A stretch of DNA of 64,000 bases from Picocystis sp. L7 (lineage: Eukaryota > Chlorophyta > Picocystophyceae > Picocystales > Picocystaceae), in assembly GCA_020975725.1 (NCBI GenBank), contig QXJR01000005.1:682001-746000 (forward strand), given 5' to 3'. The notes below the pieces were generated by a model that had not been told where the DNA came from, ran no database searches, and saw only the letters and a list, made by a program, of their open reading frames with translations. Within the stretch, counting starts at the first letter, position 1; each line of letters starts with the position of its first letter. Shown one piece after another: positions 1 to 64,000 of this stretch. The translations under genes were made by a program, and so were the position numbers.

Positions 1-980
1 ACTCACCACGTTTAGGGCGGCACTGCCTTTATCAAGTCTCGAAAACTTGATTTAATTGTCCCTGCTTCAGAGGTCCCTGATGCGGTTACGTCAGAAGGAT
101 GCCTCTTACTAATGGTCCAACCGTTGGACACCACATATGAGCTCACCGCTGAAGAACTGGATACTCCTGCGTTCCGCAATCGCCTCAGCAACGCTTGCGA
201 CCTCACTTCTAATGAGGAACAACGCTTACAAAAATTACATTAGAAACACCAAAGGTGTTTCTAGAAACGCATGAATATACCGGCAGAACGAACTCCGGGT
301 GAATCTTTGAAAATCCACGTGGAACCTAATACACAGCCGGTGCATCGCAATTACTATCGGCTCTTACCCCAACAGCAGGATGCTCTGCGAAAACTACTTA
401 CATAATAGGTGGATGCGGGGAAGATGGATATATGCGCCGGGTCAAGTTGGGGCGCCCTGGTACTACTCATCCCCAAGAAGGATGGGAGCTGGAGAGTCAT
501 TTTCGACCACCCCATCCTTAATGCAGCAACCATTAAGGACCGCTATCCTCTCAACATAATTGACGATCATCTACACGATGTAGGAGAGTTCTGCATATTC
601 TCCTCCGTAGATGCGCTCCATGGATTTCACCAAATTCCTATCGGCCACAACGACATAGACAAGACAGCAGTGGTGACGCCTTTTGGGAGCTACGTTTGGA
701 AGGTCATGCCTATGGGACTAGCCAACGCACCGGCCATGTTCCAGTGAATGATGAATCCCATCTTTGGTAACTTGCCCTTCCTTAAAGTGAATATGGATGA
801 CATATTGATCCATTTTGCTGATAAACAAGAGCACTTCATCATTTGGAACAGTTCCTATAGGTTTGCCAGGATAACGATATACGACTGAAGGAGTCCAAAT
901 GCCACTTTTTCGAGCAGACCTTGGAATGGGTCGGATTGAGGATCCAAAGCGGACAGCTCAGCTGTGCTGACCATCTTCTA
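1..980 (+). mobile_element. Ty3/gypsy retrotransposon fossil (pol fragment)
   Basis: Fragment of a gypsy-type polyprotein on the plus strand. The first 240 bases read like the acidic linker before reverse transcriptase. The clearest part, about 409-747, carries the hallmarks of a gypsy RT: a PKKDGSWR block, a DRYPLN block, a SSVDALHGFHQIP block (the family's DL-x-SGYHQI region) and VMPMGLANAPAMFQ. The region after it, to about 960, still resembles the YxDD neighbourhood and the following FGL-like stretch. It is broken, with several interruptions, and no integrase or LTR is in view, so the left part lies outside the window or is lost. It ends where the left inverted repeat of the next element begins, which suggests that element inserted here later. 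It is an old fossil; no age can be calculated. Confidence 0.85.
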
Positions 981-1014
981 CGAAGGACCAACTCATTGTC
1001 CTTTATAGGACAAT
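981..1014 (+). repeat. Left terminal inverted repeat
   Basis: Begins CGAAGGACCA and continues to a near-palindrome TTGTCCTTTATAGGACAA. It matches 3809-3840 read on the opposite strand, with a small gap between the outer ten bases and the inner palindrome. Confidence 0.65.
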
Positions 1015-1484
1015 CTAGGACAATCCCATTCTGCACTACCGTTTTGCGCACATTGCGCGCACGCACTTGCGCTACCATATACGCCGAGTAAACTCCAAGA
1101 TCCTACTTTCCATCAGCGCTCGTGTCAAATAACGCCCTACCTTGCCGTCGAGCTCCGCCGACGTGCGGACCTTCGGTCACCCATGGGACAATAGCGACAT
1201 TTTTGCGCGCTTCGTACGTAGGCTTCGCGCGAGCGCATGACGCGTGAGCGGGTTCAAAAGAAAGCTTAAGAGCCAAATACAAAACTCTATTATTATTCGA
1301 GGCTATGCCTCGATCTTCGACACGTGCGCGCCCTTGGCAGCATCTGCACGTCCTCGCCCAACACCCGACGTCGAGGTCGGGAGGGTATCCCCGCCATGTG
1401 GTGCGCCGCGCATTCGTGGCCAGTGTACGGCCCGCAAAGGTAGGCAACTGTGCCTTTGCTTGGTTTTTGGCAGAGCAGGCATGC

Positions 1485-3630
1485 TTATGCTTTCTTGCCA
1501 CACATCACACACCGGCCTTGCAAAATCTTCTTCGCGCCGGTGCCTTCGCCGCTCGACTTCATCACCTCGTCCAGCGAAACCAAATGGTGACCAATTCCTC
1601 CCTCCTCGCCCGCCATCGCAGCAAGTAACGGTCGGAGACAAAGGGCCTGCTGCCTCTCCATCTCCAAATCTGCCATGATCCACGCGTTCTCTAGCAGCTC
1701 CTTCGCCAAAACTTTCCTGCAATACTTGTGACGAACTTGCCCTAGCCCTTTTGCACGCATGAGCAAAAACGTGTTGACCTCGGCCAACCCAATCAATTCG
1801 CTGAACTCGCGGATTCGAAAGTCGTGCGTTTTCCAGACGTCGTGGAACGCAACACTACCTGTTCGTAACCTGTTGTGTTGATCAACGATGCCGTCTCTTG
1901 ATGTGTACTCTTGGGACGTTTCATCTACTAGGATTTCTTTAGCCAGTAGATGTGTGGTGTCCGTGGGGTGCTTCACCATATATTTTAATGTCCTTGCCGG
2001 TTGTGTAGTAAAACGGGATGATACCAAACACAATGGAACACTTGCTGGACCACAATGAGCAGTTGCCTTGATCTTCCTCCTAGTCCTTCCCGCATGCACC
2101 TCGCCAGGAACGCAAACCGTCAACCCACGTTGATGAGGGTCACTCGCCAACAAACGCTATAGTGGCGCCCTTGGAAAGCCTTTGTGCGCCCCCTTCACAT
2201 TCAGAACTGAAAATAAACCACGATCCAAGAGAGCACAACACGTTTTGACTGAGTCAAACCAAGTGTCGCCGAGACAAGCACGCCCACTTCCAAACAAAGG
2301 TTCCATCAACCGGAGGGTAGGAATTCTGGTGGTCCATAAGTCCGGATAAACCTGCTTCCCCTTCATCAATTTTGCATTCTCCACGGGCTCCATACGAAAA
2401 CAAACACCCGTCAACCCATCACATACAGTTTCTAGCTCGCGTCGTAACGGATCCGGCTTTCTACGAAGAAACATCCGTGAGGGCAGATACCTGCCGATCC
2501 ATTTCAACATTGACTAGTCCACAACCACCAACTTGCTGGACGTATAGTGTTTGGTTGCGTGAACATTCCATGCATCCCAAAAACGACGTCATTCCTAGTG
2601 AGGATCGCCATGCAAAGTGTGCATAGTACCTCGTGGTCCTTTGCAAGCTCCTGCTTGCTTAGGTCTGTCCTCCCTTGCTCGTCGCTCTCCCGTGTACTTG
2701 GACACGTTGTCTGCAAAAACTTTCAGAATCCTGTAGAAGTACCTCCTAGAAATATACTTGCTCAAGCAAAATTGAACTGCCAACGGGTCCCTCACCACGT
2801 CCACGACCTGCCAAAATGATTCTTGCTATGTCCTGGAAAAAGAAGCATATACACAAAGCAACCAAACACCCTTAGCATCATACCGGGTGTACAACCCCTG
2901 TCGTAGGAGAGGAACGCATCACCTAACTTATTGTAATTGATGCGTCCGCGCCGTGTGATTTCCTTCGCCCAATCAATCAGCAACTCGAACGGAAAGAACC
3001 TGAGAAAGAATTGCAACGCTTCCGTCTCTCGAAACGGATTCGGCAAGTACGATGACGGCGACGCATGTCCCTCTAGCCTTGTTGTCATCCCACTTTCAGC
3101 ACGAGGGTCCACCGCTACTCCTTTTTCCTCGCTCCAAACCACTCTAACGCAATTCCGACGCTTGCATTGGCTGCTACGCCGTCTTTTAGTGGGTCTAGAC
3201 CTTCCTCGTGGAGCATTGTGCACTCGTGAACATAGAGGAAGGCCTCCTCCGGTGACACCTTCAAGGGTGATGCACCTTCACCCACAAACCCACCAACTTC
3301 CACTTCCGCGCCGCGTACTTCATCCAAGGGTGCACATACTGCTTTTCCTTCCTCCAGCCGCTCCACAACTCTATATCGGACTACAGTTTCAACGGTAGCC
3401 GACCATTCCTCCACCACTGCGCCAAGTGAGTCGAAGCGAATGATCGCCTCTTGTTCTCCGGTGATGAGGCGCACCACACGGAGCACCTCACCACTGTACG
3501 ACGTGGAATTCCACGCGTCACCATGGGTCAGGCGAGCCCATTCCTCTCCAAACTCTCTTGCGGGAATGCAAACGTGCACTCCAACAATCTCCTTTTGACG
3601 TGACTGCGGCTTTTGCCGCTTCAATCGCAT
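1485..3630 (-). pseudogene. piggyBac-type (DDE_Tnp_1_7) transposase, decayed
   Basis: Open pieces on the minus strand at 3630-3115, 3223-2792, 2804-2595, 2510-2157 and 2153-1485 read in order as one piggyBac transposase. Diagnostic blocks are FFPFELLIDWAKEI (family FFP-ELL), a KYISRRYFYRIL block, LETVCDGLTGVCF (family CD-KTGY, first catalytic Asp), RACLGDTWFDSVKTC (family YMDNFYTS, second Asp) and DGIVDQHNRLRTGS near the C-terminal helical part. The protein ends in a Cys pair CVMCGKK like the Cys-rich tail of the family. At least four disruptions separate the pieces: changes of frame between the first three, and stop codons later, for example at 2154-2156. The N-terminal 170 residues before the domain match nothing known to me. 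It cannot encode an active transposase now. Confidence 0.75.
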
Positions 3631-3808
3631 TGTAGGTTTTTGCGTCGAAAAACTCTACGTCCAAACTTCAACCCTCCTCTCCTCAGAAAACGATACCAAA
3701 CATGCCCATCGGATAACCGGCCCATGAATGGCCCATGTCTCGGGTATCTTTTCATCAAATCTTTGTTTAAAACTGGGCGATTTAAAAAAAAGCCCTCCAA
3801 TCACGAAG

Positions 3809-3840
3809 ATTGTCCTATATATAGGACACATGGTCCTTCG
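3809..3840 (-). repeat. Right terminal inverted repeat
   Basis: On the minus strand it begins CGAAGGACCA and runs into TGTCCTATATATAGGACA, the partner of the left repeat at 981-1014. The inner palindrome could form a hairpin or act as a transposase-binding site. Confidence 0.65.
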
Positions 3841-3849
3841 TACAATATT

Positions 3850-5418
3850 GGGTAGGGTAAGTTTATCGTACGAAGTTCGAGCATCTCACCCACTTGCAAC
3901 ATCTTGGTGAAGCCCATTTTCCTAACCACTCCACCGTCTGCTGAAGACCCTGCCCATCCGCATAAGACTGCATGGAACAACCCATTCCCATCTACTTATG
4001 CCATGTTGTTCAAAGAATAGAACCCCTTGTAGCATATAAAGTCCTACACTCCATCGAACTGATCCGCTAGCTCAACTTTCTCATGATAACCATCCACAGC
4101 CAAGCACCCATTTGGGAAGCCACGACTGTTACGCCGGGTAAGCCTGCCTCCTATGAAGCCATGCTCTTCTTTGTACCACTAGTAGTTAGCGACAAGACCC
4201 CGACTACCGATTAGTTCATCGGACAGCCCCCGGACTGATTTCCCAATTAGTCGGAGAGCTGCCCGGGTAAACCGGGACTGAAAAGACCTCTAGCAACGGG
4301 CGAATCTTTCGGAATCTTTGAAGGGACAACGAAGGGTGAGGATGTTGTCCGGCCAGGTTCGGTGAATCGCAAGCTCAGTGCTGAACCGTCCGATTGGGAC
4401 GCGGGGTCCATGTGACCACCAGCAACCGTTGGTTCGTAGGGAAGCTCCACTTGGACCGCTCCTTCCTATGGTGGCCCTTAGGGGCCTCCTTTGCCGTAAA
4501 ATAGAGAGAACTTGCTTGACCCTCGAGAAGGACACGGCGCCTCTCCCACGAGCTTGGCGTGCCATCTCCACACGGCAACTGCACTTGAAGACCATTGGAA
4601 GCTTTCTCACGGTGTCCCTCGTGGTAGGGAGCCGAAGAACCCCCCTCTTGAGGCCACGCAGAAGGCCGGAGAAAGTACGAGAAAAGGACTCGCTCACAAA
4701 CCAACCGGCCTCTCCCGCCTTCTCCCGTGGGAGCTTGAAGTACATCAGAGCAAACCTTGTGTAAAAGTGTTCCTCACGGACGCTTTGTAACACGACGAAC
4801 GAAGCTCGCAAGGCATGTAGCAATCTCCCTCTCAGTTGTGGGCATTCGGATGAAGCGCTCTCGCAAACTGTAGATTGCACCGAGCCAGTGTGCATAACAT
4901 TTGTGCGCTGACGAAATGCCAATAGCAAACAACTGGCTCATTTGAAGGTATGTTAATCCATGAGCAAGTCTCAAGATGGTTAAGGTCAGCACCCTCCGTG
5001 GTGATAGAAAGTCCCACCGTGAAAAACGGGATGGCAGCAACATATCCTCTACTAGACCAAGCAACTTTTCGAAGCTGTTTAGTGTCATGCGCATCTGCCT
5101 CTTGAATGTGACCTCGTCCGTTCTCATTCCAAAAAGCGCGTCGAAGTTGTTCTCGCGCCTTTCCATTTTCCAACAAGAACGGCTCTCGTGCCGTGCCATG
5201 CACGGTATCGTGCCGTTTGCCGTCATACTCACTACCAAATCAAGACACATAGCCCAAGCCGTTTGTTGGTGGTTGACCATCCGCATATATGCCACTCTAC
5301 GTTCACGTTCTACATTTGCGTCTTCCTCTTCTGAAGCCTCCCTCATCCGCAACCAACCGAGGTAGCATTCTCTCACGGTTGTTGCACGCTCTTCTCCACT
5401 TTCCCCGTTAGAATCCAT
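3850..5418 (-). mobile_element. PIF/Harbinger transposase fossil, split
   Basis: The minus-strand open frame 5418-4774 (about 214 codons) has the N-terminal helix-turn-helix part of a DDE_Tnp_4 transposase: FEKLLGLVEDML, a RVLTLTILRLAHGLTYLQMS block and SSAHKCYAHWLGAI. The catalytic part follows at about 4140-3850 in broken frames: GFPNGCLAVDGYH (family G-FP-CLGAIDGTHI, first Asp), CYKGFYSLN (family YNRKGFYSLN) and LCGWAGSSADGGV (family GWPGS-HD-RV, second Asp). Between the two halves lies about 640 bases with no Harbinger similarity, so something appears to have inserted. No inverted repeats of its own were found. It is dead; the second half has in-frame stops. Confidence 0.7.
4150..4785. 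other. Unidentified segment inside the Harbinger fossil
   Basis: This stretch splits the Harbinger helix-turn-helix half from its catalytic half. It is stop-poor on the minus strand in two frames (4928-4290 and 4704-4375), rich in basic residues, and has no domain I recognise. It may be a remnant of a nested element, for example a gag-like piece or a short non-autonomous element. No clear flanking duplication was found. Confidence 0.3.
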
Positions 5419-5805
5419 TCTTTAACGCTTCAGCAGCGGTGCACCCTCGGCAAGGGAAGCTCGCGTCTGATTTCAACCCCGACAGGTACCCTAGGCACCG
5501 CATACACCGCGCGACGGTGGTCAGGTCGCCCTTCCCACCGCACGTCGATCACCGAATATCATTCGAATACTCTTCGCGGAAATCCGGTTCGGAAATTCCC
5601 CGAGGTCGAGGGTGTGAATGTGGCTTTGGAGTTTGGTGGACTTGTTGCTTCGGGGCGCTAGGATGCCCTTGTGGAGGCCCCATTGGGAACATTGATTGGG
5701 TTCACCATCCCGTGCGGGTAGTTTTTGCCTCTAGAAATTGCTTCTTGTGCCATTCGGCCGGCTTACGAGCATCATGTCGAATGAAACGCCCAAATCTATA
5801 GAGCA
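5419..5805. other. Harbinger-flanking region, unassigned
   Basis: Upstream of the Harbinger transposase start. One plus-strand frame (5439-5801) and its antisense are open, with low-complexity Cys/Gly and Pro/His-rich content. It may be the element's 5' part or its second gene (a Myb-like protein in this superfamily), but no Myb motif is visible. Confidence 0.25.
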
Positions 5806-6075
5806 ATCCATCAGTTGTTCTATTTCAGCGGGTAGTCAAAGAGATACACTCTTTGGAGGAAGGGAGCACCTATTTGGAAACGAGGCAGGATCCAGCCCCA
5901 AAAGGCCTTGTGATGTGCACGGGGCAAACTAGGCCGGGCCCGTCGATCGAAACCGTGCCAAACGGAGTGCTCTGCAACTTTGACTGAAGTAGAAACGCCA
6001 CTGGAGGGTTTCCTGAGGCTCCAGAGCCTCCGCTTCCGCAAGCCCTCTTTCCCTATGAAGAAAACGTGGCGGTTT
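5806..6075 (-). repeat. Diverged dispersed repeat, copy A
   Basis: Read on the minus strand this matches 29812-30092 on the plus strand over about 270 bases, roughly two bases in three by eye. Shared landmarks in order: TTTTCTTCAT, GGAAAGAGGG, a GTCAAAGTTG/ATCAAAGTTG block, GAGCA-TCC, GGATCCTGCCTC and GGTGCTCC. One frame is similar in both copies (this copy KVAEHSVWHGF against KVVEHSIRQGF), which hints that it was once coding. Confidence 0.55.
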
Positions 6076-6191
6076 GATGCACCCGTCTTTCTGAGGGTCT
6101 TGATGGCTGAGGAACCAACGGAGGGCACCAGATCCTTGCACCGTTGTAGCAAGTCGCACCCGGACTTGCTCCTCCCAGGTTGCCTGCACAA

Positions 6192-6750
6192 GAGTTTCTA
6201 CCGAAGAGGATCACTTCAGGAAGGAGCGGTCCTGTTCCACACTAGTTTCCTAAATGCACATGCCGTACAGCATTTGAAAATGAGGTACAGTAGTGCCCTT
6301 CAGTGCGACCAGCCCCCCTTTTAACCCGTTGAGCGTCGCAACGAATCCTTTACTTAATGTGATTTCCTCCAAAACTTCATTGAAAAACTATAGGTATGCT
6401 CAAGAATGTTCCACTTGTAGGATGCTTGGCTCCCATAGGAAGTGAAAGCCGTACAAAATGCTTTTTCTGTTGAATTGCTTCATCATGAATCCGTTTGCTC
6501 TAAACTAAATCTTGTAGCAATACTTATCCTCGACTTCTGTTTGTCGTGGGACATTGAAAGTGTTGTTTCAACTAGACTTCCAATAGCATGGCAGTATGTT
6601 GCCCTTTGATTGCACGATCGTAGTTAATCCGCCGTATGAAGTCAGAAAGAAGAAGGACCATTCGTAAGAGCCAATGAAGTAAAGGGTACCACACAGATCC
6701 TAGGAAGACATTGATCATTCAAATAGGATTCGCCACGCTTGCATCTCCAA
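6192..6750. other. Intergenic, nothing recognised
   Basis: AT-richer DNA downstream of the gene ending at 6751 (minus strand) and beyond repeat copy A. It contains many stops in all frames. It probably includes the 3' untranslated region of the minus-strand gene. Confidence 0.4.
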
Positions 6751-7614
6751 CTAATCTTTGAATTTCCAAAATTTTCTGTGTCCCTCAAATCTTCTTCTTT
6801 TGACACTTCTCCAAGTCTGTGAAAAGCCGTGGTCATGATCCACCATAAGCGGTATAGAAATGTAGCCACCAGTTGTGTTGAGTTTGCCCTTGCTTGTTTT
6901 TAATGCTGTCCACAGTCTACCGTCTGCCACTCCTCTGCTGTTTCTTTTTTTCATGAGACTCTTATGGAAGGTATCTTTGAATACCCGCACAACCTTCCAA
7001 GGCACAACAAAAGCGTAGCTTCCATATCCATTGAAACCTTGCGTTATGCCTTGCACGTTCTCCTTAATGTTTGTCTTATTATATCCTTGAAATCTGTGGC
7101 CACCGAGAACCAAGCCCCCTCCATTCGCCTTTTCCAGTAAGTCCAACCGTTTTTCCAGGTCGTTGTTACGAATAGGTGGCCATGTTACTTTTGCGAAAGG
7201 AAGGGCATCATCTTCAAACACCAGCAAGTAATCGAATTTCCCACTGTAGTCGATAGCATCAGCAAAGATGGCGTGAAATGACGCCAGCAATCCATAGCTC
7301 ATCAAGGCAGGGTGATTGATGAAGCCAGCCTGACGCTTGAAGTGTAAACCAGGCCACGATTTATGCCAAGCTTTCGCAAACTTGTAGAGTCTTCCGCTTC
7401 TACCTCGCAGTTTCGAAGAAGAATCAAGCGTCACCACTGCTGCAAGAAAGCGCCTTCCGCTCCATTCGCTGATGAACTCCCTCTCGAAGCTTGTGGTGAT
7501 TGACTCGAAAGGACTCAACTCTTGCCTATCGTTTGGATCTAGACACCGTGCCGCTTGAAAACCGTACAACAAGGACAAGGGAAGCGTCTTCATCATCCAC
7601 TGAGACGGAGGCAT
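6751..7614 (-). CDS. Probable secretory glycosyltransferase-like protein with EDD motif
   Basis: Open frame of 287 codons from the ATG at 7614; further ATGs follow at 7596 and 7593. The open frame itself extends to 7662, but only with a GTG. The N-terminus MMKTLPLSLLYGFQAARC looks like a short signal peptide. The centre reads FDYLLVFEDDALPFAKV (about 128-143), the acidic pattern of nucleotide-sugar-binding GT-A enzymes, close in style to the LEDD/FEDDA of GT25-like transferases. It is followed by GGLVLGGHRFQGYN and a GYGSYAFVVP block, as seen after the metal site in such enzymes, and a late MVDHDHGFSQTW. No exact family could be assigned. It is head-to-head with the GT92-like gene at 8052, 437 bases away. 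The coding sequence looks intact and intron-free. Confidence 0.65.
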   Translation of the reverse strand: MPPSQWMMKTLPLSLLYGFQAARCLDPNDRQELSPFESITTSFEREFISEWSGRRFLAAVVTLDSSSKLRGRSGRLYKFAKAWHKSWPGLHFKRQAGFINHPALMSYGLLASFHAIFADAIDYSGKFDYLLVFEDDALPFAKVTWPPIRNNDLEKRLDLLEKANGGGLVLGGHRFQGYNKTNIKENVQGITQGFNGYGSYAFVVPWKVVRVFKDTFHKSLMKKRNSRGVADGRLWTALKTSKGKLNTTGGYISIPLMVDHDHGFSQTWRSVKRRRFEGHRKFWKFKD

Positions 7615-8051
7615 CGTTCCGCAGAGCCCACGTTCCCACGTCGTACACGACCTTGAATTCACGTGCCAATGGATGGATGCGACGAGTTGCGTGGGCCTTC
7701 TCCAAAGAACGAGAACAGATAAAAAGACGAATCTGGACCGGAAGTTTCACAACAATCGACGTCCCTTGCATCAGCAGCTGGATCGATCGAGTTGGCGCTG
7801 TCTTGCACTCTTCGCCCCAGGATTCCGCCAACGAAGGCACGAAAATCATGAACCCATTGTGGGTCGGTGATCCCCATCGAAGAAGCTCACTCCTACTAGT
7901 GGCACTAGAGGCGTGGGATCAACCGAAGGAAAAAGGAAAGATCACCATTCGTTCCCGACTCCGTCAGTTGGCGTGGTGCTACGAAAGCCGGACGGAGGAG
8001 CTCTCTCGGTTGGTTCGGATTCGATCCAGAGGGAGGGTTCGGGTGGCTTGG
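7615..8051. promoter_or_regulatory. Head-to-head spacer, possible two-way promoter
   Basis: 437 bases between divergent ATGs at 7614 (minus) and 8052 (plus). It is stop-poor, so the plus-strand frame runs open back to 7500 and overlaps the minus-strand gene. I saw no clear TATA box. The role as a shared promoter is inferred from layout only. Confidence 0.4.
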
Positions 8052-9041
8052 ATGCGGATCCAGTTGATGGCCGTTGCCATCGTAGCTGCTTGCCTGCAAG
8101 GTGCCTCCGGAGAGACACACATCTACACATTCCAAAAGGACGAGCCCGAACTGCTGATCTTGTGGATCGCTTATCATGCTAGCATTGTCGGCATAAAGAA
8201 TCTACACGTAATCGATCACGCTTCGAAAAACGTGGAAGTTGTGGAACTCCTGCGTGTGTGCCAAGACTTCGGCATGGACGTGGTTCGCTATTCTGGTTCC
8301 TTCAAATCGAAGCAACTTGTACTCTCCAATCAAATGAAAAAATGCGGTGCATCATGTGAGTTCTTGATCCCGCTCGATGCGGATGAATTTATGGTTGTGG
8401 TAAGAAGCAACTCCAACACAAGTGATTTTTCCACCTCGCCAGACGATGTACGCATGACCATTTCCAACTTACGAGCAGATGGCTATAAGTACAAGTTCAA
8501 TGGTACCTTTGAGGGAAGAGCTGCTCAAGCAAGCAGTGTCTCGCTACGACCCTTTGCTGCTTCTCACTTCAAAAAGACACGTGTTGATTGCATGAGCAAG
8601 ACATTTTTTCTAGCGCGTACATTTTCTGGAACAGACCAAGGAAACCACAAAGGTAGAGTGAAGAAGCCTTGCAGCAGACGGAGTCCAACATGGCAACCCA
8701 AATGCAGGGACTGCTTCCACGTCACGAACCTGGCGTTGGCTCATTTTAGTGGGTCAAGTACAAGTTTTGAGTCCTACACAGCAAAGATGCTACGAGGAGC
8801 ACAGGCATATGGCCGGATCAAAAAGGTAGATGCTGGAAAACCTTGTTCAAAGGGAAAGGGCCGTCACTATTGTCGATTTTACCAAAGATTGAAGTTGCAT
8901 GGGATAAAGAGGCTCCGCGAGAATCACCAGAAAGGTCAGGCAAGGGTAAGCCGTGGGTTCAGCAATGGTATTATCAAGGCATTTGTAGGGCTTATGCTAG
9001 AAAACACCGTCTCTTCAACCAATGTCACTGGAAACGATTAA
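8052..9041 (+). CDS. GT92-like glycosyltransferase, secreted or Golgi
   Basis: 329 codons from the ATG at 8052. The open frame runs back to 7500, but this ATG is preferred because it gives a clean signal peptide: MRIQLMAVAIVAACLQGASG, then ETHIYTFQKDEPELLILWI. The K-DE-ELL-WI-YH pattern followed by GI-xLHVIDHAS is the start of the GT92 (DUF23) and GT2-like 'glyco_tranf_2_4' fold. The metal-site motif is PLDADEFMV (DADEF about 109-113). Later come a Cys-rich stretch (KCRDCFHVTNLALAHF) and a basic C-terminus. The protein probably transfers a hexose, such as galactose, to a glycan in the Golgi lumen. It is the most diverged of four related domains in the window (others at 17508, 25030 and 36072). 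Codons are intact with no intron. Confidence 0.7.
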   Translation: MRIQLMAVAIVAACLQGASGETHIYTFQKDEPELLILWIAYHASIVGIKNLHVIDHASKNVEVVELLRVCQDFGMDVVRYSGSFKSKQLVLSNQMKKCGASCEFLIPLDADEFMVVVRSNSNTSDFSTSPDDVRMTISNLRADGYKYKFNGTFEGRAAQASSVSLRPFAASHFKKTRVDCMSKTFFLARTFSGTDQGNHKGRVKKPCSRRSPTWQPKCRDCFHVTNLALAHFSGSSTSFESYTAKMLRGAQAYGRIKKVDAGKPCSKGKGRHYCRFYQRLKLHGIKRLRENHQKGQARVSRGFSNGIIKAFVGLMLENTVSSTNVTGND

Positions 9042-10966
9042 TTTCAGTCTCGAGCCAAATAATCAGCCAGATTCATCTAATATTATATCGTGGAATCGTA
9101 TAGTTTGGTTGGAATTCATTCAAGAAGCAGATATCCGACTTTTGCGTGGATTCTTGCTGTCTGTGTGCCTGGGCATTGTGAATCGACACATGGTGTGGAT
9201 TTTCTGGCTAGCCAATTTTCGTCCAGGAGTGCGGGAGATTCAATTTAAATTCACAAGTGGCTTTGTTCTCAAACAGAAGTGCATATATTTGCATCATTAG
9301 CCAAAACATTCTGGGTCATTTGATTTGACACCTTTGCCAAGGAAATAAGAAATGTCTACTTCAGTAATGTGGTCCGCTTCTAGGGGATCAGAAAGCAATG
9401 AACGAAGTAAACACCTTGCGCATGTAGCACAGTTAATTGCCGCCTACTTGATCATTTCACTTCAAGATGGAAGTATTCCATGGTGCAGGTCAAGAAGGCT
9501 CTCCTTGTAGCCCTTGAAAAACTGCAGATGCCCTGCGGCAAAACTGTTAGATGCAGCAAGGAATAACTTGTGGACACCGGGAGAGGATATACAGAGTATT
9601 TACAGCAAAACAGACAAGATGGAGAGAAACTCTGCCATCCATCCTTCTAGCTTTGCAACGCTTTTTGCCAATGTTTGCATTCATATCTTTACACTATCGA
9701 TATAGCCCTGGGAGGGGCAGTTCCTCCTTTCAAAACCTCAACGCTTTGGTACTAGCAAGGGTGTCGCTTAATCATGGTCTTAACATGCAAGTCCTTTGTT
9801 TTGCTGAAGATCGCTGATCCCATAAAGACCACGTGCTCCTTCTTCCTTCACAAGATCATTCATTATTCTCAAATGTGTGATTCTCAAGTAGCCATTGGAC
9901 AAGCCACACAAAGCAAATGATAGTAATCTTAACTCAAGTTTGAACGATATTTGTACCCTCTTATGGTGTGCCTTCTGCATAAAATATCATATTCCTCTTT
10001 GAATGGCTATTATCCAGATGCTACTTTTTACCTCCATTGGGTAAAGTTGGAACTGGGCACTCTGGCTTGTGTAAGAATATATATTATGCATTGGTCATTA
10101 ACGAAGGCACATGCTGTAAGCTCAAAGCAGGTCATGAGCGACTTTGCAAACAGTAATGAAAATGTGTACACATCCTTGAAGGCACATGATGTTGGAATAT
10201 TCTTGCAGGTACTTTCGTTGACTTTCGCTTAGGACCGTTGATGGCCGTCTGAAGCAAAGAACTTCAGAAGAAGATGTCCCAATCAGATTTACATCTGCAT
10301 AAAGAAACTTAAAAAGTATGAGTAGCTGCTGTGCGTCCAGACATCCACGAACACCTTTGCAGACAAGATCAATCGTTGATATAATCTCGTGCTCCACATT
10401 CAACTGGAAAAGTATTTCAGTGCGTAGAAGGCTACAAACCCCATCCAGTGAGAAGGAGGCTCCACGAAAATGCTGTTACTATTCTGGCAAGCAGCGTAAC
10501 CTAAGAAAATCGTCTTTCATATCTACCAATGTATCCCTGTTCTGCCCAACTGCATCTCCCATATCTCAAGATTCGAAATTTGTAGACAGCAGTTGAGAGA
10601 AACGTGGAGGACTGTGTTGATAACAAAGTCGTCCTGTTGGATCGGAAGCGTCCCTAATGATCCATACGACAGGATGACACAGATGCCCATAAGCCCAGGC
10701 CAAAGCTTCAACCCAAGATTGCCAATGAGAACCCACCTTGATGTAACCCAATCGAAGAAGGCAGATCCAAGGGAAGGAGAAGAAACTCCACCGGGACCTC
10801 GTTCGGGTTGCCAAGGTGCGTCTGTCACAGAACCACAACCAGACGACACGTAGCTCCAAGCCGAATACTGGCTCGAAGAACGTCAGTTGTGCATCTTTAA
10901 ACGAACCGTTTCTGTTCATGGTCGCAACCATACCAGGGTCAATATCAGCGAGTTTTTCTTCGAACC
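9042..10966. other. Intergenic region with exon-like open segments
   Basis: 1.9 kb between two plus-strand genes. It is AT-richer than the genes. The longest minus-strand open segment, 10403-10122 (93 codons, residues such as GVRGCLDAQQLLILFKF), reads like protein and has AG-ended acceptor-like sites nearby, so a spliced or decayed gene is possible. The last 400 bases are GC-richer with overlapping open frames and are probably the promoter and leader of the gene at 10967. No family was recognised. Confidence 0.3.
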
Positions 10967-11947
10967 ATGGCGATGAAACCGTGGATTTTTGTGGCATTGA
11001 TTACGATAGTGGCCCCTTTCAATACCTTCGTCTGGTGCATGAAAGAAGATTGCGAACAAAACACCTACGGTCCTGAGTGCTATCAATGCTCCTATTGCGC
11101 AGTGGGAAGGTGCAACGATGGACGCGATGGCGATGGCCGATGCAAAGAGATCAACGTAAAGCCAGGTTGTGCCTTCGTGGAAAACACTATAGCGATCCAC
11201 CCTGGCTCCAGCGTTGTGATCAGCACCTACTTTTACACGAAACCGAACCCTCAGACACGTAGAAAGGTTAGCGTCAGCAGTGATTTGCACAGGAAATGGG
11301 TCGAATCGCTTCAACGTCATGGAATGTCAGGCTTGGTCTTACACGACGGTCTACCATCACACTTGCAAGCCATATTTCAACAAAGCTGTTTGAGATCAAT
11401 CAAAGTGGTACTCAACAATCGCTCAATTAACGATCAACGTTTTGCTTTGTATAAATCGTTGTTGAAGGGGGAAATCCGCAACGAGGCTGGCAAGCCACTT
11501 CAGTTTCTTCCCTTGGAAGGGGCTGCTTCTGTGAGGTTGCTGTTCACAGATATGTTCGATGTAGAATTCTACAAGAACCCCTTCAAAATAATGTATGGTC
11601 TAAAATATGAGCTCTATGTAGGTTCACAACTAGGACAGTGGAATAGATGGATGATCGCTCGTGGAAATGCCTGCAAGTTGAGAATTAAGAACAAACATTC
11701 CCGGTTCTACAATGCAGGAATTTTTGGAGGCTCTACCCGAGAAGTCTTCAGATTGTTGGATTGTTACACAACGGTTGCAAAGTCGCTTCCAAGGAGAGCA
11801 ACTAAACGCAACTGCAATATGCCCATCTTTAGCACTTGTCTCATGCAAGAGTTCCCTCCAACTCGGATATACACTGGGAGCCCTTTCCATTCAAAATTCC
11901 AACTGTTTGAAGGGAACATATCCAACATTTACATCAGGCACAAGTAA
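10967..11947 (+). CDS. Secreted protein: EGF-like Cys module plus transferase-like domain
   Basis: 326 codons from the ATG at 10967. It starts MAMKPWIFVALITIVAPFNTFVWC, a signal peptide or anchor, then a compact Cys-rich module (about 24-68) with CEQNTYGPECYQCSYC and further Cys residues, an EGF/laminin-like pattern. The rest resembles a GT-A-type transferase. FTDMFDVEFYKNPF (about 193-206) looks like the 'LTD-xDV-F-xNPF' acceptor/metal region of many nucleotide-sugar enzymes, and RFYNAGIFGGSTREV (about 245-259) like the conserved 'NAGIFGG' loop. A Cys-containing tail (CNMPIFSTCLMQEF) follows. Substrate unknown. An EGF-like stem on a transferase may be an anchoring or protein-binding module. 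Intact and intron-free. Confidence 0.6.
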   Translation: MAMKPWIFVALITIVAPFNTFVWCMKEDCEQNTYGPECYQCSYCAVGRCNDGRDGDGRCKEINVKPGCAFVENTIAIHPGSSVVISTYFYTKPNPQTRRKVSVSSDLHRKWVESLQRHGMSGLVLHDGLPSHLQAIFQQSCLRSIKVVLNNRSINDQRFALYKSLLKGEIRNEAGKPLQFLPLEGAASVRLLFTDMFDVEFYKNPFKIMYGLKYELYVGSQLGQWNRWMIARGNACKLRIKNKHSRFYNAGIFGGSTREVFRLLDCYTTVAKSLPRRATKRNCNMPIFSTCLMQEFPPTRIYTGSPFHSKFQLFEGNISNIYIRHK

Positions 11948-14900
11948 AAAGACATTATGAAATATTTTTGATGTATCCCCTTTCGTTGTACAGAATCTTC
12001 GCCTGTTGTCATGGCAACAAGCGTTGTTGCAACAGATTGTCTCTGGTCCGTATTTGAAGAATCTACGGTAGGTCAAGGTTTCCATGGAGCCACCGGCATA
12101 GCGATTTAGCTCTCAACTTTCTTCTAGTTAAGGAGAGATAAGGAAGCAGCCCATCAAATGCAAACTTCCAAGAAACCAAAGCTGTCCAAGAAGATAATGA
12201 ATAATATGCTGTAGCTACTGTTGGAAGGAATACCCTTCCTTGAATGAACGGCCCCATCCAAGCGAAAGTGGGGACCCTCCAAACACCGATTTCCCTAGAA
12301 GTTGAGACGTGGAACTCGACAAGGCGCACGAGCAGAGCTCTCGTGGGGAGATCTATGCAGCTGAACCATGGTCGACGAACCCAATGGTCGGCATTCGATG
12401 CCAACGACGTGGAAAACATCGAAACCCTGGCTGGCGCACACAATAAATAGTGCACACCAGCTCAGTTGCAATCGACTTTCTCAAACCTTCATTCACCCTC
12501 CACCGTGCCGTTCCTCACCTCTTTGAGCATCCACCAACCTCACGGAAGGTCCAACGCTGCCCATCGCCATCGCAACACGTGTGATGTAGGACGACGAGGG
12601 CTGCCGAGCCACCAGGTCGTGAGAGGGATGCCTCTCCCTCGGATCCACCATCCACAACAACGGAGGACACCCGACCGGTTCCTCCAACAGCTACACCCAA
12701 TCACTTGAACTGTGCCCCAAGTGTTTGCCAGCGCGGGAAATAAGTTTATGTTGGGTTGGAAATAGGAATGAGAAACCTGCGTGCTGTCCAAAAGACGGCA
12801 CTCTCCAGGTTCCATCTTGCTAAGAAGAGCAATCATACCACACATTCTCAATCGCTTGGTATTCCACAAAGATGAAGGGCAGTCTTGGGTCACAACTTTT
12901 GTTGGTGAAAATATTCAATTATTCGAATAGTTAGAACAAGCCAACATTCGAATGTCTACCCAATGATGAATTAGAAAATAATGTCCTTGAACTAACCAAG
13001 CAGCCTCACGGGCAAGAATCATTTCGAGACATCCTATGTAATAAACTCCCACCCATACAGTACATCCAAAGAAACTTCCAACCTTGCCTGCAAGCAAGTT
13101 CTTTTCTTTTCAATTAACGACTTAGCCAGGAAAGTCCATCAATTTTAAAAGAGTAGACAAGTGAAACGTTCGGCAATTCATCTCCAGCACCAAATGTTAC
13201 ATTGAAGAGGTGTACAGTGTAGTCTAATGTAGATACTTTTCATTGCAGAAGTTTTACAGTTTTTGAGAACACTGTGGTGTATCTACAGTAGCTTCAACTA
13301 TCAAGCTTCTCATGTGCTCCTGAAACGGATTAGCATGTTCGGTTCAATACAAGTGTCTGCTTCAAGAATTTTTAATTGGCCCAAAATACTACACAGGATA
13401 GTTTTGCAAGGACTAGAGTCCATACCCGACTAAAAAGGCTCCAAACAGGATTCCATGTTGGACATTGAAGTTAGTGATGAAAAGGATTACTCCTCTTGCC
13501 TTGCAAATTATTCGTGCTCCATGCAGGATGGATGCATCCCACTCTTCTTCTGCAGAACTCTCCTCAAAATTCTACCAAGGATTCAGATTGCCCTTGCCAA
13601 ACTGAATGTGTTGCAGCAGTGATAAGTGCACGAAAACAATGGAGGGACACGACCGCGCCTTCTTTTGTGAAACATTGCAGGCCAAGAGGGAGTAAACCTT
13701 CTATACACAGATAAAAGAAGACATGGTGAACTCTACTGAATTTCCTACCAACAAAGAATACATGGCTCTTTGAAGATTTCATTCAGCTCCTTTCTAGCAA
13801 GCTTGACTGCCCTATAATGGTAGATGGAGCCAGGATGTGAGCATCAAGAGCTTACTCAGCGCATTAGACGAACGTGGCCATTGTCTGTGTGGCCAAAGGC
13901 CGGGAGAATAGAAATGCCAACATCAACATCGTTGGGCTGTGCTTCTCAGAGACCCTCCAGTGAGCCTCTCCTATTCTCTGCAGTGCCAATCCGACCATGA
14001 ATGTCCTCAACATGTAGACGTTGGCAGAAGGCAAGTAAGTTGATTTTTTATTTTAGCACTGCCGGGCTAGCTTCGGCGATGGCTGATAATCTCAGCTCCT
14101 TGTGCAGCCAAATGCAAGCTGCTTGGAAAACATCACTCTTTGTTCTCCAAGTAGATGCTGCAGCGGCCTCTTAAGTTGCTCAATACCCTCAAACATAAAT
14201 GAGAAATTCAATCAGACTCTCAGAACGTTCTTGAATTGTTGATGAGTTGCTTGATTGAATTTTCTGCAAAGATTTCACTCTTATTGGTCAGTATCCATAC
14301 CTTTGACAAGCACTTAACCCTTATCTGTGTATTGAAAAGCTACAGTACAAGAGACAGTAGTATTCTCCTTGTTACGACAGATGAAGAAGCCCGATTAAAA
14401 TTGTATCAGCAAAGAGCTGAACTTGTATTTAGCAGGCTGAATGCTCCAAGATGTAGCGGTGCCTGACAAGCAGGCATTTATATATATCACTACTATTTTG
14501 CATGATCGAACATCTTTTCTATGCCTATCAAACATACCTTGCACCATCCTATCTAGCAGTTGTGTTCACTGACACGATTCGTCCTGTCCTACCATCCCTT
14601 CTTCATGATTTCTTGTGACCCTTCAGGCTCAGCTATCCGACTTTATCAGTCATATATTTAGTTGTTTTAGGGTTCACAAGTACTAGATGAATCGTTAGTG
14701 TCATTGGAAAGTATAATTGTTGATGAAGACCAAAAATCAGAATTTACCTCATTTGTCAGCCTTCTAGTTATCAACACTAACGAATGTCTACCATCACCTG
14801 ACTCACAAAACTTTCCTCTTGGACGACTTTGGTTGGTTTTGGGCAGCATTGGCGAATTTGTAGGGAAACCTCCAGTTGAAGTAAACAAAGTTGGCGGACA

Positions 14901-15024
14901 TGGTAGATCGAGCCGAATGCATGGCCATCCAAGACTGTCGTCTATACTAGTGACAGTAGGTGGTAAAAGACATGCATGTGGCTGCTGCTTAAAGCACACC
15001 TCTCCTCTGAAAACGGTCACCTGT
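11948..15024. other. 3 kb gene-poor interval
   Basis: Lies between the stop at 11947 (plus) and the stop at 15025 (minus), a tail-to-tail gap. The open segments are short: 12455-12063 minus, 12893-12540 minus, 14236-14466 plus and 15092-14667 minus. 12240-12710 is GC-richer with several overlapping frames and reads like a promoter or leader remnant without a gene behind it. 12720-14640 is AT-rich with many stops. No domain, RNA gene or transposon was recognised. Confidence 0.35.
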
Positions 15025-16467
15025 TCATTTATGAAGGCAGTTTGAGTTGGGGACAAACACATCTGTAATGCTAACAGCAGGCTTGAAATCATCCAAGCCT
15101 GCAGCGATCATGAACCGATGGGTGCAGCCTTCTGCATACTTGTGCACGGCTCCCATGTACACAATTCCCATCACAAAAGCAAATGGCCATTCAAAGCCTA
15201 GCTCAGGATGGGCCTGGAACAAGTCATGCCCAGCAGAATCTAGCCCACCTTTGAAGCAACGCCTTGGTAGACCATCTGAAACATCCGATTCGAATAGAAT
15301 CCCACGGTTGAAGTAACTGCGACCAAGGGAGTTGAGTTTTGTTTGGTTGGTCCAGGTCCATTTGTGCACTACCCCAAACCAAAGCCTATCTGCAAAGTTT
15401 ATCAATGGACCGTTGCCTCTCCAGCTTGCAATCGCGTTGCAGTCTTGCACACGTGTGGAAGTTTTTGCCGCTGCAATTGATGTGCCCGACTGTTCTACAG
15501 TGACGCGCCACTGATTCAGTGTCGGCTGCTCGCTGGGATTGCCACTGGCATCCATCAACCAGATGTTGTTGCTTTTTCCATCTGTCCACAATGAGCCATC
15601 ACGCAAGACGAGGGGCATAAGGTTTTTTTTCCTTTGCGACCCCCTCACAGGTAAGGACCACATCATTCCTTGCAGCGATAGAGTGCGCACTTTAGCCCTT
15701 CCCAATATCACGCCAGGAAGATCCGTACTAAGGCAACCAAGAAAGAGAATGGACCCTCCCTTTCTCCTCTTCCTGTACCCCAAAAGGCATGGTCTGAACG
15801 TCTGACGAAATGCCTTGAAGACCAAGCGAGAGTCTCGTCCAAGCCACCCATGTAGACACTTCAAGGGATGTTGCCAAAGCTCACCATTTTTTATACTGTC
15901 GTACATGATGTGGTTCTTCTCCACTCTCTGCAATTGAAAATGGTAATCTTCGCGGGCAGTTCTCCAGTGTCGATTCTGTTCAAGGGTGTGAACCGGTGCG
16001 ACTCCTATGGTGTGCGCTTGTTGGCATGGGGTCGCTGGCAAGGATACGGGTATTTCTGGCTGCTGCAGGAGAAGCCTTTCGAAGATCGTTGCGTTGAGCG
16101 TCCCGATGGCGCAATGGGATGCCAGTCTCTTTCGCGGGGAGGACGATGCTTTGATGGACACCATGAGGCCTCTCTCCAGGACAGACTTTTGCGCAGGCAT
16201 GCCGTATTTTCCTCCACTGGGTATTGGGCTGATGGCAACGTTTCCCAACTCTTTGGCGCAACGAAGTGGACCAGTTTCCGATCGATCATAGAGCAGCGGG
16301 AGCGGTGCCCTTTCCGATTTCACCCAGAATCGATCTTTCCACGACGGGTCCAGGTTCATTTCTTCCAGGATCGAAGGAAGGCCACGTTCGGAGTGCGATC
16401 CTGTCGTTTGCAAGCCATGTTTCACGAGTGCGAGGAGCCAAACCCATCCTACCCCGTTCCGAAGCAT
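15025..16467 (-). CDS. Propeller-like secreted protein, paralogue 1
   Basis: 480 codons from the ATG at 16467, chosen because it opens with MLRNGVGWVWLLALVKHG, a signal-anchor-like stretch; the open frame extends to 16701. It is clearly paralogous to the gene at 47050-48462. Shared blocks in order: the region around LPLLYDRSETGPLRCA, a LASHCAIGTLNATIFERLL block, HIMYDSIKNGELW, NNIWLMDASG, a WRGNGPLINFADRLWFGVVHK block, SLGRSYFNRGILFESD, and FVMGIVYMGAVHKY with MIAAGLDDFKP at the end. The repeated W-G-x-V-F-D-LW-VH pattern followed by an 'own-glycan' loop recalls the five-bladed propellers of GH43/GH130-like proteins often found beside glycosyltransferases, but this fold call is weak. Head-to-head with the GT92-like gene at 17508. 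Confidence 0.6.
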   Translation of the reverse strand: MLRNGVGWVWLLALVKHGLQTTGSHSERGLPSILEEMNLDPSWKDRFWVKSERAPLPLLYDRSETGPLRCAKELGNVAISPIPSGGKYGMPAQKSVLERGLMVSIKASSSPRKRLASHCAIGTLNATIFERLLLQQPEIPVSLPATPCQQAHTIGVAPVHTLEQNRHWRTAREDYHFQLQRVEKNHIMYDSIKNGELWQHPLKCLHGWLGRDSRLVFKAFRQTFRPCLLGYRKRRKGGSILFLGCLSTDLPGVILGRAKVRTLSLQGMMWSLPVRGSQRKKNLMPLVLRDGSLWTDGKSNNIWLMDASGNPSEQPTLNQWRVTVEQSGTSIAAAKTSTRVQDCNAIASWRGNGPLINFADRLWFGVVHKWTWTNQTKLNSLGRSYFNRGILFESDVSDGLPRRCFKGGLDSAGHDLFQAHPELGFEWPFAFVMGIVYMGAVHKYAEGCTHRFMIAAGLDDFKPAVSITDVFVPNSNCLHK

Positions 16468-17507
16468 TCGAAAGAGGCGCACAGGTCCGTATCCCCAATC
16501 TCTTCCCTTCGATCTACGGTGCCACCCAATGGCTACTGCACGTATTTCACCCGAATCGCATGTACCTTTCGGGGAGGCCTTTTCCCTTTTTCGGACCTGT
16601 GGGGCGATGGTGTCCAAGGAGGGACATGTGGGATGCAAAACGAAGCGAATCCTTGACGCGAACCCGTTCAAGGTCTGCCATCGGGAATCGGATATACGCA
16701 ATCATCGACCGTGGATGCAGCGGGAGCGTGCGTCGTGTACGCGGGAGAGCCACGTTCACGCGGTTGCGACGGTGGACCCTTGGGAAGGTGGATGGTAAAC
16801 AAGGCTTTCATGTCGGACGGAACACGTCCCAGGATGCGAATGCCAGGATACGTACCGTCGTGCATGCAAACATCGATTCGTCGGGGATGATGTTGCGACA
16901 CGGAGACGTTCGCGGAGTCGTGCCTTCAAGTACCAGTGCAGTCGTGGCGTCTCTCGTGGTTCGATCGACGTGGAAGTGCAAGAGCATGTTGGACGCCAGG
17001 ACGCGCGTCCACGTCCCGGCGGAAGGGAGGACCCATGTTCGTGGACCACGCCGCACCATTCGTTTCTTCGCTACTCCCGATGCTTCGCAGAGGAACCCTG
17101 CAACAGGTTGGCATCGATCCAACACCGCTGCACCCTTCGACCCCGTGCCAATCCCAACCTTCCTCTCCCACTTGTGGATCCAGGCCACCAGGCATGACCC
17201 TGGTGGGGGTGCAGGGTGGGAAAAGACCGTATCCGATGGACAATTCAGGGTAGGGTCCGAACGGATATGCGAGAGGGTCGATTTCCAAACGCACGCTTCC
17301 ATACCTGGTGCGTCTCCTACGCATCAGGGAACAAAGAGAACGCATTGAATACCACACGTGTGGGTCGTACAACCGATCCACAGGAGATTGCAGGAACGGA
17401 ACGAAAAATCGTTGCACCAACCAAGAGGGCGAAACCCGCGATCCAGGATTCGTTCCTACCCGCTCCGAAGACGCGGGAGCGAATCGCGTTCGTGGGATCC
17501 CGTGGCT
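16468..17507. promoter_or_regulatory. Head-to-head spacer, GC-rich and stop-poor
   Basis: 1,040 bases between divergent ATGs. Several overlapping frames stay open on both strands (for example 16266-17348 plus), which I read as base composition and not as genes. The right 250 bases (about 17250-17507) are clearly similar to 37026-37360 read on the minus strand, upstream of the second GT92-like copy, so part of this spacer was copied with the gene. It is therefore a candidate for the promoter and leader of that gene pair. Confidence 0.45.
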
Positions 17508-18521
17508 ATGGAACGTCGCGCCGGAATCGATCGGCGCAAGGAGGATGAGCACTCCATCGCCACGAACAACGCGACCCGTGCTTGGAAGCGAAAGTGGCTC
17601 TGTGTGGCATTCGTGTGCTCGTTCTGTGTCCGACTCGCCCATAGCACCGACCTTTATCTTCTCACGACTGTGCCTGCGGGAACTCGAAGCAGCTCCACAC
17701 TGTTGAAACACTTCTTCCGACACTACATCGACCTGGGCATTCCACCCTCGCACTTCCTCGTGGTCGTTCAAGGACTGTCGGAAGACGCCGTCAACGAAAA
17801 GGTCAAAGAGGTCAAAGAGTACGGGGTAGTGTATACACGGAGGTGGATTGGCGAATTCAACAGCAACAGAAAGAGGGCCGAGTACTTCCTGTTGCATGCG
17901 GATGCCAAAGTCCAATCCCACTCGCAATGGGTGGTTCAAGTGGACAGTGATGAGCTACTCATGTCCAGTTCGACGCTGGAAGAGCTGGTTCAATTTTTGA
18001 AGGCTTATCGGAGGAAAGGATACCAAGCGTGCTTTGCAGATAGGGTGACCCGGGATGGAAGCATTCCACTCCATGTTCCATCCACCTACAGGGAGTTTCT
18101 GGATTCGTTTCCCCTTGTTTGTCCTATTACTCGCATGTTCCTCACTCGGAAGTACATCAGAAAGATGGTCCTGTTCCCTGCTACATACCGATCCGCAAGT
18201 CACTTCTTCATCAACCATTTGTGTGTCCGTAGCCTTTTCTCAACAGATGAGGAGTACAACCATGCTTGCCGGGGTTTAGCGCATCATCGCCGTGCCAGAG
18301 TTTTCAAAGATGGATGCGACTATCCAAATGGAAAAACCTTTGTCCACCACTTCAAGTGGCAAGGTTCGCTCAGGGATGACCTTGCTGAGAGGGCAGCTTC
18401 ATTCCGCCACGCAAACATTTCGTGGTACAGGCAATCGTATAAGTTTGTCAAGCTATTGAATAAGAAGAAAAAAATACCGTTGACAAGATGCCAACTGCTA
18501 GACGGCACACCACTCGGCTAA
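17508..18521 (+). CDS. GT92-like glycosyltransferase, copy 1
   Basis: 337 codons from the ATG at 17508; the open frame reaches 17358. A basic head is followed by the anchor WLCVAFVCSFCVRLAHSTD (about 30-48). The domain begins DLYLLTTVPAGTRSSSTLL, then HYIDLGIPPSHFLVVVQG, and the metal-site motif QVDSDELLMS (DSDEL about 146-150). CFADRVTRDGSIPL, FPLVCPITRMF, a MVLFPATYRSASHFF block and FVHHFKWQG follow; the last His-rich block is typical of the family's acceptor side. The copy at 36072-37025 matches about nine residues in ten by eye, in inverted orientation. The C-terminal half of the fusion protein at 25030 is a more distant relative. It probably adds one sugar to a cell-surface glycan in the Golgi. 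Intact, no intron. Confidence 0.75.
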   Translation: MERRAGIDRRKEDEHSIATNNATRAWKRKWLCVAFVCSFCVRLAHSTDLYLLTTVPAGTRSSSTLLKHFFRHYIDLGIPPSHFLVVVQGLSEDAVNEKVKEVKEYGVVYTRRWIGEFNSNRKRAEYFLLHADAKVQSHSQWVVQVDSDELLMSSSTLEELVQFLKAYRRKGYQACFADRVTRDGSIPLHVPSTYREFLDSFPLVCPITRMFLTRKYIRKMVLFPATYRSASHFFINHLCVRSLFSTDEEYNHACRGLAHHRRARVFKDGCDYPNGKTFVHHFKWQGSLRDDLAERAASFRHANISWYRQSYKFVKLLNKKKKIPLTRCQLLDGTPLG

Positions 18522-21460
18522 TTTCCAATGCCCACAGACCTCGCACAATAGAAGAAAACTTCAACACACAACCAGAAAAAGGCATGCTTGGACGATCAAG
18601 AAAAATGGAAACATGCAACCATGATTACTTGAGTTTCTTATGAAAAGCACAAAGAGAGGGAAATTCGACACAAACAGACTGAGTGTCCCCTCTCTAGAGT
18701 TTTTGCGGAGTTGCTGATGGCTTCCTGACCGTTTCATGTTCCAAATTGCTAGCCGCCTAGCCTTTAGGTGAAGAATTGCAATGTTGAAATTGCAATTGAA
18801 GAATAATGTTTCTTTGAGCAAACATTTTTGCCTTCTGCTGCAACAGTTTAGCATAGCTGAGTAGCTCTAGTTGAACACCATTACTCCTGGACCTGGATTC
18901 AAACGTTCGTATAGAGTGCTCTGGAGGTAGACACGGTCTGCAGGAAAAGGGAGCATGGTTGTGATGGCGTGAATGGCAGTTCATGCTGTATTTGCATCGT
19001 CGAGCCGAGTGGCCGTAATAGTACGACCTTGAATTTCAGTCAAGATGCTTGAACGCTGGCCAATTCTCATTTTTTGCAGCACATCACCATTTTTGCCATG
19101 CAATGCCACCGCTTGAAACATGGAATAGACATTGGGATTGTCTAAAAGCGCAGCCGCAGATAAAGAGTAGTGTTGCCTAATAGTGATTGGCGCTTCCAGC
19201 AGGAAAGTTCCTTCCATGCCTTCTACCCTGAGCAAGCTTTGAGTGTCTGAAAAGAAGGAAGAAGCTACCACAATTAACTGCTGCTCTGGATGAATTGCTT
19301 GGGATCCCCTGCAATTTCAGGATGAAAAGCATGGGCTATTTTACTTTTCTGTAGTTGGACTGATAATGAAACCGCATCCCATACCAAGTTGCACCAGCGA
19401 AGATTGGATATTGGCTCAATCCTTGTTTTTACAACCTGCTCTTTCTTGAATCAGCGTTTTTACCTTCTATTAAATTCATGTACTACAATGCAACCGTTGT
19501 TTCAGGTGCATTACATGCAGAAGAATTAGCTCCTAGGCTGCGCTTGAAACTATCATGAGCAATCGGAGCCTTCCTCCATGTATCTTACCAGAGTGGCATG
19601 ATATATTCCCTCCGGCACTGCAAATCTACTTCTCGTGCTTCAATTAGCAAGAATGAGCAACTGTCCCTTTTTACACAATATGAGTCTCCAACTTACATAG
19701 ATTTGATCCCGACATCCCGAAGTTCTTCAGCAAGTAGCATAGAAAATAAAGCACGTCGTGTAATTACTTCGGACGAGAACGGAAGAACCAGGAATGTAAA
19801 AGCGAATACCTAGAAGAGGGGGCGTGTATCTCAGTCTTGCACTATAGGCTGAAAACATTGGCATTTAAAACAGGTAAGAACTATGTATCCATGCCATTTT
19901 AATTAAACGGATTGCGGTCCGTTCAGAGAATTGTTGTGCAGAATGCTTGTATCTCCAAGGCAGCATGAAAGGAACAGATTATACCACCCTCGAAGGGTGT
20001 GAAAGTATGCGTTGCGAATTTCCATGAGAACTTTCGCTGCTAGGCCCCCAACCCACCTTGCCCTGTGCTGAGTTCCCTTCAGAATATCCCATGTATTTAT
20101 CAGTGTTCATCACGGGTAGCCTGTAATACATCTTCCATCATGGAGAACTTTTTATGCAGGACCAGAAAGCACTGTAAAATCACGGTACGGAGCTCCTAAA
20201 AAATAGTCACGAATCCACGAATTTGCTGAAGTGGAATACTTGCTGCAGGATGTTTTCGGACTATTTCTTTAAAACGTGCAGCGTAAAAAAGTGCTGGACA
20301 ACGATCAGAAGTATTTCCATCCATTGCATGCCCTTTGCAGGCCAAACATGAATGGCTTTACTGCTGCCAGATGAAATTCTAAGTGCAACGTCGCAACTGC
20401 GCCGAGGTGTTTGTTGTAAGTAGCCACACGACCGTGGCCAATGTAGTAAAGTGAAAGGCATACAACAGAACAAGTAGAATGTACCCCACATCTGCGGGGT
20501 TGAGGACACCGCAGAAGGCATAAAGCCTTTTGCAATTTTACTCTCCAGCAACATTTCTAGAACTTCCTTGTGAGTTCAAGATGGGGCTTTTTGTCCTGCT
20601 GGATTCCGATAGAAGCGGCATGTTCCTTCATCTAATAGTTCTCTTGGCACTCCGATACTCTCCCCCCTCACCAGAGGGTTCGAATCCCGAAGGTCTCAGT
20701 AGATAAGCTGATTGAACTGCATCACGGAAAGTAAAAGATAACTGGTAAGAAGTGCTACATTTACAAACGTTCTCTGCCTCATTTCATGAACGCTGAGTGT
20801 CTGCACATTTCTTCACCTCGAGAGAATGTGTAACAAAGAATATGCTATCAAAAATAGCTCACGCATGAAAGGCAATGTGGGTCAGTTTGAAAGAAAGACT
20901 AATCGTTGCCCTGCTTCAAGTACCAGGCAGTTGCCATCAAGAAGGGTCATGAGTGATCGCTGCCTACTAGGTCCCTATCGCAAAAGGTGTAGCTTCGAAA
21001 GGAGTGCTGAAGCTTGCTACCTGCTTGGGGGCTACATACCTGACAGCCACTAGTACTGGCATGGATAACAAGGCATACCGTCACCTTCAGGTGCATGACA
21101 TCAAGCAAAATACACGGGATGGAGAGCTTATACCCTCAACAGCACCCACATTCATCTTATAAGTGAAACATGCACCTGTGCCCAAGCAGTTAGCAACAAA
21201 ATATTGCTACTATGCACAAGTTTAACTTGTCAGCATGGCTCCTCTTCCTAGCTATTGACTCGTGTTAGCCTAGTTAATTGAAGTAGCTTCCTGCTGGAAC
21301 CTCAAAATACGTCAGCAATTAGAGCACTCACATTCGCATTGTCATCACTTCCTGGTAAGAAACTCTGACTCATCATCAATTTGTGCAACGGGTACATGGG
21401 AGAGAAGCTGCTCCACTTTCCACCTACTAAGCAAACCTACACTCTCAAAACAAAACTTCC
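18522..21460. other. 2.9 kb tail-to-tail interval
   Basis: Lies between the GT92-like copy 1 stop and the GT47 stop. The first 50 bases past the stop still match the sequence after copy 2, so the copied segment runs slightly past the gene; beyond that no similarity to 33198-36071 was seen by eye. A possible exon at 19308-18981 (minus) is listed separately. Another suggestive segment is about 20535-20400 (minus), where one frame gives a hydrophobic run containing NPADVGYILLVLLYAF. No whole gene can be built. Confidence 0.35.
18981..19308 (-). other. Possible coding exon, unrecognised
   Basis: Open on the minus strand for about 108 codons with well-mixed composition (for example EGMEGTFLLEAPITIRQHY, then ALLDNPNVYSMFQAVAL). 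It lacks an ATG start but is preceded by an acceptor-like site (ATTGCAG before 19308), which would fit a last exon ending at the TGA near 18981. No family was recognised. It could equally be a chance frame. Confidence 0.25.
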
Positions 21461-23584
21461 TCATTCATAGACATCGTTCTTAAGCATGTCCCGCTGTTGA
21501 AGCTGTTGGCTGACACGGTGGGCGCCCACAAGCAGACGTTCAAACCCATCACCAGGATGGTCCACTTGAGAGTACTGGACTTCATGTCCATGTTCAGCTA
21601 CAGTTTGCTGCATTTCTAGAAGCTCTCCATTCTGCGCAATTTGTTTGAGTGTGTAGAATAGATCAATGTGGTTTTCGAGGAAGGCTGTACCATTAATATA
21701 TACGCTTGCTTGCTGGTAAAAATGTCCCCAGTGCCATGGGGATTGCAGTTGCACGTATGGTGAGAAAATGACCGGGATACAACCAAGAGAAATGCTGTCG
21801 TACATGGACTTTCGGACCGGGGTATCACCACCAGGCTCAAGGCAAAATTTTGCCTTTTTCTTGGCCCCGAAGAGTTTACATGTGCTCTTGTGAACCTTTG
21901 TGCTGATCAGCAGACAATCGTTCTTGCCTACCTTCCTGCATTCGTGCACAATTTTCTGACGTAGTGCCAACCCATAATCTCCATGAAGTCCTCCACCAAA
22001 AAGGGCCAAGTAAGGTCTCTCCGACGCCACTTCTTTCCAGGGAGTATGCCCTTCTTTAGATCCCAGGATCCCCGAGGCTGGGTAGGGCACTGAAAATGTA
22101 TGTGGGTAAGGCACTTTGTCGAGGAGAAAGTCATGTGTGTGCAATGCGAGGTAACTCAGCCCATATGTGCTTGCATTAACTGGACCAAAAGTAGCTGTGG
22201 AAACATCATTACCTTGCCGAAAGGGCATCGAGTATGAAACTCTGATTGCCCTCTTCAACAAACCGGTCGGCCTTGCCCACCAAGTGCCACAGCTAGTAAG
22301 TGAAAAGTGGGTTTTTGACAGCATGAGAACATGTTTGTGTGCGTTGCTTTCATCCAGGTGGGGCAATAAATCATGGAGTTCAAATCCTGAGTGATTCTGA
22401 CAAAAGCCCCAAGTAGACTTTGGCTTCGGGAGGATAGGCACAAGGAACAAGTCTGCTTCCTTGGGATCCTTTGTCACCCTGCACCGTCTTGAGGTCAGCA
22501 GCCTAAAAACAATGATGAGAGACATGCTGTACTGGTTGACATTCCGTGTCCCGTCACCGCAGCTCCTCCTCCAAATCGCTCTTCTCCCTTTCCTTGCTAA
22601 GAGAGAAAGGGGAACTCGGTAATCCCACATTGAAGGAATGTCGTATACATACGTTACGGGACAGCGTTCAACATCAGCAAAGTACAGTTTTTTATACCTT
22701 TCAAGTCTTGGCTCCATCCCCTCAGTATTTATCAAATGAAGGCGACGTCTATGCTTCAACGCGCTCCCATCTTCTGCATCCACCTGCCGTGGTCCACGTG
22801 GAATCCCAATGTAGCAATCTAGGAGACGACGAGTCCAATCACTTACTAGATTTTTGTCTGATGCTGCACTAACCAGCAATGCCGCTACCTTCCCTGGCTG
22901 ACACTCAGCAGAGTCCACAGCACGTGACACCAGCCGAGCCAAATGACACTGTGGTTGTGAACCTTGCAGCCATCTTACTCCTCTAGAGTCACAGATCGAA
23001 TTTGAAGGCGCTAGGCCCACATCTGGTGATGGGATATTTAAAATATCACTTAGCAAAAGACGCTGTCCGGGGAGGCAGCCAATAATACAGACCATAGATG
23101 ATGAACACATGGGAGGTGATTGAAAACAAATGCACCTTTTCTTGACCATGAGTTTGAAGGCCAACTTGTTCCTTGATTTTACCAGCTTCAATTTTCTACT
23201 TACACTTCTAGGATGGGACGTGGTATGATTGCGAAAAGCTTCGCCTTCTGCACAATCGTTCCATGCAATGAACGTGACGTTGGAGATTTCACTGACAGTG
23301 GCCAAAGTGCTGCACCCTGTACCACGGCCAGTCAACGTATTGCACTCCAAATCGCCCACTGGAACACAAGCATAGATCCCGCGCACAGTTTGTTGATCAC
23401 GGAACGTTTCTGTGCTCTTGATGAACAGAATCTGTTGCGTGCATTGATGGGAACCCGATATGATGGGCAAAAAGCCTGACAATGAACCCATCCATGCCAA
23501 AAGCAAAGGGAAGTCTAACTTGCAGGAACTTTTTCGAATGCTGGTTAGTAGCCATACAAAGAACTTGCAAATTCTGCTTGGCAT
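21461..23584 (-). CDS. Exostosin-family (GT47) glycosyltransferase
   Basis: 707 codons from the ATG at 23584; the open frame extends to 23620 only via a TTG. The pseudogene copy also starts at this Met (MANTICKCFVWL against MPSRICKFFVWL). An N-terminal hydrophobic run to about residue 45 acts as an anchor. A 300-residue Cys-containing stem follows and has no family I know. The exostosin domain runs from about 312 (TYVYDIPSMWDYRV) through KEADLFLVPILPKPKS to the nucleotide-sugar part near 575-610: KFCLEPGGDTPVRKSMYDS, then ISLGCIPVIFSP. This is the classic GT47 signature. Enzymes of this family extend wall polysaccharides or heparan-like chains in the Golgi. A dead mirror copy lies at 31035-33197. 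Its head-to-head neighbour is the methyltransferase fusion at 25030. Confidence 0.85.
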   Translation of the reverse strand: MPSRICKFFVWLLTSIRKSSCKLDFPLLLAWMGSLSGFLPIISGSHQCTQQILFIKSTETFRDQQTVRGIYACVPVGDLECNTLTGRGTGCSTLATVSEISNVTFIAWNDCAEGEAFRNHTTSHPRSVSRKLKLVKSRNKLAFKLMVKKRCICFQSPPMCSSSMVCIIGCLPGQRLLLSDILNIPSPDVGLAPSNSICDSRGVRWLQGSQPQCHLARLVSRAVDSAECQPGKVAALLVSAASDKNLVSDWTRRLLDCYIGIPRGPRQVDAEDGSALKHRRRLHLINTEGMEPRLERYKKLYFADVERCPVTYVYDIPSMWDYRVPLSLLARKGRRAIWRRSCGDGTRNVNQYSMSLIIVFRLLTSRRCRVTKDPKEADLFLVPILPKPKSTWGFCQNHSGFELHDLLPHLDESNAHKHVLMLSKTHFSLTSCGTWWARPTGLLKRAIRVSYSMPFRQGNDVSTATFGPVNASTYGLSYLALHTHDFLLDKVPYPHTFSVPYPASGILGSKEGHTPWKEVASERPYLALFGGGLHGDYGLALRQKIVHECRKVGKNDCLLISTKVHKSTCKLFGAKKKAKFCLEPGGDTPVRKSMYDSISLGCIPVIFSPYVQLQSPWHWGHFYQQASVYINGTAFLENHIDLFYTLKQIAQNGELLEMQQTVAEHGHEVQYSQVDHPGDGFERLLVGAHRVSQQLQQRDMLKNDVYE

Positions 23585-25029
23585 GCTTGGATCTTCGGTG
23601 GCAAGTATATCAACATCCAAGGCCTTCCATGGGGCAAGTCAACATCCGCTGCAACGAAGCAATGGTCGAACGGGTTCTGTCACCCCCAAAACCAAACCAC
23701 TGTTGGAGATGCAATTATTGAACGTACCCTTTCGTCGTGATCGGGAACCCAGCCAATGACGCCGTGTGCGTGAAACCAATGGAAAAGGAATCTTCACCTC
23801 TGAACACAACGACGGACTTCTTCAGGGTCGTTTCTTGCCAATCGATCGAGCGCTTGTCAGTTGATCGCGTATGCTTCGTAGGTTGAGGGTTCGGATGGGC
23901 CCAATGGACCACCTCCACAACGAATAGCGTGGCACTGGTTTTCGTCTTTCCGACCTTCGTACACGTTTGTTCTTCTTCGGCTCTTCAAGCGTCGATCGTT
24001 TCTTTCGTCGCTCGGACGGGGTCTCTCCGATCGCGGAACCTATCTTTGGTGTTCCGTTCTCCTTTACGAAGCTTTTCGGTCGTGTCTCTGCGCGTGTTCG
24101 AGTGTCTTGCGATCCGTTGTTTAGGCCATGACCCAAGTTGCAACGAAGGGTGGTGGGGTGGAGGGATGCCACTCCTGATTGTGCTGGTGGACGATGCCAG
24201 GGATGACGGGGGACCAATCCCTGGATGACCGTTGTGGATCCGGAGAAGGTCCTGTCCCTCCCCACCGGGTCGGACACCGTTCTCGCCGATCCCCGTTTGT
24301 ACGGGACGGATGTGGGCCTGGAACGTTTTCCTGAAAGGACCGAGCCACCGACCCGTCCCTTCGTGTGGGAGTTTCTTCCCTCCTCGAGGCGTCCGATCCT
24401 GGACCGGTGCGCCACGGTTCCCACGCCGCGGGATCCTTGTCGCGGTGTGCCGAGCCTCGGACGATGGAACGACACGTCGAATGCGCAACGAGGGCGATCG
24501 AACGCGCGCGGATTCGCACCCCCAAAGCCACCGAAGGACTGCCGCCATGATGTCGCTCGTTCCCTGCTTTCCATCGTCCAACCCATTCCGGGGGAATCTT
24601 TCGCGAACGAAAGAAAAGCTCTCCACGGTCACACGTGTGTTCCCATCCAAATCGATTCGGCAAGCAAGCTTGCATCCCCACCGTAAACCCCCCACGATAC
24701 GCAAGGAAACGCGCACCGCCCCCAATCGAGAGAGTCATACGTCCGGAAGTGCGTCGGGGGATCCTGAAGCCGGTGGAACACGTGTACGAAGCCTTCCATT
24801 GGGGGAGAGACGGGATGAGGGACGGCGTCCATCCGAACGAAGGGAACAACCGCGACCCAAAACAAGGCGTTCACCAACACGTGTGCCTCGAGGACGGGCC
24901 GTAGCGTTGAAGGACGCATGCGATCAAAGAGGGTCGCGCTGAAAGGACGTCGATAACGAACGTCCGATCCTGTGTGCGAACCGAGAAAAGAAAGATCCCC
25001 GCGTACGTTGGGAGTTTCTCCGAGGTAGC
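23585..25029. promoter_or_regulatory. Head-to-head spacer with copied leader
   Basis: 1,445 bases between divergent ATGs. The part next to the GT47 start (23585-24000, minus strand) matches the sequence before the GT47 pseudogene (about 30640-31034, plus strand), including one frame that stays similar over about 60 codons (QPTKH, then SID, then ET near its middle). The rest is GC-rich and open in four or more frames, which I take as composition. It probably holds both promoters; no clear TATA was seen. Confidence 0.45.
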
Positions 25030-27165
25030 ATGAGAACCGAAAGGAACGACAAGAGGTTGAAGTCGAACCGATTGTTTCGAATTCGTAACTGCTGCACACT
25101 TCTTCTTTTCGTTGCCGGACCATTCGCGTGCGCGAGCGCCGACCCAAGCGAAACTGACGTCGGGCGGGCAGAAGGAACCTTCGAGCACGAGGAAGAGATC
25201 TGCCATACAGAGTGGAAAGGTGCCTCAACGCTACTCAACACCAGCGTAGCAACATGGATGACCCACCTCGATCGGTTCTACTCTTCTAAAACCGAGGAAG
25301 TTGTGTCTTCGTACCTGTCCAACAACAACAGCAGCAAGCCCTCTCACCTCCTCCTTCAACGCGTCCACTGTACCAAGACTAGGTACAGAGGACGTCCCAA
25401 GCACGATATTGACTGCACCAGGTTGGACCAATGCAAACGCCTACCGTTCCGACCAGCCCTGGACTGCTTGTCCAAGTTGAAAAAAGACACTGCGGGTGGA
25501 GGTAATCAAAGCCCATTCGTTTCACCAGACGCCATTCGGATATTTGGAAAAGAAGGTAAAGGGGCACCCCAATCAGTTCTGGAGTTCGGAAGCAATGTTG
25601 GTAAGAATTTGCAAGCCTTCTATGACCATGGATCCTCCCTGTGTGTTGGTGTGGAACCCTGCTTCATGGGAGAACTGGCATGGTACACCCACGCCTGGGA
25701 CTACATCAGAGGACCTGTGCAGTTTCCATTTTCACTTCCTAAGCACAAAGATATCTTTTTATTCCTCAAACAGTACGTCATGAGAAGCGAAGACAAAAAG
25801 TTTTCTGTACTACTGGCTCTAGGGAGCCTTCAGTCTGTTCCCCGGAACATGCATTGCACCACACTCAACTTCCTGGCAAGCCAGGTGAAGGACTGGGTAG
25901 TGACCAGCAGTACTTGGCCAGCCAGAGGAACGTTTGAAGCCAACACAAAACGGTTCACGATCGATTACGGTTTAGAGTGGGTCAAACGTGGATTTAGGTT
26001 CGATGAAAGTCTCACAATGCAGCTCATGAATGCATTCAGCAGGCCAAGCATGTACAATACTCCTTTGGTATTTGGAGCGCCTCGTCAATTTAAGAGTGTA
26101 GACTGTGTAGATGACGAGATGAGTTGGATGCCGTACGAGAGAAACTATGGCAAGAAATTGGTTGCTGCAGCAACTATGTGTAAGTCTTCGAAGAATCCTG
26201 CAGGTATGCCAATTGGAAGCTCTTCCATGAGTGATCTGTACAGGCAGTTTGCAAGGGTGAACGCAATTTTTTCTTGGGAAAACATATACTTGCTGACGAC
26301 AGTTCCTGCTTCTACTCGACGGAATGACGTGCTAACGGCCCAATTTCTAAGGCATTACTTTGAACTGGGCATAAAACCTTCCAATATTCTTGTGGTTGTG
26401 CAAGGAGACGAAGCTGAGGACGTGTCATCGCTAGCTGCGTATCTGCGTCGGCAAAACATCACTTACATCAGAGAATGGATTGGGCCCTACAACAGCCCGA
26501 GGCGACTTTTGGAATATTTATACTTGCAGGTGCAAGCCAACGTTACCACTGCAAAGCAGTGGATAATGCTTGCAGATAATGACGAATTCCATGAGTTTAA
26601 GATTCCTGTCCTGGATCTCATTTCGTTTCTTCAATCGAGGTCAATGAATGCTATCTTGTCTCCGTTTGCAGATAGAGTGGCCAGACTAGGACTCATACCT
26701 GATAGGATTTCCACAAGCAGTGCACTCCATACGCAGTTCCCCTTCATGTGCCCTCTGACACGGTCGATAGGGGCAAACGGGTGGAAAATTGTCTTGTTCC
26801 AAGCCACAACAAGGGCTCACAACCACAACATCCTTCGCAGGAGAGCCTGCCTTATGCATGTTTCTCAGAGAAGTTTCAAACTGTCAGTGAGGGATAAAAA
26901 ATCACTTTGTGCTGGAATGGTAAGAAGAAGAAGAGATTTAAACATATATCGAGATGACCCTTCCTTTCAGACGTCAGTTGTTGTTGTGCACCACTACAAG
27001 TGGCTAGGAGATCTCACCAAAGCACTGTCTGCACGAATGAATTTGTACAAGGGCCTTGGCCTTGGTTGGTGGGTTGAGTCCATGAAAATTCTTAAGAACA
27101 TCAACGAGAGTACTCGCTGCTGCCTACCTGTTGATCAATGCGTGATCGATCCATCTCTCTGTTGA
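25030..27165 (+). CDS. Fusion: SAM methyltransferase-like plus GT92-like glycosyltransferase
   Basis: 711 codons from the ATG at 25030. The head MRTERNDKRLKSNRLFRIR then CCTLLLFVAGPFACASA is a basic-plus-hydrophobic signal anchor. Residues about 150-350 look like a class I SAM-dependent methyltransferase: SVLEFGSNVGKNLQAFYDHG (about 182-201) fits motif I (hhE/D-x-G-x-G-x), LCVGVEPC fits motif II, and a FSVLLALGSLQSVP stretch would be the motif IV region. Residues about 418-711 are a GT92-like domain like the genes at 17508 and 36072: IYLLTTVPASTRRNDVL, HYFELGIKPSNILVVVQG, the metal motif LADNDEFHEF (DNDEF about 516-520), LSPFADRVARLGLIP, and VVVHHYKWLGD near the end. The likely role is sugar addition and O-methylation on one glycan in the Golgi. 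Motif I has Ser in place of the first Gly. Intact. Confidence 0.75.
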   Translation: MRTERNDKRLKSNRLFRIRNCCTLLLFVAGPFACASADPSETDVGRAEGTFEHEEEICHTEWKGASTLLNTSVATWMTHLDRFYSSKTEEVVSSYLSNNNSSKPSHLLLQRVHCTKTRYRGRPKHDIDCTRLDQCKRLPFRPALDCLSKLKKDTAGGGNQSPFVSPDAIRIFGKEGKGAPQSVLEFGSNVGKNLQAFYDHGSSLCVGVEPCFMGELAWYTHAWDYIRGPVQFPFSLPKHKDIFLFLKQYVMRSEDKKFSVLLALGSLQSVPRNMHCTTLNFLASQVKDWVVTSSTWPARGTFEANTKRFTIDYGLEWVKRGFRFDESLTMQLMNAFSRPSMYNTPLVFGAPRQFKSVDCVDDEMSWMPYERNYGKKLVAAATMCKSSKNPAGMPIGSSSMSDLYRQFARVNAIFSWENIYLLTTVPASTRRNDVLTAQFLRHYFELGIKPSNILVVVQGDEAEDVSSLAAYLRRQNITYIREWIGPYNSPRRLLEYLYLQVQANVTTAKQWIMLADNDEFHEFKIPVLDLISFLQSRSMNAILSPFADRVARLGLIPDRISTSSALHTQFPFMCPLTRSIGANGWKIVLFQATTRAHNHNILRRRACLMHVSQRSFKLSVRDKKSLCAGMVRRRRDLNIYRDDPSFQTSVVVVHHYKWLGDLTKALSARMNLYKGLGLGWWVESMKILKNINESTRCCLPVDQCVIDPSLC

Positions 27166-29811
27166 GGAAGAACAGAAGTGACGAGGCATCCAGAACATTC
27201 TCGTTGTTTGGACTTATTTTGAACAAGATGCAGAAGGGGTATACGGTGCTGTACATGTTTGAAGAATCATTGAGGAATCCTTCAAGATACCGGAAGAATT
27301 TACTTTACGGAGCAATCTCTACACTGCAAGGTCGGTAGTGGTGCAGATTACCTGATACTACTTTCCAGGATGGTATTCCTACCTTTCAGCTCCAGTGAAC
27401 AGTCCAAAATTTGTTTTTGTGGCTTCAGTGACTTCTTCTTAATCGATTGCACTTTGCACAGAAGATGTTCTTGCTGCACCTAGGGCTTTGAGACCAATTA
27501 TGAACGAGGCTTGTGACCCTATACCAGATATACAGGTCATTCACAGGTGCGATTGTTTTAATTGTTTCAAGAATGGCGGTGCTGCCGAATCTTGTAGGAA
27601 CTCTTTGTTGCGCCAGGGGGTATAGTAATTTGAACTGAATAATAGAGCACATGAAGGCAATTGCAGAATAACAATGAGTCTATACACTTTTCATTTAATC
27701 CCGAAGTGTCCAGAATCTCGAGTGTATTGAAATTGGTTGTATGCCACGACACGGTAGCTGATCTCTGAACGACGAAGAGACACCCCTTCTGTGCCAGATG
27801 AAAAGAGGGCACAATTGCAGGTCCCCAGAGTTAAGCTCTATCTGAAAATATTTTACCACCTGGCAGATGCAATTTCCCATCAATTGATCACTTGCGGGAA
27901 AATTGGTAGCCTAGGGGTGCATTGCACGTCCTCAAAGAAGAGCGCTCCCAAGTAAAGCCAGACTGTGCAAACATGTGCTCCTTTCTTTGGCTACACAAAG
28001 CTTATTCCTAGGGCTTCCAGCATAGGCTTAATTTTGCTTTCCGAACTGCTCTTTCAGAGAAGAAAATGGCCATTTGTGTCATAGTTGCGCAATAATTGTG
28101 GTTTACACTTTTCATCGCTCACTGCGGGTTCCATGCAGTGCTGCAAGAAACTAAAAGTATACTTGGAATATCGTGAACTTGCTACTGCAGATGCAATCTA
28201 AATGTAGCCCCGCGCCTAGCCACCTCATAACGGAGAGTATTTAATTATTTTTTGTGTTCTAGAACAAACTGAAGATGATATTGCAGCTCATGGGGACAAT
28301 CCCTATGGCTGGATGCAATTGGTTCAATCAAAGTACTTTTGCTGAAGGACAATAATGAGAGTGTGGTTTGTACATCTCTGGACTTTGAGATTTTTGCACG
28401 CTGCATTTCACTCGCATTGTGTAAGGAAGAAGATTACAATTAAGGAAGCGTTTACACATGCAATCGTGCCCACTTGTCCACCATATCCAAGATTCGAGTG
28501 TGGCAATGCACCTGAACAAATAGAAATTTCACTATAGAACTCATCCTATAAAGTTTGCAAGATGGAGATGCTTGTGATATCTACAACCTACAGGCACCAT
28601 GTACCATTCCGAACAAACATTGGGGGTTCTTTTGGAACTTGGCTCTTGGAAAAGGAAACAAGTACCTTGAAATCAAGATGTCCACATCCAGTTGGATGTG
28701 GGCCATAGGGGTAGCTTGGAGGCATTCATGCTTGCTCTGTGTTGTGGATGACTTATGATTGATGAGTTGAGATGTCTAGAATGGTCAAGCAATATTGGTG
28801 GCTTTGTGTCCCACTCGTGAGAAGTAAACAATCCAGGATCATGTCACAGCAGCACACTGTTAACCAAGCAAGCACGTTGCATGCAAGGGGGTGGGACGTT
28901 GCTTTCTAGCAACCACACAGTTCACGCAAAAGAATCCTTTGCAGCTTCTTCTCAGCCTAGTTTGGGTAACATTTGATTCAGGTCCAATACATTGAACTGG
29001 ATGGCGAAAGCCCCAAAAAACCTTTTCGCCTTTAGGCTGGTTATCTTGTGCCATCTTCCCATAATGGCAACACTTAACGACTTAACTTCAACACCTTACA
29101 TAACTAAGTAGCAGTATTCTAGCTTACACCTGCTCAGACAATACTTCTGCAGGCTTGCTTTGTTGGAAGAAAGACCTAAAAGCACAGGAGAAACCAGTAT
29201 GCTTCCCCGACAGGAGAACTGTTGCAACTTGCCTTGCTAAAGAAATGTGTCACACTCATGCAAGCAATTGTCTACATTGTTTGTCCATCTGAAATGGGCA
29301 GTCGAATGCCCTACTTACGTCCAAAATCTCCAACGCCTTCATTAAACATATAGAAAATTGGGCTTGAATAGAGACGATAGCACAAAAAAACCTTCATCGT
29401 TGTCTTGGAAAGGTTTGTTACTGATATTGTGGTTGCTTCAAGAAAGGTGCTGAATTGTTGTTTGTGAAGACATTGTATTGACCAGCCTTAGCTGAGAGAC
29501 GAAGAATTATCTAAGAGCTTCACAGTCGTAGCGGGCGAAACAAGTGTGGTAATGTAGCACTTCAAGGGTATTTCTCAAACAAGCTCCTTCCCAACACCAG
29601 CAACGACAATTGGCACATGGTCCCAACACGATCGATCAATCTTGCTTTCCCACAGTTATATCCCTTGGGAGTGATTCCAAGTTGTTTTGGCACATTGCTG
29701 TACCAGTAGAATTCAAGGGTAGCCTTTTAGCAAGAGCATCCTTATCCCACTTTTCGTCCTTACTCCAAGAACAGAACTCCTCTCTGCAGCACAGACAAGG
29801 CCAGCGACCCA
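27166..29811. other. 2.6 kb gene-poor interval
   Basis: Downstream of the fusion gene and upstream of repeat copy B. AT-rich; the open segments are all under about 80 codons (for example 27812-27567 minus, 28355-28537 plus and 29054-28860 minus, the last starting at an ATG). None shows a motif I recognise. It probably includes 3' untranslated sequence up to about 27.4 kb. Confidence 0.35.
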
Positions 29812-30092
29812 CCACCAGTTTTTCTTCATCAGGAAAGAGGGGTTGCTACTTCGGGTGGCGTGGAGACTCAGGAGGGCGTCTACGGACGTTGCTGCTCCGA
29901 TCAAAGTTGTAGAGCATTCCATTCGACAGGGTTTTAATCGAGCGACCTCGGCTTGTTTTGGTTCGTGCAAGACCTGGGAGGCCCGTGCAAGTCCGAGGGT
30001 CTTTGAAAGCGGGATCCTGCCTCCTTTCCCCCGGCGGGTGCTCCTTCCTTTCGACGCGCATATCTCTTCATAAACCCGCTCCAATGGAGCGA
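29812..30092 (+). repeat. Diverged dispersed repeat, copy B
   Basis: Plus-strand match to copy A at 5806-6075 (minus strand). One frame (29843-30073) keeps protein-level similarity to the other copy (KVVEHSIRQGFNRA against KVAEHSVWHGFDRR), then PRVFESGILPPF against WGWILPRFQIGA. It could be a diverged exon, a gene fragment or a transposon piece. Confidence 0.55.
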
Positions 30093-31034
30093 ATGATGGC
30101 TCGTCAGATAAAACTCAGTGTGTTGTTTTGAATGATGCCAACCAGGCAGCCAAATTCTGCCTGGGGCAATTTCTAGTGGCGAAGAACCACCACCAGGCGG
30201 TTGTGACCACAAACGGTACCCCTTCTAGACACCTCGCCAAGGGCAGCTGAGCGTCCACGGGGAACCGGAACGCCAAACCCGCAGCACAGAAAAGCACGAA
30301 GACGATGAACGTTCATGAGAAGAATCAGGTGGAGCAACGAGACCACCGGTGCCATGAAACGCTTGGGTAACACCTTGGCCAAGAGGTCCCAAAATGGGTG
30401 AATTTTGGGAACCCCCCAGGCCAGCCACGCCGAGTTCACCGGAAAGACGAACGATCCAGGAGAAAGCAAGGTCAGATTCGGATACAGCTCGTCGAATCAC
30501 CGAGTAGAATGACGAGAAGGAACGGGGAACAGGCCTGTTGCGGGGAAGAGGCCCGAGGACTCACGCTCCTTCGAAGTGGCGGTAGGGTGAAAGTCCTTGT
30601 CCGATCGAGTCGGAAACGATCCAGACGTGGGGAAATGGAGACGAACCCACGGGAACGGAGATCGGTAAAAAGAGAGGAACCCGCGCCACGGTCGTCCTGG
30701 CGAAGGTGGTCAAGCGGACCCATCCGAGTACTCAACCTACGAAACACAGGCAACCCAATCGAAAGGGCTCGATTGACGGAACAGAAACGTATTCAAACAA
30801 GCGGTTCGTCTTTGATAGGGCTGGCGACGCCTTTCCCACCACTTTTCCATGCACGTCGCCATCGGCTGGGCTTCCGAGCAAAAGGATGGAGTGCGCACGA
30901 TAGGGGCTACTCCATGGAGGGCTCCATTTGGTGAGTGGTAGAACACGCCCAGATATCCGCTGTTTGCACTGGTCCCAGAGTGTGCTCGATACAAGCTCTT
31001 CCATACCTATTCAAACACCATTGAAGGTTCAAGC
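30093..31034 (+). promoter_or_regulatory. Region before the GT47 pseudogene, copied leader
   Basis: 30640-31034 matches the sequence before the live GT47 gene (minus strand 24000-23585). 30398-30934 is open for 178 codons but has no domain and mirrors the similar stop-poor stretch in the other spacer. 30093-30400 shows overlapping open frames and no recognised feature. Unlike its live partner, this copy has no divergent neighbour gene. Confidence 0.4.
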
Positions 31035-33197
31035 ATGGCAAATACAATTTGCAAGTGTTTTGTATGGCTGATAACCAGCATGCAAACAGATATGGACATG
31101 CAACTCCCCTTCACTTGCCGCAGCCGTACGTTCAGCACCAGGCTGTTGGGCTGCGGTACCTCGCTCTCAAGATCTACACAACAGATTCTGCTCGTCGAAA
31201 GTACAGAAATGTCAAGCAATCAAGGGGCAATGCTGAAAGGCTGCACCTGTGCTCCAGCCGTTTGTTTGGTGTGCAATATGGCTAGTGTCGATGGATCGAG
31301 CTCTGGCATCGGCGTTAAGTATACGGAATTCCCCAATTTTGCATTTCCTGCATGGGGTAAGTGTGCCGAGGACGAACTTTTTGTCCTCGTGACCACAATC
31401 CCTCCAGGCAGTGCAAGTTCCAAATCGGAGTCGGAGAAATCCAGATACAACAGGGACTTCGAACTCCAGGCCAACAGCAGGTGCACTTCTTCCTCCCTTA
31501 TTCCTTCGTGCTCAACGGCCCTGAACTAAACCGTGGACCGCTTTCTTGAACAGTGCGCGCTGCTCAGTGATGTTTTCAACATCTCAGCATCAAACTCTGG
31601 CCCACTTTTTGGAAATTTGATCCATGACAATGGAAGCAGAAAGAAACTGCCAACTGCACGATCGCATCTTCATTTGCTGCAACGGCTTGGAAGCGCGGCA
31701 GACTGTGCCGGATGTCTACAAGGGAAGAGACTGGCATTGTTTGTCTACGCTGTTTCAAACTTAGGTCGCCCAGAGAACGAGACTCATCTTCACCAAGACT
31801 GTGGCACTGGGGTTCAAACTGTAGCACATCAAGCGGACATCGACGGTGAAAGACTTTTGAAGCATGGTCGCCACCTGCAATCGATGGAAGTGGACAGAAC
31901 GGAAGCAAGGGCAGAAGGGTTCAAAGAACTGTACGTTACTGATGTGGAGCACCGTCCCGCAACATACATCTACGACATCCCTTCATTGTGGGACTACCGA
32001 GTTCCTCCCTCTGCTCTTAGCAAAGAAAGGGAGAAGAGCGATTTGGAGGAGGAGCTGCGGTGACGGGACACGGAATGTTAACCGGTACAGTATGTCTCTG
32101 ATCATTGTTTTTAGGCTGCTGACCTCGAGGTGATGCAGGGTGACCAAAGAGCCAAAGGAAGCAGATTTGTTCCTCGTGCCTATCCTCCCAATGCCAAAGT
32201 CCACATCGGGATTTGTCAGAATCACTTGGGCTTCGAACTCCAGGATTAACTGCCTCACCTTGATGAGAACAACGCACACAAACATGTTCTCCTGCTGTCC
32301 AGAACCAACTTCTCGCTCACTGGCTGTGACGCTTGGTGGGGAAGTCCAACAGGGTTGTTGAAGCGGGCAATCAGGATATCATATTCGATGCCCTTTCGAC
32401 GAGGCGATGACGTTTCCACAGCAACCTTTGGTCCAATCAACGCAAGCACTTACGATTTTCGATACCTTGCTGCGCACACCCATCACTATTTCCTCGACGA
32501 GGTGACTTACCCACATGCATTTTCGGTTCCCTACCCCGCCTCGGGTATTCTGGGTTCTCAGGAGGAGCGCGCTCCCTGGAAGGAAGTGGCGTCAGAAAGA
32601 CCATTCTTGGCTCTATTTGGTGGAGGGCTGCATGGAGAACACGGATTGGCTATACGGCAGAAAACTGTGCATGAATGCAGCAAAGTGGGCTAGAAAGATT
32701 GTCTACTGATCAGCACAAAGGTTCATAAAAGCACGTGCAAGCTCTTCAGGGCCAAGAAAAAGGCAAAGTTTTGCTTAGAACCTGGTGGCGATACCCCAGT
32801 CCGTAAGGCCATGTACGAGAGCCTCTCCCTTGGCAGTATACCGGTCCTCTTCTCTCCATAAGTACAGCTGCAGTCCCCCTAGCACTGGGGTCACTTTCAC
32901 AAGCACGCCAGCGTCTACGTCAACAGGACAGCATTTATAGACGATGATGTTGATCTCTTTTACACGCTCAAGCAAATTGAGCAGAATGGAGAGCTCCTTC
33001 GAATGCAGCAAACTGTAGCTGAGCATGGACATGAAGTCCAGTACTCTCAAGTGGACTACCCTGGCGATGGCTTTGAACGTCTGCTTGTGGGTGATCATCG
33101 TGTCAGCCAACGGTTACAACAGCAAGACCTCTACAGCAGAAATTTTTCATTAACGAGAAAGAGTCAAGTCGAGGGTGTAGCTTTGTTCAACCAGTAG
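31035..33197 (+). pseudogene. GT47 exostosin pseudogene, mirror copy
   Basis: Plus-strand copy of the gene at 21461-23584. It matches along its whole length: MANTICKCFVWLITS at the start, a YIYDIPSLWDYRVP block, NRYSMSLIIVFRLLTSR, KEADLFLVPILPMP, a FSVPYPASGILGS block, KFCLEPGGDTPVRKAMY near 32.8 kb, and the tail HEVQYSQVDYPGDGFERLL at about 33.05 kb. It is broken by an in-frame stop at 31527-31529, a frame change near 32.0 kb, another near 32.2-32.35 kb, a stop at 32691-32693 and further changes around 32.7-33.0 kb, so at least five disruptions. Because similarity is spread evenly, it probably lost function after duplication. Confidence 0.85.
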
Positions 33198-36071
33198 GAA
33201 AATGGTCAGCTTTTGACCAACGCTTCCTTTATACGAGCTGATCTCGGGTAACAATGTACCACAAGGCAGCGAGCACGTAAATCCGAATACTCAACAGCTG
33301 GCATGCTTTGAGATTTTACGAGGAAGCTGCTTTGTTCAAATGGAGCACGAATAGGAGCCAGTCAGCGTAGGAAGCTTTGTTGGTAAACACAGCTGTGCAT
33401 GATGGTGATAGTGTATAGCCTTCTGCTTTACTCCTGGGGCGTTTACTGATGTCGAATGTGAAAGTGAAAACTGCCCAGGCTGGATGCTCCCAGTCCAGGA
33501 AGAGTTGCTTGGTACTGCTCACTTTTGAGCTAGAAGCCACTTGATTCTCCACTCCTGTACAAGCCGGTATCAGCTACAAAGCACCTTCTCTATTACCAAG
33601 CCCCTGCGCCATTAGTAGACCTTGCAAACACTTTCAATGAAAGACCAAGAAAGTGGTAATCGCTCTCGTCTGCTATTGTCGGTATTTGGCAGGTACTAGT
33701 GGTACGAGAACGATAAGCCTTCTCGTGCAAAGAACCCACATTGCTTTTCAAGGATGGCCCCGGCGTCTGAGTATTTTGTTTGCAGCAAGTTCTCCATAGG
33801 GGCAGAGTTTTGTATGCATTTCTCCTACAAGCAATGATATCGATACTGTGCCAACGCTAACTTGCAGGTGTAAGGCATGTACTACGTGCAATGAAACACT
33901 CCAACAAGTGCATCTGGTGATAGTGCTTGAATGGGAGCTTCCGAAAGTGTCCTGGGTGTCTTCCAACTGATATGAATAGCTGTTGGATAGGGAAACGTGT
34001 GATCTGTATAAAACCCAGAAGGACCCGAAGACCGACACCGTTGATTCACAGAGGATGTTTGAAAGTTTTGAAGTAGAGCAAAATGGAGCAGGAGTTGATG
34101 CGTTTTGTGGTATCATTTTCCATGAAGAGGTGCGGCTGCGTCTACTGATTCCTGTACATGCTTTTCACCCGTCCACGTTAACTTTCTGATACTGCCTATG
34201 TAAGGCACAGATTACCCTGCAGCGGCGATCTTGCCCTTGGAATATCATCTGGCCGGAGCCAATGCCTTCCTTCTCGCTTCATGGATGGCATACAACTGAA
34301 AGCAATCAATGGTGTTTTTCGACACCTTTTTCATGACCCAGAAATCAACAAAACACTATGAATTTTTCTGCTGCAGAAAATCTGCTTTTGCAGGTTTATG
34401 GAACCATGGGCATTGCAGGACGATGCGGATTACGGTTGCCAAGTGCTCACTTACCCTGACACAATCTTTCCGATCATGAAGGGGGTCTTACAGCCTGCCG
34501 GCGACACAATACTTGGCACTCAAACTGGGATGCTCCTAGGGGAAGTAAACGTAAGACTTGGTGCAATGACTCGCAGCCAAATTTCCGAACGCGATTCATT
34601 ATACGCACTTTCACTCTGCTCTTTTGTTGTTGCCTCAGACACACCAACAGTCTATGTATGCTCCTTGCAGACTGAAAACCATCCATCAACTGGGAATGCC
34701 GTGGATGTACGTTCCTTGCCTGCCTTGCATGCAAGCATGACAAAGCCCTTTGCATAGGACTGAACAAGGCGGAACCCCTACCCTGTCTACTCGACTACAC
34801 CACTGACGTTTGCATTGTCACCTGATCGATAGAGAACGCATGTGTTCGTATCCTTCCTCTTCCTCTTTGCTGTTTTTCCAATCGCGGACCTGGGATTCTT
34901 GTGCTATAGAGGTTAAGAGCAAGTGAAGAGCGAGCTTTCCTGTTTTACCTCGTGCAAAGCAGAAAACTAGATCTGCAGGACAGAAGTGAATCACCCACAA
35001 CCGCTTGGTGAGACGTCCAAAGGCTCTGATTACGCATACTTGCTTCTGGTGCACGCTAAGAGTACAAGTATCTGCCTAATCTGCATCGGGTACTTGGACC
35101 GTAAGGCAGAACATGCAGTCCATAGAAGGGAAGCATCTTGGTTGGAGGAGGAAGAAGCGCACAAGAACAACAGCAGAAGCGACGTACGCTCCTTGCTCGC
35201 AGAAGACGATATTGGATCATGCTGTCTTCGTCACCTCGCAGCAGGACAGTGAGGAAAGTCTATGATTGCTACCATAAAATCATACAAGCTCTTCTTCACC
35301 TCATCAACGGCAAGCACAAACGGCAACTGCTTTGTTCATTTCTTGTACCTTTAAAGTTGCAACAAGTTAAAGACATGACTGGACCTACCTGCTCAAAGTG
35401 TCTGATTCACTGATGCGGCATTGATTGATGTCTGTGCCTATGCGTGGAAAGTACTGTGGATCCTGCTCAACATCTGATGCGGAAACAGTGCACGACAAAG
35501 ATGTTATGTCGGTTCAATTCCAACAAACCTTCGAAAGGTCTAGCGTCTTGGCTAGAGTGAAAAGCGGTAAGATCTGGGTTGCTTGGCCACACAGCGCAAC
35601 TTAAGTATTCACAATCCATCACACTGTCAGGAACATGTCCAGTTTCTTTGGGGGCTCCATCTGTCTGCGTGACACTACACCTCAGCATCGGAAGCCAGAA
35701 CCAAGACTAAACGTGTTCAAAGAGGGCTACTCCGTGACCTTATCCCTCTGCGGTGCAAGCCAAACAATATTTGCTTGGAAAACCAGCAATTTCGGGTGTG
35801 TATATAGTACGGCCAGTCTTTGTACATGGGTTGGGATACTGACGATGCGGATGATCACGCGATCGTCAATCCATCCATGCCTCAATGTAGACTCTGTTGA
35901 CGAAAGAATCAATACTATTATGTGGAATTTTCCCAATGTTCATACTTTGAGTAGGTAGCTTTGGCGATCTCGCCGTAGGGAAGCCAGTTTTCTTGAGTTT
36001 CCAACGTGGCCTTTTCAGATTAATGCCTCGGAGTCTTCTGCTTGCGAGTGTGGTTCACCGGGCGTTGGTAA
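33198..36071. other. 2.9 kb tail-to-tail interval with exon-like segments
   Basis: Lies between the GT47 pseudogene tail and the stop of GT92-like copy 2, mirroring the spacing at 18522-21460. Open segments with protein-like composition are 33552-33316 (minus; includes TKQLFLDWEHPAWAVF), 33983-34189 (plus), 34398-34757 (plus; 119 codons from an ATG just after a TTTTGCAG acceptor-like site), 34986-35252 and 35635-35958 (plus). They could be exons of a spliced plus-strand gene, but frames do not join convincingly and no family is evident. Confidence 0.3.
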
Positions 36072-37025
36072 TCAGCCAAGGGGTGTGCCATCTAGCAGTT
36101 TGCATCCTGTCAATGGTATTTTCTTGTTCTTATTTAAGAGCTTGACAAACTTATATGATTGTCTGTACCAGGAAATGTTCGCGTGGCGGAAGGAAGCTGC
36201 TCTTTCTGCCAGATCTTCTCTGAGTGTGCCTTGCCACTTGAAATGGTGGACAAAACTTTTGCCGTGTGGGTAATCGCATCCGTCTTTGAAAACTCTGGCA
36301 CGGCGACGGTGTACCAAGCCCCGGCAAGCATGGTTGTATTCCTTGTCTGTGGCAAAGAGACTACGGACACACAAGTGGTTTATGAAAAAGTGACTTGCCG
36401 ACCGGTACGTGGCAGGGAAGAGGACCATCTTTCGAATTTTGGGGACGTACATGCGGGTAATAGGACAAACAAGGGGAAATGAATCCAGAAACTCCCTGTA
36501 GGTGGGTGGGACATGGAGTGGAATGCTTCCATCACGGGACACCCTATCTGCGAAGCATGCTTGATATCCTTTCCTCCGATAGGCCTTCAAGAATCGAACC
36601 AGCTCCTCCAGCGTCGAATTGGACATGAGGAGCTCATCGCTATCCACCTGAACCACCCATTGCGACTGGGACTGGACTTTGGCATCGGCATGCAACAGGA
36701 AGTACTCGGCCCTCTTTCTGTTGCTGTTGAATTCGCCTATCCACTTCCTTGTGTACACTACCCCGTACTCTTTGACCTCTTTGACCTTTGTGTTGACGGC
36801 GTCTTCCGACAGTCCTTGAACGACCACGAGGAAGTGCGAGGGTGGAATGCCCAGGTCGATGTAGTGTCGGAAGAAGTGTTTCAACAGTGTGGAGCTGCTT
36901 CGAGTTCCCGCAGGCACAGTCGTGAGAAGGTATAGGTCGGTGCCATGGGCGAGTGGGACACAGAACGAGCACACGAATGCCACACAGAGCCACTTCCGCT
37001 TCCAATCAGGAGAAGCAATGATCAT
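36072..37025 (-). CDS. GT92-like glycosyltransferase, copy 2
   Basis: 317 codons from the ATG at 37025. The open frame runs on to 37085, but that codon is GTG. Starting at 37025 gives MIIASPDWKRKWLCVAFVC, straight into the anchor shared with copy 1. From DLYLLTTVPAGTRSSS to the shared C-terminal LLDGTPLG the two copies differ at about one residue in ten, and this one is two residues shorter near TRMYVPKIRKM. The DSDEL metal motif, the HHFKWQG block and the Cys residues are all kept, so it looks functional. It is inverted relative to copy 1 and divergently paired with a different partner, the DUF7796-like gene at 37759, whereas copy 1 is paired with a propeller-like gene. Confidence 0.75.
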   Translation of the reverse strand: MIIASPDWKRKWLCVAFVCSFCVPLAHGTDLYLLTTVPAGTRSSSTLLKHFFRHYIDLGIPPSHFLVVVQGLSEDAVNTKVKEVKEYGVVYTRKWIGEFNSNRKRAEYFLLHADAKVQSQSQWVVQVDSDELLMSNSTLEELVRFLKAYRRKGYQACFADRVSRDGSIPLHVPPTYREFLDSFPLVCPITRMYVPKIRKMVLFPATYRSASHFFINHLCVRSLFATDKEYNHACRGLVHRRRARVFKDGCDYPHGKSFVHHFKWQGTLREDLAERAASFRHANISWYRQSYKFVKLLNKNKKIPLTGCKLLDGTPLG

Positions 37026-37758
37026 GTCGATGGTATGTTCGTCCTCCTTGCGCCGATCGATTCCGGCGCGAGGTCCCACAGCCACGAAATCTCACAAACG
37101 CCGTCAGCCACCTTGAGTTCGCCACGTGTTGGGACGAATCCTGGATCGTCGGTCTCGCCCTCTTGGATGGTGCAACGAACTATCGTTCTGATCCTCCGAT
37201 CTTGCGTGGAACGGTCGTGCATCCCACGCGCGTCGTTTCCATCGCCTTTCCTTCTCTTTCCCATGCAGAGGAGACGTACCTGGGATGGAACCGTGCGCTT
37301 GGAGATCGAAAAGGTTCGTGTAGGCGTAAGACGGCTTCGGATTGGGCACGATTCTAGCAAGACACGTCTCTGCACTGGCTGAACTCGCTTATCGATGTTG
37401 TATCCCGTCAATGAATTGGGCGGTTTCTACGCTGTTGGATGGATCTGTCCTGGACCCTCTCCTGGATCGCCTCAATGGACGAACGTTGGGTTTCGAGAAG
37501 ACAGGAAGAGGGCAGGGGATTCCTCATCGCATCTTCACAACACGAGTTTCACATCGATCAAGTCGAATGGGTCGTTGATGGCCACATCGACATCTGTCGT
37601 CGAGGAGGAGAGGGAGACGGGTGTGGAGAGACCCGGCCTTTCCCATCCGGACCCCACCAATGTTTTCGGTTCACCATGGATTCGGTGCCTGTGCGATCGT
37701 GGTTCTGTGAAAGGAGCCTCTGGATCGAGGTTGACCCCGGTTTGCACCTGGATCCATC
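37026..37758. promoter_or_regulatory. Head-to-head spacer, partly shared with copy 1
   Basis: 733 bases between divergent ATGs. 37026-37360 (minus strand) resembles 17250-17507, the leader of GT92-like copy 1. The remaining half, next to 37759, has no such match. Several frames are open on both strands, including two plus-strand frames that run into the next gene. Confidence 0.45.
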
Positions 37759-38772
37759 ATGGAGGACAAGGAACGGTCGAATCATTCGAAGATGGGATGG
37801 AACGCCAGGAGAAGGATTCTGTGGGTGCTTTTGTTCGGTGTGTTCTGCGCGCACCTGTACGAGAGTACACCACACGTGAATGGGATGGAAGGTGATGCAA
37901 GACCAACGAGATACTTTCGTCGATTGTCCGCGAGATCCGGACGCGTAGCAAGAGAAACAGTGGCGCCGATAGAAGGAAGAGAGCTGAAAGCAGCACTATG
38001 CTTCTTTGGGATCACGCGAAGCCTCAAGTATGTCTATTTTTCCATCCTGCTCAATGTGGTGCAACCTCTCCTGCATCAAAACGTTCGCGTCCACAGGTAC
38101 ATGCACACGTACAATCTCAGCAAATTAAGCAACAAACGATCCAAGGAGAGAAACACAGCCTTGGATCTGAACGAGTACAAACTGCTTGAACCCTACCAAG
38201 GAGTGGAAGTCTCTGATCAAGACGAGTTCTTGTCCAGCTTTGATATATCGAATATGCTGTACGGCAATCACGATACATATCGCGATCGTTTCCGCTCTCT
38301 TACCAACCTTGCCTGCCAGCTGCACTCTTTGGAACGAGTTACCAAGCTGTGGCTGGAGTCTGGTCACAAATACGATCTCGTTATCTACACCAGGCCAGAT
38401 GTTCTATATGTACAACCTGTGGATTATTCAGCTATTCTAAACAAAGTAACGTCCGGAAAATCTGACAGGACATGGGTAATTCCACAGTTTGGCAATATTA
38501 GGGGAAGGATGAATGATCGTTTTGCAATGGGTCCTCCAACTGCGATGGCGATTTGGGGCACCAGAACCAGTTATGTCAAAGAGTATACAGAAACTACAAA
38601 GCTCTCCCTCCATGCAGAACGTTTGGTCAAGTACATAGCGGAAAAAGAACGCATTCGAGTTCGCAAGCATGATCTACGCTTTGTACGTGTTCGTGCAGAT
38701 GGGAAGTCCAGTGCCTTTTGGGACAGAAAGCAGATGGACAGGTGGCAGGTACCAGTCTTGAAAATGTCGTAA
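37759..38772 (+). CDS. DUF7796-like transferase, type II membrane protein
   Basis: 337 codons from the ATG at 37759. A basic head (NARRRI) is followed by LWVLLFGVFCAHLYES, a Golgi-type signal anchor (about 21-36). The lumenal part has AALCFFGITRSLKYVYFSI (about 78-96), LACQLHSLERVTKLWLE, YDLVIYTRPDVLYVQPVD (about 205-222, the acidic 'R-D-xY' site), and FGNIRGRMNDRFAMGPPTAM. This layout (a 'FF/CITG' strand, then 'vR-R-D-l-y---id', then 'ndrfa-g') is that of the DUF7796 group of glycosyltransferase-like proteins found in plants and algae. A distant relative is at 41250-42287. Substrate unknown. Confidence 0.65.
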   Translation: MEDKERSNHSKMGWNARRRILWVLLFGVFCAHLYESTPHVNGMEGDARPTRYFRRLSARSGRVARETVAPIEGRELKAALCFFGITRSLKYVYFSILLNVVQPLLHQNVRVHRYMHTYNLSKLSNKRSKERNTALDLNEYKLLEPYQGVEVSDQDEFLSSFDISNMLYGNHDTYRDRFRSLTNLACQLHSLERVTKLWLESGHKYDLVIYTRPDVLYVQPVDYSAILNKVTSGKSDRTWVIPQFGNIRGRMNDRFAMGPPTAMAIWGTRTSYVKEYTETTKLSLHAERLVKYIAEKERIRVRKHDLRFVRVRADGKSSAFWDRKQMDRWQVPVLKMS

Positions 38773-41249
38773 GACGACAAGAAGAATTCAGTCTTTCTCT
38801 TCCAGTCTCTCTAGAATTCCTCAGCAAATATACTGGCACGAGCAATGGTCGAATCTGTGGAATGATCTTTGAAGCGGCATAATGGAAAGGTAGGTTTGCT
38901 TGTGGTTCCATCTTCATTAGGGAATGGAAAGGCTCTCAGTTGAATTGAGGGTCACAGAGAATCTTTGCCACTACTGCAACTTTGCATACAAAGTTGATGA
39001 AGATAACAGCTAATATTGAAGATGGGAGGTATATCTGATCAACGAATGTTGCTCTACTGAAAATTTTGTTTCCCACTGTCTCCGGTATCAGCTAAGTAGG
39101 GACTACCACGTGCCACTCACATACCTAGACAAACAAATATTAAATGTTCAAGGACTCCCACTGTCCTGTCATAGCCGCATGGAACAGGCTTACAATCAAA
39201 CATGTACTCCACTCTTGAATAATCAAATTGGTGTTTGTTACATGGCAGCATCGTACAGTTGCTTTGTGCACAAAGTCCTGAAGCAATGGTACACACAGCG
39301 TCTGATTAATTTCTGCATTACCTTTCTTACCTGGTGTGCACTTAGATTGTGATCAGCCACTTCGTTTATATGAAGGTCTAGCATATTCTTGTTGAAGGAA
39401 GCAGGAAACGAATTTGAAGTATTGAGGGAAACCACGTCACGCTTTACGTGGATTTTTAGTTTTGAACGAAGGTTTCCTTGGATTGTGGCATTCCGTTTTT
39501 GCAAACTTTGTGTGCATATCAATTTTTTGCTGAGTTGCATTCTTGGGTTTGCTTTAACTCATTGCTAGAATATGCACATAATTGGATCCAAGAAAAGGAT
39601 GTTTCACCAGGACTAAAACGACTGGAATTTCTTTTCCAAATGGTTCATACCCAGCTGTAAAATGATCATACCCGATTGGTTTAACCTATTGCCTTGCACA
39701 GACGTACACGCCTTGCCGATTGAGGAGTGATAATTTATTCATTAAGTACATTTGTACAATTATTGGCTAGCCTTCCTTAAAGTCCTGGAACCAAGATTTT
39801 TCGTTCTCTTGGACGTGGTGGCATCTTCTGGGAGCTTCCTTGGAAGCATAGGAGGCTGGTTCATCTCTGACAAATGGAGTTTACTGGTAATCCTTGCATG
39901 CTTAACTAAGATGCACCAGCATAAATTTGATATGGAACAGTGTATTGGTCAATTACCTGCGTGGCATGCTCAATGTTTTGAAGAAGGCGGTTCTCCTGTC
40001 TTTTGGGGAAGAATTTTCCTCTAAATACGTTGACAGCCCTACTCCAAGAGATTTGTCTTCCTCTTTTGCACTTACATTGCTTGGAGGCTTTGAATCAGCG
40101 ACCTTTAATATTTCTTCCAATGTAGAGGAACAAGGAGGCAGAAGCAAAATCAAACCTGAAAAGTCCCTACTCTAAACATTGTATACTGATCTTTCGAGTG
40201 TTCGTCAAATGTTGCACAAAACCAATAGGACTAATTAGATGCAGGGATACCATATAGGCATTGATTCAAGGGATGACAATTGCCCTAGAGTGGAGTGTCT
40301 CTAGACAAAAAAACAAGGAATAGAGGTATTTGTAACATCCAGAGGATAGCATCCACAATCCGCAGGAACTCGTGGTTCCTGCTTTTAGGTTAGAGTGGCT
40401 TTGCTACTTGTAGCATTTTTTTACACACCCGAAAGTTGCTCAAAAAGGAAGAGTTTAAGGATACGTGGGCATGCAATGTCATATTGCTTGGCTGGCAAAA
40501 AGGAAGCCTGTTTGAGTCAGTGAGTGTTGTTGGATGATCAAGCCAATTTACATGTGGAAGAGTATGGCATCCCATTTTTTTGTTCCATCAAAGTCTGGTC
40601 TTACAGTGATTTCTCCTCACTACACATCCTGTTGTCATCTCAATTACAAGAAGTGACAATATGCATCGTCATACTAACTTACCCTAGAAACTGTACTTCC
40701 TTGGATTTGCTAGTGGAATTCAACGCATGGGAATCGATAGAGCGACCAAATTCAGCAATTCTGCAACAAAGAAACTATTTGCCTCTGATCTTTCCTGAAA
40801 AATGCTCTAGGCATTGTTATCCTTTCCACATTTGGTAAGAATCATCACATGAGTATCGGGAACGACCCACTTCCCAAGGGTGCAATGTCAACAATATGTA
40901 CGAAGCATAGTATATTGTGTGAAAAACATTTGACGAGCTATTTCGTATCTTCAACAGATGGGTTGTAAAACTTTACCAAGTATGACATCAAAGCTGGATC
41001 TATTTCTTTGAAGACGTCCACTAAATTAAGTCAGTTAACAATTTTCTTTTCTTGGATCTGACGAGCGAAAGAGAAAAGTTGAATCGGTGCTGAACGTGGC
41101 ACTCTTGGGAGTTTTACATCGCCTCCATGATTGTCGCTTTGGATGAATTTATCTAATTTCTTCTCAGAGGGCTTGGAAACAGGAAGGAGGCATTTCTACA
41201 CCACTCCTCAAAGGAAGATGGAAGCAGAACGTGGCTACTGTATGTGTCC
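38773..41249. other. 2.5 kb tail-to-tail interval
   Basis: Lies between two DUF7796-like gene tails. It is AT-rich but contains plus-strand segments with protein-like composition (39478-39660, 39752-40174, 40524-40838). The central one is listed separately. No whole gene could be assembled and no transposon or RNA gene was seen. Confidence 0.35.
39752..40174 (+). other. Possible spliced gene fragment, unrecognised
   Basis: Two overlapping plus-strand frames look coding. The first includes FLKVLEPRFFVLLDVVASSG. The second ends SSNVEEQGGRSKIKPEKSLL before TAA at 40172-40174. Between them sits an intron-like stretch of about 54 bases from 39887: a GTAATC donor, CTTAACTAAG like a branch site, and an acceptor at GGAACAG. 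The frames do not join cleanly with those exact sites. It resembles no family I can name. Confidence 0.22.
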
Positions 41250-42287
41250 CTATGAGGGGCACATGTTGTGTAGAAGCCGAGCAGCGGCATCCCGGGTCAG
41301 TTGTCGTTGGAAGCACCGCATCGATCTCTCCCCCAATGGAAAGCAGGTCTCTGTATCTGACAATCTTCGTACTGGTATGCCTAGCATCCTGCTTGCTTCC
41401 ATCAGCACGATTGTAAGGCCAGCCCTCTCATAAGATTTCCGTAAGAATGTTTCGGGATTTTTCACACGCAAGGATGAGTCGGTGTGCAGCATCTCTTGTG
41501 GGTGGAGGTAAAATTGCAGCAGGGGGGACGTGAAGTATTTGATGGCCGAGCTCCTTGCAAAAATGGCTATCTTATCGTTCACTCCACCCCAGGAATCACA
41601 CTTTTGTACGATCAGCATGTTTTCATACACGTCCTCCAACAGAAGGCTGAAGTCAATGGGATACAGCACATGCAGGTCTTCTCTCATTCTCATAACAATG
41701 TCGTATCTGGTACCTGTGTACCTTTCAAACCGATCCATCATATCGAGACAGTGAAAATTGGAGGACCACTGTCGGACGTGGCTTTTGCTCCTGTCTTCTC
41801 GCAGGGATCGATCTGCGCCTGCTTTGTCAAGGACATCCACGTAGTCTGGGTTCAGGATGGGGGATTGCACCTGTTGGATTTCCCGGAGTTGCACGAGTCC
41901 AAACTTCCCTCGCAGCTTTCTTCGCACGTCCGAGAAGGTGGCATAGGGTCCGGTTCCGTTCCCTTGAAAGACGCTTTGGGAACGTTTGACCACGAAGGCG
42001 GCCTTGCCGACGGACAGGACGAAGGCGAGATCCACGGAGTGCGTCCTTGCCAGGGTGTCGAACAAGTTCTCTATTTTTCCCTCCAGTTCCAACCGATGGA
42101 TTTGTCCCGTGATGCAGACGAATGCACGTTTTCCGTTCGTTTCCATCTCTCTTGCGCTTTCACCTGGTCGGACGTACGTTGGATCGATGGATTCCTGTCC
42201 TTTCGCTGGATGGGTTGCCATCTGCGCTCCGATCAGCAGGATCCACCCCCAAAGCACCCCATCTCGTCCGTTGCGATTGCGTTGCAT
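41250..42287 (-). CDS. DUF7796-like transferase, second member
   Basis: 345 codons from the ATG at 42287, which puts VLWGWILLIGAQMATH (about 11-26) as the signal anchor; the open frame continues to 42431 without such a feature. The lumenal part has RAFVCITGQIHRLELEG (about 54-70), a CLDMMDRFERYTGTRYDI block, RMREDLHVLYPIDF (about 200-213, acidic site), and WGGVNDKIAIFARSSAIKYF. The order of blocks matches the gene at 37759, though overall identity is low. Two plus-strand frames (41484-42677 and 41986-42489) overlap it and are antisense shadows. Head-to-head with the GT90 gene 607 bases away. Confidence 0.65.
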   Translation of the reverse strand: MQRNRNGRDGVLWGWILLIGAQMATHPAKGQESIDPTYVRPGESAREMETNGKRAFVCITGQIHRLELEGKIENLFDTLARTHSVDLAFVLSVGKAAFVVKRSQSVFQGNGTGPYATFSDVRRKLRGKFGLVQLREIQQVQSPILNPDYVDVLDKAGADRSLREDRSKSHVRQWSSNFHCLDMMDRFERYTGTRYDIVMRMREDLHVLYPIDFSLLLEDVYENMLIVQKCDSWGGVNDKIAIFARSSAIKYFTSPLLQFYLHPQEMLHTDSSLRVKNPETFLRKSYERAGLTIVLMEASRMLGIPVRRLSDTETCFPLGERSMRCFQRQLTRDAAARLLHNMCPS

Positions 42288-42894
42288 CGATTCATCGGGT
42301 ACGAATCCGAGCTCGCCAATCGCCAGCCACGAGACCGCGGTTTCCCAACCTACCCCAGAATGGTCGGATCTCTCCCGTATCCCAAGGTTGGGAAAGACCA
42401 TCGAGATATGGGGCGTGAACCAACGATGCAAGGCAGCATCGATTTTCTGGAAGGCAAGGCATCAGGCACTCCATCAGATGGGTCTGTGAAGGGTTGGTCT
42501 CGGGTTGTAGCCAGTGCCTTCCCAGAACAGGGAGGGTCGATCGGGTGGGAATGTTTCAGATGGACGAGGTTTCGTAGGAACACGAGGGTTTTCCAACCAC
42601 ATTGGTGGCATTGGCAGGTGCGAAGAGACGTACGAAACCACGCACTCCGGTTCGAGAAAGGGAAAGACAGCGCTTGAAAGTCGAAACTCGTCGAATTTCA
42701 TTACATTGCCCAAACGACGCAGCGGACCCTCCTGTCGTTGGTTTGCATTCCACATCGTTCCTCATCCCAAGGAAATCCGATCTGGAGAGCCTTTCTTTCG
42801 TGGAAGTGGACAGGCGTGGCGCATTGGTCCGGCCAACATCACGCCTTGATCAACACTGGGATGTCCACGCCAGCACGGAGCAAAAGCAAGCATC
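42288..42894. promoter_or_regulatory. Head-to-head spacer
   Basis: 607 bases between divergent ATGs at 42287 (minus) and 42895 (plus). Open in several frames and GC-rich. No TATA or repeat shared with the other spacers was recognised. Confidence 0.4.
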
Positions 42895-43920
42895 ATGGAA
42901 GTTCCACCGATACCACAAGCTGCAGACTACGAAGTCCTACACGTGCAGGGAACCATAAGGTTGCGGTGCTTGGACCTGGAATCTTGCCAATCGAAAGGAC
43001 ATAAATGTAGGAACACCACCCTGCACTGCTACCCTACCCGATTGGGACCTAGAAAACTGATCAAAAAGTGTTTCGAAAAAGCAGTCAAGCTGTACAAAAT
43101 GATGCATAGCGTCATTGCCGTCCTGAAAGATATGGGCCGGGAGCTGCCAGACTGCAGGCTGCCCCTGGCCCTCGGGAGCATGGGACACGAGTCCAACGAA
43201 GTGGCCTGCATTGCTAAATCCAATCCAAACTACGGGTGCTTTCTCGTACCCAATCCTTATTTTGCTGATCTGTACCAGTGGGAGAAAAAAGAAGGCGAGG
43301 CAGCCACCAGAAATACCAAATGGGAGGAGAAGCAAGGGAACGTCTTCTATAGAGGAGCCTGTCGAATAGATTACGACAAATATGGTAGTTTGCAGAGGTT
43401 CAATCTAATGTCCTTGAGAGATGATGTCCTTGATGTGGGTTGGACGAGGAACACGGGAACTGTGAAGTGCATCCGCAGCTTCACTGACGAGCCAAACCTT
43501 CTGCAGCACCATCTGAACATCATTAAGACAAGGGTGCAGGAAGACGAGTTCTCAAGACATAAATTTTTGGTCAATATGCCAGGAAGCACTAGAGGTAGCT
43601 ACTCCAGGCACTTGCAGAAGCTCTGGAACAAGGGGTCCATCGTGCTCGTGTGGGAGAGTGAAGCTCAAGAATGGTACTATAAGAAGCTTGTAGAAGGATT
43701 TACACACCTGACTGTAAATGAGCATACCATTGTGCCTGTGGTGAAGGAAGTGCTCAGCCTCCCTTGGACGGAACAACAGAGGTTAATCACAAGTGCGCAA
43801 GGTGTCTTTGAAAACCTGCTTTCGAAGGAGGGAATTGCCCTGAGGTGGTACGAGGCATTTCAACACTTCTGTGCACCAGATACGCCAGTCACTCTTGACG
43901 ATGGACAGTGTCTCACATGA
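42895..43920 (+). CDS. GT90/CAP10-type O-glycosyltransferase
   Basis: 341 codons from the ATG at 42895. It carries the GT90 (CAP10, POGLUT/xylosyltransferase) pattern: KWEEKQGNVFYRGACR (about 142-157, the W-K-FYRG block), LDVGWTRNTG (about 179-188), KFLVNMPGSTRGSYSRHLQ (about 223-241, family 'y-v-dG---S-R---lL'), then GSIVLVWESEAQEWYYKKL (about 247-265) and a family-like 'hy--v' stretch. Known members add glucose or xylose to proteins or make capsule xylomannan. The start lacks an obvious signal peptide, unlike the neighbours; an upstream exon or a different start could supply one. No disruption seen. Confidence 0.8.
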   Translation: MEVPPIPQAADYEVLHVQGTIRLRCLDLESCQSKGHKCRNTTLHCYPTRLGPRKLIKKCFEKAVKLYKMMHSVIAVLKDMGRELPDCRLPLALGSMGHESNEVACIAKSNPNYGCFLVPNPYFADLYQWEKKEGEAATRNTKWEEKQGNVFYRGACRIDYDKYGSLQRFNLMSLRDDVLDVGWTRNTGTVKCIRSFTDEPNLLQHHLNIIKTRVQEDEFSRHKFLVNMPGSTRGSYSRHLQKLWNKGSIVLVWESEAQEWYYKKLVEGFTHLTVNEHTIVPVVKEVLSLPWTEQQRLITSAQGVFENLLSKEGIALRWYEAFQHFCAPDTPVTLDDGQCLT

Positions 43921-45410
43921 CTAATGACTGCAGAACATATAGTCACGGAGTTGTATTCGATCCTTTATCTACCGAAAAGCTACATGTAGATTGAGTTCAG
44001 CTTTTTGGCAAGAAGCTCGGGAGATACACTGTGTGAAGCTTGGTGTTGGGTAGCATAATGTCATGGACTTTCCATTGTACGAGAAGGCAAGATGAGCGCC
44101 GTTGGTCCGGGAGTTTGGCAATCTAGTGTTCTTGCACTGGGCCTGATGGACATTTGCCACTGGTACAGGATCTTGCACGTTCTGTCATCAGCAAGAGATC
44201 TCGAAACTACTAAACATCTTTTCACTAACGCAGTGAAGGCATGCTGGTCCTCCTGAAAGTTTCCAAACCGCTTCAAAAGCTTGTCTTGCAAGTCTGCAAG
44301 ATTTACTATTCTCATCAATTTCTTTGTATTTGTTTGATAACAGCCTTGGTCTGTTGCAGTCCTTGGAAGCATCCATCTTTAGCTATTAGCTCTATTTGTA
44401 TGCGTATATTCTTGTCGCAGAGAAGTTCATGATCCCACATACTTTGCTCAATCAATCTCTTGTAATTGCAAAGATGTGAAAAGTCTCGGAATTGAATCAA
44501 GACCCTTGCATCATTTACAATGATGTAAACAAAATTCTCTTGGAGCATACAATCTTGAACTCATCAGCCCCACAAACAGATAGAAAGGCAGTTATTGTAG
44601 AAATCCACATTGGCTAGCAGGCAGAAGAGCACAGGACACATGAAGCCAACATGCACGAGTGCAAAAATAAGGTTCTGTTCTGAGCGCAGTAGGTCTTCAG
44701 TTGGTATGTAGACAGCAATCCCAATATGTGTATCTTGAAGAAGAGCTTTCAAATCGAGAAGCAGTATTCAACTTAAGTCTATTGAGCGAACATGGCATGA
44801 AGAAAACGATTGTTGAAAGGACAATCTATGCTTTCATTTTGGGGGTCTGGTTTTCAATAGATAAGACAGTTTCCCATAGAAAGTTCACTGTACGGTAGGT
44901 ATGAAAGCTAGAAAGCTATTCATTGAACCCGGGTGTATGTGCTAGGACATTTTGATATCAAAATAGAATTACTGGCGATTTAGAGAAGTTTACTCATGTT
45001 GGACGAATGAGACAGTGGCCAATATTTATACGTGAATTCTTGAGGTAAGAGTGTAGGTCGCAACAAATCGTACATTCTTTGTTGAAGCCCTAGTATGGAC
45101 ATGTTGAAGCGAGCCCTTTTTCATGCGAGTTAGAACAGCAAATACGTTGCTTCAAACAAGGCTGGTATATCTTCCAACACCATAGCCTTACCAATGGCCG
45201 GAAATTCAGCAACACATCACGAGTGTGATGATTCAAGATTTTCATCTTGGACTCTTTCTGAGACAGGTCCCTCACCAAGGGTCCCAAGGTTCAATAATTC
45301 CTGAGGATCAACTCAGTATGGAGGGTCCACAAGCAGTCACTGTTGTTGGAAGCACGAGGGGTTTGGAAACCGGGGGGTTCATCCCTCCGAAGGGGGCGGA
45401 GCCATGTTTG
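43921..45410. other. 1.5 kb interval between plus-strand genes
   Basis: The first kilobase is AT-rich and includes the exon-like minus-strand segments listed at 44061-44752. 44900-45400 has no recognised feature and leads into the repeat module at 45411. Confidence 0.35.
44061..44752 (-). other. Exon-like minus-strand segments, unrecognised
   Basis: Three consecutive minus-strand frames have natural protein composition: 44752-44564 (about 62 codons, includes FALVHVGFMCPVLFCLL), 44548-44315 (includes VNDARVLIQFRDFSHLCNY) and 44372-44061 (includes LLKRFGNFQEDQHAFTAL). Acceptor-like sites (CTTGCAG, CTTTCAG) fall between frames. They could be the remains or exons of an ordinary spliced gene. No domain was recognised. 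Confidence 0.25.
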
Positions 45411-45650
45411 GTCACCGACATGGATGATGAAACTTATCCACAATGCCACGTGAGCGTGGCGGTGGCTGATAGAACCTTTAGGGGCACAAGGAGAGCATGA
45501 AACACACACCCTTTCTGTCCTCCCGCCACCCCGACTATGTCATGCTTCGACCCATCGACGACCTGCACGTACCCAGGTCCTGTTGCGGTGCTTGTCTACC
45601 TCTTGGATTCACAGCAGATCCTCTTGATCGGATTGCACTCGTGTAGCAAG
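45411..45650 (+). repeat. Shared 5' module, copy 1 (with hairpin)
   Basis: About 200 bases similar to 49055-49262, same orientation. Landmarks are TTATCCACAATGCCACG, a GGCTGATAG-ACCT block, AGGGGCACA, CGACGACCTGCACG and CAGATCCT. It contains GCCACG-TGAG-CGTGGC, a perfect six-base-pair hairpin (one mismatch in copy 2). It lies directly before the DUF5672 gene at 45676, so a regulatory or leader role is possible; it could also be a small mobile element. Confidence 0.6.
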
Positions 45651-45675
45651 TCCGGAGGCTTGATCCACACTCTTC

Positions 45676-46530
45676 ATGGGGGGGAGGCCGACGAGAGTAC
45701 CATCGAAGACGCGGACCTGGTGGTTGTCTGCGGCAACCATCGTCCATTGCGCATGGACTTCGACGCCGTTTCGAAAGGGAGGGTTGGTACTCGTCGAACC
45801 CAGGCAATTGTGTCGGTTCGAGGAGGTCCTGCGCAACTGCGCCGAAGCAGCCGCCGCATGGAGATGGTCCCTCGTCCTCGTGCACGGAAGGGGCGCAGTC
45901 GATTTCTGGGAAAACCTGCGTCGACATGCGGTACCTGTCGACGTGCCTGTCGTCTACCACGAACTGCACACGGAGAACTTTCGATCCGGAGACGAATACA
46001 GCGACTTCTTGAAGAAACCGGACTTCTGGCTGTGGCTGCAAACGTTGCGTTTCACCCATGTCGTACTGACACAAACAGATGTGATCATCAATCCGTCCAA
46101 GGACATCCGTGCCTTCGTCGAAGCGTACGATTACATTGGATGCCGTACGAAATGGAGCGACTTTCAGTATCCTCCTCCACTCCGTGCACAGCGATTGGTT
46201 GCAGCGAATGGTGGGTTCTCCTTGCGATCCGTAGAGCTTGCCTTGCAATGCACAATGAAGTATCCTGCAAACAAAACAAACGCGTGGCCAAAAAGGAAAC
46301 CCTTGTCGTGGTTGGAAAACCACGAGGACGTGTATTTTTTGTGGGGAGTATGGCAGTTGGGGGGAGGAGTTCCCACGGGAATCTCTGTGGAAAAGAGCTG
46401 GTGCAATCAGAAGAGGGCAAAAATACTGAATACTATTGCTGTGCATAAGCCCCGTTTCAGCTGGGCACGTTTACATGGTGGCTCTTCTTCGAAATGCAAT
46501 GACACCAGTCAGGATATAGAAGCACGTTGA
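45676..46530 (+). CDS. DUF5672 glycosyltransferase-like protein
   Basis: 284 codons from the ATG at 45676. The domain starts GLVLVEPRQLCRFEEVLRN (about 36-54), then VVLTQTDVIINPSKDI (about 128-143, 'Q-DS/DV' acidic motif), YDYIGCRTKW (about 151-160), ANGGFSLRSVELAL (about 177-190) and ENHEDVYFLWGV (about 216-227). This order (VEPR, FQTD, DYIGAPW, NGGFSLR, EDVFF) is DUF5672, also present at the C-terminus of the fusion protein at 61663. No convincing signal peptide lies in this frame. An overlapping frame from 45537 carries a hydrophobic stretch (PVAVLVYLLDS), so the true N-terminus may come from another exon or frame. Two longer frames across the same span are shadows. Confidence 0.75.
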   Translation: MGGRPTRVPSKTRTWWLSAATIVHCAWTSTPFRKGGLVLVEPRQLCRFEEVLRNCAEAAAAWRWSLVLVHGRGAVDFWENLRRHAVPVDVPVVYHELHTENFRSGDEYSDFLKKPDFWLWLQTLRFTHVVLTQTDVIINPSKDIRAFVEAYDYIGCRTKWSDFQYPPPLRAQRLVAANGGFSLRSVELALQCTMKYPANKTNAWPKRKPLSWLENHEDVYFLWGVWQLGGGVPTGISVEKSWCNQKRAKILNTIAVHKPRFSWARLHGGSSSKCNDTSQDIEAR

Positions 46531-47049
46531 CCATGTTATGAGCAAGTACCTCATCCTTCCTGCAAGCCCTTTGACCAGGCAAAACAAGTGCCCGGAGACC
46601 CTTCATATTTCCTGAGTTCCCGAACGCACTGCACTTTACAAGCCTTCACCACTGCCAGGGCAACATAGCCAATCACTTTGGTACAAGAGACCGCGAAGTT
46701 TCCACACGCAATTCAAGCAGCAGCACTGGTCACATGGTGTGGTTGTAGATCTGCTCTTATTCTCCTATGCCCTATGGACTAAACCGCTAAACCAACTTAA
46801 AGATATCAAGGCTGCTCGCACAAAGACGGGAGACTTTGGATTGGCGGTGGTTACCTCAACACCTTCCTAGTCCTCCCATCGCGGGCCTCGTGAAACTTTT
46901 TGACATTGTCTAGTCTCCCTTGTTCCTCGTCCAGGACCAGCAAAGTTTGGATCTCCCAGGTTTAGCAGGCAGGGCTGCACATGCCCTGTGCACCTCTTCA
47001 AAGTGGACCAGGCGCAAGAGGGGGGCAAACCCTTTGCCAGTCAAGCTCA
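46531..47049. other. Tail-to-tail gap, nothing recognised
   Basis: Lies between the DUF5672 gene stop and the propeller-like gene stop. Mixed composition, no open segment of note. It probably holds both 3' untranslated regions. Confidence 0.4.
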
Positions 47050-48462
47050 TTATTGCAAGAGATTTCTGGGTACGAACAGGTCGAAGATCTTCATGACAGG
47101 CTGGAAATCACCCATTCCGCCGGAGACTAAAAATGCATGCTGTTCCCCTTCCTTGAAGTCCCGGATCCTTCCCAGGTGAACCAATCCTAAGACAAATACA
47201 AAAGGCCAATCTGGATGCTTGGCGGGTCTCCGTTGAAAAAGGTCCCTTCCCGTCGCCTCCGGCCCAGCACGTAGACATCGCATGGGCAGTGCCGATGGCA
47301 AATCTGCTTGGAAGAGGACGACCTTGTTGTGATAGGTGCGTCCCAATCTATTCCACCGATTCTTCCTTCCTTTCTTCAACCTGTGCACGATGGTGATCCA
47401 GAGGAAATCCTTGAATTGCACCACCTGAGTATTTCCTCTCCAACCTTGAAGGTAATGGCAGCCTTCAAGTACCCGCCGTTGACCGGTGTTCGTTTTCCCG
47501 TTTGTTGTATTGGCTCGTACGTGCACCGCAAACAGGTGAGGTTGCTTCTCCTCGCTTCCCATGGTGTCCATTAACCAAATGCGGCCCGAGCGGTGTCCGG
47601 GCCAGGCCACTCCATCGCTTTGAACGAGTGGTAATGCGTTTCTCCGTCCCAGATCTTTGGACACGAAGGCTAGGGGAATCGTCCAATAGCATTGACTCGG
47701 AGGTTGCAAAGGATCGGCCTGTGATGGCCTGAAGATGGGAAACCGTTCCTTGAAACGCACCAATCGCAATCCTTGGTTCCTACCTCCGTAGGTGACAAAG
47801 CAGGTTTGCATCCCTCGGCTCGTGGTTCGGAAGAACGGGCGCACATCTTGCATCCCACGCACGCAGCAGAGTTTTCTCGTCCACACGTCTTCGTCCATCA
47901 TGCCATCATAAACCTCGTGGGTGTCACCTGCATTTGCCAGCCTGTCCTTGTACCTCTTGGCGTTGGGCAGCCTTCCAGCCCAATGCATTGTGTCCAATGC
48001 ATCCACCACGACCTCAGCGTTCGATTCGACCTTGCTGGACGGTCGATCGAGCACCTTCCCAGGCACATTCTTCTGTTGAAAGAGCAGCTGGGTGATGTTC
48101 TTGGCATGCAGAAGACCCACAGCGTTGTGGCTTCCCAGCCGACTTCCCATCCTGCTGTTTCCACGGATGGAGACCAGGAACGCATCTGCATCCAATGCTT
48201 CAGGTACACGCGTCATGGCCAGGTTGTGAAGGAGGCCAGCGCACTTCAGGTGTCCCGTCTTGGACGTGTCGTACACCAACGGGATGGATTCACGTTCATC
48301 CATCACCCACACGCGTTCGGCCCATTCGGAGACGAGGTTTCGTTCGCGCAACACGGAAGGAAGGGACGGCATTTCCTTCCCTTGGACGATCCATGGGCAC
48401 CAGCACGCGAACAGGAACGTCCACCACCAATGTGCGTGTGTTATGGCGATCGGATGGATCAT
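47050..48462 (-). CDS. Propeller-like secreted protein, paralogue 2
   Basis: 470 codons from the ATG at 48462. It opens MIHPIAITHAHWWWTFLF then ACWCPWIVQG, a signal peptide. It is aligned along its length with the gene at 15025-16467: SIPLVYDTSKTGHLKCAG (about 59-76), a LGSHNAVGLLHAKNITQLL block, HEVYDGMMDEDVW, GRIWLMDTMG, YLQGWRGNTQVVQFKDFLW (about 344-362), IVHRLKKGRKNRW, and HAFLVSGGMGDFQPVMK at the end. The mid-region trio of W, VHR and a late G-DF is what suggests a propeller of the GH43/GH130 type, but no catalytic residues can be assigned. Head-to-head with the GT31 gene, from which it is now separated by the copia insertion. Confidence 0.6.
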   Translation of the reverse strand: MIHPIAITHAHWWWTFLFACWCPWIVQGKEMPSLPSVLRERNLVSEWAERVWVMDERESIPLVYDTSKTGHLKCAGLLHNLAMTRVPEALDADAFLVSIRGNSRMGSRLGSHNAVGLLHAKNITQLLFQQKNVPGKVLDRPSSKVESNAEVVVDALDTMHWAGRLPNAKRYKDRLANAGDTHEVYDGMMDEDVWTRKLCCVRGMQDVRPFFRTTSRGMQTCFVTYGGRNQGLRLVRFKERFPIFRPSQADPLQPPSQCYWTIPLAFVSKDLGRRNALPLVQSDGVAWPGHRSGRIWLMDTMGSEEKQPHLFAVHVRANTTNGKTNTGQRRVLEGCHYLQGWRGNTQVVQFKDFLWITIVHRLKKGRKNRWNRLGRTYHNKVVLFQADLPSALPMRCLRAGPEATGRDLFQRRPAKHPDWPFVFVLGLVHLGRIRDFKEGEQHAFLVSGGMGDFQPVMKIFDLFVPRNLLQ

Positions 48463-49306
48463 CCACGACCATCAATCGAAGACTAGCTTCTGTCTTCGTA
48501 CGAATAGAACCGGGGATGGGAGATACACGAAGGTGGGGTGGAAGGGGTGGTGCGTCCGTCTACATTCCGGATCGAAGGAAGATCCCATGGATGCATTCGC
48601 GTTCGAGAGGTGCGTTCGTTTCTTGGGAGCGGGGGTTCGACGGTGCCGTCCTCGCACGCATCGGCTCGCGTTCTTCTCGATGGAACGTACGGTGCGTGAC
48701 ACGGATCGTCCATTTCCACGTCCGCGGCTGGTGGATCGTTTCGACGGTGGGCTGGTGTTCTTCGTCTCACCTGGCCAGGTGTGGATGGTGTGGCACCTCG
48801 ACCCCAACGACCGAGCACACGTGTGTGGACCATCCCGTGCCTTGGCCAGACGCCTTCCTCCACCACATCCGTCCCTCCGCGCCTCCTCCCGAGCGTAGGG
48901 ATCCGTCCAGGCTGGCAGGGACGAGACCCACCTCGGGGATGTCCCCCTGTCGAGAAGTCAACTAAGAGCAGGGCCATCTGTAGGGAGTTTCTTCTCCATG
49001 CTGCTGGTTGTGCAGGTCGTCCCCCTGACCTGGACGGCCGCACGTTTCGACGGCGGCTGCGGATGACTAGGCTTATCCACAATGCCACGTAAGCATGGCG
49101 GCGGCTGATAGGACCTATAGGGGCACACGTTCAATACGCATTACACACTTTTTCTGCCCTCTCGCGCACACGCGCCACCACGCTCCGAACCACCGACGAC
49201 CTGCACGAACCCAGGTCCACCTACGCTCCCTGTTAACCTCGCGGATTTACTGCAGATCCTGTCAACAACCCCCTTCCTTCTCGAAACCGATGGGAAGATT
49301 CGAAGG
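48463..49306. promoter_or_regulatory. Left half of an interrupted head-to-head spacer
   Basis: Together with 54159-54340 this made an uninterrupted spacer of about 1.0 kb before the copia insertion. GC-rich and stop-poor on both strands (48483-49088 minus and 48195-48965 plus are open but shadow-like). It contains shared 5' module copy 2. Confidence 0.45.
49055..49262 (+). repeat. Shared 5' module, copy 2
   Basis: Similar to 45411-45650 in the same orientation, including TTATCCACAATGCCACG, GGCTGATAGGACCTATAGG and CGACGACCTGCACG. Its hairpin (GCCACG/CATGGC) has one mispair. Before the copia insertion it lay about 230 bases upstream of the GT31 start. Confidence 0.6.
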
Positions 49307-49720
49307 TGTTGAGATTTGCTCAGTTAATTTAGCTAGTTTTAAGTGAGATGAGTCCCTTAGTATATCCTAGTGCTCGTTTGTGGGGTAGATGGTCCCACTG
49401 CGGGTTCTCGCTCCCGCGCCCGTTGATGTGGGTTGCCTGAGCTTGCGTCGACTCAACTGATCAATTACATGGTACCTTGCTCCTATTTATAGGGTAGTGG
49501 CAACGTTGTTGTGGTTGCATCTTCCCCACATGTGCAAGACCATCCTACTAGTCACAACATAGTAAGTCTCTCTACTTCCGGGGGGCATTTGTCTTCTAGA
49601 AGAATCTTTGCCCCGATCTTCTTGTCTTCCACCCCTTACGTGAGTTGGAGGGGCTTCATAGGTTAAATCCTTCCGTTTCTTGTTTACTGCCTGTGGTTGT
49701 AAACTCACCATATTTTAACA
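49307..49720 (-). repeat. Copia LTR (3' relative to the element)
   Basis: 414 bases, starts TGTTGAGATT and ends ATTTTAACA on the plus strand. By eye identical to 53745-54158. Confidence 0.93.
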
Positions 49721-49736
49721 CTCCCACCCAACCACA
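49721..49736 (-). other. Polypurine tract of the copia element
   Basis: Directly before the 3' LTR, in element sense it reads TGTGGTTGGGTGGGAG. It is purine-rich next to the LTR, as needed for plus-strand priming. Confidence 0.6.
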
Positions 49737-49750
49737 GAAGTCATCATTCA

Positions 49751-52700
49751 TCACATTTGTTGTACGCCAAGTTTGTTCATAAGTTCTTGGAACTTCTCGG
49801 GCCGTAGAACCTTCGTTAAGTAATCTGCTAACATGTCCTCGGATGGACAGTACACATATACCATTTCTCCTCTGAGTCCACGTTCTCTAACAAAGTGATG
49901 CCTTACATCGATATGCTTTGTCCTCGACACACAATTCAAGTCTTTTGCCATGTGGAGTGCCGGTTGATTATCGCAATAAATCGTCACAGGTTTGGCTTCA
50001 TCTCCAAGCAACTCTGCAAGTAGTGTTCTCAACCATAAAGCCTTCTTCACACTCTCCGCGAGGGACATGTACTCAGCCTCAGCTGTACTTGTTGCCACGG
50101 TAGATTGAAGTTGGCTTCTCCAGTCAATGATGCTTCCATTCACCAAGAACAAGTATCCAGTTCTTGAACGTCTTGTTTCCTTGTCAGTTGCGTAATCTGC
50201 ATCACAATATCCTTCCAACGATATGTCACTTGCTTGCTGCAGATTTCCCAGATAAAGACCATGATGTTTAGTACCTTTCAAATACCGAATCACATCCTTG
50301 GCAATTACCCAATGTCTCTTACTTGGTTTGCTCATGTGTCTTGATAATACTGCCGCTGCATGTCCAAGGTCCGGGCGTACTGTTGTTGATAGGTAAAGCA
50401 ACTGGCCAACCAGTTGTTGATATTTCGATGTGATCGTAGGATCACTTTCATCATTTTCTTCACATATGTTCTCACATATTGGCACCTTTTTCTCTTTAGC
50501 TTCACACATTCCATATTCTTCAATCATTCTCTCAATTTTCAATGGTTCACTTAGGTGGAGTATTTTCTTCGACCTATCTCTTTTCACTTGCATTCCACAG
50601 AATGTATTGATTTCTCCATTTGAGCCAACCTGAAATCTCTTGCATAGTTCCTTGATTAGTTTTTGCTGCAAGTCTCGTGAGTTGGACGCCAAGAGTATAT
50701 CGTCCACATATACGCACACATAGCACACTTCATTCTCCTTTCTACATATCAGTAGAGTTTCGTCCACACTTGCACACTTACACTCAAGGTCCATGGAAAG
50801 GAAAGAGATTAGTTCCTTGTTCCATTCTCGAGGTGCCTGCTTTAGCCCATAGAGGCTCTTCTTAAGTTTGTATACTTTCCCTGGAGCTTCATCAATACCT
50901 TCGGGGATAGCCATGTATATTTCCTCTCTCAAGTCTGCATGTAGGAATGCTGCCTTGATATCTAGCTGATGGATGTCATAGTCTTTGATTGCTGCAATTG
51001 TCAAAAACAATCGTACCGTTGGCTTAGAGACAACTGGTGAGAATATGTCAGTGTAATCTATGCCAGCACGTTGTTGATATCCCTTCACTACTAGGCGGGC
51101 ACGGTAGCGTTCCACGTTTCCAAGATTGTCTCGTTTAACCTTGAACACCCACTTAGTTTGAAGTGCTTTTCTGCCTTGTGGTAGGTTTGCTACTTCGTAA
51201 GTCTCATTCTCCAATAAGGCGCGTTTTTCATCTTCAATCGCTTGTTTCCACATTGCCTTGTCGGGACGATCCATCGCTTCATCATAACCTGAGAATTCAT
51301 CTGGAAGTGGTGCCATGTTCACATGCAAGCCTTTGGTAGCAATCTGCTTGTAATCCATAGGTTTTCTTTCACGGAGGTTGTAACTCTTCACAGGATCATT
51401 CTCTGCCTCACTCCTTGTTGAATTATGGTCGTCATCATTGATCTCACAATTTTCTCCTGTCATAGTATCTCTAGGAGGACTGTGCACATCATCCATTATG
51501 GGAAGGGTCGCACTGTGCCCATCGTTGTCCATCATGTCGTTTATTGCCGCCCTGTTCTTTTCACTCTCCTCTCTTGATGATGATGTGGTTTTCACACAAG
51601 ATTCGCTTGGCGTCGTATCAAGGTAGGTGTCCACGTGTTCAACTGTCTGAGGTAGTGGGCTAGGCTCCATCAGTAATTCAGGCATAGTTCCACTATGTGC
51701 GTCATGATCCAACTCTCCAATTTGGTCTTCAAAGAATACAGCAGTGCGTGATGTCACGACTTTCTTCCTTACCAAGAACCTATACGTGGTAGTGTTTGAG
51801 TATCCAATGAATACGGCAGGCTCGGCTCGTGAGGCGAGTTTACCAACTCGTCGGTCTTGTGGGATGTGTACTAGGGCTTTGCATCCCCATCTCTTCAATT
51901 GTTGGTAATCCGGTTGTTTTCCTGTTAGTAGTTCTAACGGACTCTTGCTCCGCGTTCCCTTGATGTTGCATGGTTTTAAGTTCCTCACATAATTGATAGT
52001 CCTCATAGCTTCGGCCCATAGTGTTGTAGGAAGCTTTGTGTCTTCCAACAATGCCCGTGTTCCTTCCATCAAGGTACGATTCAAACGTTCTGCTTGACCA
52101 TTTTGTTGAGGTTCATAACCAGCAGTCGTCTCGTGGTTGATCCCTCTATTGGTCAACCAATCTCTCATTTGTTCTTGAAGAAACTCTTTGCCACGGTCCG
52201 TGCGAATGCACTTCACACGTTCACCTGAAAGCTGTTCATACCATGAAATGGCTTGCTTCGCAGCATCTGTTGCTTGTCCTTTGTTTGGGAGTAGAGTAAC
52301 AAAGCTAAATTTTGTTGCGGCATCGATAGCTACAAGCGCATAGCTTTGGCCTCCCACTGCTTCAGGGGTAACCGGTCCAAGCACGTCCATTGATATTCTA
52401 TCCAAAGCTCTTTTGACCGTAAAGTCCGATGAATACGGTTTCCGATTCAACTTTGCCTTAACACACGCTTCACATGTCTTTATATCGCATGGTAGTCCCA
52501 GTTGCTTGAGAGTATCTGCACTTGCATGACCCAAGCGTGTGTGCCATAAGTTTGCATCTGCTCGAAGGGCATACACCCCATCAGATTGTGTATGCAAGTC
52601 AATGATGTCTTGGTCTTTCTGTAAAGCGCAGGTTCCATTATTTCTCATGATAATATTTGCTCCTGTTTGACTCCCAACTTTTACAGCTGATAGCAAGTTG

Positions 52701-53716
52701 AATGCAATACTTGGAACATATAAGACATCTCTTAGTTGCATTTTCATCTTTCCGACCTTGATCGTGACCTTGCCTTTGCCGACGATGGCCGTGCTCCGGC
52801 CATCCGCCAACACAATGTGACCTGAAGCTTGCTTCAAACTTCCCTCATCAAACTTTGATGCGTCGCCTGTCATATGATCCGACGCGCCACTATCCAAAAT
52901 CCAATCTCCAATACATGGACTGTTTTGCTTGCTTACTCGTAGGCTTTGGCCTTGCTTGCTTTCAATGATCGTCTCTCGGCAATGGCGAGCCATGTGACCT
53001 CTCTTACCACATTTGTAGCATTTTCCATTGAACTTCTTTCTTTGCTTGGCATGCCCGAGTCTTGCGAATGATGGTTGAGGACTTACCTCCCTTTGATCAC
53101 AATGCATAATTGCTTGCTCCACCATGTTCTCATCTCCTACCATGTTGCTTTCCTCGTTGATTAGAATCATTTTCAAGCGATCTAACGCTGGCATCACGCC
53201 ACTTGCATTGATCGTTGTCTTCACCAAGTTGTATTCTCTCGGTAGTCCATTCATAATCGTAGCAACCATGTCTGTCTCTGAGATGTTCTCGCCGCTTTCT
53301 CTAAGCTCACTAGCCAATGACAATGCCCTTGTGTAATATTGCATAACTGTTTCATTTGAGGTTTTCTTCAACGTTCGGTACCTTCCGAGTATGCGTAGCG
53401 AGGTGGCCGCATTGTGGATGCCATAACTCTCATGAAGTCGGTCCCATATATTCTTTGCCGTGAGCGACACATCATGTTGAAGTAGCGTTCTTTCTTCCTT
53501 GTTGATCCTTCTCAACATCGTCGCTCTCACCATCTTCGACCTTTGCCGAGTCTCGGCACCCATTGCATCGTAGGGTGTTTCATCGTTCAACACGTCATCG
53601 ACTCCTGCTTCTTCCAACGCTAGCAATACCGATCCTTTCCACAAGTTCCAGTTGCCCTGCACAAGTATTGGGATGTCCCCTTTGTCAATCTTGATCCTTG
53701 CAACTTGGTCTTCCAT
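49751..53716 (-). CDS. Copia gag-pol polyprotein
   Basis: 1,321 codons in one frame. Parts in order, by approximate residue: UBN2-type gag (1-200), CCHC zinc knuckle CYKCGKRGHMARHC (233-246), aspartic protease with DSGASDHMTGD (275-285), gag-pre-integrase LWHTRLGHAS (390-399) and zinc-binding region, integrase core starting near DVLGPVT (444-450), reverse transcriptase (about 840-1080) with YVDDILLAS (1003-1011), and RNase H with GYCDADYATD in the C-terminal fifth. The order protease-integrase-RT defines Ty1/copia (Pseudoviridae). It looks whole. Confidence 0.93.
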   Translation of the reverse strand: MEDQVARIKIDKGDIPILVQGNWNLWKGSVLLALEEAGVDDVLNDETPYDAMGAETRQRSKMVRATMLRRINKEERTLLQHDVSLTAKNIWDRLHESYGIHNAATSLRILGRYRTLKKTSNETVMQYYTRALSLASELRESGENISETDMVATIMNGLPREYNLVKTTINASGVMPALDRLKMILINEESNMVGDENMVEQAIMHCDQREVSPQPSFARLGHAKQRKKFNGKCYKCGKRGHMARHCRETIIESKQGQSLRVSKQNSPCIGDWILDSGASDHMTGDASKFDEGSLKQASGHIVLADGRSTAIVGKGKVTIKVGKMKMQLRDVLYVPSIAFNLLSAVKVGSQTGANIIMRNNGTCALQKDQDIIDLHTQSDGVYALRADANLWHTRLGHASADTLKQLGLPCDIKTCEACVKAKLNRKPYSSDFTVKRALDRISMDVLGPVTPEAVGGQSYALVAIDAATKFSFVTLLPNKGQATDAAKQAISWYEQLSGERVKCIRTDRGKEFLQEQMRDWLTNRGINHETTAGYEPQQNGQAERLNRTLMEGTRALLEDTKLPTTLWAEAMRTINYVRNLKPCNIKGTRSKSPLELLTGKQPDYQQLKRWGCKALVHIPQDRRVGKLASRAEPAVFIGYSNTTTYRFLVRKKVVTSRTAVFFEDQIGELDHDAHSGTMPELLMEPSPLPQTVEHVDTYLDTTPSESCVKTTSSSREESEKNRAAINDMMDNDGHSATLPIMDDVHSPPRDTMTGENCEINDDDHNSTRSEAENDPVKSYNLRERKPMDYKQIATKGLHVNMAPLPDEFSGYDEAMDRPDKAMWKQAIEDEKRALLENETYEVANLPQGRKALQTKWVFKVKRDNLGNVERYRARLVVKGYQQRAGIDYTDIFSPVVSKPTVRLFLTIAAIKDYDIHQLDIKAAFLHADLREEIYMAIPEGIDEAPGKVYKLKKSLYGLKQAPREWNKELISFLSMDLECKCASVDETLLICRKENEVCYVCVYVDDILLASNSRDLQQKLIKELCKRFQVGSNGEINTFCGMQVKRDRSKKILHLSEPLKIERMIEEYGMCEAKEKKVPICENICEENDESDPTITSKYQQLVGQLLYLSTTVRPDLGHAAAVLSRHMSKPSKRHWVIAKDVIRYLKGTKHHGLYLGNLQQASDISLEGYCDADYATDKETRRSRTGYLFLVNGSIIDWRSQLQSTVATSTAEAEYMSLAESVKKALWLRTLLAELLGDEAKPVTIYCDNQPALHMAKDLNCVSRTKHIDVRHHFVRERGLRGEMVYVYCPSEDMLADYLTKVLRPEKFQELMNKLGVQQM

Positions 53717-53726
53717 TGTCTCGTAG

Positions 53727-53744
53727 CTTCCAAGGCTCTTAACC
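53727..53744 (-). other. Probable primer-binding site of the copia element
   Basis: Directly inside the 5' LTR, in element sense it reads GGTTAAGAGCCTTGGAAG. This resembles the tRNA-derived site (TGGTATCAGAGCC type) of many copia elements, but is not an exact match. Confidence 0.5.
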
Positions 53745-54158
53745 TGTTGAGATTTGCTCAGTTAATTTAGCTAGTTTTAAGTGAGATGAGTCCCTTAGTA
53801 TATCCTAGTGCTCGTTTGTGGGGTAGATGGTCCCACTGCGGGTTCTCGCTCCCGCGCCCGTTGATGTGGGTTGCCTGAGCTTGCGTCGACTCAACTGATC
53901 AATTACATGGTACCTTGCTCCTATTTATAGGGTAGTGGCAACGTTGTTGTGGTTGCATCTTCCCCACATGTGCAAGACCATCCTACTAGTCACAACATAG
54001 TAAGTCTCTCTACTTCCGGGGGGCATTTGTCTTCTAGAAGAATCTTTGCCCCGATCTTCTTGTCTTCCACCCCTTACGTGAGTTGGAGGGGCTTCATAGG
54101 TTAAATCCTTCCGTTTCTTGTTTACTGCCTGTGGTTGTAAACTCACCATATTTTAACA
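53745..54158 (-). repeat. Copia LTR (5' relative to the element)
   Basis: 414 bases matching 49307-49720. In the element's sense it contains CTATAAATAG (plus 53921-53930 reversed), a likely core promoter for the element. Confidence 0.93.
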
Positions 54159-54340
54159 GAAGGGACACCGTTGGGTTGGAACAACGGTCCTCCCGCCCCC
54201 CGATCCCCGTAGAGAATATTCTCTCGACCGTGGACCCTGGGGTCGCCTTCCCTGGTTTCATCCAAGACAAGACGCTCGTTTTCGTTCAGCTCCTCGGATC
54301 GACACTGGCGACGGACTCGAGCCGATTCGGCGATCGAAAA
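54159..54340 (+). promoter_or_regulatory. Right half of the interrupted spacer, GT31 leader
   Basis: From the target-site duplicate to the GT31 ATG. The only sequence left adjacent to the GT31 gene is these 182 bases; the remaining upstream DNA is now 4.9 kb away beyond the copia element. Confidence 0.4.
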
Positions 54341-55342
54341 ATGTGGGAAGGCTTCGAAACGGTCCCTTCCAAGCGAAGGAGCGTTTCAGCCGTCGCTCAT
54401 ACCCTCGTCGCTACGCTTGCGACGTCGCTTTCGTGCCTTTGTGGTGCATGCGACGCAAGCGTCGCCTTGCATGCGGGAGTTCCTAGGGAGTTGGCCTTCC
54501 AAAGTGGTCCAGCACGAGAAGATTGGAGCGAGCTACGACGGCAGCCACTCGCAAGTCCTCCCGCCTCTCACACGGAAGAGGATGAAATTTTGGTGCTAAT
54601 CAACACGACCCCCAAGCACATAGATAGAGCCCTTGCCGTGGCAGAAACATGGGGAAGAAGCGTGCGCACAATCTTTGTGCTTCCAAAAGTCTGCGAGGTG
54701 GAGGATTCGAAAGGGATGGAAAGGGTTCGCTCGATACAGAAACAGTACTCTTACCTCGACATGAAGATTGTGCTGGCCATGGAAATGCAGCACTGCTACG
54801 AGTATCCACCAGTCCGGCCATGGCTACACGCCCTACAAATTGTTCAGCGCTACTCTTTCAAGTGGCTGCTGAAGTGTGATGATGACGTATATGTGAATGT
54901 TCGTCTCCTTCGCAAATTTCTGCAAAGTAACGCCGTAACCACATGCAGAACTTTGCCATGTTACTTTGGTGCCATAGGATATGGTAGGAAGCAGGAAAAG
55001 CACCGCATTGGACTGAAGGGCCACCCCTTTGTCATGGGCGGACCCTGCGTGGTCATGTCGAGCTCGGGATACAGGAAGGTGCTCCCTGTCCTTCCATCCT
55101 GCATGACCAAACCAGCTGTAAGGATGCATTCAGACACACAATTGGGCAGATGCTTCCTTCAGGTAAATCTATCTGCAGGTCTATACCCCCTGAAAGCAAG
55201 AAAGCTGCAACAGCTCTTTAAGCACTACCCACCATCTTTTAAAAAGTTAAGTGGAAAAAACGATGAAGCCTTTGGCAGGGACCACGGTTCCCCAAACATT
55301 ACGCCGTGCAGATCGACAACGACTCTCGTTGCACACAATTAA
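54341..55342 (+). CDS. GT31 fringe/galactosyltransferase-like enzyme
   Basis: 333 codons from the ATG at 54341. The open frame runs back into the copia LTR at 54083, but this ATG gives AHTLVATLATSLSCLCGACD (about 19-38) as the anchor. The catalytic part has ILVLINTTPKHIDRALAV (about 83-100), AETWGRSVRTIFVLP, FKWLLKCDDDVYVNVRLLR (about 173-191; DDD metal site 180-182), PCYFGAIGYGR, GHPFVMGGPCVVMSSSGY and RMHSDTQLGRCFLQ near the C-terminus. This is GT31 of the fringe/core-1 galactosyltransferase type, acting on proteins or glycans in the Golgi. The copia element sits 182 bases upstream and may have changed its expression. Coding sequence intact. Confidence 0.8.
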   Translation: MWEGFETVPSKRRSVSAVAHTLVATLATSLSCLCGACDASVALHAGVPRELAFQSGPAREDWSELRRQPLASPPASHTEEDEILVLINTTPKHIDRALAVAETWGRSVRTIFVLPKVCEVEDSKGMERVRSIQKQYSYLDMKIVLAMEMQHCYEYPPVRPWLHALQIVQRYSFKWLLKCDDDVYVNVRLLRKFLQSNAVTTCRTLPCYFGAIGYGRKQEKHRIGLKGHPFVMGGPCVVMSSSGYRKVLPVLPSCMTKPAVRMHSDTQLGRCFLQVNLSAGLYPLKARKLQQLFKHYPPSFKKLSGKNDEAFGRDHGSPNITPCRSTTTLVAHN

Positions 55343-57781
55343 GACCAGGAAAGAAATGCACCTCGTTCATGAACAGCTACATTGAGAGGTCATACAGCTC
55401 TTCTAATGCGAGGATACACTTTGTTGCACACCACGACTTCCAGAAGGCGGTGGGAAGCTCGAGCATACCTTCGGCAAGCAAGGGTGCATTAATGCAGAGG
55501 TGCGGGATGGTATGCATTGATTGAACGCCAGAGATCCGCCACTTACTATCCAGCATCCTGCGAGAACAGAAATCCGGTGTACATGCTGCATAGTTTGATT
55601 GATTGCACGAGAGTAAGTCCATCATTTGCAAGCAAGTTTTGCCCCTGGCTAGATAGGGCAGAGTGTAGCATGTTTCCGATGGAACTCATCAAGGTGACGA
55701 TAAGAGGCACTGTTTTCAAAAGTTGACGGTGATGGAGAGTTCTAAGTCCGCTTTGCAGGCCATCTTATCCAAGGAATACGAACATTGTCACCATGCAGAA
55801 TGATGCTTGCTTGCCAGTGGACCCTGCTATTTAGTAGAGTAAAGCCATTCGAAGCAGGCATCTACATTTGATGAAGGTAGATGGAGACACTGCACAGGGA
55901 GCAGTGCTAGCAGATGTCCCCATGGCAACGCGTTGTATGCGATCATAATTCTGATGAATTTTGGCCAGCAGTTGAATAGAAAGTGGTTTTGATGAGCTCC
56001 ATTGCAATGAAAAAGAGAATTGCTCTTCAGAAGCGTACAGAAAATGTATGGCAGGTTCACCACCTTCATTGATGTTGATGTTGTGGCGATTAACTCAATT
56101 GCATAACCAATGACAATGAGCCTTTGGGCTTGGGGTCTGAGTTCTCACCAGCGCATGCATGTGTTCTGATGGTCCAGTCACGGTTCGTGGCAGTGTAGCA
56201 ATCAATTCAGGCAGGCATTGCACATTGCAATTCTGTATCAGGAAATCAGTAACATTTGCATATTGAACTGAATGATTTACATGCGTTTTGTTGAGTAGGT
56301 GTTGTTGACTACCTGCCCGAGTTTTGGCTTTTCAAACGACATGACTTCCTCTTTCATCTGTACAGTCTGGAAGACCTCCTTTATGCGAACAGGATACTAT
56401 GATTCCTCGGGCGGCATTCTCCTCTGAATACTTCAAAATTTTGGTCATGTCAGTTGTGCAATTCAAGTAGACAGTACTTATGATGCATCCGTACCCGCTT
56501 GCAATTTCGCTGCATTTTCGGTAAACAAGTGCGCAGGCCACAGCATACTAGGTCAACGGTAAGTTTATTTCTCTGCACAATGGGCTGAGGTATAGATCAC
56601 CTACCTGTGTAAGTAAAAGCAAAAGAAGGCCGAGTTTTGCTCCTACTAGCACAGCGTATTGTTGACTTTGATTGCTGAGTATTCTTAAGTGGCTAGAGGT
56701 GAACCCAACCAAACATGTACGAGGAAGGTGATTTGGTCTACAAATGTGGGTGCGCCACTATTTCAACCTACAAGATGTCTCCGTAGCACACTATTGGAGA
56801 GACACTGAATCCAAAGATCTTGGAATGAGACATCGTTTCTACGTAGTATGTAGTGGAACAAGCACACACACACACTGCTACTCACGAGGGACGAATAGCT
56901 GCCGTATGAGCTGTCCATTGAGAGGTGAATTGTGTGAAGGATACGATTGCTTTTTCTACCGTTTTGAAGCAGCCGAATTATCTTGTGTAGATCTTGTAAG
57001 AGGAAAACCAATCAACAACTAGCTTGTTGTCCAGCCTGGACTATTAGACAAGCAAGACTGCGAATTAATTGCCGTCCTAGTGAGAATAATGTGAGGGATG
57101 ATCCCAGTTCATGTCTCTTCATTGCCACCTTTGCTACCCTTGCGCCCACATCACCACAAGCTCGCGTTGACGCCGCATCCGAGGCTACTCCTTGTACTCA
57201 CGCCCACTATCGCATATGTTACTTATGTGTGCTGTTGCTTGCATTGACCAAAATTGCAAGCTACTGCAATCTATCTAAGGTTTCCTGCGGGGATGGCTGA
57301 TTGTGATAGAAATTTGAGCCGTTCCCTGGAATGTGGTCCGACTTGTTGTGCGCTTTGTCCATCCTCTACTTCAACATGTACGTGCATTGGAAAGCTCTAG
57401 GTTTTGTCGGATACGTTTTGCCGATGGATCGGATAGAGGAATGGTGTGATATCGTGAGTGCGTGGCATGGGCTTGAGGACTCACCATAATTGTGTAATGC
57501 ATCGCGCCTGTTTGCCCTCCAATGTTGCCCTCAAGCGCTTGGGGTTCAGGGTTACACAGTGGCACCCATATTGGAAGATCCACCCCGAACCCCAGCCGTT
57601 GTATGGATCTGGGATGGTCGCACAACATGGAGGAATGGAAGAGTCGCCACGCATGAACGACTGGATTGAAACAGGAATGCAGCACGTGTGGGGAGATCGA
57701 GGTATTGGGGAACGGAGAGATGGGATGGAATGCAAACAAGCGAAGATCAAGGGACAAGGTAAGGACGGTAGGAAGGCATGG
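55343..57781. other. 2.4 kb interval, one PAN-like candidate
   Basis: Mostly AT-rich and open-frame-poor. A plus-strand frame at 56744-57022 is Cys-rich in a pattern like a PAN/apple module (listed separately). 57180-57781 is GC-richer and open in several frames, probably the promoter and leader of the next gene. Confidence 0.35.
56744..57022 (+). other. Possible Cys-rich PAN/apple-like exon
   Basis: A 92-codon frame ending in a stop. Its second half has CSGTSTHTHCYSRGTNSCRM, then CPLRGELCEGYDCFFYRF and a later Cys. The spacing C-x3-C, then C-xGY-xCFFY, then C, recalls PAN/apple modules that bind glycans or proteins. No signal peptide. It could be an exon of a spliced gene or chance. Confidence 0.22.
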
Positions 57782-60078
57782 ATGTGGAGAAAAGAAGGAA
57801 AGGATCCGACGGTTCCACGAAACCAGTACAAAGCATGCGCCTTGACATGCTTCGGTTGCGCTGTGGCGTTCGCGGCTGCGACTGGACTGTTTGTCTCGTG
57901 GAGGGACGCACAAGCACACCTGGGATTCGGAATGAGGCTGGACCATCCGACCCAAACGTGTCGAAGCCATCCACCAGGAAGTGTCGTTTTGTATCGCATC
58001 ATTGGGAATGAAATACCTGGAAGGCACGGTCCAGGACAGACGATGCGAAACGTGCCGTACATCCTGGATCAAGCAGAGGAATTCCAAGGATGCACCAAGA
58101 GGTTCGTGCTCAACCGGATCGTCAACGATACGGTCGAAAGGGAACTAATCCAACTCTTCAAGGAAAGGAATGTGCAGTTCACCAGAATTCCATTCGAACC
58201 ACGTGTGTATCGGAAGGTGCTCCTGGATACTGGATGCTTGCCTACTCCTGATCTTCTCTTCCATCCAGAATACCACAAGCTACCTGCCAGGAGGAAATTG
58301 CGTTTGCTGTACGCCGTATACCGTTTGAAAAACAACTATGTCCTTAATAACAACGGTGCACGCAATGCCGCCTTACGAGAAGGGAAATCCATGGCCGCAT
58401 GGACGTTGCCTTGGGATGGCAACTGCTTCCTTGTGCCTGATGCCTATCAACATATCTACTCAAAGATGTCGATGTCCAGCAAGGTTACCTCACCATACCC
58501 ATGGCTAGGCTCGTTGCACTGGGGGACAAGGAATTGGCCAATGTCTCCTCAGCAAATTTCACAGAGGAAGCCCAGATTGCTTTCCACTGCAACAGTGAAA
58601 TGATGTTCGACGAAGGGTTCTATTATGGACACCGCGCCAAGGCCGAATTGTTAATGCGGTTTGCTCCCCGGGAACAATGGAACAAATGGAAAGAAGATGT
58701 CGGATTCGGATTGCGCTGTCCAGCATCCAAAAATCGGGTTCCCTGGCACATCGTGGACCGGTTGGACGATTCTGTGGGATGGGTGGCAAGATTGCCTTCG
58801 GGGAACAAGTTGCTTGAAGTTGGTGAAAATGCCCTTACAAATCGCGATCACGCCAGGGTTAGAGGTGTACTTGACTTTTTGTTTGATATCGACTCTACTC
58901 TGCATGGATGTAAGCTAGATTGCACAATTGGACTGGACATGGGCACTCTACGGAAGGAGCGCAAACAATTTCAGAAGGGGCACAATCCAGAACTAGTCGG
59001 GTTGATTGCTCAATTGGTCCAAGGTGCGGTGATAGCACAGTCAAGAGGGCCATTTTCCGTGGTCAACCAGGCGGTGCTGCCTCCAAGTGAGGACATGCAT
59101 GATTATTTTTGCTGCAACAATGGTGGAAATACACTGCAGGATGCAGATGACCAGGCAAAATTCCTAACCCCAGTGCCAAACAAAACGCTGAGTCCCAACA
59201 GACAGTTGTCTCTACAAGTTTCAATGGAGAACAAGGTATCGCTCGACCGTGTATTGAATGATTCAACCATCTGTGCGTTGGCCTGGTTCTTTACAGGGAA
59301 CTTGACCTTTGCAGATCATGCCGTAGAGCTGCTGGATGTCTTCTTCCTGAATGAAAAAACGAGGATGAATCCTCATATGAAATTTGCTCGATTCTCTGCT
59401 GCACCTGGTGAAACTGGTATCATGGACATGCAAGGCATGTACCATTTTTTGGATACTGTACGTCTTTTGCAATTTTCGGGATCTCTAAGTGCGTCTAGAC
59501 TTAACCTACTTCGGGAATGGCTTGATACGTATCTGACCTGGCTGCTAGAATCAAAGCCGGGAAGGACCGAGCGGCAAAGGTTGGACCATCGTGGCACATA
59601 CTTTGACATCCAAGTAGCAGCGATTGCAGCATTTTTGAAGAAAAAGATAGTGCTGATGGAGAGCCTTGCTCGTGCTCAAAGCAGATTGGCTTTTCACTTC
59701 CGGAAGGTGCCTTCTGCAAATAACATGACCTTTGAAAAGCCACAAGCCCATGCAACAACTCTCAATCTGTTGGCTTGGACGAATATGGCTATTCTGTCCC
59801 ATAAGTTTGGAGTTCCTTTGTGGCTGGTGGGCGACGAAAGCAGCGGCGGCATAGCGAGCGGGTTCAGGAGTTTGAAGGAAATGAGAGTTTCTCAAGCTGG
59901 GAACAGTAGCAAAGTAGATCAGTTGGGATTCCAGGTGCTGCATTTTTTCGTACAAGGTAGGTACATTCGAGGAGCGGGGCAGCGGCTTAGCAGGAAAAAG
60001 TATGCGCTTCCTCCCTGTTTGGGACCAGACTCTGGGGTTAGACCTTTTTGGAACCTAGGTCTTCGTGTTCCGCGGTAG
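57782..60078 (+). pseudogene. Fusion: transferase-like plus alginate-lyase-like (PL5/DUF) domains, frameshifted
   Basis: Two frames overlap at 58501-58603 and form one gene. The first (ATG chosen at 57782; MWRKEGKDPTVPRNQYK leads into anchor ACALTCFGCAVAFAAATG) has VVLYRIIGNEIPGRHGPGQT and KRFVLNRIVNDTVE, a GT2-like 'lYrIIGNdlPprH-xGQT' module. The second, from about 58480, begins YLTIPMARLVALGDKEL and has AQIAFHCNSEMMFDEGFYYG, then an alginate_lyase-type (PF05426) domain: HDYFCCNNGG, FLNEKTRMNPHMKFARFS, GIMDMQGMYHFLDTVRLL, and DHRGTYFDIQVAAIAAF. Only a one-base frame change near 58480-58484 separates them; it may be a real break, a sequencing error or a tiny intron. The usual NNHG block reads DHRG, so lyase activity is doubtful. 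Confidence 0.65.
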
Positions 60079-61662
60079 TTAGTTGCTGAAAGACATTGCA
60101 TCGACTTTTTCCGCCATTCCTGGATTGCTTTTCTGGATCGTTGGGAGAGACACTCTCTGTGGAGTGGCGTAGGTTTGGGATCCACGCGGCATGTTGGACT
60201 GCAACAACTGCTGACGGCATCATCTTACTTGACACAGGCATCCGTGTTCATTCACGAGTGCGTTTCTGTGGACAACCATTTCTTCAAAGGTTCCCTTGGC
60301 TTCATTGTCTGATGCGGCGGTGCTAACCCCTCACGGGACCAAGCAGGGTGCACACCCTCACCTCTTGATTTCTAGCTCAAACAATCTACCTCTTTCGTGG
60401 AGGCTTGGTATCGTTGGTCATACCCGCCTTCGTGCAATTTCTCGTGTCCTACTCATTCTTCGCGTGCGAGATGTCCTTCCAGGGGTTCTCGTCGACGCCA
60501 TCGTCTTTCCCTTTTCGATGGGACGTGTCATCCATTCCTCGTCCTCATTCGAAAGCACATCAGTTCCATCTTACGTCGTCTGGGTTGTCCGACTCTTCGT
60601 TGTTTCGTTTCTTTCGTTCTGGAGCACCATGGATCGTCCATTCCAACAGGGCTTTTCACCCTGGAAAGACTTGGCATCGCGCTCCAACGCCTGGTGCGAT
60701 TCACAGGCATGCCTTCGTCGAACGCTTGCAATCACCTTCCCGTCGGAAGGAGAGGAAGAAGTATCGTGGTCGCGCACGTCCGCGTCCTCTCGGTTGCCAC
60801 CACCCTCGTCCGTAAGTCGGGGAGGGGGATCGAACCCGGGACCTGTGGCAAGGATCGAAGGGACGAAGTACGAAATCGGGAGGGACGAGAGGATACAACG
60901 AACGGGATGGAGTTTCTTCTCTTTCCAAGGAGACAGACGCCAGGGTCCATCCAACCTTGTAGATCGCGGATTTCTTATCATCCAAACGGAGACCGGACGT
61001 GATTGTCAACGGTGTTGGTGCAGGAACCAAGTGCGGTGGAGGTGGATCAGAAGAGGCACCAAGGTGAGCATACGAACGCGAAGCTGGATGCAAAATGGGA
61101 CAACGTGCGATGGATCCATCCATAAACGGCCAGGGGATGGCCTGGGGAGGGTCAAGGTTATTGACAAGACAGGCTGACGCTGGGGAATTTCTTGGTGAAA
61201 CTGCGATCCATCTCGGTGCTCTCTTACACATGCCCTTCGAATGCGACCATAGGTAGCCGGGAAGACATAGCCGAAGCGCTCGAGTCGCTGTGGTAGCGGT
61301 GGTAGACCACCGCATGATAGGGAACCTCACTGAAAAACGGCACACCCGAAAGCAGCCACTTGGCATGGTTCGTGGACAAGCTTAGCTTCCTACCAGGCCA
61401 CGAAATGCATTTGCTTTGGTGCTCTAGCGCTTGCACAGTGTAGAGCCAGATCGTGTCAATTGTGCAAGTGTAGAGCGTAAATCAAAGGTTGTGGTTGTGC
61501 AGGACATGCATCGTTGCTAAGCCAAACAAGCAAGCTCATTGGCACTGTAGGACTGTTGGCCAGGCATTGTTCTCACATTCCGGTGCAGCTGCTATTTGCA
61601 GCGCTATTTGCAGTCTATGCAACAAAGCGTTTATCCTTCATCATCGGAAATCTCCATTGCAT
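60079..61662. promoter_or_regulatory. 1.6 kb GC-rich leader or promoter region
   Basis: Before the GT4 fusion gene. Overlapping frames are open in several phases (60296-61177 plus, 61366-60701 minus), which I read as composition. A minus-strand stretch at 61436-61224 looks faintly protein-like (includes WLLSGVPFFSEVPYHAV). A perfect eight-base inverted repeat GCGGTGGT-AG-ACCACCGC lies at 61296-61313. No recognised gene. Confidence 0.35.
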
Positions 61663-63816
61663 ATGAACAAGCTTAGAATGAGCCCTGCCTGGATTGGGTC
61701 CATGCTCCTCTTGTTCTCACCAGTGACTCACCTTCATTGCAAGAGTAGACATGCGCGGCATACTCAAAAGCAACTTTGTGAAAATCCTTCTCTCATTTGG
61801 ACGGGGTTGTCGGCGGTGTCACAGGCAAAACCAACCTCGACCACCTCTATAGCTGGGCTGTACACTCCATATAACATCGTGCCTGGTGGTGGCGAAAGAT
61901 ACCTCTTGAGTGCTGCAGCTGTCTTTCAGGCCATGAAGTACCATGTAGTGCTTATGACACATCAAGGGAATGTTTGCAAAACCAAGAGCATGTTACTGGA
62001 TGTGGTAACAGCACTGGAAATCCCGCTCGCTCCTTCCAACCTTTCGTACGAACGTGTTGCCGAAGGAAGTAGCATCTCGGTGGGACAGATTGCAGCATTT
62101 GAAGTTTTCTTTCTTCTAGGCAACGAAAAGTTACCACGATTGCCAGGGCTTGGTAAGGTCAACATCTACATGTGCCAATTTCCATTTGATATGCATAAAA
62201 AGATTAACAGGCAAAAGCTTGATATGTTTACAACCTACGATTACGTATTGGTCAACAGCAAGTACACATATCTGCATTATAACAATTTTGCTCGGAGCGC
62301 CTTCATTAGAGCAAATCGATTGAACATGGTGTCACCGCTTGTGTCACTCTTATACCCACCAGTAGGAAAAATGAGGGCAGGTGTAAGCAATGAGACTCCT
62401 GCAGGGCGCCAGAATATAGTCATGATTGGCAGGATTTTCAGTGGAAGACAGAACAAGGGCTACGTCGCTGCAATAGGTATGTTCCAACAAGTCTTGAGAT
62501 GTGCACCCAATGGCACGCAACTGCACATTGTTGGTACCCTAATGCCAGGGCATCATAAGTTTTACAACAAACTGCAGGAACTTGCTCGAGACTTTGCACA
62601 GAAGATACATTTCAACATCAACGCGGATCAAAGAGGGATCAGGAACATTCTCTCCTCCTCACTCGTACAATGGCATCTGACAGGGATTGATTCCAAAACT
62701 AGCGACCCCGCATCTGAGGAACACTTTGGTCTGTCAATTGTTGAAGGCATGCAGGCAGGTGTCATCCCAGTGGTTATCAACAAGGGAGGTCTTGGGGAGA
62801 TTGTTGAAAATGGCACCTCTGGATACATTGGCGAAAGTGAGTCCGAAGTGGTTGCATTGACATGTTCCATGTTTCAAAAGTCCTCCGCTCAACTAGCAAG
62901 GATGAGGAACTCTGCACAAGTGTCAGCGAAGTACTTTTCATACACTAGCTTTAGCAAAAATTTGAGGGTTGTTGTGCAGAGAGCATTTTTGTCCAAACCG
63001 TTTCGACACTTTGTGAAACAAACAAAGTATATTGTACACAACCGTACGTTTGAACTTCCACTACATTCCAGGAAGATTGCAATGATCATCGAGGACCGGC
63101 AGCAATTTGCTTTAGAATACGTTGTCAAGAATACTCTGTATCATCTAGGAGAAGGTTGGGGGCTTCTCGTCGTGCATACACAAACAAACAGCGTTTTTGT
63201 CCGTGCTGCTCTTTCTTCCATCAAGAATGTTACCTTTCATGGGCTGGATTTGGAGTTTTTCAATGTAGATGAGCTAAACAAGTACATGAAGCATCCCACA
63301 CATTGGGCTCAAGACGTAGAAAAAGTGCTGTTCTTTCAGACCGATTCCTTGCTACTGCACGGCAATATATCAAAATTCCTTCAGTATGATTACATTGGAG
63401 CCCCTTGGCATCTTCAAAACAAAGGATGGTCAACAGTCCGGAGTATAATTCCATCCGGTGTAGGGAATGGAGGTGTTTCTCTCCGGAGCACATCAGCAAT
63501 GAGGAAAGTAGCTGCACGCTGTGGACACTTAAGCCCTTCTGCTGAAAACGAAGATGTATTCTTTGTCAAGCAAATGCAAAATTCTACAGAGTACAGGCTG
63601 CCAAGCAGGGCTGTGGCATACGAGTTTGCGCTTGAGGTGCCTTGCAGTGATTTAGAAGTAGTAAAAAGGAATCACACTTCAAGTTCCATGCACGGGAAGA
63701 AATCAGTGCCAATGGCCCTGCATGCCACCTGGTATTACTTGAAAAATGCTATGCACATGCAAAAACTTCAGCGCTTTTTTGAGATATCACTGTGCCCTGG
63801 ACCTAGGGAAGAATAA
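61663..63816 (+). CDS. Fusion: GT4 glycosyltransferase plus DUF5672 transferase-like domain
   Basis: 717 codons from the ATG at 61663; the open frame starts at 61489, but here MNKLRMSPAWIGSMLLLF then SPVTHLHC forms a signal peptide. Residues about 70-400 are a GT4 (GT-B fold) domain: YNIVPGGGERYLLSAA at the N-terminal half, VMIGRIFSGRQNKGY near 250, and the C-terminal nucleotide-sugar site EEHFGLSIVEGMQAGVIPVV with NKGGLGEIV. After a linker (about 460-560), residues about 560-700 are DUF5672: VLFFQTDSLLLHGN, YDYIGAPWHLQ, VGNGGVSLRSTSAM and ENEDVFFVKQM, like the gene at 45676. Two transferases in one chain suggest sequential sugar additions to one glycan. Intact, no intron seen. Confidence 0.85.
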   Translation: MNKLRMSPAWIGSMLLLFSPVTHLHCKSRHARHTQKQLCENPSLIWTGLSAVSQAKPTSTTSIAGLYTPYNIVPGGGERYLLSAAAVFQAMKYHVVLMTHQGNVCKTKSMLLDVVTALEIPLAPSNLSYERVAEGSSISVGQIAAFEVFFLLGNEKLPRLPGLGKVNIYMCQFPFDMHKKINRQKLDMFTTYDYVLVNSKYTYLHYNNFARSAFIRANRLNMVSPLVSLLYPPVGKMRAGVSNETPAGRQNIVMIGRIFSGRQNKGYVAAIGMFQQVLRCAPNGTQLHIVGTLMPGHHKFYNKLQELARDFAQKIHFNINADQRGIRNILSSSLVQWHLTGIDSKTSDPASEEHFGLSIVEGMQAGVIPVVINKGGLGEIVENGTSGYIGESESEVVALTCSMFQKSSAQLARMRNSAQVSAKYFSYTSFSKNLRVVVQRAFLSKPFRHFVKQTKYIVHNRTFELPLHSRKIAMIIEDRQQFALEYVVKNTLYHLGEGWGLLVVHTQTNSVFVRAALSSIKNVTFHGLDLEFFNVDELNKYMKHPTHWAQDVEKVLFFQTDSLLLHGNISKFLQYDYIGAPWHLQNKGWSTVRSIIPSGVGNGGVSLRSTSAMRKVAARCGHLSPSAENEDVFFVKQMQNSTEYRLPSRAVAYEFALEVPCSDLEVVKRNHTSSSMHGKKSVPMALHATWYYLKNAMHMQKLQRFFEISLCPGPREE

Positions 63817-64000
63817 CTGCTCTCAGGTAGCAGAGAATCAAATATCATCAATGTAAGAAATTTCACATGGAATGAGATTCAGTGTTCGTTGAAGCTTGCT
63901 GATTGGTTACCAAGGGATATGTCTACAGCATTGAGCCATACGACCAGATAAGGCTTTACGTTCTTCATTTAACCTCATGGCCAGTCTGAACTTGTCAAAG
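63817..64000. other. Window end, nothing recognised
   Basis: 184 bases after the fusion gene, AT-rich, probably 3' untranslated sequence. Confidence 0.4.

Follow-up and report, generated by a model that had tools for sequence, protein, structure and literature searches.

The 64-kb window (the whole stretch of DNA analysed here) probably covers the densest part yet seen of a region of contig C3 that is rich in both glycosyltransferases and retrotransposons and whose repertoire of glycan enzymes appears to be changing and may diversify the cell surface. Glycan genes are clustered here far beyond chance, as had been proposed in the preliminary description of this DNA, and the cluster has grown by local duplication, including an inverted one. 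Both the inverted duplication and the extension of the cluster past the window, into transposon-rich DNA that carries GT90, GT29, GT2-like and GT4 genes, are additions to that description.

Results

The window sits on a contig of 1,157,071 bases (C3) in a 20.5-Mb algal genome of 30 contigs, the alga being very probably a green one. GC is 0.484 in the window and 0.508 over 264 kb of C3; eight loci off C3 (31,621 bases, a small and gene-picked sample) range from 0.47 to 0.59, with a pooled value of 0.524, and C3 is not clearly a GC outlier. Among the antenna proteins of this genome, one chlorophyll a-b binding protein is of the LHCII type, matching 6kac of Chlamydomonas. The major antenna of the Mamiellales differs from the LHCII type, and the protein suggests that the alga lies outside that order.

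The locus holds 16 genes and one GT47 pseudogene (Table 1). A relevant Pfam domain exceeds its cut-off in 8 of the 16 genes (g2, g5, g6, g8, g12, g14, g16 and, for the lyase, g15) and falls below it in four (g7, g9, g10 and g11), and the Pfam search gave no relevant match for the remaining four, g1, g3, g4 and g13; for g3 it returned just two irrelevant matches, sub-cut-off, at E 0.2. Thus, where thirteen genes had been credited with glycosyltransferase motifs, profiles support part of the list, and the rest stand below cut-off or have no relevant Pfam match. DUF5672 and DUF7796 are families with no function assigned in Pfam. A PDB sequence search with seven window proteins found relatives for g14 (chondroitin sulfate synthase 3, E 1e-13) and for the lyase half of g15, one unconvincing match each for g3 and g7, and no match for g1, g11 or g13; NCBIfam, searched with 10 proteins, gave a single match far under its cut-off. 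A strongly hydrophobic stretch lies within the first 110 residues of 8 of the 16 proteins, a count on the window proteins alone that is in keeping with a glycan-gene cluster. The window genes have no apparent introns.

Some gene boundaries need comment. The N terminus of g6 is uncertain, the protein-database call beginning 163 residues later; the g10 ORF already opens at 42401, with the start at 42287 as an ATG inside it; and g16 probably starts at 61663 instead of 61489. The alginate-lyase-type fusion g15 is indeed broken by a frameshift, its two parts lying in different frames (57458-58603 and 58441-60078).

Table 1. Features of the locus, with positions in the 64-kb window
Feature	Position	Strand	Description
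g1	6751..7614	-	Open frame; acidic EDDA motif by eye only; GT-like, no family
g2	8052..9041	+	GT2-like; Pfam Glyco_tranf_2_4, E 1e-6, 29.6 bits (cut-off 27.5)
g3	10967..11947	+	GT-A-like motifs by eye only; hydrophobic N terminus
g4	15025..16467	-	Orphan family common to g13
Inverted duplication, left arm	17278..24017	+	Blocks 17278-18608, 21493-22702, 23538-23596, 23829-24017
g5	17508..18521	+	GT2/GT92-like; Glyco_tranf_2_4, 31.6 bits; DxDE and HHxKWxG-type motifs
g6	21461..23584	-	GT47 exostosin-type; Pfam E 8e-25; proteins P0001, P0002
g7	25030..27165	+	Methyltransferase-like domain fused to GT2/GT92-like domain, both sub-cut-off: Methyltransf_23, 21.1 bits (cut-off 27); Glyco_tranf_2_4, 20.0 bits
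Inverted duplication, right arm	30599..37309	-	Matches left-arm blocks
GT47 pseudogene	31035..33143	+	Mirror copy of g6
g8	36072..37025	-	Mirror copy of g5; Glyco_tranf_2_4, 30.2 bits; GT92, 23.7 bits
g9	37759..38772	+	DUF7796-like, weak: 20.2 bits (cut-off 27); hydrophobic N terminus
g10	41250..42287	-	DUF7796-like, weak: 17.3 bits, sub-cut-off
g11	42895..43920	+	GT90-like; 18.2 bits (cut-off 24)
g12	45676..46530	+	DUF5672 only, E 4.5e-14
g13	47050..48462	-	Orphan family of g4; no Pfam match
copia element	49307..54158	-	Between g13 and g14; ORF 49751-53716; RVT_2 match
g14	54341..55342	+	Fringe/GT31-like; Pfam Fringe, E 6e-10
g15	57458..60078	+	N-terminal domain without family; alginate-lyase domain PF05426, E 1e-23
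g16	61663..63816	+	GT4 fused to DUF5672 (Pfam)

Paralogy runs through the locus, the sets being g5/g7/g8, g4/g13, g6 with the pseudogene and, weakly, g9/g10 (23% over 107 amino acids, E 1e-4). The GT47 pseudogene, recognized as such earlier, is 52% identical to g6 over 706 aligned residues and carries eight in-frame stops. g5 and g8 are 91% identical, with dN 0.046 and dS 0.457; measured by a dN/dS of about 0.10, the pair shows purifying selection. The C-terminal half of g7 is a paralogue of both (E 1e-51), despite its sub-cut-off Pfam score, and a paralogue of g11 (43%), interrupted by an in-frame stop, lies at C3:751908-752996. g4 and g13 had been described as propeller-like paralogues; the paralogy stands (32% identical, E 2e-79), but the propeller fold could not be shown, the structure predicted from an alignment of six sequences having a mean pLDDT of 31.6, too low for a fold search. 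The inverted duplication has arms of about 6.7 kb and is centred near 27.3 kb, as computed from the block positions; block by block, the arms are 84%, 82%, 83% and 68% identical at the DNA level.

We counted genome-wide matches for five families. Those on C3 comprise all four genomic places of the orphan g4/g13 family (the copy at 1108 kb being broken into two pieces), both DUF5672 matches (each inside the window, g12 being one), four of seven for Glyco_tranf_2_4, three of eight for the GT47 profile and one of three for alginate lyase PF05426, the other two PF05426 matches lying within open frames of 813 and 831 amino acids. With one seed per family removed, 5/19 lie in the window (0.06 expected) and 9/19 on C3 (1.07 expected). 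GT90 (1/3 matches on C3), GT29 (1/4 genes) and Galactosyl_T (0/2) show no concentration; with these three included and seeds removed, the window contains 5/27 (0.08 expected, P 2e-8) and C3 10/27 (1.5 expected, P 1e-6), in a set of families that is still biased, having been picked for occurring in or beside the window. DUF7796 was left out of the counts, its genome-wide search being blank everywhere and uninformative on absence. Light-harvesting genes, used as a contrast, were uninformative (0/18 on C3, P 0.35).

The EukProt protein P0030 fuses GT4, DUF5672 and GT90, families that are neighbors here; its GT90 part matches the GT90-like genes of this region weakly (E 0.002 at best), a link at the family level only. 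Relatives of g16 occur in Chlorella and Micractinium (38-45%); fast evolution is therefore not true of every member of the cluster.

Within 100 kb on either side of the window lie GT4, Glyco_tranf_2_4, GT90, GT29, STT3 and a sub-threshold GT2. Flanking ORFs are, by eye, mostly transposon-like. The copia element in the window has identical LTRs of 414 bp each (49307-49720 and 53745-54158). Transposon enrichment was gauged on copia RVT_2 alone: by hand count, 28 of 150 scored matches (167 candidates) fall on C3, which is 5.6% of the genome, against 8.5 expected, and 18 of 105 when the 45 top rows are removed. On C3 the copia matches form local groups.

The locus had also been presented as six head-to-head pairs. 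All twelve starts are ATG codons that open their frames (42287 as an inner ATG), and the spacers are, as claimed, GC-rich and 0.4-1.4 kb long: 437, 1040, 1445, 733, 607 and 1026 bp (the last without the copia element), with GC of 0.55-0.60 and CpG o/e of 0.96-1.23. The pairs and their spacers stand, but the head-to-head orientation is marginal: six divergent adjacencies are observed against 4.0 expected when the pseudogene is counted (P 0.073) and 3.8 when it is omitted (P 0.039), an excess barely above chance. In composition, the spacers look like CpG-rich promoters. GC- and CpG-rich regions also precede genes on C6 and C24. Close divergent genes would share one CpG-rich promoter region, probably because the spacing is short and genes of this genome commonly have such a region in front of them. 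Pair partners were not retained in the one case of duplication, g5 versus g8: g5 faces g4, and its copy g8 faces g9, with 231 bp of promoter matching at 73%.

Discussion

Glycosyltransferases and accessory enzymes probably gathered on C3, where duplication, local and in part inverted, increased their number and other copies fell into decay. The enzymes would act in the ER and Golgi on cell-surface or secreted glycans, and it may be the repertoire, not one linear pathway, that diversifies the cell coat, plausibly driven by viruses or grazers.

A true biosynthetic gene cluster that makes one defined product, a polysaccharide or a glycoprotein glycan, and is co-regulated through divergent promoters seems unlikely to us. 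The variety of families within 57 kb, the short divergent spacers and the fusion of GT4, DUF5672 and GT90 in P0030 would all be in keeping with it. Gene orientation, however, is near chance, upstream regions are CpG-rich on C6 and C24 too, g5 and g8 have different partners, and the Pfam matches of the window genes include neither a sugar-nucleotide enzyme nor a transporter. Paralogues, including broken ones, also account for much of the gene density. On these grounds the single co-regulated pathway first proposed for these pairs is unsupported.

We find it quite improbable that this is simply a gene-poor, transposon-rich region (near a centromere, for example) that accumulated tandem and inverted duplications, in which glycosyltransferases expanded by chance and share no function. 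Such a history would fit the way copia is enriched and locally grouped on C3, the look of the flanks and the broken genes, but local duplication alone would not bring together GT4, GT47, GT31-like, GT90-like, GT29, DUF5672 and lyase genes, nor does it sit well with purifying selection on g5/g8.

Acquisition of the segment from a giant virus or a bacterium with a glycosylation island is highly improbable: the genes lack apparent introns, and a paper on glycosylation of large DNA viruses has the phrase "glycosyltransferases are clustered" (PMC4691112), grouped in one region as they are here, but long uninterrupted genes also occur outside C3 (a 5-kb stretch of C10 is a single open frame, midasin-like by eye), scans of viral and prokaryote contig collections, which reveal close relatives only, turned up neither a related locus nor any relative for P0008, for g16 or for the N-terminal portion of g15, PHROGs gave no match for 10 proteins, and the named relatives of g16 are green algae.

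The changing, glycosyltransferase-rich region that we favor supplies candidate glycan enzymes that lack an assigned function, including an orphan family with all its genomic places on one contig. In the literature on clustered algal glycosyltransferases, glycan clusters of algae, DUF5672 and CpG islands in green algae, nothing nearer than the Mamiellales appeared among the matches listed. Bathycoccus prasinos offers a parallel, an expanded family of glycan enzymes in a tiny, intron-poor green alga, but its GT29 sialyltransferases are described as dispersed without evident clustering (PMC3491373), whereas here several families lie together and one GT29 gene is on C3.

Clustering of glycosyltransferases had been called not usual for eukaryotes, a statement that needs a qualifier, since the Mamiellales have small outlier chromosomes, such as chromosome 19 of Ostreococcus tauri, that are rich in these genes (PMC5082852). 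As that paper describes them, these chromosomes measure 102-290 kb (its Table 1), carry transposons and methyltransferase genes, have GC below that of other chromosomes, include an inverted repeat with glycosyltransferase genes of about 180 kb in all, and bear genes that are switched on in virus-resistant lines (PMC5082852). C3 shares with them the over-representation of glycosyltransferases and the enrichment in transposons. It too has an inverted duplication with glycosyltransferase genes, though one with far shorter and diverged arms (82-84% identity in the main blocks), and g7 carries one methyltransferase-like domain, sub-threshold. It differs in that the region is part of a 1.16-Mb contig, not a chromosome of its own; low GC is not clear; and the Mamiellales chromosomes are tied to virus response, whereas the C3 region is known from sequence alone. 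It is conceivable, though doubtful, that a glycan-switching immunity locus evolved a second time in green algae, independently and outside the Mamiellales: on C3, a transposon-rich nursery of glycosyltransferases would re-clothe the cell against viruses, and inverted duplication and mobile elements would drive the variation. In kind, the C3 region appears to resemble the Mamiellales small outlier chromosomes. Should such regions recur in tiny green algae, the present one would provide a second system in which to ask whether they alter the cell surface and govern susceptibility to viruses.

Results

The gathering of glycan genes proposed in the preliminary description is real: family counts across the assembly (20.5 Mb, 30 contigs) place them above chance both in the window (C3:682001-746000) and on C3, the contig that contains it. 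The orphan family of g4 and g13 (window genes are numbered g1 to g16 from left to right) lies wholly on C3 (4 of 4 places, two of five match rows being counted as pieces of one broken copy), as does DUF5672 (2/2); Glyco_tranf_2_4 has four of seven matches there, GT47 three of eight and alginate lyase one of three. With one seed removed from each of these five families, 5/19 fall in the window against 0.06 expected (P 3e-9), and 9/19 on C3 against 1.07 (P 3e-7). As counter-cases, C3 holds one of three GT90 profile matches and one of four GT29 genes (six match rows), and neither of the two Galactosyl_T matches genome-wide; including these families brings the window to 5/27 against 0.08 expected (P 2e-8), and C3 to 10/27 against 1.5 (P 1e-6). 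Light-harvesting genes are uninformative as a contrast (0/18 on C3, P 0.35); the 18 Chloroa_b-bind matches genome-wide mark a photosynthetic organism, and the one antenna protein compared with the PDB matched LHCII-type chlorophyll a-b binding proteins. Together with the named g16 relatives in Chlorella and Micractinium (below), this points to a green alga, although the organism may instead be an alga whose plastid is green-derived. The genes of this genome look intron-poor, since a midasin-like gene (named by eye) is one open frame across a 5-kb stretch of contig C10.

Sixteen genes and one pseudogene occupy 6.7-63.8 kb of the window. Glycosyltransferase motifs had been ascribed to thirteen genes, a claim that stands in part: eight of the 16, the alginate lyase included, match Pfam above the curated cut-off (Table), four (g7, g9, g10, g11) have relevant sub-threshold matches, and g1, g3, g4 and g13 have no relevant Pfam match. 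The matches of g9 and g10 are to DUF7796 only, a family for which a genome-wide search gave no match on any contig. The second half of g7 is a clear paralogue of g5 and g8 (E 1e-51), and shares with them conserved DxDE and HHxKWxG-type motifs in alignment. Among the 16 window proteins scored (g16 read from 61663), N-terminal hydropathy is high, with a 15-residue mean of at least 1.7 within the first 110 residues, in g2, g3, g5-g9 and g14, and lower in the other eight; such N termini would fit the secretory pathway, short of proof.

Among the matches listed for g16 (47 proteins; 7993 candidates scored) are database proteins at 90% and 76%, an MMETSP transcript at 55%, and relatives in Chlorella and Micractinium at 38-45%; one EukProt protein, P0030, fuses GT4, DUF5672 and GT90. 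The orphan g13 has three relatives besides itself (37-52%) and g6 has three (32-50%). Two more orphan-family copies, at C3:572167 and, in broken pieces, at C3:1108k, have similar upstream reading frames by eye.

Four inverted-duplication blocks, all symmetric around 27.3 kb, account for two mirror copies: g8, which matches g5, and the GT47 pseudogene, which matches g6. The latter copy carries 8 stops, which bears out its earlier designation as a pseudogene; between g5 and g8, dN of 0.046 against dS of 0.457 is a sign of purifying selection. Further paralogues are g4/g13, g9/g10 (weak), and g11 with a stop-bearing gene right of the window. The copia element between g13 and g14 has identical LTRs and, on that ground, looks recent.

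The six head-to-head pairs first described are present as divergent adjacencies, but their excess over random orientation is marginal (4.0 expected among 17 features, P 0.073; 3.8 expected with the pseudogene left out, P 0.039). CpG o/e is 0.96-1.23 in the six divergent spacers; among ten other intergenic stretches it is 0.44-0.69 in nine and 0.96 in g15-g16. Because GC/CpG-rich DNA also lies upstream at four of six off-C3 gene loci (L027 on C6, and L029, L030 and L036 all on C24; less clearly at L028 on C4 and L035 on C24), the spacers resemble the promoter DNA usual in this genome, in a small sample. Inside the inverted duplication, the g5 and g8 promoters have 231 bp in common at 73%, with different partners (g5 faces g4, g8 faces g9). 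Where g6 begins is uncertain, so the divergent spacer on its side may be longer. CpG depletion with TpG/CpA excess is seen in pooled genes and convergent stretches and is absent from the divergent spacers. This pattern, drawn from the window and from L027, L029, L030 and L036, suggests that the alga methylates its DNA and has CpG-island-like promoters.

Glycan-enzyme genes carry on in the 100 kb either side of the window, amid long ORFs, most of which resemble retroelements or transposases by eye. Copia reverse transcriptase is over-represented on C3, with 28 of 150 scored matches (167 candidates; rows counted by hand, one element possibly yielding more than one) against 8.5 expected, and 18 of 105 once the 45 top-scoring rows, many locally grouped, are removed. 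The best matches form, by eye, dense local groups on several contigs, more than one of them on C3; these are candidate centromere-associated retroelements. Off C3, a pair of long frames with Glyco_tranf_2_4 (776 and 824 aa; C24:472822 and C24:480088) forms a second small glycosyltransferase group, its members 7 kb apart.

Table. Features of the window (unprefixed positions) and of contigs (prefixed positions)
Feature	Position	Remark
Inverted duplication block	17278-18608 / 35984-37309	84% identity
Inverted duplication block	21493-22702 / 31914-33123	82% identity
Inverted duplication block	23538-23596 / 31023-31081	83% identity
Inverted duplication block	23829-24017 / 30599-30789	68% identity
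Repeat	29808-30589	71% identity to two C3 places left of window; adjoins right arm of inverted duplication
g2, g5, g8		Glyco_tranf_2_4, Pfam over cut-off
g6		GT47, Pfam over cut-off
g12		DUF5672, Pfam over cut-off
g14		Fringe, Pfam over cut-off
g15		alginate lyase, Pfam over cut-off
g16		DUF5672 + GT4, Pfam over cut-off
Transposon remnants	1-6100	left boundary of cluster
Copy of a C3 stretch	1-976	90%
HTH_Tnp_4	near 4.8-5.4 kb	weak, below cut-off
GT4	C3:617822	flank
Glyco_tranf_2_4	C3:656810	flank
Cluster continuation	C3:749522-755287	right of window; GT90-like gene maybe split over two frames (by eye); GT29 sialyltransferase-type gene, apparently intact, beside GT90-like gene with in-frame stop
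GT90	C3:749797	flank
GT90-like, in-frame stop	C3:751908-752996	flank
GT29	C3:754304	flank
Very long open frames	C3:819318-826024	apparently made up of short repeats (by eye)
STT3	C3:832398	flank
GT2, sub-threshold	C3:836076	flank
Dense copia groups, examples (by eye)	C3:911854-936294, C14:182312-200571, C22:140521-153648, C23:155380-180279, C27:141980-157026	
Gypsy-type polyprotein frame	C15:200001-205000	C-terminal part resembles C5 DNA methyltransferase (by eye)

Discussion

The best-supported reading is a changing glycan-enzyme repertoire inside a transposon-rich region. That the window represents a single co-regulated pathway, as the preliminary description proposed, is possible, but it is less supported than a changing repertoire.

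In this the region resembles the small outlier chromosomes known from Mamiellales. In O. tauri, those genes of chromosome 19 that are over-transcribed in virus-resistant lines sit in a large inverted repeat region, with glycosyltransferases among them (PMC5082852). Membership of that class is not established, as the C3 region is not a small chromosome and does not stand out clearly for low GC; on the sequence evidence we regard the region as similar in kind to it.
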